A DNA stretch of 45,632 nucleotides, taken from IMG/VR virus record IMGVR_UViG_3300028490_000014, positions 1 to 45,632 of that record; one strand, given 5' to 3'. The position numbers were made by a program, and so were the translations under genes. Position 1 is the first letter of the stretch. Each line of letters begins with the position of its first letter. A model generated the notes under the pieces. The model worked only from the letters and a program-made list of their open reading frames with translations. It was not told the DNA's origin and made no database searches. Of the stretch, positions 1 to 45,632 are shown piece after piece. Source of the stretch: a virus.

Positions 1-307
1 CACGTACTTGCTTCATACCAAATGTCTCATCTGGATACTCAGAACCATCACGTTTCTTAGCCATTCTAGTTGTAAGTCCATTAGCACCTTGGAACCACAT
101 AGTCTCTCTCTTTGGATACTTAGACTTACCGTCTGTATATTCAATCGTAAGCCCTACTGCTTCACTTGATGCTGACTCTGTTACATATGCTACTGTAATT
201 GCTACTGGATATAATCCACTTGGCGTACTAAAACTCGCTGCTTCTTCTTTGTTAATTGCTTCTGCTGCTTCTACCAACTCTGTGTTTACTGTAAAAAATT
301 TTGCCAT
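1..307 (-). CDS. ssDNA-binding-like recombination protein, copy 1 (partial)
   Basis: This is the N-terminal part of a protein whose full copy lies at 43983-44666; the rest runs off the left edge of the window. It starts MAKFFTVNTELVEAAEAINK and after about residue 10 is almost identical to the second copy. The protein sits directly downstream of a Sak4-like ATPase, where phages usually place a single-strand DNA-binding partner (inference from context and from the Gly-Phe-rich C-terminus of the full copy). The DNA identity to 44363-44666 is close to 98% by eye, with most changes silent. Confidence 0.6.
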   Translation of the reverse strand, partial: MAKFFTVNTELVEAAEAINKEEAASFSTPSGLYPVAITVAYVTESASSEAVGLTIEYTDGKSKYPKRETMWFQGANGLTTRMAKKRDGSEYPDETFGMKQVR

Positions 308-308
308 C

Positions 309-755
309 TTATTTTCCTTTTCCAAATCTTAATTTGTTTTCGTGCGAGAGTCTAATGCTCAACGCTTCTTCATATGTATCATATCTGCCGATATATTTAC
401 GACAAATTGAAACCTCATACCGTCCACCCTTTAGTCGTATTCCACGATTCTTAGGATTACGGTTCCTTGCATTCATAGTTGGTGTTGTCTCTCTGAGATT
501 ATCCCATCTGTTGTTCCTAGCATCCCTGTCTATGTGGTCTACATACTCTGGTATGCTTCCCGTCATATACATAAATGCTAGTCTGTGAGCAGCAACTCTC
601 TCGCCAGATATACGAATACGATAGTATCCATTAATGTGGTCTGAGCCTGTTGCTCCTGCTATTTTGCTATTGCGACCTTGCTTACTAGACAGCCAAGTGA
701 ATACACCAGTCAAAGGTTCATAATGAATTTCCTTTTTCACCTCTTCCTGGGTCAT
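309..755 (-). CDS. HNH homing endonuclease (HNH_3 plus AP2-like)
   Basis: A 148-aa free-standing HNH endonuclease. Residues about 50-100 carry the HNH_3-type core, with AAHRLAF, VDHIDRDARNNRWDNLR and an Asn-rich stretch. The C-terminal part (about 100-145, GGRYEVSICRKYIGRYDTYE) resembles the AP2 DNA-binding domain common in phage homing enzymes. It overlaps the upstream ATPase stop codon by 4 nt (ATGA), so translation is probably coupled. The gene is missing from the second copy of this locus at 44667, where the ATPase stop is followed almost at once by the ssDNA-binding-like gene. That makes it a clean insertion. It holds one CTTGGNTG-type motif (690). Confidence 0.85.
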   Translation of the reverse strand: MTQEEVKKEIHYEPLTGVFTWLSSKQGRNSKIAGATGSDHINGYYRIRISGERVAAHRLAFMYMTGSIPEYVDHIDRDARNNRWDNLRETTPTMNARNRNPKNRGIRLKGGRYEVSICRKYIGRYDTYEEALSIRLSHENKLRFGKGK

Positions 756-1441
756 TTTCTTATCTTCTCTAGTATGTAGCCTAGGTCTGCTTTCTCTACT
801 GAGTCTAGCTTCCGTGTTCTACTCTTTGCAAGCACTGTATCTGTTGGTTGCGTTCGCAATATACGTTCACCTTTATCATCTACTTCAAGATGCCATACAA
901 AATCAAACAGTGGAGCCATCTTTGTACCTAACTTTTTACCTATCATAGATATGGATGCTACTTCCTTCATCTGTTTAATAACAGACTCCTCCAGTGCAGA
1001 CATAAATATATTGTAACCCTTTAGGTCACGGAATGCTTTAACTAATGCAATCATTTCGCTCTGCGTTTCACCGTATAGCTTCAATGTATCCTGTCTACCA
1101 GAATATAGTTTGGGGTCATTCTTGAACTCTTTAAACATCATCTCACTAAGTTCAGTAAGTGAATCAATAAAGATGTTGTCGAATTTCTCCTGCATCTCCT
1201 TGGTTTGCATTGCTACAAACACACCGTGTAACTCCTCTAACTTGGTTGGCTCTACATATTGCAATTCAGCACCAGACTTCTCATCTAGGATTGATAACAA
1301 TCCAGACTCAAACGAGATGACTAATGTCCTACTCATATCTAGTGTACTTGCTAGTGTAGTTTTACCTATACCTGCATCAGAGAAAATCAGTGCCTTAACA
1401 CCATCGCTATGTATCGAATCTGCTTTTTTAATTTCAAGCAT
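752..1441 (-). CDS. Sak4-like RecA-fold ATPase, allele 1
   Basis: A 229-aa AAA_24/Sak4-type NTPase. The Walker A motif is DAGIGKTT (about residues 22-29) and a Walker B-like FDNIFIDS lies near residue 88. Sak4-type proteins are phage recombinases that work with a single-strand DNA-binding protein in annealing or replication. The gene overlaps the HNH gene downstream. A second version (44668-45357) shares the same architecture but only about half of its residues, although the DNA on both sides is nearly identical. The start follows a good ribosome-binding site (GGAAAGGAGT). Confidence 0.8.
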   Translation of the reverse strand: MLEIKKADSIHSDGVKALIFSDAGIGKTTLASTLDMSRTLVISFESGLLSILDEKSGAELQYVEPTKLEELHGVFVAMQTKEMQEKFDNIFIDSLTELSEMMFKEFKNDPKLYSGRQDTLKLYGETQSEMIALVKAFRDLKGYNIFMSALEESVIKQMKEVASISMIGKKLGTKMAPLFDFVWHLEVDDKGERILRTQPTDTVLAKSRTRKLDSVEKADLGYILEKIRK

Positions 1442-1462
1442 TCGTACTCCTTTCCTTGTTCT

Positions 1463-1468
1463 ATTATA
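1463..1468 (-). promoter_or_regulatory. Possible -10 box upstream of the Sak4-like gene
   Basis: A perfect TATAAT on the minus strand lies 21 nt upstream of the ATPase start, in the 81-nt gap after the primase gene. No convincing -35 box is visible. The corresponding spacer in the second copy of the locus is different in sequence, which lowers confidence. Confidence 0.3.
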
Positions 1469-1522
1469 GAATCTCTATAATTTGAATAACATACAGTTTA
1501 GAGCCATGTCTGTGGGCTTTTA

Positions 1523-3559
1523 CTACTTCTTACGCTTGATACTCTTTAAGATAGTACCTGCTAATTCTCTCTCTGGTAGAGGGTCTGCAATCTTAGAGTT
1601 TAATGCTCTAACTTTCTCCTCTACTACCTCATCACTAAGACCATCGTTCATCTTTAAGAGTGCAGCGTATCTGAATAGACTATTATTTCTATTACCATCC
1701 ACTGTCTCTGCGATAAAAAATCTCTCGATACCCTCAACATTGTCATACTTTTCTAGCTTCTTATGTACATCTTTCGCCTTGGTTGTGTTTGGTAGACATG
1801 GTCCTATTTCAAACCTCTTTGTGCCCTTGGATGTCCAAGTTTCAGCCAAGGTATACGGATAATACAACCTGGCTGCATCAGTAGCATTCATATCTGCTGG
1901 AACACCTGTTAAATTTATTACATTTATCATAAACGACCTAAAGGTTTCAGCATCAAGCTCTATCTTTTTATCAGCCAAGAGTATTACTCTAAATCTCTCA
2001 TTCACATCACCATTTTTTTCCTTCATATTGTTCTTGGTTGTAGATATAATACAACGATAGTCAGAGAAGAATGATTTAGCTACCTCAAAAGACATACCAC
2101 CATCGACATCTAAAATAATTAAATCTTGACTCTCTTCATAATTTTCATTTGACCTCTTTCCGTCTTTGAATGTACCTGCAGAATAGTTATGTACTCCTGT
2201 AGTTACCTTGGTGAGGTCATCGAACTTACCAGTAATAGTTTCGTACCCATCACCCATAGATTTACTAACACTTATTGTAACATTATCTTCGTCCGTATTG
2301 GTCATACTGTTTATACCATACCGTATAGTATTTCCATGCTTCTTCGTGAAGATTATGTGACCTATTGTGTCAGCGTATTCCTCTGCAAACATTATTGCAT
2401 CATCAACTGCTTTCATTGTGGTTGTATTCAATACTTTCTTTGCAAGCTCCTGTTTTGTAACAGGTACACTTGACTCAATAAGATAATGAACAAGCATTTC
2501 ATGTGGTGCATGGTCTTCCATGAATGCTTGTGCATAAGCACCACACTTATCTGTAAACTCTATTGCACCCTCTACGTCACTAACTTCTACATTTTTATGA
2601 CCTTCAAAGTATGCATACATTGCAGCCAAGCGTGACATCTTCCATGCCCTTCCACCCATCTCAGCTATGATTCCTTCTGGTGCTTCAACACCTATATATT
2701 TACGACCACACTCTTCATCATACTCGTAGTATCTATCTAGTGCATCTGGTGTCATAGATAAAGTAACTTCACCTTGGTCAAATACTTCTTTTATCTTACT
2801 TCTAAGCTTATCAAACTCATCCTCATTATTGGATGGTCTAAATCCAGAATCATATTTAGCCTTTGCTAGTGCATCAACCTCTTCTTTGCTAACTGATACT
2901 AAAAATGTACGTCTAGCGAGACCAGTAGCTAGTGCCCTAGATAACAACTCTTTCTCCTTGGATGCAGAGTGTACACCAACAGGTGAACCGTAAACTATTA
3001 TGTTTGCTGGAACGCCATAAACAGAGGGGATAGGTTTGCCTCTATTAGACTTAGCTCCAGACTCACCCTTCTCCCAGGCTATAGTTATGTCAGAGAAGAA
3101 TTCCACTGAACCAACATTGGATAACATATCCTGTATCTCTGGTATCTTTAGACACGATACTCCGTATCCAACAGTAGATATATTTACCCTGTTTTGCAAG
3201 AAGCCTTCTGGAGTAGCTCTCTGAAACTCAAACTCTGGCAGTGGAACTGCATCATCTGGGTTAGATGAATTGAATTTGGAATACCTCTTCGTTAGTTCAG
3301 ATGAATACGCCATAGCTGCACCACTAAAACATTGCTTTGCTAAATCCACACTTCTATCTTTACCCTTACCCGATGGAGCTAGAGTAAGACCAAAGTAATT
3401 AACGAGGACACTGGAACCAGATATGGTACTATACTTTACTCTATTAATTGATGTGAATGCACCCATAAGATAGTGGATTGAATTCATTACTATCATTGGA
3501 TGTATTCCTGGGTCTTCCTTATATATTAAATCAGATATTGCTTTGACTGCAGAATTCAT
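1523..3559 (-). CDS. Primase/helicase: DUF3987-like ATPase plus AEP-like primase
   Basis: A 678-aa protein with two parts. The N-terminal half resembles DUF3987 ATPases, with a P-loop variant APSGKGKDRS near residues 60-70. The C-terminal third resembles archaeo-eukaryotic-type primases (prim-pol): LIILDVDGG, then ISTTKN, then ERFRVILLADK, which are the acidic, Ser/His-like and Arg/Asp motifs of that fold. It probably makes primers and may drive unwinding for replication. The order ATPase first and primase second is the reverse of the usual arrangement. Its 3' end is repeated at 45434-45632. Domain assignment rests on motifs only. Confidence 0.65.
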   Translation of the reverse strand: MNSAVKAISDLIYKEDPGIHPMIVMNSIHYLMGAFTSINRVKYSTISGSSVLVNYFGLTLAPSGKGKDRSVDLAKQCFSGAAMAYSSELTKRYSKFNSSNPDDAVPLPEFEFQRATPEGFLQNRVNISTVGYGVSCLKIPEIQDMLSNVGSVEFFSDITIAWEKGESGAKSNRGKPIPSVYGVPANIIVYGSPVGVHSASKEKELLSRALATGLARRTFLVSVSKEEVDALAKAKYDSGFRPSNNEDEFDKLRSKIKEVFDQGEVTLSMTPDALDRYYEYDEECGRKYIGVEAPEGIIAEMGGRAWKMSRLAAMYAYFEGHKNVEVSDVEGAIEFTDKCGAYAQAFMEDHAPHEMLVHYLIESSVPVTKQELAKKVLNTTTMKAVDDAIMFAEEYADTIGHIIFTKKHGNTIRYGINSMTNTDEDNVTISVSKSMGDGYETITGKFDDLTKVTTGVHNYSAGTFKDGKRSNENYEESQDLIILDVDGGMSFEVAKSFFSDYRCIISTTKNNMKEKNGDVNERFRVILLADKKIELDAETFRSFMINVINLTGVPADMNATDAARLYYPYTLAETWTSKGTKRFEIGPCLPNTTKAKDVHKKLEKYDNVEGIERFFIAETVDGNRNNSLFRYAALLKMNDGLSDEVVEEKVRALNSKIADPLPERELAGTILKSIKRKK

Positions 3560-3749
3560 CTAGTTCCTCCTTTAATTCTTTTACTGGTCTCATCATAAAT
3601 ACCATATTTCCAGTATTGATTTCTAATCCCAGGCTATCTTTGTAGGCTGTATAGTACTTTCCTTCTTCGGAGTAAGCAATTCCAACGTACCTTTCTGAGA
3701 CAATCCAGACTGCTTCTCTTCCGTTTGCTTGTTTAAATTTATCTTGCAC
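3531..3749 (-). CDS. Small hypothetical protein overlapping the primase start
   Basis: A 72-aa reading frame starting MQDKFKQANGREAVWIV that overlaps the wHTH gene (3623-3943) by 127 nt and the primase start by 29 nt. The composition is protein-like (acidic C-terminus KELKEELDEFC). Long overlaps are common in this phage but 127 nt is more than most, so the real start may be further inside, or this frame may not be expressed. I do not recognise a family. Confidence 0.4.
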   Translation of the reverse strand: MQDKFKQANGREAVWIVSERYVGIAYSEEGKYYTAYKDSLGLEINTGNMVFMMRPVKELKEELDEFCSQSNI

Positions 3750-3943
3750 TCTTCTTTCCTTTTTATTTTTAACATTCTATATTTAGTACCATCCTGCGAT
3801 ACATATATCTTTTTTATATAGTTATTCTCAACCAAGTACTTCAATGCTACTTTTACTGTGGTGTCCCCTATTCCAGTAAGCACAACCAAGCGTGATACGC
3901 TAAGAGTAGTCATCAATGTCTTACCACTACAGTGATTTGCCAT
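3623..3943 (-). CDS. Winged-helix DNA-binding protein (replication or transcription)
   Basis: A 106-aa product with a clear winged-helix pattern: LSVSRLVVLTGIGDTTVKVA as recognition part and LVENNYIKKIYV as wing, followed by a basic, Gln-rich tail. Proteins of this shape just upstream of a primase are usually replication initiators or early regulators. The ATG at 3943 is probably not the true start. The frame stays open upstream to about 4046 and reads SKLFPVVQAAGIVIPNSSAF then LVHIV, which supplies the missing first helix, but I see no ATG, GTG or TTG in that extension. Confidence 0.55.
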   Translation of the reverse strand: MANHCSGKTLMTTLSVSRLVVLTGIGDTTVKVALKYLVENNYIKKIYVSQDGTKYRMLKIKRKEECKINLNKQTEEKQSGLSQKGTLELLTPKKESTIQPTKIAWD

Positions 3944-4070
3944 TACTATGTGTACTAAAAATGCTGATGAATTTGGAATAACTATTCCTGCAGCCTGAAC
4001 GACTGGAAATAATTTACTTAACTTTGCAATGTTTACCTGAGTTTATTTATTTAAGTATTGGAAGAGGATG

Positions 4071-4158
4071 GGTCTCAAGCATCCTGCTCTGTTGTAAAAT
4101 ACTTAGAGGAGCTCAACCAAGTAAGACCTGATTGAATTCCGACAAGAGGCTTGAGACC
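4071..4158. repeat. 10-bp perfect inverted repeat with a structured interior
   Basis: GGTCTCAAGC (4071-4080) and GCTTGAGACC (4149-4158) form a perfect 10-bp stem around about 68 nt that can fold further (TACTT/AAGTA, and CTCTGTTGT against ACAAGAG). A competing hairpin AGGATG/CATCCT overlaps the left arm. It lies in the 431-nt gap 3944-4374, which holds no gene and looks like a structured RNA or an origin-type site. The strand cannot be fixed, although terminators further right read on the plus strand. Confidence 0.6.
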
Positions 4159-4240
4159 CTCTAAATATTCGTTCCATATTGTACGTAATTATCCCTAAAT
4201 TTTTTCTTAATTTTCTTGAGTAACCTTAATCAAAACTTAA

Positions 4241-4288
4241 ATAGGGGGGTCCAAATCTGACCCCATAGGGGGGTCGGAATCCGACTAC
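4241..4288. repeat. Two tandem 24-bp G-rich repeats
   Basis: Two adjacent 24-bp units, 4241-4264 and 4265-4288, share ATAGGGGGGTC followed by AATC(T/C)GAC. Each contains a run of six G, very unusual in this AT-rich genome. GGGGTC/GACCCC pairs also make a dyad across the units. They may be iteron-like binding sites of a replication or regulatory protein (inference). Confidence 0.6.
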
Positions 4289-4294
4289 ATACTA

Positions 4295-4322
4295 CTCTCC
4301 TAAAGGAGAGAGGGTTTTTTAC
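4295..4322 (+). terminator. Rho-independent terminator (plus strand)
   Basis: A stem CTCTCC/GGAGAG with loop TAAA is followed on the plus strand by AGGGTTTTTT and a further T-rich stretch. No plus-strand gene lies upstream, so it would end a non-coding transcript from the 4050-4290 region. Confidence 0.55.
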
Positions 4323-4338
4323 TTTTTTGTTTTATATG

Positions 4339-4376
4339 ACGAGCTTCGCCCTTCGGGCTACGCTCGTATTATTTTT
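4339..4376. terminator. Strong interrupted hairpin downstream of 4375-4713
   Basis: ACGAGC (4339-4344) pairs with GCTCGT (4362-4367) and GCCC (4348-4351) with GGGC (4355-4358) around a TTC loop. It starts a few nt beyond the stop of the leftward gene at 4375. The T-rich tail (ATTATTTTT) is on the plus-strand side, so it best fits a rightward terminator, possibly acting in both directions. Confidence 0.5.
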
Positions 4377-4713
4377 ACTTCTTTACTTTGATACTTCTTA
4401 CTACAATTTCTGGCTTTCTTAATAAGTCAATATCAGAATCCATTAAATCATACTTTCGTTGTAGTTCTTTCATATCTACATTACCTTTACGTTTATGCTC
4501 TGCTACTTCTAATAACTCAAACGTAAACCCTTGGCTGTGATATTGAAGCAATGCTTCTTTTGCAATCTTCATTCTTTCAGTGTATTCATCAACTACTTTC
4601 TTGGCTGCCATATAAGCACCCTCTGTTTCTACTGATTGAGCTTTCATATAATCATACTCTTGGTCTAGTGCTTCCATACGTTCTAATTCTTGTTCTGCTT
4701 TTAACTCTTCCAT
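4375..4713 (-). CDS. Hypothetical coiled-coil protein
   Basis: A 112-aa, highly charged, helix-rich protein (MEELKAEQELERMEALDQEY) with heptad-like spacing through about residue 60, ending in a basic SIKVKK tail. It overlaps the helicase stop by 13 nt and is the last gene of the helicase cluster before the structured gap. Phage genes of this shape in replication clusters are often annotated as nuclease or recombination accessory factors, but nothing here proves a function. Confidence 0.65.
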   Translation of the reverse strand: MEELKAEQELERMEALDQEYDYMKAQSVETEGAYMAAKKVVDEYTERMKIAKEALLQYHSQGFTFELLEVAEHKRKGNVDMKELQRKYDLMDSDIDLLRKPEIVVRSIKVKK

Positions 4714-6191
4714 GATTGTCCTCCTAAGACGTTATCTCGAAACCAAGTGGGATAATTTCTTATTCCTCCAAATTTCTTTCCTTCTTTTAGCATCTTAGTC
4801 AATCGTGACCTAAGAGCACCTACACTCATCCAAGATATAGTCGGTGTAATACCTTCCATAATCCATTTAACCTTACTCATCTTATGCTCTTGGTTGTAAA
4901 AGCTCTCATAGAGCTCAGAAGCAGCCACTATAAGCTCTAAATGTGTTCGGGCATACCTGAACCTCCATAGCCTTGCTTTTTGGCTTGTAGCCTCTCCTGC
5001 GAAGATATGTTCTTTATCTAGTATTTCACGTTCAACTATGAAATCATGTGGATATACAGAATCCATATAGTCAATTACATTTTCTCTACATCTATATGTC
5101 TCCTCTTTAGCTTCCTTCTTGGTTGCATATACTATGAATGGTTCATTATATAAACCATGGTCAGTTGTGCTTCTACACATATCTAATATCAGTGCTCTAT
5201 CACTAGATTCCTTGGTTGTTCGTAACACACGTCCAATCATTTGAGTATATAGAGAACGAATTTTAGTCGGTCTACAATTAATAATCACATTACAGTCTGG
5301 AAAATCCCAGCCTGTGGTTAATTTTCCCATACTGACTAGTACAGATATGTCATCCATAGACTTACCCTCAAATGCATCCATCATCAACTCATTACTCTTG
5401 GCTGTCTGTTTAGAGTGAACACTTCCAACAGAAACTCCATTTTCAGAGAACACTCTAGCTAATTCATCACATTGAGATATGCCACTAACAAATACTATAG
5501 CTTTCTTGCCACTTGCGTGCTCCATATAAGCCTCTACGACAGATTGTCGATACTCATCATTCCCAAGTAGGTCATCGAGCTCAGAATCACTGTAGTCACC
5601 AGATGTTTTTATGGCATCCAAGTCTATAGATTGACCTGCTTTACAGATAATTGTGTCTGCAGGCATCAGGAATCCAGAATCAGTCAAACTCTTAATATCA
5701 GTAAAACTACATAATTCATAGTCTTTCAATGCAACACCAAATCCATCGTATGGTGTAGCACTAGTACCCACGATTGCACTTGGCTGTACCTTAGCAATTA
5801 GCTTTTTGAATCGTTCACCTGATACTCCTATGTGTAATTCATCCTTGATAACTAAGTCTGCTTTGAAGTTAATCTTGGCTGCTCTCTTATCGAATGTTTG
5901 ATCCATCCATATTTGTACTCGCTCATTTTCATCATAGCGTTCATCCATTCCTGACTTGAGTATGCTATGTTTGATACCCATAGCATCCAAGTGAGAAGAT
6001 AACTGCATAACTAGTTTAGATATATTGACAGAGATGACTATTTTGTCTGAACTTCTTATTCTACATAGTTCAGCAATAATTACTGACTTACCAGCCCCAG
6101 TTTGGGCATCAATAGCTATACGAGTAGAACCAAATGCTAATGCACCTTCACAGTAATCAACTATTTCTTGTTGGTATGGACGTAGTTTCAT
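4701..6191 (-). CDS. SF2 DEAD/DEAH-type DNA helicase
   Basis: A 496-aa superfamily 2 helicase. Motif I is AQTGAGKS (about residues 29-36), motif II is DELH (about 117), motif III is GTSATP (about 143), and motif VI QMIGRVLRT lies near residue 320. This is the set seen in phage UvsW/D10-like branch-migration or replication helicases. It starts at 6191 and overlaps the 47-aa gene upstream by 4 nt (ATGA). It probably works on replication forks or recombination intermediates together with the nuclease at 6506-7249. Confidence 0.85.
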   Translation of the reverse strand: MKLRPYQQEIVDYCEGALAFGSTRIAIDAQTGAGKSVIIAELCRIRSSDKIVISVNISKLVMQLSSHLDAMGIKHSILKSGMDERYDENERVQIWMDQTFDKRAAKINFKADLVIKDELHIGVSGERFKKLIAKVQPSAIVGTSATPYDGFGVALKDYELCSFTDIKSLTDSGFLMPADTIICKAGQSIDLDAIKTSGDYSDSELDDLLGNDEYRQSVVEAYMEHASGKKAIVFVSGISQCDELARVFSENGVSVGSVHSKQTAKSNELMMDAFEGKSMDDISVLVSMGKLTTGWDFPDCNVIINCRPTKIRSLYTQMIGRVLRTTKESSDRALILDMCRSTTDHGLYNEPFIVYATKKEAKEETYRCRENVIDYMDSVYPHDFIVEREILDKEHIFAGEATSQKARLWRFRYARTHLELIVAASELYESFYNQEHKMSKVKWIMEGITPTISWMSVGALRSRLTKMLKEGKKFGGIRNYPTWFRDNVLGGQSWKS

Positions 6192-6331
6192 CGTTTCATC
6201 TCCTCATACTCAATCATATATTTAGCATAGGCAACCAAGATTTCTGTGTCATAAAACATAAATGACAGTTCTTTTTCATCAATCGCTCTTTTGTATAGTT
6301 GTTTCAGTTCTGCAAGTTGTGTGCGTGTCAT
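6188..6331 (-). CDS. Small hypothetical protein (47 aa)
   Basis: A short gene, MTRTQLAELKQLYKRAIDEK then ELSFMFYDTE..., rich in Glu, Lys and Tyr and likely helical. It is preceded by a strong ribosome-binding site (AAGGAGGAG) and its TGA overlaps the helicase ATG, which supports real translation. It overlaps the end of 6279-6509 by 53 nt. Function unknown. Confidence 0.6.
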   Translation of the reverse strand: MTRTQLAELKQLYKRAIDEKELSFMFYDTEILVAYAKYMIEYEEMKR

Positions 6332-6509
6332 GTAACTCCTCCTTATATGCGTATATTTGTCCAACCAGTTCTACACCAGCACCTTTACTCTTTACTTTTA
6401 TTCTTGTAATTAAAAACTCACTCCACAACTCAACATATACTGCATTAATAGCTTCGAGATTGAGTACAATCTCTGTGCTTCGCAGTATATCTTCGTCGCT
6501 TATATTCAC
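6279..6509 (-). CDS. Hypothetical protein (76 aa)
   Basis: Starts MNISDEDILRSTEIVLNLEA, coupled by an ATGA overlap to the nuclease gene upstream. The body is compact and mixed helix/strand with no motif I recognise. The last 17 codons overlap the next small gene in another frame. Confidence 0.5.
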   Translation of the reverse strand: MNISDEDILRSTEIVLNLEAINAVYVELWSEFLITRIKVKSKGAGVELVGQIYAYKEELHDTHTTCRTETTIQKSD

Positions 6510-7249
6510 GACCTACCCCATTTAAGACCTAGAGTCTTGGCTGTATCGTCACGTTTACGCTTACACACATGACTGTAATCACAATAGTAAGCACACTTAG
6601 AATCTACATACATTCCATCTTTTACAAATCGTGGCATCACATTCTCACACTTAGGTGGTAATTTGCTTGCATCGAGATACTCTTCTAACTCTTTAATCTT
6701 GGCTGCCATATATGCCTCAATCTCTTCTGTAGTCATGATATTACACTCGACTATTTGGTATGCAGATGCAGGATGAGTGGGCTTTACAGGGTCCCAGTCA
6801 GTGATGAAGCAATGAGCCTCAGCAGTGAAATCTCCTCCAAGCAACCAGTTGTATACAGCCATTTGAATGTTGATTCTGTGGTCTTTTTTGTTTGATTTGA
6901 AAGTGGCATATGCAGATGCACTCATCCCTTTCCAGTCAAATATTACATGGTCCATGTAATCAACCAAGTCAGTCTTACCATTAATCATGTAGTCATTAAG
7001 TGGACGTTCTACACGTTCCTCCTGCACAAATCTACCACTCTTGGTACTTGGATGTGACTTAAACATGTGCTCCATACCCATATGGAATATAGAGCCTATA
7101 GCTCCCCTTCCAAATGTACCTGGCTTAGGACTTTCAGTCGCAGCCAAGTAGAGTTCTAAAATATCTTTACTAAATGATGATGCAGAGATAGTCTTGGCTG
7201 CACGTACTCCATCATAAAATTTATACTTTGTTATATGTTCTCTAATCAT
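6506..7249 (-). CDS. PD-(D/E)XK nuclease, RecB/Cas4-like
   Basis: A 247-aa nuclease. GKTDLVDYMDHVIFDWKG carries the D...(D/E)xK catalytic pattern (about residues 91-108), followed by a Gln/Tyr helix (INIQMAVYNWLL). The C-terminal end has a Cys cluster (CENVMP, then KCAYYCDYSHVCKRK), which recalls the Fe-S or Zn clusters of Cas4/AddB-like nucleases. A phage exonuclease of this type supplies single-stranded ends for Sak4-type recombination. The gene overlaps its neighbours on both sides by 4 nt, so it belongs to the helicase/VWA/MoxR operon. Confidence 0.75.
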   Translation of the reverse strand: MIREHITKYKFYDGVRAAKTISASSFSKDILELYLAATESPKPGTFGRGAIGSIFHMGMEHMFKSHPSTKSGRFVQEERVERPLNDYMINGKTDLVDYMDHVIFDWKGMSASAYATFKSNKKDHRINIQMAVYNWLLGGDFTAEAHCFITDWDPVKPTHPASAYQIVECNIMTTEEIEAYMAAKIKELEEYLDASKLPPKCENVMPRFVKDGMYVDSKCAYYCDYSHVCKRKRDDTAKTLGLKWGRS

Positions 7250-8976
7250 GCTACATTCCTTGGGTTGGCGTCAAAATTAAGACACGCATTATCTATAAGA
7301 TAATATATAAGCTCACTTGCATCTCCACGTACTGCAGACTTAGTGAACCATTTATTTAGTCCATTCGTATAGGACAGTGCTAGTGCAGGGTTCTTCTTAA
7401 CAGCACGTTGCGTATATAGACCTATGACTTCTATACCATGTGCCTTCATGTCTTTCTGGTCTATATGCCCATCAGTAAGCTGTCCATCTGTTAATGCTAC
7501 ATTATAGTCTGCATGCTGTAATTCTTTCCATCGTAGACCCATGGTGTGCCTAAATCCTTCTCCACCGTTATGTGCAGATAATTTAGGTAGCAACTTTGGA
7601 TTAATAGGAAGCTTCATTATAGCAGATGCTCCACTTGCACTAAGCATAAGATTGCCAGATACGACTCCTCGTAGAGCAAGTTTATTGATACAATTAATCA
7701 CGTCTATTGCATCATCTATGTGGTATCCATTCATAGAGCCACTTGTATCTAAAATCAGATTCAACTCAAGATGTTTACCTCCTAGAGGTACTTTTGACTT
7801 ATATATATTGTCACTAAGTTCACTAACCAGTGCTCTTGTATTTAGTCTCTTGGATGGGTTCTGTGATACCCGTGTACCAATACGACCAGCTAGTGTGTCA
7901 TATAGAGCATCAGCCAAGGTGGTCATCTTCATGTCACGTTTATTCCATCCATCCATGTCTATACTGCGATAATCACTAAAGAAGTAATCCTTGGTTGTTT
8001 TAGTCATGTCACCTAATTCAAGTGTGTCATTCTCACCTTGGAACTCCTCGTCTTCCTCTTTTGGCTTATCTACAAAATCAGGGTCAGTATTGGCTTCCAT
8101 TTTTCCATGTCCAACCTTTGATGCTTCGTTTGAGTCCTTCTCGTATGGCTCGTTTACTCTTCTATAGTATGTATTAGTAGTACTGCTTTGTTTATCTAGC
8201 ATACCAGCCAAGTCTTCCACTGTATTATGTTTGTATACTAAATCACCAAAGTCAATATTCATTTGTGAACCAAGACTGTCTGCCCAATTATTATAATTAG
8301 ACCTTGCTTTGCCCATAGTGGTCAATCTATCTAGCATGGACTTACCCCATGTACTGTCTGGTGTACTACCATTTGTGATAGAAGTACATAAGTCCATAAA
8401 GTCATTTGTTGCTGGGAAAACCTCTGCTGTACCACTTGGAACATGACATCCGTGAATGATTTGCTGTGCAGCAACAAGTGTATGACTAAGCATCTCTCTT
8501 GCGATATTCACTTTTTCTATGGGAAAATCTGGGTCATTAGGAGTACTTCCACTAACGATATCTTTAGCCTTACTATTCATGGCACTAACATCACATCTTT
8601 TTCTGATACTGTCACGGTCGCTACGTGCTACATATGCACCTCTCATAAGTTTCTTGAATCTATCATCACGCTCATCTATAGGTAGAGCCTCCAAGTGTTC
8701 CTCCATAGCTAGGCTATTTACATATATTTTACCATGGTTATTACTGGAATGATATGCAACAGGGGCCTCTATGCCTTCTATGTTCGTCCCCTCAATAGAG
8801 AGATTCGTACTCGTATTGTGTTTAAGACCCTTCACCTTCGTGAACGGACTAAATCCATTTAATACCATATCCACATTGGATTTGGATATAAGCTTCTTAT
8901 AACGCTGATTGACACCCATCCCTGCGTATCTATCAACGTATCCGTGATCTATATCACCGAATAGGTTGAATTGCAT
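7246..8976 (-). CDS. VWA-domain protein, MoxR partner
   Basis: A 576-aa protein whose C-terminal third is a von Willebrand A domain with a MIDAS motif LDTSGSMNG (DxSxS) near residue 408, and a later TDGQLTDG carrying the downstream MIDAS Asp. The middle has a strongly acidic, Asp/Glu-rich linker (about 300-330). VWA proteins paired with a MoxR ATPase, as in CobS/CobT-like or NorQ/NorD-like pairs, act as metal-insertion or complex-remodelling chaperones; such pairs are known from several phages but their phage role is unknown. It starts at the stop of the MoxR gene with a one-base overlap. Confidence 0.8.
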   Translation of the reverse strand: MQFNLFGDIDHGYVDRYAGMGVNQRYKKLISKSNVDMVLNGFSPFTKVKGLKHNTSTNLSIEGTNIEGIEAPVAYHSSNNHGKIYVNSLAMEEHLEALPIDERDDRFKKLMRGAYVARSDRDSIRKRCDVSAMNSKAKDIVSGSTPNDPDFPIEKVNIAREMLSHTLVAAQQIIHGCHVPSGTAEVFPATNDFMDLCTSITNGSTPDSTWGKSMLDRLTTMGKARSNYNNWADSLGSQMNIDFGDLVYKHNTVEDLAGMLDKQSSTTNTYYRRVNEPYEKDSNEASKVGHGKMEANTDPDFVDKPKEEDEEFQGENDTLELGDMTKTTKDYFFSDYRSIDMDGWNKRDMKMTTLADALYDTLAGRIGTRVSQNPSKRLNTRALVSELSDNIYKSKVPLGGKHLELNLILDTSGSMNGYHIDDAIDVINCINKLALRGVVSGNLMLSASGASAIMKLPINPKLLPKLSAHNGGEGFRHTMGLRWKELQHADYNVALTDGQLTDGHIDQKDMKAHGIEVIGLYTQRAVKKNPALALSYTNGLNKWFTKSAVRGDASELIYYLIDNACLNFDANPRNVA

Positions 8977-11106
8977 TACGCTAACTCCTTCTCAATGATA
9001 CCCTCAATGATACTGCTTTGCGTTTCATTTGGGTACCCATTTTGGTCATCTGTACACCATGTTGGGATTAGGTCTAAAGCAGCTTCCATAAGGTCATCTT
9101 TCTCAGAGAACTCTAAAATCTCAGCCAAGTGACGTAGGTTGATTAGCTTAGTAAGCTCTCCCGATTCCTTTAGTATATTGAATGACTTATATAGACCCAT
9201 CAGTTTCTTAACCATCTTTTTGTCATGTCCATACTCTTTTGCCTTGGTTGCCAATATAGCAGCCATCTCTTTATCACCAGTGGTCTTAACAATGATACGG
9301 AATCTATCAGCTAGAGCCTCATCTACCTGGTCTACTGCGTATCCTGCACCTGCATTTGTAGTACCTACTACCCATAGCATATCTTTTGGCACTGTAAGCT
9401 TCTCAACACTTGCTATTGAGCGTCCATGCTCATCCACTTCAACACTATCTGCTTGGTTGGTGTCAAGAACAAAGTTCCCAGAACAGTCAGGTGAAATAGC
9501 TCCAACCAAGACATTTAGCTCACGCTTCGGTATTCTTAATGTCTCATCGATAAACAAGATTGTCTTTTTCCCCTTGGCTGCATTCCTAAATGCTTGTGTT
9601 AGTGGTCCATCTTTCCATACCAGGTTTCCACTATCAGTCTTAATATAGTAACCCAATAAGTCAGTTGCCTCCATACCTTCGTGTCCTCTAATATCTACAG
9701 AGTCTATATCAACAGACATATCAGCAATCATTTTAGTAACCATGTATGTCTTACCCTTTATGTTCTACAGCCCTCGTTACTTGGCTGTACGTTCTCTTAT
9801 GAAACTGCTATACGTTCAACCGTATAGAACAGACTATATCTTCTTCCGTATTTTGTAAGAACATTCTCTGCATTGATTATGAAACAAATGGTCTTTTCGC
9901 TTAATCGCCTTATTACCACAGTCACATATGCATTCAAATGTACCACGATGTCCATATGTTATTACAGATAGCACTAGAAGCTTTCCGTGTTTACTATTTA
10001 TCATAGCATCCATTTTAGCCCTAGCTTTTGACATTCTTTGGACTGTTGAGTTTATTTTCATATTCTCACTTCGTCCTGCTGCCATTGAGTGACGCATATT
10101 CTCTGACCCCGTTACCCATTCTAGGTTACTCACTTGGTTGTTTTCACCATTTGAGTCCTTGTGGTTTACCTGCTCTTTGCCTTTTGCACTCGGTATATAA
10201 GCTTGTGCTACCAAACGATGGACTTGAAATCTCCTAACTATCCCATTCTTTGATAACGATACCCTACGATAACTCGTATGGTTACGCTTAATAACCTCCT
10301 GCTTCAGCCACCTACTAGGTTTGCCATCTGTCGGAGTAGAGAACACTTGTCCCTCTTCTGTAATTTTATATAGACCTTCATAGTCTTTTATGTCTTTCAT
10401 TGTCTTTCCTTTTTTTTCAAATTATACCCTTTTAGGTATTAAAGGAAAGACATACGGAGCACACTACTTCCATCCACTTGGATGTACGAGCCAATTGCTC
10501 TAGTCGTTGCACCTTACCTTATTATCGGTCTTGGCTCAGGATTACCTGTTCTAGGCTTCCCCTGAATTCAATGTGTTTTATTTAGAGAGCTTACGCTGCA
10601 ATGGTGGCAATATGTAAAAAACCACCTTTTTCACCCTTTAGCAAGATGTGCTTCTTAAAGAAGTACTTAGCAAGCTTACCATCGGCAGAAGCTCCAGATG
10701 TACCTGCACGCATCTTATCGATTTGCTCAAGCATGACATCATACATCTTTTTGATTTCATCTTCATCAGCCTTTGTTGGTGTATAGCTAAACCAATTTTC
10801 TGTATCCACCTGATTGTTACTATTCATAATAGACTGTCTTACACTATCAGCCTTAGCAGGAGGGATTCCCTCTACTATTGCATCAATATGTTCATTGATG
10901 GTTGCATCGCTCATACTGTGGCTGCTAGATAGTATTCCTGGTACAGTATCAATAGCAACACTGTCTCCATTATAATAATATACGTTACGATTTGGGCTTG
11001 TTGTCATAGCGAATGGTGCTGAACTCGCTGATGCACTTTCTGTTAATATCATTGCTATTACTAATTTACCTGTGCTGTCTAATGTTACACTTTGTACTTT
11101 ATTCAT
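8976..11106 (-). CDS. MoxR/CobS-like AAA+ ATPase, split by a group I intron (join of two exons)
   Basis: The gene is in two exons: 10621-11106 (162 codons) and 8976-9755 (259 codons plus stop), giving 421 aa. The first exon ends inside the P-loop (LLKGEKGG) and the second begins GKTYMVTKMIAD, so the join gives G-E-K-G-G-G-K-T, a perfect GxxxxGKT at about 158-165. Walker B is ILFIDE (about 228-233), with ATDLLGYY and GPLTQAF before it and DEALADRFR (sensor/Arg-finger region) after it. These are MoxR-type features. Without splicing each half would be non-functional. It is followed directly by its VWA partner. Target unknown. Confidence 0.85.
9834..10400 (-). CDS. Intron-encoded HNH homing endonuclease (NUMOD4-HNH)
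   Basis: A 188-aa protein starting MKDIKDYEGLYKITEEGQVF, the NUMOD4 DNA-binding module, followed by an HNH core (VHRLVAQAYIP, QVNHKDSNGENNQVSNLEWV) at about 55-100 and a C-terminal Cys cluster (CICDCGNK...CRECSYK), probably a zinc ribbon. It is the mobility enzyme of the group I intron, and its stop codon lies within the S element. TATAAT at 10421-10426 sits 20 nt before the start, so it can be expressed independently of the host gene. Confidence 0.9.
   Translation of the reverse strand: MKDIKDYEGLYKITEEGQVFSTPTDGKPSRWLKQEVIKRNHTSYRRVSLSKNGIVRRFQVHRLVAQAYIPSAKGKEQVNHKDSNGENNQVSNLEWVTGSENMRHSMAAGRSENMKINSTVQRMSKARAKMDAMINSKHGKLLVLSVITYGHRGTFECICDCGNKAIKRKDHLFHNQCRECSYKIRKKI
10421..10426 (-). 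promoter_or_regulatory. TATAAT box before the intron HNH gene
   Basis: A perfect -10 hexamer (AGGGTATAATTTG) on the minus strand lies 20 nt upstream of the HNH start, just enough for a leader holding the AAAGGAAAG ribosome-binding site. No strong -35 is seen. Two other mobile-type genes in this genome have the same arrangement. Confidence 0.45.
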
Positions 11107-11173
11107 TTAATTCTCCTTGGAATGTTATTGAATCTTATTTGGTTTATATCTCTGGGCTGTCTACACATTAGTA

Positions 11174-11193
11174 CAACCAAGTAACCTTGGCTG
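11174..11193. terminator. Hairpin built from two CTTGGNTG motifs
   Basis: CAACCAAG, loop TAAC, CTTGGCTG: two oppositely oriented copies of the genome-wide 8-mer form an 8-bp stem (one G-T pair) with a 4-nt loop. It lies just beyond the stop of the zinc-ribbon gene (11200) and before the MoxR start region. No T-run follows, so termination is only suggested by position. Confidence 0.45.
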
Positions 11194-11199
11194 CACTCT

Positions 11200-11664
11200 C
11201 TATAGAACACCTAGTCCCTCAAAATGTAGTTTACCTCTAGTGGTAAATTTACTTGATATTGGGTCTCCATGCTTTTTTGCTTTGCTCTCAACTAATCCAT
11301 GTCTCTTAGCTAGGTTGTATTCTTTTCGTGTACAGCTCTGCCTCTTTACTGCAGCTACTTTTCGTTCCTCTCTACAGTGAGTACAGTATGTACATCCTTT
11401 ACGAGTAACACTGTTGTCGCATGTCTTGCACCTATTCTTCTTGGCTGGCTCTGCAATAATAGCCCTACATGCCTCACAGTGGTATCGCATTTTAGGCTCA
11501 CACACAGTCTCATGACATCTTCTACATGTCTTAGGTTCAAGTGATCGATTCTCCCAATACTCCTTATTTAGAGCAGCCCTTCTTTCTAGCATACATTTGT
11601 CACTACAAAACTTCTTCCTATTTAGGTCGTATATTGGTTGCTCACATAATTTACAGTTTCTCAT
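11200..11664 (-). CDS. Zinc-ribbon protein with many CxxC pairs
   Basis: A 154-aa basic protein with at least five Cys-pair units: CKLCEQ, CSDKC, CRRCHETVC, YHCEAC, CKTCDN, CTYCTHC. The pattern points to several zinc-binding knuckles and a DNA- or RNA-binding role, possibly related to HNH or homing-endonuclease zinc ribbons. No HNH core is visible after the fingers (the C-terminus is YNLAKRHGLVESKAKKHGDP). It has a ribosome-binding site AAAGGA before the ATG and a long structured leader upstream. Function not identified. Confidence 0.65.
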   Translation of the reverse strand: MRNCKLCEQPIYDLNRKKFCSDKCMLERRAALNKEYWENRSLEPKTCRRCHETVCEPKMRYHCEACRAIIAEPAKKNRCKTCDNSVTRKGCTYCTHCREERKVAAVKRQSCTRKEYNLAKRHGLVESKAKKHGDPISSKFTTRGKLHFEGLGVL

Positions 11665-12031
11665 ATCAATCCTTTATTTTATTGTCACTACACAGAAGTC
11701 GATAATTCCTTTTCAACCTCTGTGTACTGATAACAGTTGTGGGATACCCTCCCACTGTACCTATTAAGGCTCTAATTTTATCCGATAAACTTACATAGCA
11801 TTATGTATTGTTTATTTGGTGAGGTACTCATAAACCAATAAAGACATACCTCCATTGTGTGACTAATTCAATAGTCTATACTCCAATGCATTTTAGTGTC
11901 TTGTGTGACAAACACTCACCAATAGACTCAGGAGTGCAATCCTATGTGAGTCTATCAGTCAATATAATGATGCTCAACTGTTATGCTGAGAGATTTTCGA
12001 GATGATTTTTGGAAGGGTTTACTCCCAATTA
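11665..12031. other. Structured intergenic region without a convincing gene
   Basis: This 367-nt stretch would be the leader of the zinc-ribbon gene. It contains a perfect 9-bp inverted repeat, ATAGACTCA (11922-11930) with TGAGTCTAT (11947-11955), a further GAGGTA/TACCTC dyad around 11821-11854, and no CTTGGNTG motif. I see no reading frame of useful length. It is a candidate regulatory RNA leader. Confidence 0.4.
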
Positions 12032-12157
12032 CTACCGTAGGGTAGCCAATATCCATACAGCACATATAATAGTTCCACCTGCTATCCAACCAAAGGTTGT
12101 AATTGCATCTGCTTGTATCTGTGCTATCTCAATAGCTGTATTATTTAAGTCACTCAT
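12032..12157 (-). CDS. Single-pass membrane micro-protein (41 aa), paralogue A
   Basis: MSDLNNTAIEIAQIQADAIT followed by a hydrophobic segment (about 22-39, WIAGGTIICAVWILA) and a basic end. Its ATG overlaps the TGA of the gene upstream (12154-12378). It shares DLNxTAIxIAxxQxD with the product of 12849-12974, so the two are paralogues. Confidence 0.65.
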   Translation of the reverse strand: MSDLNNTAIEIAQIQADAITTFGWIAGGTIICAVWILATLR

Positions 12158-12378
12158 TTAATCTCTCTTAGGTAGAACCAACAATCATTAATATCATAAG
12201 GCTCTATTCTTCCCTTGTTATCTCTTACCATAGATAAGTCAATCTTGGGGTTATCCATATAATCATCTGCTTTCATAGCACTAAGTAATTCTGCGTCTGT
12301 TGGTTCATGTTTCCACGCAGTGATGTAATACTCTCCATGCTGCTCATAGTCATTTACCATCATTGTTAGCACAAACAT
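12154..12378 (-). CDS. Hypothetical protein (74 aa)
   Basis: Starts MFVLTMMVNDYEQHGEYYIT. Small, acidic, Asp/Tyr/Trp-rich, with the mixed beta pattern of many early phage proteins of unknown role. It overlaps both neighbours by 1-4 nt in a chain of coupled genes. Confidence 0.6.
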   Translation of the reverse strand: MFVLTMMVNDYEQHGEYYITAWKHEPTDAELLSAMKADDYMDNPKIDLSMVRDNKGRIEPYDINDCWFYLREIK

Positions 12379-12647
12379 TACTTCTTAACCTGCCCTAGTT
12401 CAGTATCATAAAACAAGTCAGTACATACAGGAGCAAACTTCTCTTCATCATTCATTGTATATCTAACCACTAATCCAATACCATGACTACACATAACTCT
12501 ATCATCAGTACCTAGTACTAGTACTTGTGTACCTCCGTTAGCTTCTATAAACTTCTTAGCTTGATTGTGTTGGTGATAGCCTAAACCAAACAATAATGCA
12601 CCTATTATTACTACAATTCCTACTACCCACTTTAGTACTTTAATCAT
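12378..12647 (-). CDS. Membrane-anchored small protein (89 aa)
   Basis: An N-terminal hydrophobic segment (VLKWVVGIVVIIGALLFGLG, about 4-23) anchors or exports a soluble C-terminal domain of about 60 residues with two Cys (VMCSHG, PVCTD). It could be periplasmic, with a disulfide. Function unknown. A short gap separates it from the next gene upstream. Confidence 0.65.
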   Translation of the reverse strand: MIKVLKWVVGIVVIIGALLFGLGYHQHNQAKKFIEANGGTQVLVLGTDDRVMCSHGIGLVVRYTMNDEEKFAPVCTDLFYDTELGQVKK

Positions 12648-12651
12648 CTTC

Positions 12652-12849
12652 TTATCCTTTTACTAGTTGATATGTAGCCACTATCACTACAGCTATGGTT
12701 AATACCAAGATTGCTGTAGTAGCCCATCTGATGTGCTTTTCTTGTCTATCGTGAATAGCTAACTGTCTTTCCATTTCTAGGTCGTTCATGTTATCTATGT
12801 AGTCAAGATACTCTGCTACTTCCATCTGTGTATGCTTTGGCTTATCCAT
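12652..12849 (-). CDS. C-terminally anchored small membrane protein (65 aa)
   Basis: A charged N-terminal helix (MDKPKHTQMEVAEYLDYIDN) is followed by a single C-terminal membrane segment (about 43-61, TTAILVLTIAVVIVATY). The ATG shares a base with the TAA of the gene upstream (TAATG). Function unknown; it belongs to the membrane micro-protein cluster. Confidence 0.65.
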   Translation of the reverse strand: MDKPKHTQMEVAEYLDYIDNMNDLEMERQLAIHDRQEKHIRWATTAILVLTIAVVIVATYQLVKG

Positions 12850-12974
12850 TATTTACACCTCAGTAAAAATCCTAATACAGTCACAACTCCAAGTATCAAT
12901 GCGATACCTATTGTAGTGTCCTGTTGTGTGTTGGCTATATATATAGCTGTGTGGTTTAGGTCGTATGCTTCCAT
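12849..12974 (-). CDS. Single-pass membrane micro-protein (41 aa), paralogue B
   Basis: MEAYDLNHTAIYIANTQQDT followed by a membrane segment (about 22-38) and CK at the end. It is the sister of the 12032-12157 product (shared DLNxTAIxIAxxQxD). TAATG and TGATG overlaps with both neighbours show tight coupling. Too short for most gene callers, but coupling and paralogy support it. Confidence 0.65.
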   Translation of the reverse strand: MEAYDLNHTAIYIANTQQDTTIGIALILGVVTVLGFLLRCK

Positions 12975-13438
12975 CACGACCCTAGTTCTTTTAGTATCTT
13001 AGCTTTCACCTCATCAGGTATTTTATCCATGGATAATTCAGTTTGCTTACCATTCTTGTCTACACCCATAATTTTCATAGATGTCTCTGGTTCCAACTCT
13101 GTGATATATCTCCCTGTAGTCATTTTAGCCCATACCATTATTGATTGCTCGTCAAGTGCATTCTTTAGTATATACTCAACAAAGTACGATTGTTTTCCAA
13201 ATGCTTTAGTATCAACCTCATCTGGACCTACTCCTAGTGCGATAGTAGACAATAGTGACTCTGCGAATGCTGTACGTTTAGCATGGTGAATCTTCTTCTC
13301 GTCATCACGTCTATCTCTAGTCAATGCGTTCATCAATGACATTAATGCTCTAAGCATACTAGTATCCTTGGCTGGTGCATCTGCAAATATCTCGTCAAAT
13401 TCTTCTCTGTTGTGGTGTATTTTATATGTTAATTTCAT
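12974..13438 (-). CDS. Hypothetical early protein (154 aa)
   Basis: A soluble, helix-rich protein starting MKLTYKIHHNREEFDEIFAD with a basic patch TRDRRDDEKKIHHAKR and a C-terminal VKAKILKELG. No domain recognised. It overlaps the genes on both sides by one codon or less, in the same operon as the membrane micro-proteins. Confidence 0.65.
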   Translation of the reverse strand: MKLTYKIHHNREEFDEIFADAPAKDTSMLRALMSLMNALTRDRRDDEKKIHHAKRTAFAESLLSTIALGVGPDEVDTKAFGKQSYFVEYILKNALDEQSIMVWAKMTTGRYITELEPETSMKIMGVDKNGKQTELSMDKIPDEVKAKILKELGS

Positions 13439-13662
13439 TACGCAACCTTTATTGATAGTGTAGATACATCAGTACTTAGTGACTTAATCCAAGGCTTTAG
13501 GTCTCCCATAAACGTGTCAAATCCACTCTGTTTCAATACTTTCTCATACAAGTATGGATTCTTTGTATCAGCATCTTGTACTTCTAGTAATACTCTTACT
13601 GCTTCATAGTGTTCTGTGTTTGCCCAATTCTTTTTTACTTCATTCATAATTTTATCCTCCAT
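13438..13662 (-). CDS. Small paralogous protein (WANxEHYE family), copy 1
   Basis: The open frame starts at 13662 but the real start is probably the ATG at 13647 (MNEVKKNWANTEHYEAVRVL), because the same beginning is seen in the paralogue at 15032-15241. Shared features are WANxEHYE, a Tyr-rich middle and LKxWxKS near the end. Function unknown. The duplicated gene flanks a block of micro-proteins. Confidence 0.65.
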   Translation of the reverse strand: MEDKIMNEVKKNWANTEHYEAVRVLLEVQDADTKNPYLYEKVLKQSGFDTFMGDLKPWIKSLSTDVSTLSIKVA

Positions 13663-13733
13663 GGATATTTATACGTGTTTTCTTTAAGTAGCATTCCCTC
13701 TAACCAACGAAGAGTCCATTAACTCCTCGATGC

Positions 13734-13859
13734 TTAGTTTCTCAATATAGCCCACAGTATTACAATAGACCATATGGATACAGTGCCCCATATAGCCCAC
13801 TTACCTGTCTTGGCACTATTTGCAGCACCCATTCGTGTGAAATAGTTAGTTTCTCTCAT
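13734..13859 (-). CDS. Membrane micro-protein (41 aa)
   Basis: MRETNYFTRMGAANSAKTGK followed by a Trp-rich hydrophobic segment (about 21-38, WAIWGTVSIWSIVILWAIL). Its ATG shares a base with the TAA of 13859-13975 (TAATG). Function unknown. The Gly-Lys head and tryptophans at both membrane faces look holin- or inhibitor-like, but that is only a guess. Confidence 0.55.
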   Translation of the reverse strand: MRETNYFTRMGAANSAKTGKWAIWGTVSIWSIVILWAILRN

Positions 13860-13975
13860 TAATATGTTACCGTAAAGGTTTCACCATCACAAACTACGAC
13901 ACCATTGCCATAGTCGATACAGGTACCTGCACTCGCCATTGATGCAATAAGCACCATCATAATCACTATTTTCAT
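13859..13975 (-). CDS. Small exported protein with signal peptide (38 aa)
   Basis: MKIVIMMVLIASMASA is a typical cleavable signal peptide with an ASA-G site, leaving a mature peptide of about 22 residues that holds two Cys (GTCIDYGNGVVVCDGETF). It is probably periplasmic, perhaps disulfide-bonded. It overlaps both neighbours (ATGA and TAATG). Confidence 0.6.
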   Translation of the reverse strand: MKIVIMMVLIASMASAGTCIDYGNGVVVCDGETFTVTY

Positions 13976-14064
13976 TTAAAACTCCTTCTCATTTGTATTC
14001 TAGCACGTCTAGCTTTGTCATCACGCTCTTTTAGCTTATCTAGCCATTGACTTCTATACTTCAT
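13972..14064 (-). CDS. Very small basic protein (30 aa)
   Basis: MKYRSQWLDKLKERDDKARR and a basic tail. It is coupled to the exported micro-protein downstream (ATGA) and overlaps the gene upstream by 11 nt. At this size it is supported only by coupling and by coding without gaps in the cluster. Confidence 0.4.
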   Translation of the reverse strand: MKYRSQWLDKLKERDDKARRARIQMRRSFK

Positions 14065-14215
14065 CATCAAACCTTCTCATTCTCTCATCTAGCTCTTCTT
14101 TGAAAGCTTTTTCTAGCTCTCTCTGCATTCTATATCTCATCACCATTCCTGGTACGAATAGATATAGTCCACACCCAATAAATATAATCCATAACGCTAT
14201 CTTTATAATTTCCAT
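14054..14215 (-). CDS. Membrane-anchored micro-protein (53 aa)
   Basis: MEIIKIALWIIFIGCGLYLF is an N-terminal membrane segment, followed by a strongly charged helix (YRMQRELEKAFKEELDERMR). I chose 14215 because GGAG lies 6 nt before it; an in-frame ATG at 14221 is too close to the ribosome-binding site. The shape (TM plus charged helix) resembles inner-membrane spanin-like or inhibitor proteins, without further proof. Confidence 0.6.
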   Translation of the reverse strand: MEIIKIALWIIFIGCGLYLFVPGMVMRYRMQRELEKAFKEELDERMRRFDDEV

Positions 14216-14224
14216 AATCATCTC

Positions 14225-14626
14225 CTATAATTCAAATGAATGACCAAGGTACTCATTTGAACTAGCACCCTGCATAATATCTTCAAAATTTGACCCGTAT
14301 GTATCTATTGGAGTGCTATGCATCTCTTCAATCTCAATACGAGCAAATTCTCTGATCTTAATATCTTCAAGCTGGTCATTCTCATGAGCCTTACCTGTAC
14401 CTGTAATTTGTGCCCAACGCTTAGTCATCCACGGTAATGCCTCATAGAATGGCACTTCTTGCATACTCATATGTCTTGGCTGCACACTATTGCAATACCA
14501 TAAACCACTATTAGTCTTAGCTACTACAACACTATGCATTACTTCACAATCTAATACATCACTCATATAACTCACATCACTCAAACTTACTATCATATTC
14601 TTATCTTGGTTGCTAGTTGTGCTCAT
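14225..14626 (-). CDS. Hypothetical early protein (133 aa)
   Basis: An acidic soluble protein (MSTTSNQDKNMIVSLSDVSY) with a central Trp/Met-rich part and an acidic C-terminal third. No family recognised. It is the first gene of the micro-protein operon and is preceded by a 400-nt gap. Confidence 0.6.
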   Translation of the reverse strand: MSTTSNQDKNMIVSLSDVSYMSDVLDCEVMHSVVVAKTNSGLWYCNSVQPRHMSMQEVPFYEALPWMTKRWAQITGTGKAHENDQLEDIKIREFARIEIEEMHSTPIDTYGSNFEDIMQGASSNEYLGHSFEL

Positions 14627-15005
14627 ATTTAAATCCTTTGTTTTTGATATGCGTATTTACCACACCCTGCTGAGAATAAAATTAAAGCATAAAAGTTTTT
14701 GTGTGAGGAACGAACGCAAAACCACGAAGTGGCTTGAGTTTTAGGATTTGATTTTAGTATCAGCTATTGGTGTGGTGAACTTGGCATAGCAAATACAAAA
14801 GGATTTTATTTATATGAAAGAGCTCAACTAGTGCAACCAAGATGAATATGCTCCACAACCACAATCAACAATACCCCGTGCCATTTTTTGTTCCCTCAAT
14901 CCCTCTCGCTCTTCTCCAACCCTGGCAACCAAGACTCACTCAATATCAACATCAAAATAGGCACTCTCCGTCATGACACTAAACATAGCTATAGGCTGTA
15001 TGTAA
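14627..15005. other. Non-coding gap before the micro-protein operon
   Basis: No convincing gene in this stretch. It has a small hairpin CCAC-GAA-GTGG (about 14731-14741), two CANCCAAG motifs (14834, 14927) and AT-rich promoter-like sequence near 14660-14700 for the leftward operon. No -35/-10 pair is clear enough to call. Confidence 0.4.
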
Positions 15006-15030
15006 CTTAAAAAGGAGAATTAACTCCTTT
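15006..15030 (-). terminator. Rho-independent terminator after 15032-15241
   Basis: On the minus strand AAAGGAG, loop TTAATT, CTCCTTT and two further T residues before AAG form a 7-bp hairpin with a T-run. It starts right beyond the stop of the WANxEHYE paralogue, so that small gene may be its own transcription unit. Confidence 0.65.
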
Positions 15031-15031
15031 G

Positions 15032-15241
15032 CTAGAGAGCAAATCCTGCTGTGTTGATAGCTGTGCCTCTGCTCTTTAACCAATTTTTTAAGTCTTTAGT
15101 GTAAACCGTGAGACCATGGCTTCCAAGTAACTCTTTGTAGTAGTACTCATTTGCTGTGTCAAGCTCTTGCTCATCTAAGTGCTTAAAAGCTTTCTCGTAG
15201 TGTTCTTCGTTAGCCCATTGTATTTTAGTAGTTTCGTTCAT
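15032..15241 (-). CDS. Small paralogous protein (WANxEHYE family), copy 2
   Basis: A 69-aa product MNETTKIQWANEEHYEKAFK with a Tyr-rich middle and LKNWLKSRG, paralogous to 13438-13662. It stands alone between a long non-coding region and a terminator, as a separately expressed early gene would. Function unknown; its size and charge fit a host-takeover protein. Confidence 0.65.
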   Translation of the reverse strand: MNETTKIQWANEEHYEKAFKHLDEQELDTANEYYYKELLGSHGLTVYTKDLKNWLKSRGTAINTAGFAL

Positions 15242-15905
15242 GTTAGTCCTTTGTTATTTTGTATTTTTGGAACGAAGAGGTTGTGGTATATTTCTCTGGA
15301 CTTACACTTAATGCAGAGCATTCAGTAGTAGAGTTCATAGAGCATATACCATCGTTCTATCGTCCACAAATACAGTAATGACAAGACAAGGACTGATATG
15401 CACGAAACCTATTAATACATTGGGTTGATGACGAACACACTGAGTAGCTTGGTGCACTTGGATGTGCTAGTGCTGACATAGATAGATGTGTACATACAGA
15501 GTTAGCTTGGATGCCATGGTTGATGTTTATGCTGATGTACTTATATTGGTTAATGAGTGGAGGTGCTGGTACTACATGGCAGTTGGTGTCTAGTTAAGGA
15601 GTTAATTTGTATTGTGTGTTTATGGGTTAGTGTGTGTGTCATGGCTCTTATAGGTATATGAAGAAATAACCTTAGCTTATAATACTTATCATATTTATAT
15701 AATATCACACACTAATCACCACTCCCTCCTCCACCATAGATAGGTGACCCCATAGACCTATGCATGACCAAGTATGTATGCTGAGACCGTACTTTTATGC
15801 AACTATCACTGTATGGTATATAACTATGTCTATGGGGGAATCTCTAACTAGATATGGTATGGATAGCCCCTGATTTATATACATCCATTTTTGAACCATA
15901 TAAGC
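15242..15905. other. 664-nt non-coding control region between early leftward genes
   Basis: No reading frame worth calling. The right half has an AT-rich tract with TATAAT near 15679 and a perfect 10-bp inverted repeat, CCCCATAGAC (15748-15757) with GTCTATGGGG (15828-15837), about 70 nt apart. TGACCCCATAG at 15743-15753 is also found at 4258-4268 in the other unusual non-coding region. It is a candidate promoter, operator or origin region. Two CTTGGATG motifs lie at 15457 and 15506. Confidence 0.45.
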
Positions 15906-16490
15906 TCAGGTTATACTACGCTTATGTATATACTCACTTCTTAACCACACCACCTCATATAGCACATCACCAAGAGCATCACCTGCTCGTACAGTAAGTG
16001 GTTTAGGGAAAGGCTCAAACCCAGCAGACCATGAGGACACAGTGTTGTTGGTGTGTATCTCACCAAGTAGATATCTTCGGTTTATAGTGTAAGACCTCAT
16101 TGCAGAGAGTAGATTGAATATCCATACATATTTAAAGTTGTGAAATCCATGGTATCTACTTGGATGTGCGTTCATATATAGTAGTTTACCAGCTAAGTGT
16201 ATATCTATGAGTTGGGAAGCTATTTGCCACTGGCTTTGCTTGGTTGCAGAAGTGTAATATTCCATGAATTTTTCGACTGTATATATATAATGGTTGTAAT
16301 ACTTGCCTCTAATGGGTGGATTTAGTAGCTGATATATGACCATATCAAAGAGTTCTGGTACTGGTTTTCGTAGGCATGTGGTTTTGAGACCATAGTCATC
16401 CAAGTCCTCCTTGGTTGGAGCCCTTAGATTCATTGGTCCATAGCGTTGCAAACTTAATCGTGTCATTATACTCATAACGATATGGTACAA
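15906..16490 (-). CDS. Hypothetical protein (194 aa) at the divergence point
   Basis: A basic, Tyr/Trp/His-rich protein without a recognisable family. The first ATG is at 16490 (MYHIV), but the ATG at 16475 (MSIMTRLSLQRYG) may be the real start because the first leaves almost no room for a promoter next to the rightward genes. It is the rightmost gene of the leftward arm. Confidence 0.6.
   Translation of the reverse strand: MYHIVMSIMTRLSLQRYGPMNLRAPTKEDLDDYGLKTTCLRKPVPELFDMVIYQLLNPPIRGKYYNHYIYTVEKFMEYYTSATKQSQWQIASQLIDIHLAGKLLYMNAHPSRYHGFHNFKYVWIFNLLSAMRSYTINRRYLLGEIHTNNTVSSWSAGFEPFPKPLTVRAGDALGDVLYEVVWLRSEYIHKRSIT
16446..16472 (+). promoter_or_regulatory. Possible promoter of the rightward arm
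   Basis: TTGCAA (16446-16451) and TATACT (16467-16472) with a 15-nt spacer lie 39 nt upstream of the first rightward ATG. The spacer is short and the -10 imperfect, so this is a weak call resting mainly on position. Confidence 0.25.
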
Positions 16491-16510
16491 TAAACTTTAG
16501 GAGAATCAAA

Positions 16511-16672
16511 ATGATACTAGCAGAAGAGATACTTGAACTATTGAAAAAGCGATATCCAAACACACTACCCTTGGTTGAAGTCCAGGCTTTTAGGCAGGGT
16601 GAGATGGTTGGTATTCAAAAAATAATCTACGAAATAGAGAAGGAAATAGAGAATGCAGGAAATAACAAGTAG
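16511..16672 (+). CDS. Small hypothetical protein (53 aa), first rightward gene
   Basis: MILAEEILELLKKRYPNTLP and a Glu/Lys-rich helical tail. A good ribosome-binding site (TTTAGGAGAATC) precedes it, and it overlaps the next gene by 20 nt. Possibly a structural-arm regulator or scaffold-like helper; function unknown. Confidence 0.6.
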   Translation: MILAEEILELLKKRYPNTLPLVEVQAFRQGEMVGIQKIIYEIEKEIENAGNNK

Positions 16673-17036
16673 GGCTCGATACCTATTTAATGAGCATGGA
16701 TGGAGCGATGCAGACATAGATCGTGCAGTGAAAGAGTCGTCATATATTATAGATGAACACGATTATTGCATTATAGGTACACTAGGTACAGATGGGGTAC
16801 ATTGGTTGTATCCAGTATCTAGTGGTAATAAGTGGTGTCTATCTTTATGGAAAGAGGTGAAGCGTATCATCTTGGCTGAGGATAATGTGGTTATCCCTAT
16901 GAATAAAAACATGGAGAAGGTAAAGCGTGCAGCCAAGAGATATAATGGGTATTTGCTAGATAATTTATATTTATTTGGTGATGAACTAAAAGGGATTAAA
17001 GAAGTCCCAGGAATAACACACTTAGGAGTGAGATAA
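16653..17036 (+). CDS. GNAT-like/gp13-type podovirus protein
   Basis: A 127-aa protein. The central part (GNKWCLSLWKEVKRIIL, then a MEKVKRAAKRYNGYLLDNLY stretch) resembles the GNAT-fold small proteins that T7-like phages keep next to virion genes (T7 gp13 type). The resemblance is to fold-level spacing rather than strong identity. It shares its last base with the next start codon (TAATG). Confidence 0.4.
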   Translation: MQEITSRARYLFNEHGWSDADIDRAVKESSYIIDEHDYCIIGTLGTDGVHWLYPVSSGNKWCLSLWKEVKRIILAEDNVVIPMNKNMEKVKRAAKRYNGYLLDNLYLFGDELKGIKEVPGITHLGVR

Positions 17037-17515
17037 TGGCATTTTTACCAGCAATACTACCAGCACTAATAGGTGCAACAGTAGCAGTAGGTACGGCAGT
17101 GTATTCATCGAATAAAGCTAGTGATGCTGCAGACAAGCAAGCTAAGATTGCTAGTAGTAACAAAAAAGAGCGTATGGAGATAGAGCAAGCAAACTCTGAT
17201 GCAGGAAGAGAACGTGCAAAGGGTGAGAATAAAGCAAAGAATATGCTTGATGACGAAGCAGCTAACGCACAAATAAGTGCAATGAATCGTGCTGCAGAGG
17301 GCGAGAAGTATGCACGTGACCAAGAGAAGCTATTGGCAACACAGCAAGCAGAGAACCAATACGCATCCAAGTTTAAACCTGGACAGGGTGGGCTCGGAGA
17401 CGATACTGCAAGTGATTTTCTAGTACCAAAAGTGGCAGATGATACAGGTCTAGTGAGACAGGCTAGTGACAAAGGTGGTAATGGACTTATCGCACAACTT
17501 GGCTTTGGAGGCTAA
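17036..17515 (+). CDS. Small virion protein upstream of the portal (gp7.3-like)
   Basis: 159 aa with an N-terminal hydrophobic Ala/Val segment (about 4-24), a long charged Ala/Lys/Glu helical region, and a Gly-rich end with DDTASDFLVPKV and LIAQLGFGG. In T7-like phages the small virion/tail-assembly protein gp7.3 lies just before the portal and has a similar composition. The assignment is by position and composition. Confidence 0.45.
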   Translation: MAFLPAILPALIGATVAVGTAVYSSNKASDAADKQAKIASSNKKERMEIEQANSDAGRERAKGENKAKNMLDDEAANAQISAMNRAAEGEKYARDQEKLLATQQAENQYASKFKPGQGGLGDDTASDFLVPKVADDTGLVRQASDKGGNGLIAQLGFGG

Positions 17516-19041
17516 TGATGATGTACAGTGAACTAGGACCTAAAGAGTTCTATGATAAATACGTGACAGACAGAAAAGACTATGAGACACGTGGAGAAGA
17601 GTTTGCTAGATTAACTCTACCATATATACTACGTAAGGATGGTACGGACAAAGGTACTCCGTTTGACGATACTGTGGCTCAGTCCTACGGTGGTCGTCTA
17701 GTATCCACACTTAAATCAAAGATGGGTATGACACTCTTGCCAGCAAGTACGTCTTCTTTTAGATTTGTGCCTGACCAGGATGCATTCGAACAGATCATTG
17801 GGAGTGAAGACTCTGCTGCAATGGTGGAGATATACAAATCCTTGGCTGTAAGAACCAATCAAATTAACACCGAGATAGAGAGACAAGCCATACGAGAGTC
17901 ACTATTTATGGTTATCTTAAATATGATGATCGTTGGGTCAGCTATCGTAGAGAAGAAAGAGAAGAAAGGGATTATCTTACATCCACTAAAGTCAATATCT
18001 GTAGACCTAGACAGCCAAGGTAATGCCATGGCAATGTGTTTTATGGAGAAGCTAAGTCGCTTACCAGAGGGCATAACTGTATCCGATGACGAAGATGAAT
18101 ATGAGTTGTACACATTTATTCACATGGATGATGAGGGTGAAGGATGGACAGTACGACAATCAGTAGGTGACGAAGATGTGGGTGATGAGCAAAAGTACAA
18201 AGAAGATACTTTGCCATACCAGTACCTTGGTTGGACTTGGGTGGCAGGTGACAAAATGCACCGTCCATATGTAGAGGATTATTTTAAAGACCTTGACCAG
18301 CTTAATAAGCTTGCAAAGGTACTGACTGATGGAGCTGTAATCGCAGCCAAGTCACTTATCTTTGTAGACCAGCGTGGAGGAAGAACACGAACCAAGGATG
18401 TAGCCAATAGCGACAATGGTGACGTTATGGATGGTAACGGAGAAGATGTAACAGCATTCCAACTAGGTAAAAATTATGACTTCCAAGTACCAATGGAACG
18501 TGAAGCAAATCTCAAGCGTGAGCTTGCAGCAGCCTTCCTAATGAATGAGTCTGCTACTAGAGATGCAGAGCGTGTAACGGCAGAGGAAATACAGTTCATG
18601 GCTAAGGAACTAGAAGAATCAAGCCTCTCTGGTATATACTCTATGATGGCAACCAAGTGGAGTAAGTGGATTGTCCGTATGATTATGGGTGAACTTAAGA
18701 TTAAATTCGATGCAGTTGAGCCACAGATAATCACGGGACTAGATGCTTTAGGACGCAGCCAAGAAGCAAGGAGCCTAGATAATTATGTAGGACGATTAGT
18801 AAATCTTGAGATGCAAGAGTACTTAAACAAAGAGGCTTTAGCTCAGAAATATGCAGCACTTGAAGGTCTGGATATGACAGGGTTAATCAAAACACAAGAA
18901 GAAGTAGATTCAGCAAGACAGACACAACAGCAACAAATGATAGAACAACAGGCAGCTACAGCAGGAGCAGAAGCACTTGGTGCAACTGCAGGAGCAAACG
19001 CAGGTGGTGCAGCAGTACCACAACCACAACCACAACAATAA
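17515..19041 (+). CDS. Portal (head-tail connector) protein, T7 gp8-like
   Basis: A 508-aa T7-type portal: the N-terminal part has ETRGEEFARLTLPYILRKDG, YGGRLVSTLKSKMGMTLLPA and PFRFV-like strands; the C-terminal part has ATRDAERVTAEEIQFMAKEL, typical of podovirus connectors. The Gln/Ala-rich low-complexity tail (TQQQQMIEQQAATAG) lies inside the head channel in this family. As expected, it precedes the scaffold and capsid genes. Confidence 0.9.
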   Translation: MMMYSELGPKEFYDKYVTDRKDYETRGEEFARLTLPYILRKDGTDKGTPFDDTVAQSYGGRLVSTLKSKMGMTLLPASTSSFRFVPDQDAFEQIIGSEDSAAMVEIYKSLAVRTNQINTEIERQAIRESLFMVILNMMIVGSAIVEKKEKKGIILHPLKSISVDLDSQGNAMAMCFMEKLSRLPEGITVSDDEDEYELYTFIHMDDEGEGWTVRQSVGDEDVGDEQKYKEDTLPYQYLGWTWVAGDKMHRPYVEDYFKDLDQLNKLAKVLTDGAVIAAKSLIFVDQRGGRTRTKDVANSDNGDVMDGNGEDVTAFQLGKNYDFQVPMEREANLKRELAAAFLMNESATRDAERVTAEEIQFMAKELEESSLSGIYSMMATKWSKWIVRMIMGELKIKFDAVEPQIITGLDALGRSQEARSLDNYVGRLVNLEMQEYLNKEALAQKYAALEGLDMTGLIKTQEEVDSARQTQQQQMIEQQAATAGAEALGATAGANAGGAAVPQPQPQQ

Positions 19042-19052
19042 AAGGATTAAAT

Positions 19053-19334
19053 ATGGCAACAGTAAAAATGAGTATCGCACAATGGAACGCAAGAGAGAAA
19101 GCAATCAAAGAGGGTGACACAAAGAAGGCAGCAGCTATTCTTGACCTAGGTTTTCAACCAGAGTATGACGATTCACTCTTGGCTGCAACAGAAGCAGTAA
19201 TTCTTGATGAAGTAGAATTATCGCCAGAGGATATCTTGGATGACGTGGCTGCAGGATTATCAAATAAAGAGATTTATGGGAAGTACGATATCTCGCCTAA
19301 AAAGTTATCTATGATTAAGAAGGAGGCTGAATAA
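19053..19334 (+). CDS. Small hypothetical protein (93 aa) between portal and scaffold
   Basis: MATVKMSIAQWNAREKAIKE, acidic, with a C-terminal helix-turn-helix-like piece (SNKEIYGKYDISPKKLSMIK) that looks like a small DNA-binding fold. Shares its last base with the scaffold start (TAATG). It may be an accessory head protein; function not established. Confidence 0.55.
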   Translation: MATVKMSIAQWNAREKAIKEGDTKKAAAILDLGFQPEYDDSLLAATEAVILDEVELSPEDILDDVAAGLSNKEIYGKYDISPKKLSMIKKEAE

Positions 19335-20110
19335 TGGCAGTTATGGATGCGACTACCGTAGTAGAAGAACAACCAACAGGTGAAGTAGCAGAAGTGGAAG
19401 CCCCTACGGGACTTCCTAGTGATAATGTGGAAGATGCAAAGACTCCATGGGAACGTGCCGTAGAGGATGGATATCTAAAAGCAGATAGCAAACAAGACCC
19501 TTATGAATTAGCGAAGGAATTAGCGAATGCCAACAAATACGTTCAAGAGGCGAATGCAGAGAAAGCGAAAGCAGGAAAAGCAGCTCAACAACAAGAAACA
19601 CAAGAAGCAACACAAGCAGAAATCCTATCTATGGTTCCAGAATTTATGGAAAACGACATGCAACTTACTCCAGAGATGGAAACAAGAGCTACTGAACTAG
19701 GTATTGATATCAGAGACCTAAAGCTAGGTGCTATAGATTTTAGAGATAAAATAAATACAGCATATAGTGTAGTAGGTGGAAAAGAGAACTATACACAAAT
19801 GATGGCAGATATGGCTCCAACTATGTCAGAGGAGCAGCGTAAGTCGTTTGATGCTGACCTAGGTGGAAATGCATCAGAGTGGGCAATTAAGGGACTATAT
19901 GCAGAATGGAAAGCCAAGAACGGTACTCCAGCAGGCAGAATCGAAGGAAGAGTTGGTGGTAGTTCATCAGCTAAGCCGTACGAGAGTCAAGGTGAATTAC
20001 TTAAGGACCTTACATATTTAAGGACTGCAGGTAAAGGCGACATGGCTGCAAGAGCCCTACATGAAAAGAGAAAGGCAGCTACGCCTGACGCAGTAGTTTA
20101 CGGGAGATAA
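19334..20110 (+). CDS. Capsid scaffold protein, T7 gp9-like
   Basis: 258 aa, acidic and helix-rich, with a Pro/Glu/Val-rich N-terminus (TTVVEEQPTGEVAEVEAPTG), a long coiled-coil section rich in Ala/Lys/Gln (about 75-105) and a basic C-terminus (ARALHEKRKAATPDAVVYG) of the type that binds the capsid. Place between portal and capsid fits gp9. Unlike in T7, the capsid gene does not follow directly: 4.4 kb of other genes lie between. Confidence 0.8.
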   Translation: MAVMDATTVVEEQPTGEVAEVEAPTGLPSDNVEDAKTPWERAVEDGYLKADSKQDPYELAKELANANKYVQEANAEKAKAGKAAQQQETQEATQAEILSMVPEFMENDMQLTPEMETRATELGIDIRDLKLGAIDFRDKINTAYSVVGGKENYTQMMADMAPTMSEEQRKSFDADLGGNASEWAIKGLYAEWKAKNGTPAGRIEGRVGGSSSAKPYESQGELLKDLTYLRTAGKGDMAARALHEKRKAATPDAVVYGR

Positions 20111-20112
20111 AA

Positions 20113-22812
20113 ATGAATTCTTTTAGTCGAAAGAGAATACGAGGTGCAGTACTTGGGTTAGCAAAATGGCGTGCACACAGGAGACGAAGAGGTACAGACC
20201 ATACACATCAATTTGTGCCAGGAACAGTGCCTAAAGTAAGAGGGTCAGAAACATCAGCCGATGGTGCAGCTCTACTTATTAAATTTGATAGACCAATGTC
20301 TATGACAGTTAATTTGCAGGATGCCATGATAGTAAAAATAGATGGCACAATGGTTAAGCCTGACCATGTATTGCAGGATGCAACCAAGTCACTATTAGCT
20401 CTACAGTACCCTGTGGATTTCTTTAAGCCTGGTCAAGTAATTACATGGGCATATGAAGATACGCATCCAACAGAGGAACTCAAAGGTGCAGAGGTTGGTG
20501 GTGTAGAAATAGACAATCAAACATATGCAGTAATCAATAAGACAACAGCTACACCTGTAGTTAAATCATCAGAGATATATGCCAATAATAATAAGCGTAT
20601 CGTTGTAGAATGGGACCAGGAAATGATTGGGTCATCAGACATAAGATTCTCTATCTTTATTGCTATAGACGGTGGAGCACCTATATTACCAGAGACGGTA
20701 ATATTCAACAAGGGTGGTGGTAAATTCTATATGATGCTGGTCATGACGAACCCCTTGTCTTTTGGTCAGAATATTGTATGGCACTATGACGACTCTACAA
20801 ATGAGAGACTCTCAACCAAGGTGGGGAATCACGAAGCTACTGACGTACCACACGTAGTAGATAATCAACTAGCCTCAGAAGACATTAGTTATGACGGTAC
20901 AGTAGATACAGATACAGATGGTACTAGATACCTAGTTAATAGTGTAGAACCTATAACTCATAAAGCACCTATGCATAGTGGAGAAGCTGTGACTCTAAGT
21001 GGTGACGGTAAGATAGAAGTACCTATTAATGCTACGTTGGGTGCACCAATGAGACTTGACCCACATGCCAAAACAAGAGAAGCAGGTAACACAGCTACAC
21101 ATACAGCTGGTGTATTTACTTTCCACCTAGAAACTGATACAACTTCTAACATCAACCCTAGTGCTAATTATATTGATACTTTTGTTGCTGATACAGTATA
21201 CGACATTGAAGTGAAAGTAAATGTAACTAGTGGCAGCTGTTATCTTAGAGAGATACAAAAAGGTAAAGCTAACGGAGCACCTGGCTACCTACGTGTAGAT
21301 AAAGTATTAGATGTAGGAGTTCATACATTCAATACAAGGGGTAACTTAAAAAGTAGTGGCTGGATTGGTGCAATGTTTGATGGCACTAAAAACTTTGATG
21401 CAGACTTTACGGTTGAGTTAAATGTTAGAAAAATTACAGCAACACAAGGCTCCGTAACAGTATTCGACCATGCAACTAAGACATTCACTCAACCTACATT
21501 ACCTCTAGCTTCAACGTATACACTCAAAGATGGTACATTTGGTACAATCATTAAGCTAGATACTAATACCTTCTCACAAGCTGATTTAACAGCATTTACA
21601 GCTAGACCTGAGTTAGTACTAGAATGGAGTGCAGGTACAGCTACTATACCTAGTGCAATAGTTAAAGGTGCTAAAGATGTAGTATATAATGCTAAGGGTA
21701 TGGCTTTACCTGTAGCGTTGGGTGCTGAGTTGGTAATGGATACAGAATTTGCAGATGCTTCTAAATGGAATTTATTAAATGGAGCAACACTAGCTAACGG
21801 TAAAGCAACACTAGATAAAACAGAAAAAGGTGTAGCATTATACCAAGCACCGACAGTACCTTATGATAATGCAAAGATGTATGAGTGGGAACTAACTGTA
21901 GAAGCTATAACAACTGGTAAAGTAATGGCTAGAATTGGTGGCTCTTATGGTGAGCCTATAACAACAGTAGGTATTCACAGTGGTACTTTTAGTGGTAGTG
22001 ACACTCCAGTAGCCACTTATTTATTTGGTGATAAGTCTGATGCAGTAGTAACACATTATAGTATAAAAGAAATAACCTCACCAATGATACCAATAACAGG
22101 AACTCACACAACTACCAATACTTCACAGTTTGGTGTACAACAAATTAAAGTTGGTGCAGGAGCTATGAATGGTAAAGACGATGGTAGATATATACAGCTA
22201 CCTCTCACTACTGGTGGTATGCACTTATTGAAAGTATGTACAACACTAATAGCAGGTACGGTAGATGCAGTGGTAGACACTCCATGTGCAGGTAACCCAG
22301 CACCACCAATCATCATAGAAGATGAAGCATTTGATATCATTGTAGGTACAGCTGGTGGAGATAATGGGTTTAGTGACGACTTAGCATTTGGTAGTTTACC
22401 TATTGATGTAGAGATAGACGGACACCCATTGACTACACTCTATGTAGACCACTCAAATAGATTACTATTTATGGACTTCACAGGAATGTTAGCTCCATGG
22501 AATGCAGCAACTATAAAGATTACTCTTGGTACTACAGGTCAAGAAGTAGAGCTATTATGGGATGTCGGATTAAAGATGTATGCAGTAGAGTCAGTAGCAG
22601 CCATGAATTACTTTACAGTGAATGACGGTACAGCACTAGGCTTTATTATTCATAGTCCAGACACAAGTGACGACATACTAGACTTGGATGGTGATGGTAA
22701 CCCAGATACAGTCATATATGATGATAATGGTATTCTCATAACAGAGGATGCTGATAGCTTCGATATAGACTTGGATGGAGACGGTGTAGCTGATATATCG
22801 ATACACAAATGA
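20113..22812 (+). CDS. Large Ig-like repeat protein with Ca-binding-like C-terminus
   Basis: An 899-aa protein. Two Ig-like (SwmB-like) beta units are visible near the N-terminus: KVRGSETSADGAALLIKFD (about 39-58) and VKSSEIYANNNKRIVVEWDQ (about 153-172). The middle (about 300-750) is Thr/Ala-rich and beta-like and lacks the genome-wide CTTGGNTG motif. The C-terminus has two DxDGDG loops, DLDGDGNPD and DLDGDGVAD, like dockerin/EF-hand calcium sites. It is probably a head-decoration or adhesion protein on the virion. The basic N-terminus (RKRIRGAVLG) may hold it to the particle. No family is certain. Confidence 0.55.
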   Translation: MNSFSRKRIRGAVLGLAKWRAHRRRRGTDHTHQFVPGTVPKVRGSETSADGAALLIKFDRPMSMTVNLQDAMIVKIDGTMVKPDHVLQDATKSLLALQYPVDFFKPGQVITWAYEDTHPTEELKGAEVGGVEIDNQTYAVINKTTATPVVKSSEIYANNNKRIVVEWDQEMIGSSDIRFSIFIAIDGGAPILPETVIFNKGGGKFYMMLVMTNPLSFGQNIVWHYDDSTNERLSTKVGNHEATDVPHVVDNQLASEDISYDGTVDTDTDGTRYLVNSVEPITHKAPMHSGEAVTLSGDGKIEVPINATLGAPMRLDPHAKTREAGNTATHTAGVFTFHLETDTTSNINPSANYIDTFVADTVYDIEVKVNVTSGSCYLREIQKGKANGAPGYLRVDKVLDVGVHTFNTRGNLKSSGWIGAMFDGTKNFDADFTVELNVRKITATQGSVTVFDHATKTFTQPTLPLASTYTLKDGTFGTIIKLDTNTFSQADLTAFTARPELVLEWSAGTATIPSAIVKGAKDVVYNAKGMALPVALGAELVMDTEFADASKWNLLNGATLANGKATLDKTEKGVALYQAPTVPYDNAKMYEWELTVEAITTGKVMARIGGSYGEPITTVGIHSGTFSGSDTPVATYLFGDKSDAVVTHYSIKEITSPMIPITGTHTTTNTSQFGVQQIKVGAGAMNGKDDGRYIQLPLTTGGMHLLKVCTTLIAGTVDAVVDTPCAGNPAPPIIIEDEAFDIIVGTAGGDNGFSDDLAFGSLPIDVEIDGHPLTTLYVDHSNRLLFMDFTGMLAPWNAATIKITLGTTGQEVELLWDVGLKMYAVESVAAMNYFTVNDGTALGFIIHSPDTSDDILDLDGDGNPDTVIYDDNGILITEDADSFDIDLDGDGVADISIHK

Positions 22813-23099
22813 AAGTAGCACTAATATTAATGATGCTCCTATCTAGCTCATTTGGGCTAGAAGAGGACAAGCAGAAACATATCGGTGCTACAGCAGCAAT
22901 ATCACTATTCACTAGTGTGGTGGTAAGCCAATACGACTATACACCCACAGAGGTATTCTGGATAAGTCTAGGAACTGCACTAGCTGTAGGACTAGCAAAA
23001 GAACTTACTGATGATGAGTTTAGTGGTGGAGACTTGGCTGCTGATGCTCTAGGTGGAACACTAGGGGCAATACCGATGTTCGTAATATACAAATGGTAA
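22809..23099 (+). CDS. Exported/membrane protein, DUF2279/YfiM-like
   Basis: 96 aa with a signal peptide (MKVALILMMLLSSSFG) followed by DKQKHIGATAAISLF, then GLAKELTDDEFSGGDLAADA and LGGTLGAIPMF. The His/Gly/Asp arrangement resembles DUF2279/YfiM-type small periplasmic proteins. It overlaps the gene before it by 4 nt and opens the lysis cassette. Precise role unknown. Confidence 0.6.
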   Translation: MKVALILMMLLSSSFGLEEDKQKHIGATAAISLFTSVVVSQYDYTPTEVFWISLGTALAVGLAKELTDDEFSGGDLAADALGGTLGAIPMFVIYKW

Positions 23100-23110
23100 G
23101 GAGATAAATA

Positions 23111-23380
23111 ATGCCAGAGATACTACAGAAAGCAAACGGTGATACAGATTGGACAAAGCTCTTTATGGGCTTTGCCGTAGCCTTGGTTGTAATTATTCAA
23201 CAGTTTCAGACTTATCACATAGCTGACCTAAAAGCACAAGCAGCTATCCAAGAGAGAGTGTTTATGCCTAAGGAGCGTGTACTGCGTAAAGAAGCAGAGG
23301 CACTAAAGCTTATGGACGTTATATCTGATAGGCTAGATAAGATAGAAGAACTACTAAAGGATATAAATGAAGCTAGATAA
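23111..23380 (+). CDS. Single-TM protein, holin or inner-spanin candidate
   Basis: 89 aa: a short head, one membrane segment (KLFMGFAVALVVIIQQF, about 15-31) and a long charged helix (LRKEAEALKLMDVISDRLDK, IEELLKD). Such a TM plus coiled-coil protein directly upstream of an endolysin fits either an inner-membrane spanin (Rz type) or a one-TM holin. It overlaps the endolysin start by 14 nt. Confidence 0.55.
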   Translation: MPEILQKANGDTDWTKLFMGFAVALVVIIQQFQTYHIADLKAQAAIQERVFMPKERVLRKEAEALKLMDVISDRLDKIEELLKDINEAR

Positions 23381-23807
23381 AGCAGGGCTAGAACTCATAA
23401 AGCACTTCGAGGGATATATGCATAAGGCATATCTCGATACAGCCCTAGTATGGACTGTAGGTTATGGTACGACTCACTTCAAATACCGTAAGGTAGGAGA
23501 GGGTGATTCACTATCCATGAAGACAGCATCACTCATACTTGAGTCACAGGTGAATGACCATTACTCCTTGGCTGTAGAGCATATGGTATCAGCCAAGATT
23601 AACCAGAACCAATTTGATGCTCTTGTGTCATTTGCCTATAATCTAGGTGTGAATGCACTACGGAAGTCTACACTGCTTAAATACCTCAACCAAGGTAAGT
23701 ATAAGAAGGCAGCCAAGGAGTTCAAGAAATGGAAGTATGTGAAGGGTAAGCCTAGTAAAGGACTACTTTTTAGACGTAATGAAGAAGCTAAGTTATTCTT
23801 AGCCTAA
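23367..23807 (+). CDS. Endolysin, GH24 lysozyme (muramidase)
   Basis: A 146-aa GH24 lysozyme that cuts the glycan strands of peptidoglycan. The catalytic triad is visible: E15 in KHFEGY, D24 in AYLD and T30 in WTVGYGTT, as in lambdoid/T4-type enzymes, followed by NQFDALVSFAYNLGV, a family signature. There is no signal-anchor, so release should need a holin. It is preceded by the TM protein 23111-23380. T7 itself uses an amidase instead, so this lysis gene is of a different type. Confidence 0.92.
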   Translation: MKLDKAGLELIKHFEGYMHKAYLDTALVWTVGYGTTHFKYRKVGEGDSLSMKTASLILESQVNDHYSLAVEHMVSAKINQNQFDALVSFAYNLGVNALRKSTLLKYLNQGKYKKAAKEFKKWKYVKGKPSKGLLFRRNEEAKLFLA

Positions 23808-23816
23808 AGGACAGAT

Positions 23817-23984
23817 ATGAGAAACATGATACTCTTGGTTGCTGTATTTGCATTCAGTGGATGCACTATCAGCAATGTAAGTATTAATACTGATTTCAAT
23901 ATGTTAGCGTTGAAATATAGTGAAGGTCAAGTAATAGGTGATGAACAGAAACCACGTCTATCAGGCGTTAAACCAATTTATTAG
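23817..23984 (+). CDS. Small lipoprotein (55 aa), outer-spanin candidate
   Basis: MRNMILLVAVFAFSGCTISN has a clear lipobox (FSGC, Cys at 16). The mature part is about 40 residues. A small lipoprotein right after the endolysin and near a TM/coiled-coil protein fits an outer-membrane spanin subunit (Rz1 type). Below usual gene-caller length. The spanin call is inference. Confidence 0.55.
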   Translation: MRNMILLVAVFAFSGCTISNVSINTDFNMLALKYSEGQVIGDEQKPRLSGVKPIY

Positions 23985-23996
23985 CAAGGAAGTAAA

Positions 23997-24314
23997 ATGA
24001 AGAAATTAATAGTAGCACTCGTAGCAGTGTTTATGATGGTAGGATGCTTAGATGTATCTAGTGATGGTAATGGTTCAGGTAACGATTATAGCCATGAGAA
24101 TGATAATAGAGACCAATCTATACATGATAGTAATGTAAGTGGCTCACATGGATATGGTGCAGATGAGTTTGATGGAGAAGTATCAGACGATATTCCAGAG
24201 GACAATGACCTTACTCCAGCAGAATGTAAGAGAGCAGGTGGATTTTATTGTACCTTAGAAAACAAATGTTTAAATGCAAATGATAGTGGTGGGACATGTC
24301 CAAACGCTAGATAA
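23997..24314 (+). CDS. Asp/Ser/Gly-rich lipoprotein (105 aa)
   Basis: MKKLIVALVAVFMMVGCLDV contains a lipobox (MVGC, Cys at 17). The mature part is strongly acidic and low complexity (DGNGSGNDYSHENDNRDQ) up to about 70, then a Cys-rich end (ECKRAGGFYCTLENKCLN, and a final Cys). It probably sits on the inner face of the outer membrane; it could block superinfection or assist lysis. No family recognised. Confidence 0.6.
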   Translation: MKKLIVALVAVFMMVGCLDVSSDGNGSGNDYSHENDNRDQSIHDSNVSGSHGYGADEFDGEVSDDIPEDNDLTPAECKRAGGFYCTLENKCLNANDSGGTCPNAR

Positions 24315-24315
24315 G

Positions 24316-24344
24316 TTACATTTAAGTCTTGGTTGTGTTATAAT
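24316..24344 (+). promoter_or_regulatory. Sigma70-type promoter upstream of the capsid gene
   Basis: TTACAT (24316-24321), a 17-nt spacer, and TATAAT (24339-24344) with an extended -10 TGT before it. The spacer contains a CTTGGTTG motif (24328). It gives the capsid gene its own strong promoter with a leader of about 150 nt. Confidence 0.6.
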
Positions 24345-24351
24345 ACAGCCA

Positions 24352-24474
24352 ATGAGTCTTGTTGGATTAAACACCTGACAGGATAAAAGAATTACCTTCT
24401 AAAGCTTCTGAACTCCACTCGGAGAGGATGCCCTAAGTAAGGATTTTGAATTTGTCAGGAAAAAGACAACTCAT
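24352..24474 (+). promoter_or_regulatory. Structured 5' leader of the capsid mRNA
   Basis: Nested pairings can be drawn: ATGAGT (24352-24357) with ACTCAT (24469-24474), CTT with AAG next to it, and CCTGACA (24374-24380) with TGTCAGG (24453-24459). Inside is a hairpin CTCC-ACTC-GGAG and possible CCTT/AAGG pairing. The whole leader folds into a closed multi-stem unit ending 25 nt before the capsid ATG. It may stabilise the most abundant mRNA or act as a switch. I know no matching RNA family. Confidence 0.5.
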
Positions 24475-24499
24475 AAAATCTTAATACAAAGGGTATATC

Positions 24500-25435
24500 A
24501 TGGCATATACAGGAGCAAATGCAATCTTAAAAGGTGCAACAACAACAAACGATTTATCAAGAGACATTTATGTCGAAACACTAGAAGCGTTCAATAGACG
24601 TAACGTATTCATGGCATTAGTAATGAAGCAAACTATTGCATCAGGTAAAGCTGGACAATTCATTATCGGTGGAAAAACTGATGGTTCTGATACAGCAACT
24701 TACGCACGTGGTACTCAAATTGATATCACTGATACTGAATTGGATGAGAGAACAATCGTTCTTGAGAGACCAGTTTATGTAGCTAAACGTATTGACCAAT
24801 TTGAAGAGAGAGTAGCACACTACGATGTACGTTCTCCAATTACTAATATGATGGGTGAAACACTCGCATATAAAGTAGATAAAAAAATTGCTGATACAGT
24901 ATGGCTTGCATCACAAGGTCAAACACCGAACATTCCATTGGCTAGTAACCCTGGACCAAATGCAAACATTGTACTTCCAGCATTGACTACTCCAACAGCA
25001 ATGGATAAAGGTGATCAACTAGCAGCAGCTATCTTTGATGCTAAAGCAGTACTTGAAGAGAATGATGACTATGGCGAAGCTGTAGCAGTTGTATCTCCAC
25101 AAGACTATGGTTACTTAGTTCAGTCAGGTCAAGCAGTAAATGCTGACTATACTTCTGGTAATGGTGGTTATGATACAGGTACAATTATGCAAGTAGCTGG
25201 TGTGAGAATTTTATCATCTAACAACCTTAAGGGTACACTTGGTGCTGCAGCAACAGCAAAACTTAGAGGTCTAGTATTCACTATGGACTGTGCTGGAGTA
25301 CTTGAGCTAATTGGCTTAAGAACCAACCAAGAAGATCAGATTGACTTCTTAGATTCTACGTTGATGACTGCTTACTACGCTATCGGGACTGGAGTCCTTC
25401 GTCCCGAGTCTGCAGTGGCGTTACTAGACGCTTAA
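24500..25435 (+). CDS. Major capsid protein, T7 gp10-like
   Basis: A 311-aa HK97-fold podovirus capsid protein. It has GATTTNDLSRDIYVETLEAF, MKQTIASGKAGQFIIGGK, a middle domain with VDKKIADTVWLA and the C-terminal ESAVALLDA. The order after scaffold and before tail tube A fits T7 gp10. It contains only one CTTGGNTG-type motif and its codon use is more strongly biased, as for a highly expressed gene. Confidence 0.9.
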   Translation: MAYTGANAILKGATTTNDLSRDIYVETLEAFNRRNVFMALVMKQTIASGKAGQFIIGGKTDGSDTATYARGTQIDITDTELDERTIVLERPVYVAKRIDQFEERVAHYDVRSPITNMMGETLAYKVDKKIADTVWLASQGQTPNIPLASNPGPNANIVLPALTTPTAMDKGDQLAAAIFDAKAVLEENDDYGEAVAVVSPQDYGYLVQSGQAVNADYTSGNGGYDTGTIMQVAGVRILSSNNLKGTLGAAATAKLRGLVFTMDCAGVLELIGLRTNQEDQIDFLDSTLMTAYYAIGTGVLRPESAVALLDA

Positions 25436-25453
25436 GCCAACAAATGTTATAAT
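25425..25453 (+). promoter_or_regulatory. Promoter of the HNH gene between capsid and tail tube
   Basis: TAGACG (25425-25430), 17-nt spacer, TATAAT (25448-25453) with an extended -10 TGT, then a 28-nt leader containing AAGGAG. The same TGTTATAAT is used before the capsid gene. It overlaps the end of the capsid gene. Confidence 0.5.
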
Positions 25454-25481
25454 GATTCCATCTTAAATAGAAGGAGTCATT

Positions 25482-26117
25482 ATGACTACAAAAAAATGTT
25501 CTGCTTGTGGTGCAGAAAAAAACTTAACCACAGAGTTCTTTCAAAAACGTAAATCTTCAAGGGATGGATTTCTTGGGCGATGCAAAGTATGTGTAAACTC
25601 ACTTACTCTACAGACTGACTTGTCTAAAAAAAGAGAGCATGAAAAGCTAACTGGATTTAGAGTATGCAAAGTATGTAGTGAAGAAAAACCGTTATCTAAC
25701 TTTGGAAATGGTCAAAATATTAGGCTTACATGCTCAGAATGTACTAATGCTGTAAAAAGAGACCAAAGTGCAGTCCGTAGAAGAGCAGACCCAATGGAGT
25801 TCGCAGTAAAAGAGCGAGTAGTTAATGCAAGAAGTAGAGCTAGAAAAGAAGGCTTGGCTGCTGACATTGAATATAAAGACCTACTACCATTGCCTACTCA
25901 TTGTCCAATATTTGGAATGGAGCTAGATTATCATGTAAAGCGTGGAGCGAGAAGAGAAAATTCAGCGACACTAGATAGAATAATTCCATCCAAGGGTTAC
26001 TCAAAAGGGAATGTGGTAATAGTATCACACAAGGCTAATTACCTAAAGAAAGATTCTTCCCTTGAGGATTTAAAGAAGATAGTCGCCTACATAGAGAGGC
26101 ACAATAAAGGAGCATAG
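25482..26117 (+). CDS. HNH-type endonuclease with N-terminal zinc ribbons
   Basis: 211 aa. Two Cys4 ribbons are visible: CSACGAEK...CKVCV and CKVCSEEK...CSECT. The C-terminal half has LPTHCPIFGMELDY, ENSATLDRIIPSKGYSKGNV and VSHKAN, the pattern of phage HNH/His-Me endonucleases (the Asp-Arg-Ile and Gly-Asn-Val positions). It lies between capsid and tail tube A, a place that is normally continuous, so it is an inserted homing-type gene. It carries its own promoter and stops one nt before the tail gene. Confidence 0.75.
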   Translation: MTTKKCSACGAEKNLTTEFFQKRKSSRDGFLGRCKVCVNSLTLQTDLSKKREHEKLTGFRVCKVCSEEKPLSNFGNGQNIRLTCSECTNAVKRDQSAVRRRADPMEFAVKERVVNARSRARKEGLAADIEYKDLLPLPTHCPIFGMELDYHVKRGARRENSATLDRIIPSKGYSKGNVVIVSHKANYLKKDSSLEDLKKIVAYIERHNKGA

Positions 26118-26783
26118 ATGGCATATGGAAAAAATGTAACAATCCCCAACTTTAGCAACGCAGTAGGACAAACACCAGCAGAACGCTGGAGATTCAGTAC
26201 TCTCAACGATATGATGTTAGCTATAGACTTGGCTGGTATTGACTACAACGATAGTATCAATGACACCATAGAAGGACAACACGCACTAAGAATACTCACA
26301 GATGTGATGTATGAAGTAGAATCAGAAGGGTGGGAGTTCAATACACTTTCTGCACTAGAGATAACCTTGGATGCACAGGGTGGATACCAATTCGGTATTA
26401 CTCAACCATTTCCACTAGAGGCACAGTATGTATTCTCCATAGTTGGACAGACAGATGACTTATTTATCAGCCAAGATGGCATAGTTAAAACACGTAATCT
26501 TGACCTGTCCATGGACGGAAAAGTACTAGGTGAGCCAAACGGAAAGATAACATTAAATAAGGTAATTATAGAGCTATGGCAGAATATGCATTTTAGCCTT
26601 ACTCAATACGTGTCTGCCTTGGCTGTGGTTAGATACCAAGCTCTCATGGTTGGTGACATAGCTATACCATCATTTAGCAACCAAGATATACAGATGAAAT
26701 ATATGAAAGCGAGACGTGATGAGATACGTTCTGGTAAATATAATATATTGAATTCTACATATGGACAAGAGGTAAATAGGTAA
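26118..26783 (+). CDS. Tail tubular protein A, T7 gp11-like
   Basis: A 221-aa gatekeeper protein. RWRFSTLNDMMLAIDLAGID and YEVESEGWEFNT are the family hallmarks; the C-terminal AVVRYQALMVGD is also typical. It forms the ring between the portal and the nozzle. It shares its last base with the tail tube B start (TAATG). Confidence 0.85.
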   Translation: MAYGKNVTIPNFSNAVGQTPAERWRFSTLNDMMLAIDLAGIDYNDSINDTIEGQHALRILTDVMYEVESEGWEFNTLSALEITLDAQGGYQFGITQPFPLEAQYVFSIVGQTDDLFISQDGIVKTRNLDLSMDGKVLGEPNGKITLNKVIIELWQNMHFSLTQYVSALAVVRYQALMVGDIAIPSFSNQDIQMKYMKARRDEIRSGKYNILNSTYGQEVNR

Positions 26784-29700
26784 TGGCAAAGCTAGTAGCT
26801 AACTCCCATGGCTCTATGTATAATGGTGTTTCACAGCAACCACCACACATGCGTAGTAGCAGCCAAGTAGAGGAGTCGTATAACGCTAACCATAGTCTTG
26901 AGTATGGACTAATCAGAAGAGAGCCCCTTGAGCAACCTGATGGTAGTAGTGGCACTACTCCTATAATGTCCAATGTATACGATGAGTCATATAGCAATAT
27001 GATTATTGATGGAAATTCTGTGTACCAGATAAATATCAATAATGGTATCCCTATGTTGGTGCAACTAAAACCATACTACAAGATACTTAGAGTAGGTGAT
27101 GGCATAAGTATATCAACAGATGCATCATGGTATCTAAGTCAAAGAAGAGGCACATTCAAGAGAACTCAATTTGCAACAACAACCATTAAGAACACAACGC
27201 TTATTGCTAATGATGCAGTAATACCAAGAACGTACGAATCAGGTACCAATACGCACGATGACAGATATGCACTAGTATGGTTCAAGCATGCAGATGCAGC
27301 ACTAGGAATAGATTACTGTATAACAATAGGTGGAAGAAAGTTCTGTACAGCAAGTAAGGATAGAAGTACTGATAATAAGTCTTATGGATGTCCAGGAACA
27401 GGAATAGGTGGTATACCAGCAGAGACGTATTACCCTATGCCAAACCCTCCAAATATTAGTGGTGGTGGTGTGATGTATGATGATGAGTTAAAAATACAAG
27501 TACGTCCAGGAACAACAACACCAGTATATGTATATGCACACAACTGGATGAGTGCAGGAGAGATATCATCATATCAAGCATATGTAGCAGCAATAGATGC
27601 AAGAAACATGGCTTTACAAGACCTGGGGAGAGCAAGGTCAAGAAGAATACAAACAGAGAATCAGCAAGATAAATTAGATGCATGGATTAGGCAAGATATA
27701 AAAGGTCCAACAACAACTGCTGATGCTGCACGTGATCTGTACACTCAGATTCGTGACGCTGGGTATATATGTTCAGTTAGTGGTTCTGTTTTATATGTAG
27801 ATGCAAAAAAGAAGGATGTATATACAAGCGATTCCTTTGGTAATACTGCTATGGCATTATTTTACAGAGAAATACCAGGTGTAGAATTATTGCCACAGGA
27901 AGTACCATCAACATGGAAGCATCTAAAATTCAAAGTAAAACAAGAGACAACAGATGACAAGGCTGCATTTTGGGCTCACTGGAATGGTAGCATATGGGAA
28001 GAGACGCAAGCAGGAAGGCATGTGCTTGTAAGGGAGAAGACTATGCCTATAGAGATGAGGGTAGCATTCCACAATAATGGTTCAATAGCAAATGTAGTTA
28101 TAGGGATAAGACAATGGGATGATAGAAAAGTAGGGGACACTAGCTCAAACCCTGGACCAAAGTTCTTTAATAGGTTGCCTATACGTGATATATTCTTCTA
28201 TAGAAATAGACTAGGATTCTTAAGTGACGAGGGTATAACTATGAGTGAGTCTGGAGACCATAGTAATCTATGGAGAACTACAGCACTAACTACACTAGAT
28301 AGTGACCCTATAGACTTTGTAGTATCAACCACCTCAAGTACATCACTAAGACATACAGTAATGAACCAGGATAAGGTATTTATCTTGGCTGACAACGTAC
28401 AGTTTGTAATGGACGGTGGTGCAGTATTTAGTCCAAAATCAGTACGGGTGAACGAGGTATCGCACTACGTGCTCAACCTCGACATACAGCCAATAGTTAC
28501 AGATAATAAGATAGTGTTTATGGGTGGTACAGATAAGAGTGCAATCGTATATGAATATGCATATAATGAATCACTCGGAATCGCAGAAGCGAATGCACTC
28601 ACTGCACACGTGCCAGGATACATCCTTAATGACGTTAATTGCTTGGCTGCCTCTAATGAGGACAGTATGATATTTGTAGTTGCCTCTGACCATAGAGAGA
28701 GACTACTTCCTAGATATGGGGATGACACCACCATGTTCAGAGATATGTATGATGGGAGTGATTATTCAGACAGTGTAAATTATAGCCACGTTCAAGCGTA
28801 TCCAGACAGAAAGATATTATATGTGTATAAATATGCAGATAGTGGAGGAAAGAAAGTACAGAGTGCCTGGTCTAAATGGAACTATAGAGGGTCTGTGTTG
28901 CAGGTGTCTGCTGCACATGGAATGCTATATATGGACATTGACCACGAGATAGACTTCGACCAAGAGTTCACAGTTATAGGTTCAGGTGAATGGCGTATGT
29001 CTGGAGACTGGAATCATCAAGGGATGTCGTGGAATATGACTAGGCACGACTATTTAACCAAAGCTCAACTACAGAGAAGGTTTGCAAGACAAGCACTTAC
29101 ACCACCTTTCATAGAAGGGGTAACTGGAGAATATGAGGTATCTACTAGTATTCTTGGTGATGACACAGCTATAATCCACGACTACAGAGACTTTGGTCAA
29201 TTTGTGAATAGAACATTTGTGGATATAGGAGAGTTCGTATTTAAAGATAGAGCATCCAAGACATACACTGCAAGCAATTCTAAGTTGAAGTCACTAAGGA
29301 TAAAGAGTGACCCAGGTTCACTTCACACTGTAATTATCAGGAACCAAGCAGACGGTACAGAGAGAGCTATATTACCACAGAGCAATAAGAAATTTAGTGG
29401 CATAGGACTAGCATCAAACTATTTTCTGTTTAATCTTGGTGAAACCAATGTAACAGGAAGAGATAGAGTTGCAGGACTAAAATTCGATGAGTCACCTATT
29501 TTAGATACACAACCAATAATAGGAGATGAAAGAGGAGAAGAGGTTGTTGCAGGAGGAGACTTGGTTGCAGGTTTTGATAGTGCACAAATAGCCAACCTAG
29601 GAAACAAGCAACCAATGTCACTAGTCAATAAGAAGCTACCTAACCTGTATGGAGTAGACGTACCTATTATGGTAGGAGGAAGAAGTGAAAGCACAAGGGT

Positions 29701-29800
29701 AATAATATCAAGTTTTTACAATAAAGATAGAGACTATGGATTCAGGATTCACGATATAATTCAGGAAGCAAAAGTAAATCAAAGATATAATTTATCATAA
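26783..29800 (+). CDS. Tail tubular protein B (nozzle), T7 gp12-like
   Basis: A 1005-aa nozzle protein. The start (MAKLVANSHGSMYNGVSQQP, then YNANHSLEYGLIRREP) is the classical gp12 beginning, and the middle has RDIFFYRNRLGFLSDEGITM followed by DPIDFVVSTTS, the most conserved part of the family. The usual length is about 800, so this version carries extra segments, including an Arg/Gln helical insert near 285. It forms the tail tip that contacts the cell surface. Confidence 0.9.
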   Translation: MAKLVANSHGSMYNGVSQQPPHMRSSSQVEESYNANHSLEYGLIRREPLEQPDGSSGTTPIMSNVYDESYSNMIIDGNSVYQININNGIPMLVQLKPYYKILRVGDGISISTDASWYLSQRRGTFKRTQFATTTIKNTTLIANDAVIPRTYESGTNTHDDRYALVWFKHADAALGIDYCITIGGRKFCTASKDRSTDNKSYGCPGTGIGGIPAETYYPMPNPPNISGGGVMYDDELKIQVRPGTTTPVYVYAHNWMSAGEISSYQAYVAAIDARNMALQDLGRARSRRIQTENQQDKLDAWIRQDIKGPTTTADAARDLYTQIRDAGYICSVSGSVLYVDAKKKDVYTSDSFGNTAMALFYREIPGVELLPQEVPSTWKHLKFKVKQETTDDKAAFWAHWNGSIWEETQAGRHVLVREKTMPIEMRVAFHNNGSIANVVIGIRQWDDRKVGDTSSNPGPKFFNRLPIRDIFFYRNRLGFLSDEGITMSESGDHSNLWRTTALTTLDSDPIDFVVSTTSSTSLRHTVMNQDKVFILADNVQFVMDGGAVFSPKSVRVNEVSHYVLNLDIQPIVTDNKIVFMGGTDKSAIVYEYAYNESLGIAEANALTAHVPGYILNDVNCLAASNEDSMIFVVASDHRERLLPRYGDDTTMFRDMYDGSDYSDSVNYSHVQAYPDRKILYVYKYADSGGKKVQSAWSKWNYRGSVLQVSAAHGMLYMDIDHEIDFDQEFTVIGSGEWRMSGDWNHQGMSWNMTRHDYLTKAQLQRRFARQALTPPFIEGVTGEYEVSTSILGDDTAIIHDYRDFGQFVNRTFVDIGEFVFKDRASKTYTASNSKLKSLRIKSDPGSLHTVIIRNQADGTERAILPQSNKKFSGIGLASNYFLFNLGETNVTGRDRVAGLKFDESPILDTQPIIGDERGEEVVAGGDLVAGFDSAQIANLGNKQPMSLVNKKLPNLYGVDVPIMVGGRSESTRVIISSFYNKDRDYGFRIHDIIQEAKVNQRYNLS

Positions 29801-29809
29801 GGAGATAAT

Positions 29810-30538
29810 ATGTGGAAATCAAATGAGATAGTCCAGGGCGATTCAGGCTTGGTTGTATCCAATAAGTTAGATGCAGAATTTCAAAGAATACAGACAGAAG
29901 AGGCGAGGGTAGATGCATTATTTCAGACGTTAGACTATGCAGACCAAACGGACATGCTAGATAAAGCAGAAGAGAAAAAGATAGTAAGCCCAAAGGGGAT
30001 GTGGTTCGTTCTTGACCCCCTAGTTAATAGATTTAACACAGTGGAAGAAGTGACATCTCACCTCAGCCAAGAGACATTCAATGGGGTATCGTGGATAAAG
30101 ACAGATGTACTAATTGAATATACTGGTTCATATGTACCATTATCTAGATTATCTGATGGGAACTTCATAACAAAATCACATATTATGTCGCTAGAAGCAG
30201 GAATACTAGGTGAGGCACTACTCAAAGATGGTAGTACACCATTGCCAGTAGGGTATGTACCACCACTACCAGAGTCCGTAGTAAACAAAGGATATGTTGA
30301 TGCACATGTGCTTACTTTGACAAAAAAGAGTAAGATGGAATATATAGAATTTCCAGGTGCATCCAATGGGGATACGGTATTTGCAGCAGACCTAGACGGA
30401 AAAGTTTTTGTTGTATATCTAAATGGTGTACTACAGAGAAGAGTAAAATATTCAGCACTTGCAGATAAGATTAGATTCAATGATCCACTTGAAGCAAATG
30501 ATGAAGTAACTATACATATTACAGGAGAGATACTATGA
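29810..30538 (+). CDS. Tail fibre adaptor protein
   Basis: A 242-aa protein after tail tube B. The C-terminal about 70 residues (MEYIEFPGASNGDTVFAADL, VVYLNGVLQRR, DPLEANDEVTIHITGEIL) look like the T7-fibre-type N-terminal beta domain that docks fibres to the tail; the N-terminal part is helical (SNKLDAEFQRIQTEEARVDA). It overlaps the collagen-like fibre gene by 4 nt. I read it as a fibre-tail adaptor. Confidence 0.6.
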   Translation: MWKSNEIVQGDSGLVVSNKLDAEFQRIQTEEARVDALFQTLDYADQTDMLDKAEEKKIVSPKGMWFVLDPLVNRFNTVEEVTSHLSQETFNGVSWIKTDVLIEYTGSYVPLSRLSDGNFITKSHIMSLEAGILGEALLKDGSTPLPVGYVPPLPESVVNKGYVDAHVLTLTKKSKMEYIEFPGASNGDTVFAADLDGKVFVVYLNGVLQRRVKYSALADKIRFNDPLEANDEVTIHITGEIL

Positions 30539-31434
30539 GTCAAAAACAACCGATATACACATTCAATAGCTTGGCTGAAATAGGAATATTTGAAGTACCA
30601 CTAGGCTCTATTGTTTCAGTTGTTACGACAGGGGATACATTTTCCCTGTCTGACAAGTCTGCCTTGGATGCAAGTTCAACTGTACAGGATGCTATAAATG
30701 CAGTGCAGAACAATACATTCAAATCAATAGCAGGTACACTAAATATTGCAGGTAGTGATACGGTAGCAAACATCCTTGCTAAACCACATACTACTATAGG
30801 TGAGACTTGGTTGGCTACCGATACAGGTACAGATAGTAGTGGTGTTGCTGTAGCCATAGGTGATGGTCTAATGGCTGATGGTTCAGCATGGAACAGTATT
30901 GGACCAATTAGGGGTCCAGCAGGAGCTACAGGGGCAACAGGTGGTAAGGGCGACAAAGGTCTAAAAGGTGATAAGGGAGACAGGGGTGACATCGGTCTAA
31001 CTGGAGCTATTGGACCAACTGGTGCAGATAGCACGGTTCCTGGTCCAAATGGTGCAAAGGGAGACAAAGGAGACCAGGGGATACAAGGTTCAAAAGGAGA
31101 TACTGGTGCTACAGGTGCAGATGGATTAGACGCAACTGTTGAATTTGCCAGCCAAGCAGAAACAGACCAAGGGCTGATAGATGACAAAGTTATATCACCT
31201 AAAACATTGGGTGCAGCAGGTAATATGCCTAGAGAGGATGGAAATGAATATATGACAGTATCCAATAATGGTGTTCGTAAGGACTCATATTGGATGCCAT
31301 TTGTATCAAGTCCAGACGTAATAGCAGTAGATTTTACATTGCAGCCAGGGCAAAATGCATCAGTGGTGAGCCCAACGATAAATAACGGGGTTACAATAAC
31401 TATTCCCGATGGAAGTAGCTTGGTGATACTATGA
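30535..31434 (+). CDS. Tail fibre with collagen-like repeats
   Basis: 299 aa. About residues 122-205 are Gly-x-y repeats (GPAGATGATGGKGDKGLKGD, GDKGDQGIQGSKGDTG) that form a trimeric collagen-like rod. The C-terminal end, DFTLQPGQNASVVSPTINNG then TITIPDGSSLVIL, is a common phage-fibre trimer cap. It is linked by 4-nt overlaps to both neighbours. It probably is a side fibre or spike stalk that presents the small tip proteins downstream. Confidence 0.8.
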   Translation: MSQKQPIYTFNSLAEIGIFEVPLGSIVSVVTTGDTFSLSDKSALDASSTVQDAINAVQNNTFKSIAGTLNIAGSDTVANILAKPHTTIGETWLATDTGTDSSGVAVAIGDGLMADGSAWNSIGPIRGPAGATGATGGKGDKGLKGDKGDRGDIGLTGAIGPTGADSTVPGPNGAKGDKGDQGIQGSKGDTGATGADGLDATVEFASQAETDQGLIDDKVISPKTLGAAGNMPREDGNEYMTVSNNGVRKDSYWMPFVSSPDVIAVDFTLQPGQNASVVSPTINNGVTITIPDGSSLVIL

Positions 31435-31568
31435 CAACTATTTTAATAGATGGCACAGAGATGCTAGTAAATGGAAATCCTGTTGCTAGTCCATATACAT
31501 TAGTTATAGGCTCAAAAACATACATACTCACTTTAGTGGGTACTAACATAGAAATGACAAAAGGATAA
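31431..31568 (+). CDS. Small fibre-associated protein (45 aa)
   Basis: MTTILIDGTEMLVNGNPVAS then YTLVIGSKTYILTLVG, an all-beta mini-domain of the sort found at the end of fibre genes. Coupled by ATGA to the collagen-like gene and followed 4 nt later by the next start. Below usual calling length, but fully framed in the operon. Confidence 0.55.
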   Translation: MTTILIDGTEMLVNGNPVASPYTLVIGSKTYILTLVGTNIEMTKG

Positions 31569-31572
31569 TGAG

Positions 31573-32016
31573 ATGGCAGATATTAAATTAAGAAGTGCAG
31601 CAGGTGGCAGCATTGCACTGACAGTAGACCCTACTTTGACCACAGATGAGACATTCGATATGACACAAGCAGAAGCAATAACGAGTGGTGGGAGTGAAGC
31701 TACTGGATATTGGGTTAAGTACCCTGACGGAACAATGATACAATATGGAATTAAGAATTATGGGTCAATGCCCATAACGGGTGCATGGGGGGCTCTATTT
31801 ACTTCTGGAATGCAAGAAAAAGTATTTTTCCCGAAGACTTTTATTAGCCCACCATCATGTACAATGTCGGCAGGTGGGGCTGGAGTAAGCTATTTTATTT
31901 CACTAGAGGGTGTGACTGGCACAGATGGGAGTCAGGCCCCATATTTTCTTAGAGGTACATCTGGTACTGTGAATAGTTTGAATATGAGCTGGCAAGCAAT
32001 AGGGAGATGGAGATGA
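31573..32016 (+). CDS. Receptor-binding tip protein, paralogue 1
   Basis: 147 aa. The first half has ITSGGSEATGYWVKYPDGTM then IQYG; the end reads MSWQAIGRWR. This YPDGT...AIGRW frame is common in C-terminal receptor-binding domains of phage fibres. The second gene (32007-32414) has the same frame. It may attach to the collagen-like fibre. Confidence 0.65.
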   Translation: MADIKLRSAAGGSIALTVDPTLTTDETFDMTQAEAITSGGSEATGYWVKYPDGTMIQYGIKNYGSMPITGAWGALFTSGMQEKVFFPKTFISPPSCTMSAGGAGVSYFISLEGVTGTDGSQAPYFLRGTSGTVNSLNMSWQAIGRWR

Positions 32017-32414
32017 GTAAGTTAAAAACAAACACACTAGAGACAATAGATGGAACAGTAAGTATAGACATTAAGGATATGGCTACAGCGTTCATTACTA
32101 GTGGTTCTAATGCTACTGGCTCATGGACAAGATTTCCAGACGGTACACAGATTACATATGTTTATGGATGGACAAGTCCATCTGGTTCAGGTGCGAGTTA
32201 CGATTACCCTATATCATTTAAGCAGGGAAGTCACCCAACCCCACAAGTAAGTCACTATGGCAACACAATAGTCCCAACATATTATGGTCAGCCAGAGATT
32301 TCACCTACTAGTTCAAATCATTCAGTACTAAGAATACTGAAAACTAAATTTGATGGTACACCTAATATAGACGCTGTTAGATTTAACATCACAGCAATAG
32401 GTAGATGGAAGTAG
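32007..32414 (+). CDS. Receptor-binding tip protein, paralogue 2
   Basis: 135 aa, sharing ITSGSNATGSWTRFPDGTQI and ITAIGRWK with its neighbour, but with a different middle (GASYDYPISFKQGSHPTPQV). It overlaps the previous gene by 10 nt. Two tandem tip genes with shared ends and divergent middles suggest alternative or joint receptor binding. Confidence 0.65.
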   Translation: MEMSKLKTNTLETIDGTVSIDIKDMATAFITSGSNATGSWTRFPDGTQITYVYGWTSPSGSGASYDYPISFKQGSHPTPQVSHYGNTIVPTYYGQPEISPTSSNHSVLRILKTKFDGTPNIDAVRFNITAIGRWK

Positions 32415-32422
32415 AATTTATG

Positions 32423-32442
32423 CAGCCAAGTGTTCTTGGTTG
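32423..32442. terminator. Hairpin built from two CTTGGNTG motifs
   Basis: CAGCCAAG, loop TGTT, CTTGGTTG: the two motif copies form an 8-bp stem (one G-T pair) with a 4-nt loop, 8 nt after the stop of the fibre cluster. The geometry is identical to 11174-11193. It probably marks the end of the fibre transcript, though the T-run is absent. Confidence 0.5.
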
Positions 32443-32478
32443 TAGTAAGTGCTAACTGCATGAATAAAGGAGGATAGC

Positions 32479-33315
32479 ATGACTGGAACAGATATGTACG
32501 CATACGGAAAAGTAGGTCTTGGAGCAGCATCAGATATATATGGTGCTTGGCAAACAGGACAAAACTATGAAGCTCAGACAGCAGCGTTTGAGCAGAACGA
32601 GAATCAAAAAACACAAGATATGTATTCATCATGGAACATTCAAGAGGGTGCTAGAGACCAGGCATTCTTTGGTGGAATACGTGCAGCAGATGCTCACTTG
32701 GCTGCAGGAAGAAGTAAACTTAAATCTATAGGTAAACAACTAGACTCAAATAATGAACAATTACTGATGCAGCATAATCTAGCATATGAACAATCAGCAG
32801 CAGTAGATGAGACAGTAGGCAACATGATGTCGAGGAACGCCATAGACAGCATGAAGGCAGAAGCCAGACTAAGAGCTAGTGCAGCAGGAACAGGGACATC
32901 TGGGGGGACTACAGCCATTGCTACAGTGGAAGCTGACTCAATAGAGATGTTTGACAATGCCGTGCTCATAGGTAGAGCAGAAGCTCAAAAACTCAACATA
33001 CAAAGAAGACTATCTATGGATAGGCTGTCTGCAAGAAATAAGCAACTATATACAGCCAGTGGAATGAGTACAGTATTTAGCAGCACAAGTACATCAGCAG
33101 CATTCGCAAGAGGTCAAGCATCAACATATGCAGGGATTAGCGAATCAAGAAAGTCAGGGTATATATCATTTGACAAAGTGCAACCAAGAGAAACAGATAC
33201 TTGGTTGGATTCAATGTTTGATGGGGCACAAAAATGGTACTCTGCAGGTGGAGATGATATGATAAGTGAGTTATTCAAAGAAGACAAGAAGACGGAAGCA
33301 GGAGCACAAGAATGA
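32479..33315 (+). CDS. Internal virion protein B-like (T7 gp14-like)
   Basis: 278 aa, Ala/Gln/Asn-rich and mainly helical, with the repeated small-residue helices and ASAAGTGTSGGTTAIATVEA segment common to gp14-type internal core proteins. It is followed by two very large virion proteins, as gp14 is by gp15 and gp16. In T7 it goes into the host outer membrane at DNA ejection. Confidence 0.7.
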   Translation: MTGTDMYAYGKVGLGAASDIYGAWQTGQNYEAQTAAFEQNENQKTQDMYSSWNIQEGARDQAFFGGIRAADAHLAAGRSKLKSIGKQLDSNNEQLLMQHNLAYEQSAAVDETVGNMMSRNAIDSMKAEARLRASAAGTGTSGGTTAIATVEADSIEMFDNAVLIGRAEAQKLNIQRRLSMDRLSARNKQLYTASGMSTVFSSTSTSAAFARGQASTYAGISESRKSGYISFDKVQPRETDTWLDSMFDGAQKWYSAGGDDMISELFKEDKKTEAGAQE

Positions 33316-36300
33316 ACAAGACACTAGACCAAACATCAAAAACACCAAACCAGACATATAGAACTAGTGAAGAAAATCAACAAGCATTCAGACCTAGATA
33401 TGATCCACAGCAGTCAAAGACTACGGATGCATCAAGGGATGTAGAGTCCCTTATGGCATCCAAGGCATCTATGACGAAGCAAGAGCATGCAGTATCAGCA
33501 GGTATGGCAAAGAGAATGGCATCTGACCATCTTATGTCTCTAAATGATGATATTAACTTTATCAATGACAATATGGGTGACCTAGAATCTAGGGACACAG
33601 CCATACTAAAGTTGCAGTCGAGTATAGCAAGTACGGCAGGTGTAGCAGAAGGACTTAGTGGCGATACAGCTATGGCTTACGACCAAGCATACATAGGCTC
33701 TGCACGTAAAATGGCAGGAGGTGCCATATCAGCATGGAAGTCACAGCAAAAAGCAATAGATAAAGATGCAGTAGCACAGGAATTTCAGAGATTCCTGAAC
33801 AGTTCTCATACTATGGATGGTGAGGCATCAGCCAACATACTACAGATATGGAAAGGTCGATTAGAAGGCATAGAACAAGGTGGTGGACAGAAGGCAGTAA
33901 CAGAAGCAGCATCCAGTGTAGCAAAACAACTCTTGGTTGAGATGTCAGAAGACCCTTCTTTATCCAGCCAAGATAGACTAGATAGACTAAAAGGTAAAAG
34001 CCTTATGGGTCTAGCAGATATATCACCAGATGGAATGATTACCTATAATACAGATAACCACGAAGCGAATTATATATTATCTAAAGCACTTGGTCCTATT
34101 GTACTTGATCCAATAAAGGACAAAGCAACTAGGGACAAGACAGTATCGGCAGCAATGAAAGCATCATCCAAGAGTGCACTTGGACTACTAAAGAGAGAGC
34201 ACACTGCAGTGCTTGCTAGATTTAATGCAACAGAAGATAAGGCAGAAAAAGCAAAACTCAAGACTCAACTAGATACCTTGGCTGCAGAAATGAAGGGATA
34301 CGAACCAGCAGAAGTAAGTCAAACTTTTGTAGACAAACTAGTAAAAATAGAGTCGGTGGGGTCATATACTGCACACAATAAAAAGAGTGGAGCATACGGC
34401 AAGTATCAGTTTATGCCATCAACATTGAAAGAATACGCAAAGAAGACAGGTCAAACAATAGCAGAAGCTAGAACACCTAGTGGGCAAGATAAGATGTTTA
34501 AACGCTTTACAGAAGACAATGCTGCAGGATTATCTAAGCGTGGTTATATGGGCACTGAGCTAAATCTATGGATAGCACACAACCAAGGTCTAGGTGGCTT
34601 TGATGAGATTATGGGAACAGGACCACTATCAAAAAAGGCAGTCAGAAACATAAAGTCAAACCTGCCAACAGGGATGGATGCGACAAGAGAAAACTATATT
34701 AGTTACTGGGGTAGAAAGTTCTCTAATGGGCAACCAAGAACATCTACTGCAACAAGAGAAATATCTGAGTCTGCACTAGCAAAGGTAAAAGCAGGTCTTG
34801 CACAGAAAGGCTCTGATGACAAAACAAAGAAAACTGCTACATCCGATATGGATACAAACATCAAAAAAGGATACAAGGAACTCATAGAGCAAGCATCGAT
34901 AGATGGTGATTATGAAGCAGTAAAAAAATATATGGAAGAAACGCAATCAGCATATTCAATTATGACTGGTGGTGATGTTTATTTTGACGATATAGATATG
35001 AAGACAGTAGCTAGATTAGAGAGAGAGTTCAATAAGGACTCCGACAAAAAACTATACGATGATGAGATGTCATCCATTATAGATGCAAAAATAGCAGGTG
35101 GTATGCCACAGAAGCAAGCTATAGAGGAAACTATGGACTTATATAGGGATAGATTAAAAGATAAAACCTTTGCAAGTATCAAGAGTGACATTCTATATAA
35201 GGATACAAAGTCTGGAATAGAGGAGAACACTGGACAGAATATAGTTCTATCAGATAGGGAAGCTATATCAATGTCAAGTCACCTTACTCCAGAAAACTTA
35301 AAGCAAGTAGCCTTGGCTGGAATGAATCTAAAGAGACCAGAAGACAGAATAGCAGTAATGGCAAAAGTAGATAAGTATCAAAAATCTATGCAGTATCAAC
35401 TAGATTCAACATATTTTGCTGATATAGGAACTTACTCTATTGACATACCAAGACTATCACAAAAAGAAAAGACAGCATTCCTGGACAGAGAGTCATTTAA
35501 AATAAGTACACTATTCGACAATATGAGCAATAAGGTACTAGCTACTAGAAATAGTAGTACTAGACTTATGGGCGAGATATTGAATGGAACAACAGATATT
35601 CCAGTAGACAGCCAAGTGATAAAGCACTTTGTAAATAAAGAAATAGTGCAATACACAAATAGTCCAGAATCATTTATGGCTAAGTATGGTCAGAACGAAG
35701 AGGTACTAGGACACTCATCAGTCAAAGTAGCAATCAATGAATTGTCTATCAAAGACAAGAAGCTTGCAACCAAGTATAGTGCGTTCTCTATCTTGGCTAA
35801 GAATGCAAAAGATGCAGGAAAACAGGACATCTTTAATACACCAGAAGAAAGTGCATTATTTATGCACAAGCTAAATAATATACGAAGTAAGGAAAGCATT
35901 GAGGAATACGAATCAAACGATGCATACAAAGATTTCTTGTCAAAGTGGGAGAAATACCCAGGTGTTCAATACGAAGATAAGGAAGAAATACTAACCACTG
36001 CAGCAGCACTAGTCTTGGCTGGACAAGGGCAACTCCTTAACACCATCCAGGAGCAGGTATTCTCTAAATATACAAAAGTGAGAAAGCTAGGCGTAGATAC
36101 AGCACAAGACGGAATATCTTTTATAGGTGCACTAAAAACAGACTATGCCTTCTATAGTAATGAAACACTCATTGATGTACTAAATAGGAACAGCAACGCT
36201 GACCTAGAGGATATCATTGTACAGGCTATAGCAAAAGACACAGGTAGGAGCTATAAGGACTCAGTGAAGTATATGGAAGGCATAGATAGTTCAGGTGCAA

Positions 36301-36455
36301 CATTCACATATGACCCAGTATCCAAGGAATATTCGATAGTATTAGAAGACTCAAATAATCCAGGATTCAAAACAAGGATTCCATATATTCCTAATGAGCA
36401 CATATCACGGTTAGGAACAGATGAAGACCCAAGACCAAAGAGGAGCTATAGATAA
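33312..36455 (+). CDS. Internal virion protein with transglycosylase domain (gp15/gp16-like)
   Basis: A 1047-aa ejection protein. At about 343-465 it has a lytic transglycosylase (SLT) domain: VKIESVGSYT with the catalytic Glu (about 348), then GAYGKYQFMPSTLKEYAKKT and LWIAHNQGLGG. It opens a hole in peptidoglycan during DNA entry. The rest is long and helical. In T7 the transglycosylase sits at the start of gp16, whereas here it is in the middle of the protein in the gp15 position. Overlaps its neighbours by 1-4 nt. Confidence 0.8.
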   Translation: MNKTLDQTSKTPNQTYRTSEENQQAFRPRYDPQQSKTTDASRDVESLMASKASMTKQEHAVSAGMAKRMASDHLMSLNDDINFINDNMGDLESRDTAILKLQSSIASTAGVAEGLSGDTAMAYDQAYIGSARKMAGGAISAWKSQQKAIDKDAVAQEFQRFLNSSHTMDGEASANILQIWKGRLEGIEQGGGQKAVTEAASSVAKQLLVEMSEDPSLSSQDRLDRLKGKSLMGLADISPDGMITYNTDNHEANYILSKALGPIVLDPIKDKATRDKTVSAAMKASSKSALGLLKREHTAVLARFNATEDKAEKAKLKTQLDTLAAEMKGYEPAEVSQTFVDKLVKIESVGSYTAHNKKSGAYGKYQFMPSTLKEYAKKTGQTIAEARTPSGQDKMFKRFTEDNAAGLSKRGYMGTELNLWIAHNQGLGGFDEIMGTGPLSKKAVRNIKSNLPTGMDATRENYISYWGRKFSNGQPRTSTATREISESALAKVKAGLAQKGSDDKTKKTATSDMDTNIKKGYKELIEQASIDGDYEAVKKYMEETQSAYSIMTGGDVYFDDIDMKTVARLEREFNKDSDKKLYDDEMSSIIDAKIAGGMPQKQAIEETMDLYRDRLKDKTFASIKSDILYKDTKSGIEENTGQNIVLSDREAISMSSHLTPENLKQVALAGMNLKRPEDRIAVMAKVDKYQKSMQYQLDSTYFADIGTYSIDIPRLSQKEKTAFLDRESFKISTLFDNMSNKVLATRNSSTRLMGEILNGTTDIPVDSQVIKHFVNKEIVQYTNSPESFMAKYGQNEEVLGHSSVKVAINELSIKDKKLATKYSAFSILAKNAKDAGKQDIFNTPEESALFMHKLNNIRSKESIEEYESNDAYKDFLSKWEKYPGVQYEDKEEILTTAAALVLAGQGQLLNTIQEQVFSKYTKVRKLGVDTAQDGISFIGALKTDYAFYSNETLIDVLNRNSNADLEDIIVQAIAKDTGRSYKDSVKYMEGIDSSGATFTYDPVSKEYSIVLEDSNNPGFKTRIPYIPNEHISRLGTDEDPRPKRSYR

Positions 36456-39400
36456 TGGAAGAAGAACTAATATTAGACGACCCAGCAAGGGACTCCTTGG
36501 CTGGCTCTACGAGACAAGACCAAGTACTTGGATCACTAGATACCCCAACAGTAAAAGAAAAGGCAAGAGCATCATTTGAGACTTTTGTACCAGGTATGGC
36601 ATCGTTAAATAGCAAGGGGTCTATATTTAGTCCAGACTACTATTTGTCAGAGAAAGACCTAGATAAGAGCTCAGATGAATTTAAAAAGTATGTAATGAGT
36701 GTACCTACAGAAGATAGACAGAATGTCTATAATCAGAACTCCACATATGCAGCCAAGTTAGCATCTGAATCCATAAATACAAAAAGAGACGCAGATAAAG
36801 TTATAGCCAAGATGGGTATAGCAGAGACAATCTTGGCTGCAACCTTAACTATGCCATTTGACCCAACTACATATGTATTTGGTGGAGCATACTCTAAAAT
36901 TAGTGCAGCAAGAAAGATAGCAGGCACAAGCAGAAAGATGACAGTAGCTCATGATGCACTACTAGGTGCAACAGAGGCAGCAACCTCAGAGGCTCTTGTG
37001 CAGGCGTACTCAACCAAGGATGGTGGTGATGTAGCTATTGCCTTTGGAACAGCAGGAATACTAGCAGGTGGGGCATCAGGCATAGGTAATCTAATAGGAC
37101 ATATGTCAGCACCATCTATGGTAAAAAAGAAACTTGTGCAGGATATGGAAACACAGCCAGCATCAACCAAGCCTACTACTACAGATGAAATTGAATATGT
37201 AGATGAGGTCAATGCCATAAATACAAATAATATAAATCCAGACAGTATAGAAATCGATGTATCTAAAACAGCCAAGGTTATCAATGCAGTATTCGGATGG
37301 AAATTTACTTTATCTCCAGGTGCACAAATACAGAAGTTGTTTTATGGTTCCAAAAAAGGCACAGATGGTCACACATCAAAAGCAATAGCTCAAGTTGAAG
37401 CTATGAAGTACGACACACAAACTTTTGGTGTGACAGACAGCACAGGCAGACAGGATTTAACATCACCAGATAACGTATCTGACATCCAATATAACTTGGC
37501 TGGTATTATAGGTCAATCAGATATGGATTTAACCATAGCATACAGGAAAAGACTAGAGGAGTGGGAAGTAGACAAAAATGGACCTAAGCCTTCACGCTTC
37601 GATTTTGAAGTAGAAGTGGAATCCGTACGAAGCCAACTAGCACTCAAATACGAGACAGCCAAGGTTACTAACCGTAATATCATTGTCGAAGATGTAAAGC
37701 AAATGGAGTCTATAAAGCAGTCAGTAGAAAAAGAGCTATATGACACAGAGGTTTTACCCGATGGTACAGTTGAATATGTAGATAAACATATGGAAAAGAT
37801 TGCACCATACAAAGACCAGAAGATTATAGACCAAGCATATGATGGCAAGCAAACTATGGATATAGAAGCAGAGAAGATTGCTGCAGAGCAAGCAGGTGTC
37901 TCAATAAAAACAGAACCAGAAATAGAGAAAACAAAAGCACAGCTTGACTATGAGGATGTAGTGAGAGAACAAGAGATAGATAAATTGGCTAGAGATGCAA
38001 CACCGAACAGTGATATATCTCATCTTAGTGAACCAATGATGGATGCTATAACTGGTATAAATAGATACAGTTATGATATGGCAGAACAAGCAAAACTAGC
38101 AGGTATGGATAAGCGTAGTTCTTGGGACCCAGAAATGTATAGCCATAGAATGTACGACAAAGATGCCATAGCAAATGTTGAATATACAAAAGTGGTGGAT
38201 GATTTCACAGAGGCTATATTGACAGGACCAAGAAGTCAAGCAGAAGGCAAATATATAGAAGTGGATTACAATAGTGTAAAGTCGTTCCCAGATGGAAGAC
38301 TAGCTCAAAACAACAACGGAAAAATAGACATACTTGAGAATGTTTCAGCTCAAGATATTATCAACTATATGAGATTCGACAAAAGAACAAAGAGTATAAC
38401 CAAGACATTCACTAAAGAACAAAAGAGATATGTCAATGAGTATATGAAGAACACTATGGGTATTGACTTGGATGCAGAACTAAGAGGACTCTCCGATGCA
38501 GAAGCAAAAGAGTTCCTTGCTCTTCACGAAAAAAGACACGATGCACAACGAGATAAGTATGGTGATGATTACACGAAAGAATATTACTCTGGAGACAGAA
38601 GTCTAGCAGAAGGTGGTAATGCAGAAAATAAATTCCTATCTAAGAGGGCAATAGAATTTGAAGCCGATGCAAATAGACAGGCACTCAAAGACTTAAAGAA
38701 GAATATGGCTGCTCGCTTGGCTGCTAAAAAAGAAGCACAAACTATAGTGAACAACATAAATAACAGTGGTAGTCTTAGAGATATTATGTTTCCACAAACA
38801 GCATCAACCAAGGCTCCATTAAAAAGAAGAAGTCTCAGTCTAAATACAGATAAGATTGCACCATACTTGAATACCAATGGGAGTGAAGTACGTCAGGGGT
38901 ATCACTATCAAATGAAGGGTGAAATATCAACAAATAAAATGTTCAACACATCCAAGGTTGAGGAGTACATGAAGAACCTCGACCCACGTATAGTGGGAGA
39001 AGAACGAAAGTTACTAGAGACTATGTTTGAGACAGCACTAGGTTCAAGACAAATACCAAGTGATCCAGGTGCAGCATACAGAAGTATTACTAGAGACTTA
39101 AAGACATGGAACTACTTAACGGATGCAGGTGGATTTGCAAAATATGCAGTATCAGAATTGGGTGTAGCAGGTGCAAAACTTGGATTCAATAACGTGATGA
39201 GGGAGATGCCAGCAGCAGCCAAGATGGTAAGTGATATGTATTCTCTTAAAGACATAAATGCAAATACTCCAGAAGCAATTAGGACTAGAGAAATAATTAG
39301 GATGTCAGAAGCCTATGAAATATATAGCAATAAAAATAGAAGTGCTCTAGGAGACACCTCAGACCTCGATACTATGATGAAGAGTGGATATGATAGTCGT

Positions 39401-40327
39401 CTAGCTAATCGTGTTTCACAGAGCATGAGAGGTATGCAGGAGACTATGTTTAAGCTATCAGGATTAGAGGCAGCGACAGTATTTAGTAAACTCATATTAC
39501 CAAGAGCATTTATGGGAAGACTCTTTGATAATATAGCAGCAGGGAAAGATGTATCTAAATCTCTAAAAAGGTGGGGTATAACAAAACAGGATATGGAAGG
39601 ACTAAAAGCCATACTAGATAAAAATGGATGGGATAAAAATAAGCTTCAAGATTTTGCATTCGACAAATGGGAAGACCAGGTATTAGCTCATAAAATACAG
39701 ATGGTTACGGGACGTATGTCTAGGGATGTAATTCTTAGACACGAATCTCTAAGAATCCCCTCTTGGATGACAGACGGTGATGGTTCAGCAATACTAGATT
39801 TAACTAAACAATTTATGTCCTTCAATATGATGTCTTACGACAAATTACTCTTGGCTGGGATGAATGACAATAAAGCAATGGCAGCAACAGGAATGATTGC
39901 CAGTGGTGCAATACTTGGATTATTTGCAACTATGCAAGAGAAACTACTTGTAGCTGCAGGAGTAAAAAATGAAGAGGATGCAATATTACCTACTAATGGA
40001 AATGCAGCCAAATTCTTTAGACAACTAGCGGTGAGACAATCGTATGCATCACTACCAGGAAGTGCAATGGAACTAGCAGGATTCTCTGATTGGGATGGTG
40101 GAGCATTTATGGGTAACTATACAACTGGGACAAGAGATATGTCAAAGTTTATAGGTGGTCCATCACTCAATAAAGCAAGTAATCTAATAGGGCATGGTTC
40201 TAAGTTTCTAGGAGACCCTTCTATAGAGGAAGGACTCAACATAGCTAAGGCTGTAGCACCAATGAATAACTTAATATGGTATGATTGGGCAGTAAAAGCA
40301 GGTATAAAGGCAACAGCAAATGACTAA
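36455..40327 (+). CDS. Large internal virion protein (gp16-like)
   Basis: A 1290-aa helical protein in the place of T7 gp16, the largest gene of the window. It has hydrophobic Ala/Gly stretches (AIAFGTAGILAGGASGIGNL, about 190-210) that could insert in membrane, and acidic helices. A metal-protease-like HEKRH (about 690) is present but with no other support. Without a transglycosylase domain of its own (that is in the protein before it), it is the probable pump-type ejection protein. Confidence 0.7.
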   Translation: MEEELILDDPARDSLAGSTRQDQVLGSLDTPTVKEKARASFETFVPGMASLNSKGSIFSPDYYLSEKDLDKSSDEFKKYVMSVPTEDRQNVYNQNSTYAAKLASESINTKRDADKVIAKMGIAETILAATLTMPFDPTTYVFGGAYSKISAARKIAGTSRKMTVAHDALLGATEAATSEALVQAYSTKDGGDVAIAFGTAGILAGGASGIGNLIGHMSAPSMVKKKLVQDMETQPASTKPTTTDEIEYVDEVNAINTNNINPDSIEIDVSKTAKVINAVFGWKFTLSPGAQIQKLFYGSKKGTDGHTSKAIAQVEAMKYDTQTFGVTDSTGRQDLTSPDNVSDIQYNLAGIIGQSDMDLTIAYRKRLEEWEVDKNGPKPSRFDFEVEVESVRSQLALKYETAKVTNRNIIVEDVKQMESIKQSVEKELYDTEVLPDGTVEYVDKHMEKIAPYKDQKIIDQAYDGKQTMDIEAEKIAAEQAGVSIKTEPEIEKTKAQLDYEDVVREQEIDKLARDATPNSDISHLSEPMMDAITGINRYSYDMAEQAKLAGMDKRSSWDPEMYSHRMYDKDAIANVEYTKVVDDFTEAILTGPRSQAEGKYIEVDYNSVKSFPDGRLAQNNNGKIDILENVSAQDIINYMRFDKRTKSITKTFTKEQKRYVNEYMKNTMGIDLDAELRGLSDAEAKEFLALHEKRHDAQRDKYGDDYTKEYYSGDRSLAEGGNAENKFLSKRAIEFEADANRQALKDLKKNMAARLAAKKEAQTIVNNINNSGSLRDIMFPQTASTKAPLKRRSLSLNTDKIAPYLNTNGSEVRQGYHYQMKGEISTNKMFNTSKVEEYMKNLDPRIVGEERKLLETMFETALGSRQIPSDPGAAYRSITRDLKTWNYLTDAGGFAKYAVSELGVAGAKLGFNNVMREMPAAAKMVSDMYSLKDINANTPEAIRTREIIRMSEAYEIYSNKNRSALGDTSDLDTMMKSGYDSRLANRVSQSMRGMQETMFKLSGLEAATVFSKLILPRAFMGRLFDNIAAGKDVSKSLKRWGITKQDMEGLKAILDKNGWDKNKLQDFAFDKWEDQVLAHKIQMVTGRMSRDVILRHESLRIPSWMTDGDGSAILDLTKQFMSFNMMSYDKLLLAGMNDNKAMAATGMIASGAILGLFATMQEKLLVAAGVKNEEDAILPTNGNAAKFFRQLAVRQSYASLPGSAMELAGFSDWDGGAFMGNYTTGTRDMSKFIGGPSLNKASNLIGHGSKFLGDPSIEEGLNIAKAVAPMNNLIWYDWAVKAGIKATAND

Positions 40328-40520
40328 ACGAGAAAAGCTAGAAGAGTTAGACACCCTACTCTTGGCTGCCATGACGAAGGCACTCAAGGATGACAATACA
40401 GATGAGCTACGAGATTTAAACGTAGCAGTCACCTACCTGAAAAACAACCAAGTGATAACGCCTCCAGCAGAGAAATCAACTATGCACGATGAGATAGCAG
40501 GGCTAGTTAAGAAGACATAG
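40320..40520 (+). CDS. Terminase small subunit-like protein
   Basis: 66 aa, MTKREKLEELDTLLLAAMTK with a helical charged body. Position just before the large terminase, size and helical character fit the T7 gp18-like DNA maturase A. It overlaps the gp16-like gene by 8 nt. Sequence identity itself is not diagnostic. Confidence 0.6.
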   Translation: MTKREKLEELDTLLLAAMTKALKDDNTDELRDLNVAVTYLKNNQVITPPAEKSTMHDEIAGLVKKT

Positions 40521-40522
40521 GG

Positions 40523-40528
40523 TATAAT
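40523..40528 (+). promoter_or_regulatory. TATAAT box before the inserted gene 40554-41039
   Basis: A perfect -10 hexamer (AGGGTATAATTC) lies 25 nt before the start, directly after the small-terminase stop. No good -35 box. Same layout as for the other mobile genes. Confidence 0.4.
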
Positions 40529-40553
40529 TCTATATCATCATAAAGGATATAGA

Positions 40554-41039
40554 ATGACAGAATTAATTAAAGACCTTGGAGTCCAAACAATAACCACAAG
40601 CACAGGCAGTAGCTACAGAAAATCAATGTGTGAGCTAAAGTGCGACTGTGGTAAAGTATGGACAGCCAAGACTGCAGACTTCAATGCTGGAAAGATACTT
40701 CGCTGTAAGTCTTGTGCTATAGCAAAAAGAAACAGAACTCACGGTGGAACAGGAACTAGACTATTTAGAACCTGGATGCACATGAAGGGTAGATGCTACT
40801 GCTCTAGTGACCACACCTACCCATCATACGGTGGTAGGGGCATATCAATACACACTCCTTGGCTGCTATCATTCGCTTCATTCAAGTCTTGGGCAACCAA
40901 GAATGGGTATAATGAGGACTTGACTATAGAAAGGATAGATGTAAATGGAAATTACGAACCAAGAAACTGTACCTGGATTCCAGCCTCCGAGCAAAGTAAA
41001 AACAGAAGACCCTCGTCCGAGTGGAAAAAAAGAAGATAA
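40554..41039 (+). CDS. Homing-endonuclease-like protein (YGGRGI type) inserted in the terminase locus
   Basis: 161 aa. It has an N-terminal zinc ribbon (CDCGKVW...CKSCA), then TYPSYGGRGISIHTPWL, and LTIERIDVNGNYEPRNCTWI. These motifs mark a phage family related to HNH/AP2-type homing proteins, usually found inserted between essential genes. It lies between small and large terminase subunits and its last 95 nt overlap the terminase start. Catalytic activity is unproven. Confidence 0.65.
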   Translation: MTELIKDLGVQTITTSTGSSYRKSMCELKCDCGKVWTAKTADFNAGKILRCKSCAIAKRNRTHGGTGTRLFRTWMHMKGRCYCSSDHTYPSYGGRGISIHTPWLLSFASFKSWATKNGYNEDLTIERIDVNGNYEPRNCTWIPASEQSKNRRPSSEWKKRR

Positions 41040-42696
41040 GGGATACAAGCTAGAAGAAATAGTAAATGACTTTCCAACCTTTACTATATATATGTTCGAG
41101 CAAATGGGATTGCCTCACCCCACAGAGGCACAAGTGGAGATTGCCAAATTTCTAGGCAACTCAGAATATCCAGATAAGATGCTATTAGCACTAAGAGGAT
41201 TAGGCAAGAGTCTGTTCTCTCAAATGTATGTACTTTGGAGGCTATTAAGAAACAACAATGAACATATACTTGTTATCTCTGGGTCATCCAAGAGATCAAA
41301 AAACTTCACCAACTTCTGTCTGTCCATGATGAGAAGTGTACCACTACTCCAACACCTTGTTCCTAGAAGCGATCAGCGTAGAGCATCAGACCACTTTGAT
41401 GTAAATGGTTCTAAGCCAAGCGACTCACCGAATCTATACGCAGCAGGAATAACGACAGGACTTGCAGGATTTCGTGCTACCATAATCGTATCTGACGACA
41501 TCGAACAATCGACAAATTCACGTACTATTGAAGCACGTGCGACAATCACTCATTTCTTTAATGAGGCGATCAACCTATTAATCTCCGAGGGAGAAGAGAG
41601 ACAGGGTGAGGTTATTATCCTTGGGACATATCAATCTACAGAGTCTATTTACATAGGTATAGAAACAGGTGGATACAAAGTATGTATCATACCTGCTCAA
41701 TACCCAACCAAGAAGCATCGTTATGGTAAACGTATTGCACAATATATTCAGGACCGTATAGATAAAACACCAGAGATAGCTGGTGAAGCAGTTGATTCTC
41801 GCTTCCCACAATCTGTGCTCACTAAGCGTAAGATGAAGATTGGTAACTCAGCATTTCAACTTCAATATAACCTCGACCCTACTGACAGTGATGAGACAAA
41901 GTTCCCATTAAAACTACGGGACTTAATCATTACTGACATAGACAGCCAAGAGAATCCATTGAAGATAGGTTACTCATCTTTAAATAAGTTGTATAGTTTA
42001 AAACACAATGGGTTTACTACTGACTATTTCTCGACCCCTGGCTGGACCTCAGACGAGAGATCTCCGTTCACCTATGTGGTTATGTCTATTGACCCTTCTG
42101 GACGTGGTAATGATGAGACAGGTATCTCCATTGGTGGATTACTTAATGGTAAGATATTCCTAATGAAGAACACTGGTATCAAAGGTGGCTATGATGAAGA
42201 ATCCTTCATGACGATTAAGTCGCTATGTAAATTATTCAGCGTAAACACCGTGGTAATCGAAAGCAACTTTGGTGATGGTGCATATCTAGCTATGTTACAA
42301 CCATACCTGGATGACCAAGGAGTAGAGGAAGTTAGGTCTATTAAGCAAAAAGAATTGCGTATCATAGAAACACTTGAACCAATAATGAATCAACATAGAC
42401 TCATCGTAGACACAAAAGTCTTCGAGGATGACATGGATGTCAAGGGTGAATACTCACTATCGTATCAACTCACTCACGTTACACGTGAAAGAGATTGTCT
42501 TCGACATGACGATAGACTGGATTCACTAGAAATGCTAATCTCTCATATGATGGAGTACTTGGCTGTGAATGAAGATAGAGGTCTTGCAAAACACCAGGCT
42601 GATGAAGATGATGAGCTCTTTAATAAATTAGAAGAAATGAATATGATTGGTGGAAGTAAACGTAGAAAGAAACCTAACTATGGTGACTCATACTAA
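40945..42696 (+). CDS. Large terminase subunit, T7 gp19-like
   Basis: A 583-aa packaging motor. Walker A is ALRGLGKS (about 83-90), Walker B IIVSDDIE (about 179-186). The nuclease part has SIDPSGRGNDETG, TVVIESNFGDG and DDRLDSLEM, the acidic residues of the RNase H-like nuclease. The chosen ATG (40945) lies within the inserted gene, so the first about 30 residues are shared DNA in another frame; homologous sequence starts near EIVNDFPTF (about residue 38). The true start could be later. It closes the rightward arm. Confidence 0.9.
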   Translation: MEITNQETVPGFQPPSKVKTEDPRPSGKKEDKGYKLEEIVNDFPTFTIYMFEQMGLPHPTEAQVEIAKFLGNSEYPDKMLLALRGLGKSLFSQMYVLWRLLRNNNEHILVISGSSKRSKNFTNFCLSMMRSVPLLQHLVPRSDQRRASDHFDVNGSKPSDSPNLYAAGITTGLAGFRATIIVSDDIEQSTNSRTIEARATITHFFNEAINLLISEGEERQGEVIILGTYQSTESIYIGIETGGYKVCIIPAQYPTKKHRYGKRIAQYIQDRIDKTPEIAGEAVDSRFPQSVLTKRKMKIGNSAFQLQYNLDPTDSDETKFPLKLRDLIITDIDSQENPLKIGYSSLNKLYSLKHNGFTTDYFSTPGWTSDERSPFTYVVMSIDPSGRGNDETGISIGGLLNGKIFLMKNTGIKGGYDEESFMTIKSLCKLFSVNTVVIESNFGDGAYLAMLQPYLDDQGVEEVRSIKQKELRIIETLEPIMNQHRLIVDTKVFEDDMDVKGEYSLSYQLTHVTRERDCLRHDDRLDSLEMLISHMMEYLAVNEDRGLAKHQADEDDELFNKLEEMNMIGGSKRRKKPNYGDSY

Positions 42697-42700
42697 CTTC

Positions 42701-42714
42701 GCCCCTTACGGGGC
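42701..42714. terminator. Hairpin between the convergent arms
   Basis: GCCCC-TTAC-GGGGC, a 5-bp GC-only stem right after the terminase stop and 53 nt from the end of the converging leftward gene. No T-run, but the position in the only convergent gap makes a terminator (perhaps in both directions) likely. Confidence 0.55.
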
Positions 42715-42766
42715 TCAGTCAAATATACTCTATAGGGGAAAGTAAATGTGTTTTAACACATAAGCA

Positions 42767-43003
42767 TTATTCCCCAAGTTCCCTTAGTAACTCATTATTA
42801 TACTTGATTGCCTTTTCTACATCCAAGTACCTAGATAATAATTCTAAGTACTTAGACTGGTCAAACAGGACTTCTCTTGCAGCAAATGTTATTCGCTTTA
42901 GTAGCTCCTTGCCCTTAAGTATCTTGTACTTTATGGCACTCAAATAGTTCATAGCTAATAGCTCCTCTGGTTCTATGTCATATAAATGCAATGTACTTTT
43001 CAT
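42767..43003 (-). CDS. Hypothetical protein (78 aa)
   Basis: MKSTLHLYDIEPEELLAMNY and a helical, Lys/Leu/Glu-rich body. It overlaps the gene upstream by 4 nt. It is the last gene of the leftward recombination cluster. No family recognised. Confidence 0.6.
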   Translation of the reverse strand: MKSTLHLYDIEPEELLAMNYLSAIKYKILKGKELLKRITFAAREVLFDQSKYLELLSRYLDVEKAIKYNNELLRELGE

Positions 43004-43194
43004 GGTAATGTCCTTGGCTGTTCAAAATCTGACTCTAATATTTCAACACTAATAGTATTGAATCCATTATAGCTTCTTATGGGTATCACGAATCCATGAG
43101 AATTGGTAACATACTTACCGTTACGGACTGGTACATGTATGCACCTCTCTGGATGCTTTAGATTATTGAGCTTAATGTATACTGTCTTCCCCAT
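43000..43194 (-). CDS. Hypothetical protein (64 aa)
   Basis: MGKTVYIKLNNLKHPERCIH then VPVRNGKYVTNSHGFVIPIR, a small beta-rich protein. It overlaps the GIY-YIG-like gene by 23 nt and the downstream gene by 4 nt. Function unknown. Confidence 0.55.
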   Translation of the reverse strand: MGKTVYIKLNNLKHPERCIHVPVRNGKYVTNSHGFVIPIRSYNGFNTISVEILESDFEQPRTLP

Positions 43195-43576
43195 CTAGGA
43201 CTCCTGTAAAATAAGTACCTGCAATATTTAGATTAAGACACTTCTCATCAAAGAGAGCACCACTCCTAAACTGTAAGTCCGTTTCGATATATGACATAGC
43301 TTTTTTAGTATTACACCATGCCACTATCTCCTTGGATGCCAACTCATAGCTGTCTTTTATAGAAGAACTACCTTCGTAGTCCTTCCACTTCAATTCCACC
43401 TCAACCATTCGTCTTGCATTCTTACGCATGCCAACCAAGGGCTTACGCTTCCGTTTGGTTAAGCATAGCTTTTTACCTATATAAAATGATCCATCTGTAT
43501 AGTGGGTAACATAGACAAAGCCTATCTTCCCCTCTGGGAGCTCTGTGACAGGCTCTCCTTTATACGTCCAGTTCAT
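43172..43576 (-). CDS. GIY-YIG-like phage protein
   Basis: 134 aa from the ATG at 43576 (MNWTYKGEPVTELPEGKIGF), chosen over 43609 to limit overlap. GFVYVTHYTDGSFYIGKK recalls the GIY-YIG nuclease start, followed by a basic KRKRKP patch and WKDYEGSSSIKDSY, as in T4-type family members. These proteins are presumed nucleases of DNA metabolism. The second part (CNTKKAMSYIETDLQFRSGA) is family-like as well. Not a proven nuclease. Confidence 0.55.
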   Translation of the reverse strand: MNWTYKGEPVTELPEGKIGFVYVTHYTDGSFYIGKKLCLTKRKRKPLVGMRKNARRMVEVELKWKDYEGSSSIKDSYELASKEIVAWCNTKKAMSYIETDLQFRSGALFDEKCLNLNIAGTYFTGVLDGEDSIH

Positions 43577-43787
43577 TACAACACTCTGGGTTGCTAGGCA
43601 TAGGCTCAAGCCCTGGTAATGGCTCAGTCATCTCTGGCTTATCCTCACCAAAAGTAATAGATGCAGTAACCTTACGCTCCTGTACTATATGTACTTCTCT
43701 TATGTCTCCGTATGCCATAAACTTATCACGAACATACGCCTCTATTGCTACTTCAATGTCTTCACGACTTAATATAATTCTTGCCAT
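43560..43787 (-). CDS. Hypothetical protein (75 aa)
   Basis: MARIILSREDIEVAIEAYVR then FGEDKPEMTEPLPGLEPM. It has an N-terminal helix and a beta hairpin, then a disordered Pro/Glu tail. One-base overlap with the next gene upstream. Function unknown. Confidence 0.55.
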   Translation of the reverse strand: MARIILSREDIEVAIEAYVRDKFMAYGDIREVHIVQERKVTASITFGEDKPEMTEPLPGLEPMPSNPECCNELDV

Positions 43788-44056
43788 TATTCTACTTCCT
43801 TTAAATCTTCTTTTTTTAGACTAGGAATATTGTTATACCTAGACCATATAAATTGTAAACACGCCTCTTCATCTATTCCTGTAAAAAGAGACGGAACCTT
43901 CTTACCTGCAACCAAGAGATGTACGTCATACCATCCTCCATTCTTGGCTGTAAGAGTCCAGGTGTCACCACCTGCCTCTATACTACGCACCGAAGCCTCC
44001 AAATGCTGCTGCAGCTTCTTCTTTACCTGATGATGCACCTGGTTTAGATAGCTCAC
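43787..44056 (-). CDS. Hypothetical protein (up to 89 aa), start uncertain
   Basis: The frame opens at 44056, but that gives a 74-nt overlap with the ssDNA-binding-like gene. A GTG close to that gene's stop (VRSIEAGGDTWTLTA, about 43990) is a plausible start for a protein of about 67 aa. The body contains Trp and aromatic residues (GGWYDVHLLVAGKKVPSLFT). No family recognised. Confidence 0.5.
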   Translation of the reverse strand: MSYLNQVHHQVKKKLQQHLEASVRSIEAGGDTWTLTAKNGGWYDVHLLVAGKKVPSLFTGIDEEACLQFIWSRYNNIPSLKKEDLKEVE

Positions 44057-44666
44057 GGATATCCTTGGTTGGCTCTTTAGCTATAACACCTAAGAATTTA
44101 GATACATCCTGTGTTCTACCCCATGGGAATACTACACCTTCTGTATCTGTCTCACTTCTACCCACCCAAATGATGTTAGCTACGTTACGTGACTCAGTTT
44201 CTTCACTGTACTTATCTTCAAGTGTATCTTGTATGCCAACTACAAGTGTCTTACCTGTTAGGTCTGGGAATACCATTACGTCACGAAGACCATCTTTACC
44301 TTCAATCTTACCTGGCTCTGTTTCCATAGCTTCAAAATTAACACCAACTACTGCACATAATCCACGTACTTGCTTCATACCAAATGTCTCATCTGGATAC
44401 TCAGAACCATCACGTTTCTTAGCCATTCTAGTTGTAAGTCCATTAGCACCTTGGAACCACATAGTCTCTCTCTTTGGATACTTAGACTTTCCGTCTGTAT
44501 ATTCAATAGTAAGCCCTACTGCTTCACTTGATGCTGACTCTGTTACATATGCTACTGTAATTGCTACTGGATATAATCCACTTGGTGTACTGAAACTTGC
44601 TGCTTCTTCTTTGTTAATTGCTTCTGCTGCTTCTACTAATGTGTTATCTACTTTAAAAAATGCCAT
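43983..44666 (-). CDS. ssDNA-binding-like recombination protein, full copy
   Basis: 227 aa, acidic and beta-rich, starting MAFFKVDNTLVEAAEAINKE and ending EEAAAAFGGFGA. The Gly-Phe tail resembles the C-terminal tips of SSB-like proteins that recruit partners. It lies one gene after the Sak4-like ATPase, the usual place of an SSB partner. The N-terminal 100 residues are nearly identical to the partial copy at 1-307. Call is by context and composition. Confidence 0.6.
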   Translation of the reverse strand: MAFFKVDNTLVEAAEAINKEEAASFSTPSGLYPVAITVAYVTESASSEAVGLTIEYTDGKSKYPKRETMWFQGANGLTTRMAKKRDGSEYPDETFGMKQVRGLCAVVGVNFEAMETEPGKIEGKDGLRDVMVFPDLTGKTLVVGIQDTLEDKYSEETESRNVANIIWVGRSETDTEGVVFPWGRTQDVSKFLGVIAKEPTKDIRELSKPGASSGKEEAAAAFGGFGA

Positions 44667-44667
44667 C

Positions 44668-45357
44668 TTATTTTCCTTTAATTATCGAGAGGATACGACC
44701 TAAGTCTGCCTCTTCTTTATTCTCTAGCTTGCGACTACGACTCTTTGCTTCAAATGTACTGCCTGGCTGCGTGTACAATGCACGCTTGCCATCATCGTCT
44801 GATGTCATATAGAATATGAAATCAAAAAGACTTAACATCTTGTTACCGAGCTTCTGTCCTACCATGCTCGGACGGCTACACTCTTTCATGTTTTTTACAT
44901 ATGTTTCTGAGAGAGCTGTCATGAATATGTTATATCCAGCCAAGTCTCTAAACGCTTTAGAAATAGTTACCATTTCTTCTTGCGTAATCATATATAATTT
45001 CATGTTGTCTTGCATTCCCTTATAAACCTTGGGGTCTGCCTTCACTGTTGCCAGCACCAACTCACTGATCTCACTAAGAGAGTCAATGAAAATATTGTCA
45101 AACTTCGATTGATATTCTGGTTTCAATAACTCAGCATAAATCTCATTCAACTCCTTGAGAGTAGTAACATTCACGTATTGTAAATCTTCCATGCCTGGCT
45201 CATCGAGTAAACTCAATAGACCTGACTCAAAAGAAATAATCAGTGTACGCTTAGGGTCAAGGGTACTAGCTAAGGTAGTCTTACCTGTACCTGCAGTCCC
45301 ATAAATCAAACACTTGACTCCACCAACGTGAATATCTTTAGCACCTAATATTTCCAT
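44668..45357 (-). CDS. Sak4-like RecA-fold ATPase, allele 2
   Basis: 229 aa with Walker A GTAGTGKTT (about 21-29) and FDNIFIDSLSE (about 86-96). Same length and layout as the 752-1441 product, but differing at about half of the residues, e.g. HVGGVKCLIYG against HSDGVKALIFS. It is followed almost directly by the ssDNA-binding-like gene, with no HNH gene in between. It represents the HNH-free allele of the locus. Confidence 0.8.
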   Translation of the reverse strand: MEILGAKDIHVGGVKCLIYGTAGTGKTTLASTLDPKRTLIISFESGLLSLLDEPGMEDLQYVNVTTLKELNEIYAELLKPEYQSKFDNIFIDSLSEISELVLATVKADPKVYKGMQDNMKLYMITQEEMVTISKAFRDLAGYNIFMTALSETYVKNMKECSRPSMVGQKLGNKMLSLFDFIFYMTSDDDGKRALYTQPGSTFEAKSRSRKLENKEEADLGRILSIIKGK

Positions 45358-45433
45358 AGGTGACTCCTTTCATAAGGACTGATATATTATCGTGTCCTAG
45401 TGTACTTTTAGAGCCATTACTCCTGGGCTTTTA

Positions 45434-45632
45434 CTACTTCTTACGCTTGATACTTTTCAGAATAGTACCTGCTAATTCTCTCTCTGGCAGAGGGTCTGCA
45501 ATCTTAGAGTTTAATGCTCTGACTTTCTCCTCTACTACCTCATCACTAAGACCATCGTTCATCTTTAAGAGTGCAGCGTATCTAAATAGACTGTTATTTC
45601 TATTACCATCCACTGTCTCTGCGATAAAAAAT
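45434..45632 (-). CDS. Primase/helicase C-terminus, copy 2 (partial)
   Basis: The last about 65 codons of the primase gene, running off the right edge of the window: FIAETVDGNRNNSLFRYAAL to SIKRKK. The protein is identical to the end of the 1523-3559 product except for silent changes I can see. It marks the right end of the repeated segment. Confidence 0.8.
   Translation of the reverse strand, partial: FFIAETVDGNRNNSLFRYAALLKMNDGLSDEVVEEKVRALNSKIADPLPERELAGTILKSIKRKK

Follow-up and report, generated by a model that had tools for sequence, protein, structure and literature searches.

An octamer kept at high density on both strands throughout the genomes of one phage lineage: a possible Chi-like signal

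The octamer CTTGGHTG (H = A, C or T) is over-represented 20 to 30 times above chance in a phage genome and its nearest relatives. In the window, the whole stretch of viral DNA analysed (a virus record of 45.6 kb, 39% G+C), the word occurs 147 times in 45,632 bases, 80 times forward and 67 times in reverse, against four occurrences of the reversed word used as a control. This density, 3.2/kb, corresponds to one copy per roughly 300 bases with both strands taken together. The word is strict, is selected at the level of DNA, turns over between relatives, avoids itself on the same strand at short range and is present in one lineage. The interpretation that fits best is a signal addressed to a protein reading a single DNA strand at a time, for example a recombination or replication enzyme. 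A literature search for the words themselves found no relevant report.

A second-order Markov model, based on trinucleotides, predicts 6.8 copies in the window (ratio 21.7), and 5.0 when the sites are masked before fitting; the original prediction of about 147 copies where 5-6 are expected is borne out by 147 against 5-7. A fourth-order model, based on pentanucleotides, predicts 30.5 copies (ratio 4.8), the pentanucleotides already holding much of the signal, and the three forms of the word are the genome's strongest 8-mers against this model. At the maximal, sixth order the eight-letter excess is absent, because the 7-letter parts, being almost wholly copies of the word, already carry it. The Markov comparison suggested with the prediction thus finds the excess at second and fourth order and none at sixth. 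By sixth letter, with both strands counted, the forms are CTTGGATG (28), CTTGGCTG (67), CTTGGTTG (52) and CTTGGGTG (1, the site at 18236, left out of the 147). The sixth letter is therefore almost never G, as first noticed, but with 1.2 copies of CTTGGGTG expected this is simply background, and G at position 6 lies outside the word.

Codon use and protein repeats had been dismissed as causes, and the coding copies confirm this. Synonymous-codon shuffling across the genome (300 shuffles) leaves 6.5 ± 2.4 coding copies with a maximum of 14, whereas the real genome has 124. No protein motif can account for the copies, which fall in all six frames relative to the genes and span 116 different tetrapeptides; the commonest frames, xxC TTG GHT and xCA DCC AAG, encode ordinary amino acids. 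Genes (124 copies in about 38.4 kb) and spacers (23 in 7.3 kb) hold 3.2/kb each, and HNH genes carry the word as well, in agreement with the distribution first described.

Two relatives, whose portals are 74-75% identical to that of the window, use the same word: G001 (IMGVR_UViG_3300033153_002739) has 104 copies in 42 kb and G002 (3300022701_000193) has 31 in 9.6 kb. This search of related phages, proposed at the outset, finds more distant relatives without the word. Those with 42-53% identical portals have neither CTTGGHTG nor TTGGCTGC as a genome word. The latter is a shifted word of L019 (3300022839_000369; terminase 63% identical), where it occurs on both strands, scattered over the fragment and with no requirement for the first C; its basis is nine sites in this 7.8-kb fragment, against 0.14 expected. 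A further candidate genome word, GCGGCT in the distant relative G006, was rejected, its copies lying in clusters and predominantly on one strand, a pattern that protein repeats would produce.

Within a genome the word is all or none, since its single-letter variants stand at background in all three carriers: 91 seen against 93.2 expected in the window, 116 against 108.9 in G001 and 23 against 25.8 in G002 (ratios 0.98, 1.07 and 0.89). Near-misses had been thought frequent, as around a drifting word. They are not, and drift within one genome is discarded; between lineages the idea survives in the shifted word of L019. The flanks hold little information beyond a preference for C after the word. 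Summed over the three genomes, CCTGGHTG (19 against 7.4) and ATTGGHTG (24 against 13.1), two variants picked post hoc, are mildly high in each.

Aligned proteins of the window and G001 are about 55% identical, and 17-19 of the 103 window sites in aligned DNA keep their position in G001, while the density stays. Codons at window-only sites are more divergent, with 43% amino acid identity against a background of 56%, which indicates that few gains of the word were silent. At sites whose peptide has not changed, the word survives in 10 of 19 cases, with 1.1 expected from codon-by-codon conservation, and in 10 of 14 when the comparison runs the other way, with 0.4 expected. This retention shows that selection acts on the DNA. 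Five window genes are missing from G001, among them two recognisable HNH genes, and hold eight copies in 2.6 kb, the full density. Codon-aware counts, relatives, turnover and peptide-matched retention together sustain the claim of a genome-wide mark at the DNA level.

The word has no strand polarity along the genome with respect to replication or transcription, and the suggested test for strand bias along the replication direction was thus negative. Neighbouring copies tend to lie on opposite strands, and same-strand pairs make up 117 of the 279 adjacent ones (P 0.008). When strands are permuted at fixed positions, same-strand pairs are deficient at distances of about 600 bases or less (P 0.02-0.05), a deficit that does not extend further, and those within 60 bases number 10 of 33 against 16.4 expected (P 0.02), the individual P values being not independent since the same data served for several distance classes. 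Short same-strand gaps make up 3.3% against 9.3% expected, and none of 4000 simulations is as low. On each strand the copies are on average 540-860 bases apart in the window and G001, the two large genomes; their spacing is more regular than random on one strand of G001 (CV 0.68, P 0.003) and not above random in the window. The short-range avoidance suggests a function that reads each strand separately, for which the evidence is moderate.

The genome combines a T7-like virion module with an N4-like replication block, in which primase, Sak4 ATPase and SSB occur as in phage Presley (Table 1). Further genes encode a protein bearing the VWA-like motif DTSGSMNG and an AAA_5 ATPase. The window proteins that were scanned include no recognisable RNA polymerase, DNA polymerase, integrase or methyltransferase, and no tRNA was found in the window. 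The nearest named phages belong to Lauvirus, with terminase identity of just 38-39%.

Table 1. Copies of the word, inverted pairs and annotated genes in the window
Feature	Position	Strand	Remark
147 CTTGGHTG copies	1..45632		spread across whole window, 80 + / 67 -
Inverted pair CAACCAAG-TAAC-CTTGGCTG, 4-base gap	11174..11193		between two genes; could form hairpin
Inverted CTTGGHTG pair, 5-base gap	16397..16417		
Inverted pair CAGCCAAG-TGTT-CTTGGTTG, 4-base gap	32423..32442		just after gene 32007-32414
N4-type DNA primase (phrog_2135, PriCT_1)	1523..3559	-	candidate reader of CTTGGHTG
SF2 helicase (phrog_16, ResIII/Helicase_C)	4701..6191	-	
PD-(D/E)XK exonuclease (PDDEXK_1)	6506..7249	-	
Portal	17515-19041		T7-like virion module
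Capsid	24500-25435		T7-like virion module
Nozzle	26783-29800		T7-like virion module
Terminase large subunit	40945-42696		T7-like virion module
Single-strand DNA-binding protein (phrog_743)	43983..44666	-	
Sak4-like ssDNA annealing ATPase	44668..45357	-	evidence includes an alignment

A strict, asymmetric octamer that is per-strand, DNA-selected and unrelated to transcription suits an enzyme reading a single strand as it travels, namely a Chi-responsive nuclease-helicase or a primase, and of the roles first listed these two fit best. Judged from sequence, CTTGGHTG is possibly a Chi-like octamer protecting the phage against an end-resection nuclease of its host, the reading tentatively placed first here. 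A host enzyme of the RecBCD type would enter from a broken or free phage end, and on meeting the word on the strand being read it would stop destroying the DNA. The 3' single strand would then be passed to recombination, here by the phage Sak4 and SSB, and with dense words on both strands the loss from any cut or end of the genome would be kept in check. RecBCD as the reader, the host and the protective effect are what we infer. Chi, the attenuator of RecBCD/AddAB, is likewise a short, asymmetric and strict word of eight letters, used in both orientations and read on one strand; CTTGGHTG has one degenerate letter, and the Chi of H. influenzae is GNTGGTGG. Chi of E. coli (GCTGGTGG) and of P. 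syringae (GCTGGCGC) share with CTTGGHTG a TGG at positions 3-5 (PMC5959072), although a match in this register, one of the few that are possible, may be fortuitous. Lambdoid phages that have a recombinase and lack a RecBCD inhibitor hold Chi above expectation (PMC3784561). The window phage has Sak4 and SSB, and no RecBCD inhibitor was identified in the window, such proteins being small and hard to recognise. A Chi-like role also agrees with the use of both strands (80/67) without polarity along the genome, the scarcity of same-strand neighbours within about 600 bases and the retention of the word at unchanged peptides, and the divergence in L019 is the outcome expected from a change of host enzyme. 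Against it, Chi stands at 0.2/kb in Rec-minus lambdoid phages and in E. coli (PMC3784561). The word is about 16 times denser, apparently more than the protection of ends calls for, and its ratio of observed to expected copies is 20-30 where that of Chi is about 2.4.

Also against a Chi-like reading, no genome with a marked excess appeared among those screened. Counts in about 680 bacterial genomes (369 Gammaproteobacteria, 190 Alphaproteobacteria and 119 Bacteroidia) show no outlier and a maximum of 0.30/kb, so the proposed search of candidate hosts yielded no dense carrier. Seven screened genomes with high counts or count ratios lie at 0.6-1.5 times the Markov expectation, and their counts thus reflect base composition. 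A weak excess in an unchecked genome might be missed by this screen, given that Chi in E. coli is over-represented just 2.3-fold (PMC3784561), but a dense mark would not, and the phage host may belong outside the three sampled classes. A search for a host through portal relatives in 84,980 species found none, and a pattern of three close copies gave scattered hits over all phyla among the matches listed for these species. Over IMG/VR a three-copy pattern found 21 contigs and no unrelated carrier, at a low power of an estimated 0.36 or so hits per full-length genome. Those contigs have densities of 0.26-1.5/kb; the single exception, at 2.2/kb, is a piece of 1.4 kb consisting of the matched triple itself.

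The word might instead mark the start site of the phage's own N4-type primase, which on sequence grounds seems rather doubtful. Lagging-strand synthesis would need a site every few hundred bases per strand, and the word would change with the primase. The per-strand spacing, its regularity in G001 and the same-strand avoidance fit this scale; the phage encodes primase, helicase, SSB and Sak4, with no DNA polymerase recognised; and the word is unchanged where the primase is 45% identical to that of the window (G001) and shifted where it is 23% identical (L019). Primase sites of T7, T4 and DnaG are also needed per strand, at intervals of hundreds of bases to kilobases, but they are 3-5 letters long, abundant by chance and in need of no enrichment. 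We know of no 8-letter primase site. The N4-like phage Presley, which has a related primase, is not comparably dense, with 16 copies in its 78 kb where the control has 6, and the spacing in the window is not more regular than random. The Chi-like reading is ranked above the primase for its better precedents, which are its length, the TGG at positions 3-5 and the enrichment of Chi in phages with a recombinase and no RecBCD inhibitor (PMC3784561, PMC5959072).

Modification or binding of the word by a host or phage enzyme, which would spare phage DNA from defence or from the phage's own nucleases, is unlikely. Such a self mark would account for the strictness of the word, its coverage of the whole genome and the full density in the five genes missing from G001, as if acquired genes must gain the word, and the phage has genes for an SF2 helicase and a PD-(D/E)XK exonuclease. 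The scanned proteins, however, include no recognisable methyltransferase, and there is no obvious reason for the same-strand avoidance. A host DNA-uptake word spread by transformation-driven replacement, as in Pasteurellaceae phages, is improbable, and this part of the original prediction is weakened. The word resembles DUS/USS and their phage copies: both are genome-wide, use both strands and have lineage dialects, and the inverted pairs near gene ends recall those through which uptake words serve as terminators. Haemophilus and Aggregatibacter phages do carry host uptake words (PMC6776037), and HP1 and Aaphi23 each hold 17 copies of AAGTGCGGT against 0.3-0.5 expected. Their near-misses are also close to background, which makes a near-miss excess useless for telling uptake-type from enzyme-type words. 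Yet CTTGGHTG is 6-8 times denser than the 0.4-0.5/kb of these two phages, no marked host appears among the approximately 680 genomes or in the scattered hits among the matches listed, and same-strand avoidance is not expected of an uptake word. Large, likely lytic Haemophilus phages are poor in uptake words in one published survey (PMC6776037), and no integrase was recognised here.

It is very improbable that the word directs site-specific single-strand nicks in virion DNA, as in T5, phiKMV-like phages and tf. Nick words are likewise strict, asymmetric podovirus words with dialects between relatives (PMC3517423, PMC11780129), but tf, its relatives and Rembedalsseter have just 8-14 of them per genome, all on a single strand and at positions that are similar from one relative to the next. 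The 147 copies here occupy both strands, and their positions turn over. Regulatory repeats, which share the character of repeated asymmetric phage words, fit less well: 124 of the 147 copies lie inside genes, sense and antisense alike, whereas mycobacteriophage stoperators are mostly intergenic, oriented with transcription and present in 5-30 copies. The same holds for T1-like and Microbacterium phage repeats (PMC11447400, PMC7302621). Simple restriction had been called unlikely because its sites would be depleted, and the 20-30-fold excess agrees.

Strict genome-wide words are known in bacteria, as Chi and uptake words, and are diluted in their phages. Here, a phage lineage holds its word at 3 per kb while roughly half of its protein letters differ and four out of every five sites have shifted position. 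To hold this density through such divergence and turnover requires a strong continuing force on the DNA, and we know of no phage system that explains such a force at this density. A survey of 80 viral loci with a Sak4 relative shows a further lineage with a word of its own, (A)WTTGTTCGG, on both strands and in all frames. Its 59-kb member G389 has 33 copies of TTGTTCGG against four of the reversed control, denser in the part of the genome that includes the replication genes, and the lineage encodes a helicase of the same family and a primase/helicase. It is conceivable, if on balance doubtful, that a phage-encoded primase or recombination enzyme reads the strict octamer and that the whole genome, new genes included, is kept seeded on both strands, with other lineages using other words such as (A)WTTGTTCGG. 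Once found, the protein that reads CTTGGHTG would reveal either a Chi-like word with an effect far stronger than in E. coli, or a primase that recognises an octamer, or else a self mark of a new kind, and such genome-wide phage words may be commoner than thought.

A second phage lineage has a word of its own, (A)WTTGTTCGG, which lies on both strands and in all frames, at higher density in the replication-gene region. In the 59-kb genome of this lineage (G389, IMGVR_UViG_3300030110_001528), TTGTTCGG occurs 33 times, versus four occurrences of the same letters in reverse order. Under a second-order Markov model, GGCTTTGG is over-represented in two gammaproteobacterial genomes, with 115 copies versus 38 expected in 420 kb of G126 and 80 versus 30 in 300 kb of G045, and might be a Chi-like word in them; the words GGTCGTAC/GGTACGAC reach about 55 copies in G126, roughly 10 times expectation. 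GCGGCT, enriched at 35-40 kb in a distant relative of the window (G006, IMGVR_UViG_3300032257_000037), was rejected as a candidate because its copies are clustered and mostly on a single strand, a pattern such as repeated protein motifs produce.

Features of the window and loci carrying the words
Feature	Position or loci	Remarks
SSB-Sak4 cassette, left contig end	1-1441	
SSB-Sak4 cassette, right contig end	43983-45357	
N4-like replication block	1523-9743 and 43983-45357	primase, Sak4, SSB
Orphan protein, 899 residues	20113-22812	flanked by structural genes
G126	L165-L184	gammaproteobacterial
G045	L160-L164, L185-L194	gammaproteobacterial
(A)WTTGTTCGG lineage	L278 (G389), L279, L283, L259, L288	

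The left-end SSB copy retains about 100 N-terminal residues, almost identical to the right-end SSB. Beside it lie an HNH gene and a Sak4 that has diverged. Identity to the Sak4 gene of the sister phage G001 (IMGVR_UViG_3300033153_002739) is 58% for this Sak4 and 82% for the other. Joining the contig ends does not form a single open SSB frame. G001, Pfam, PHROGs and the PDB sequences contain no homologue of the orphan.

No RNA polymerase or DNA polymerase was recognised among the scanned proteins of the window. Its N4-like block, in which an AAA_5 ATPase and a DTSGSMNG-motif protein accompany the tabulated genes, is attached to a T7-like virion module. The window is a chimeric podovirus lineage, combining N4-like replication with a T7-like virion.
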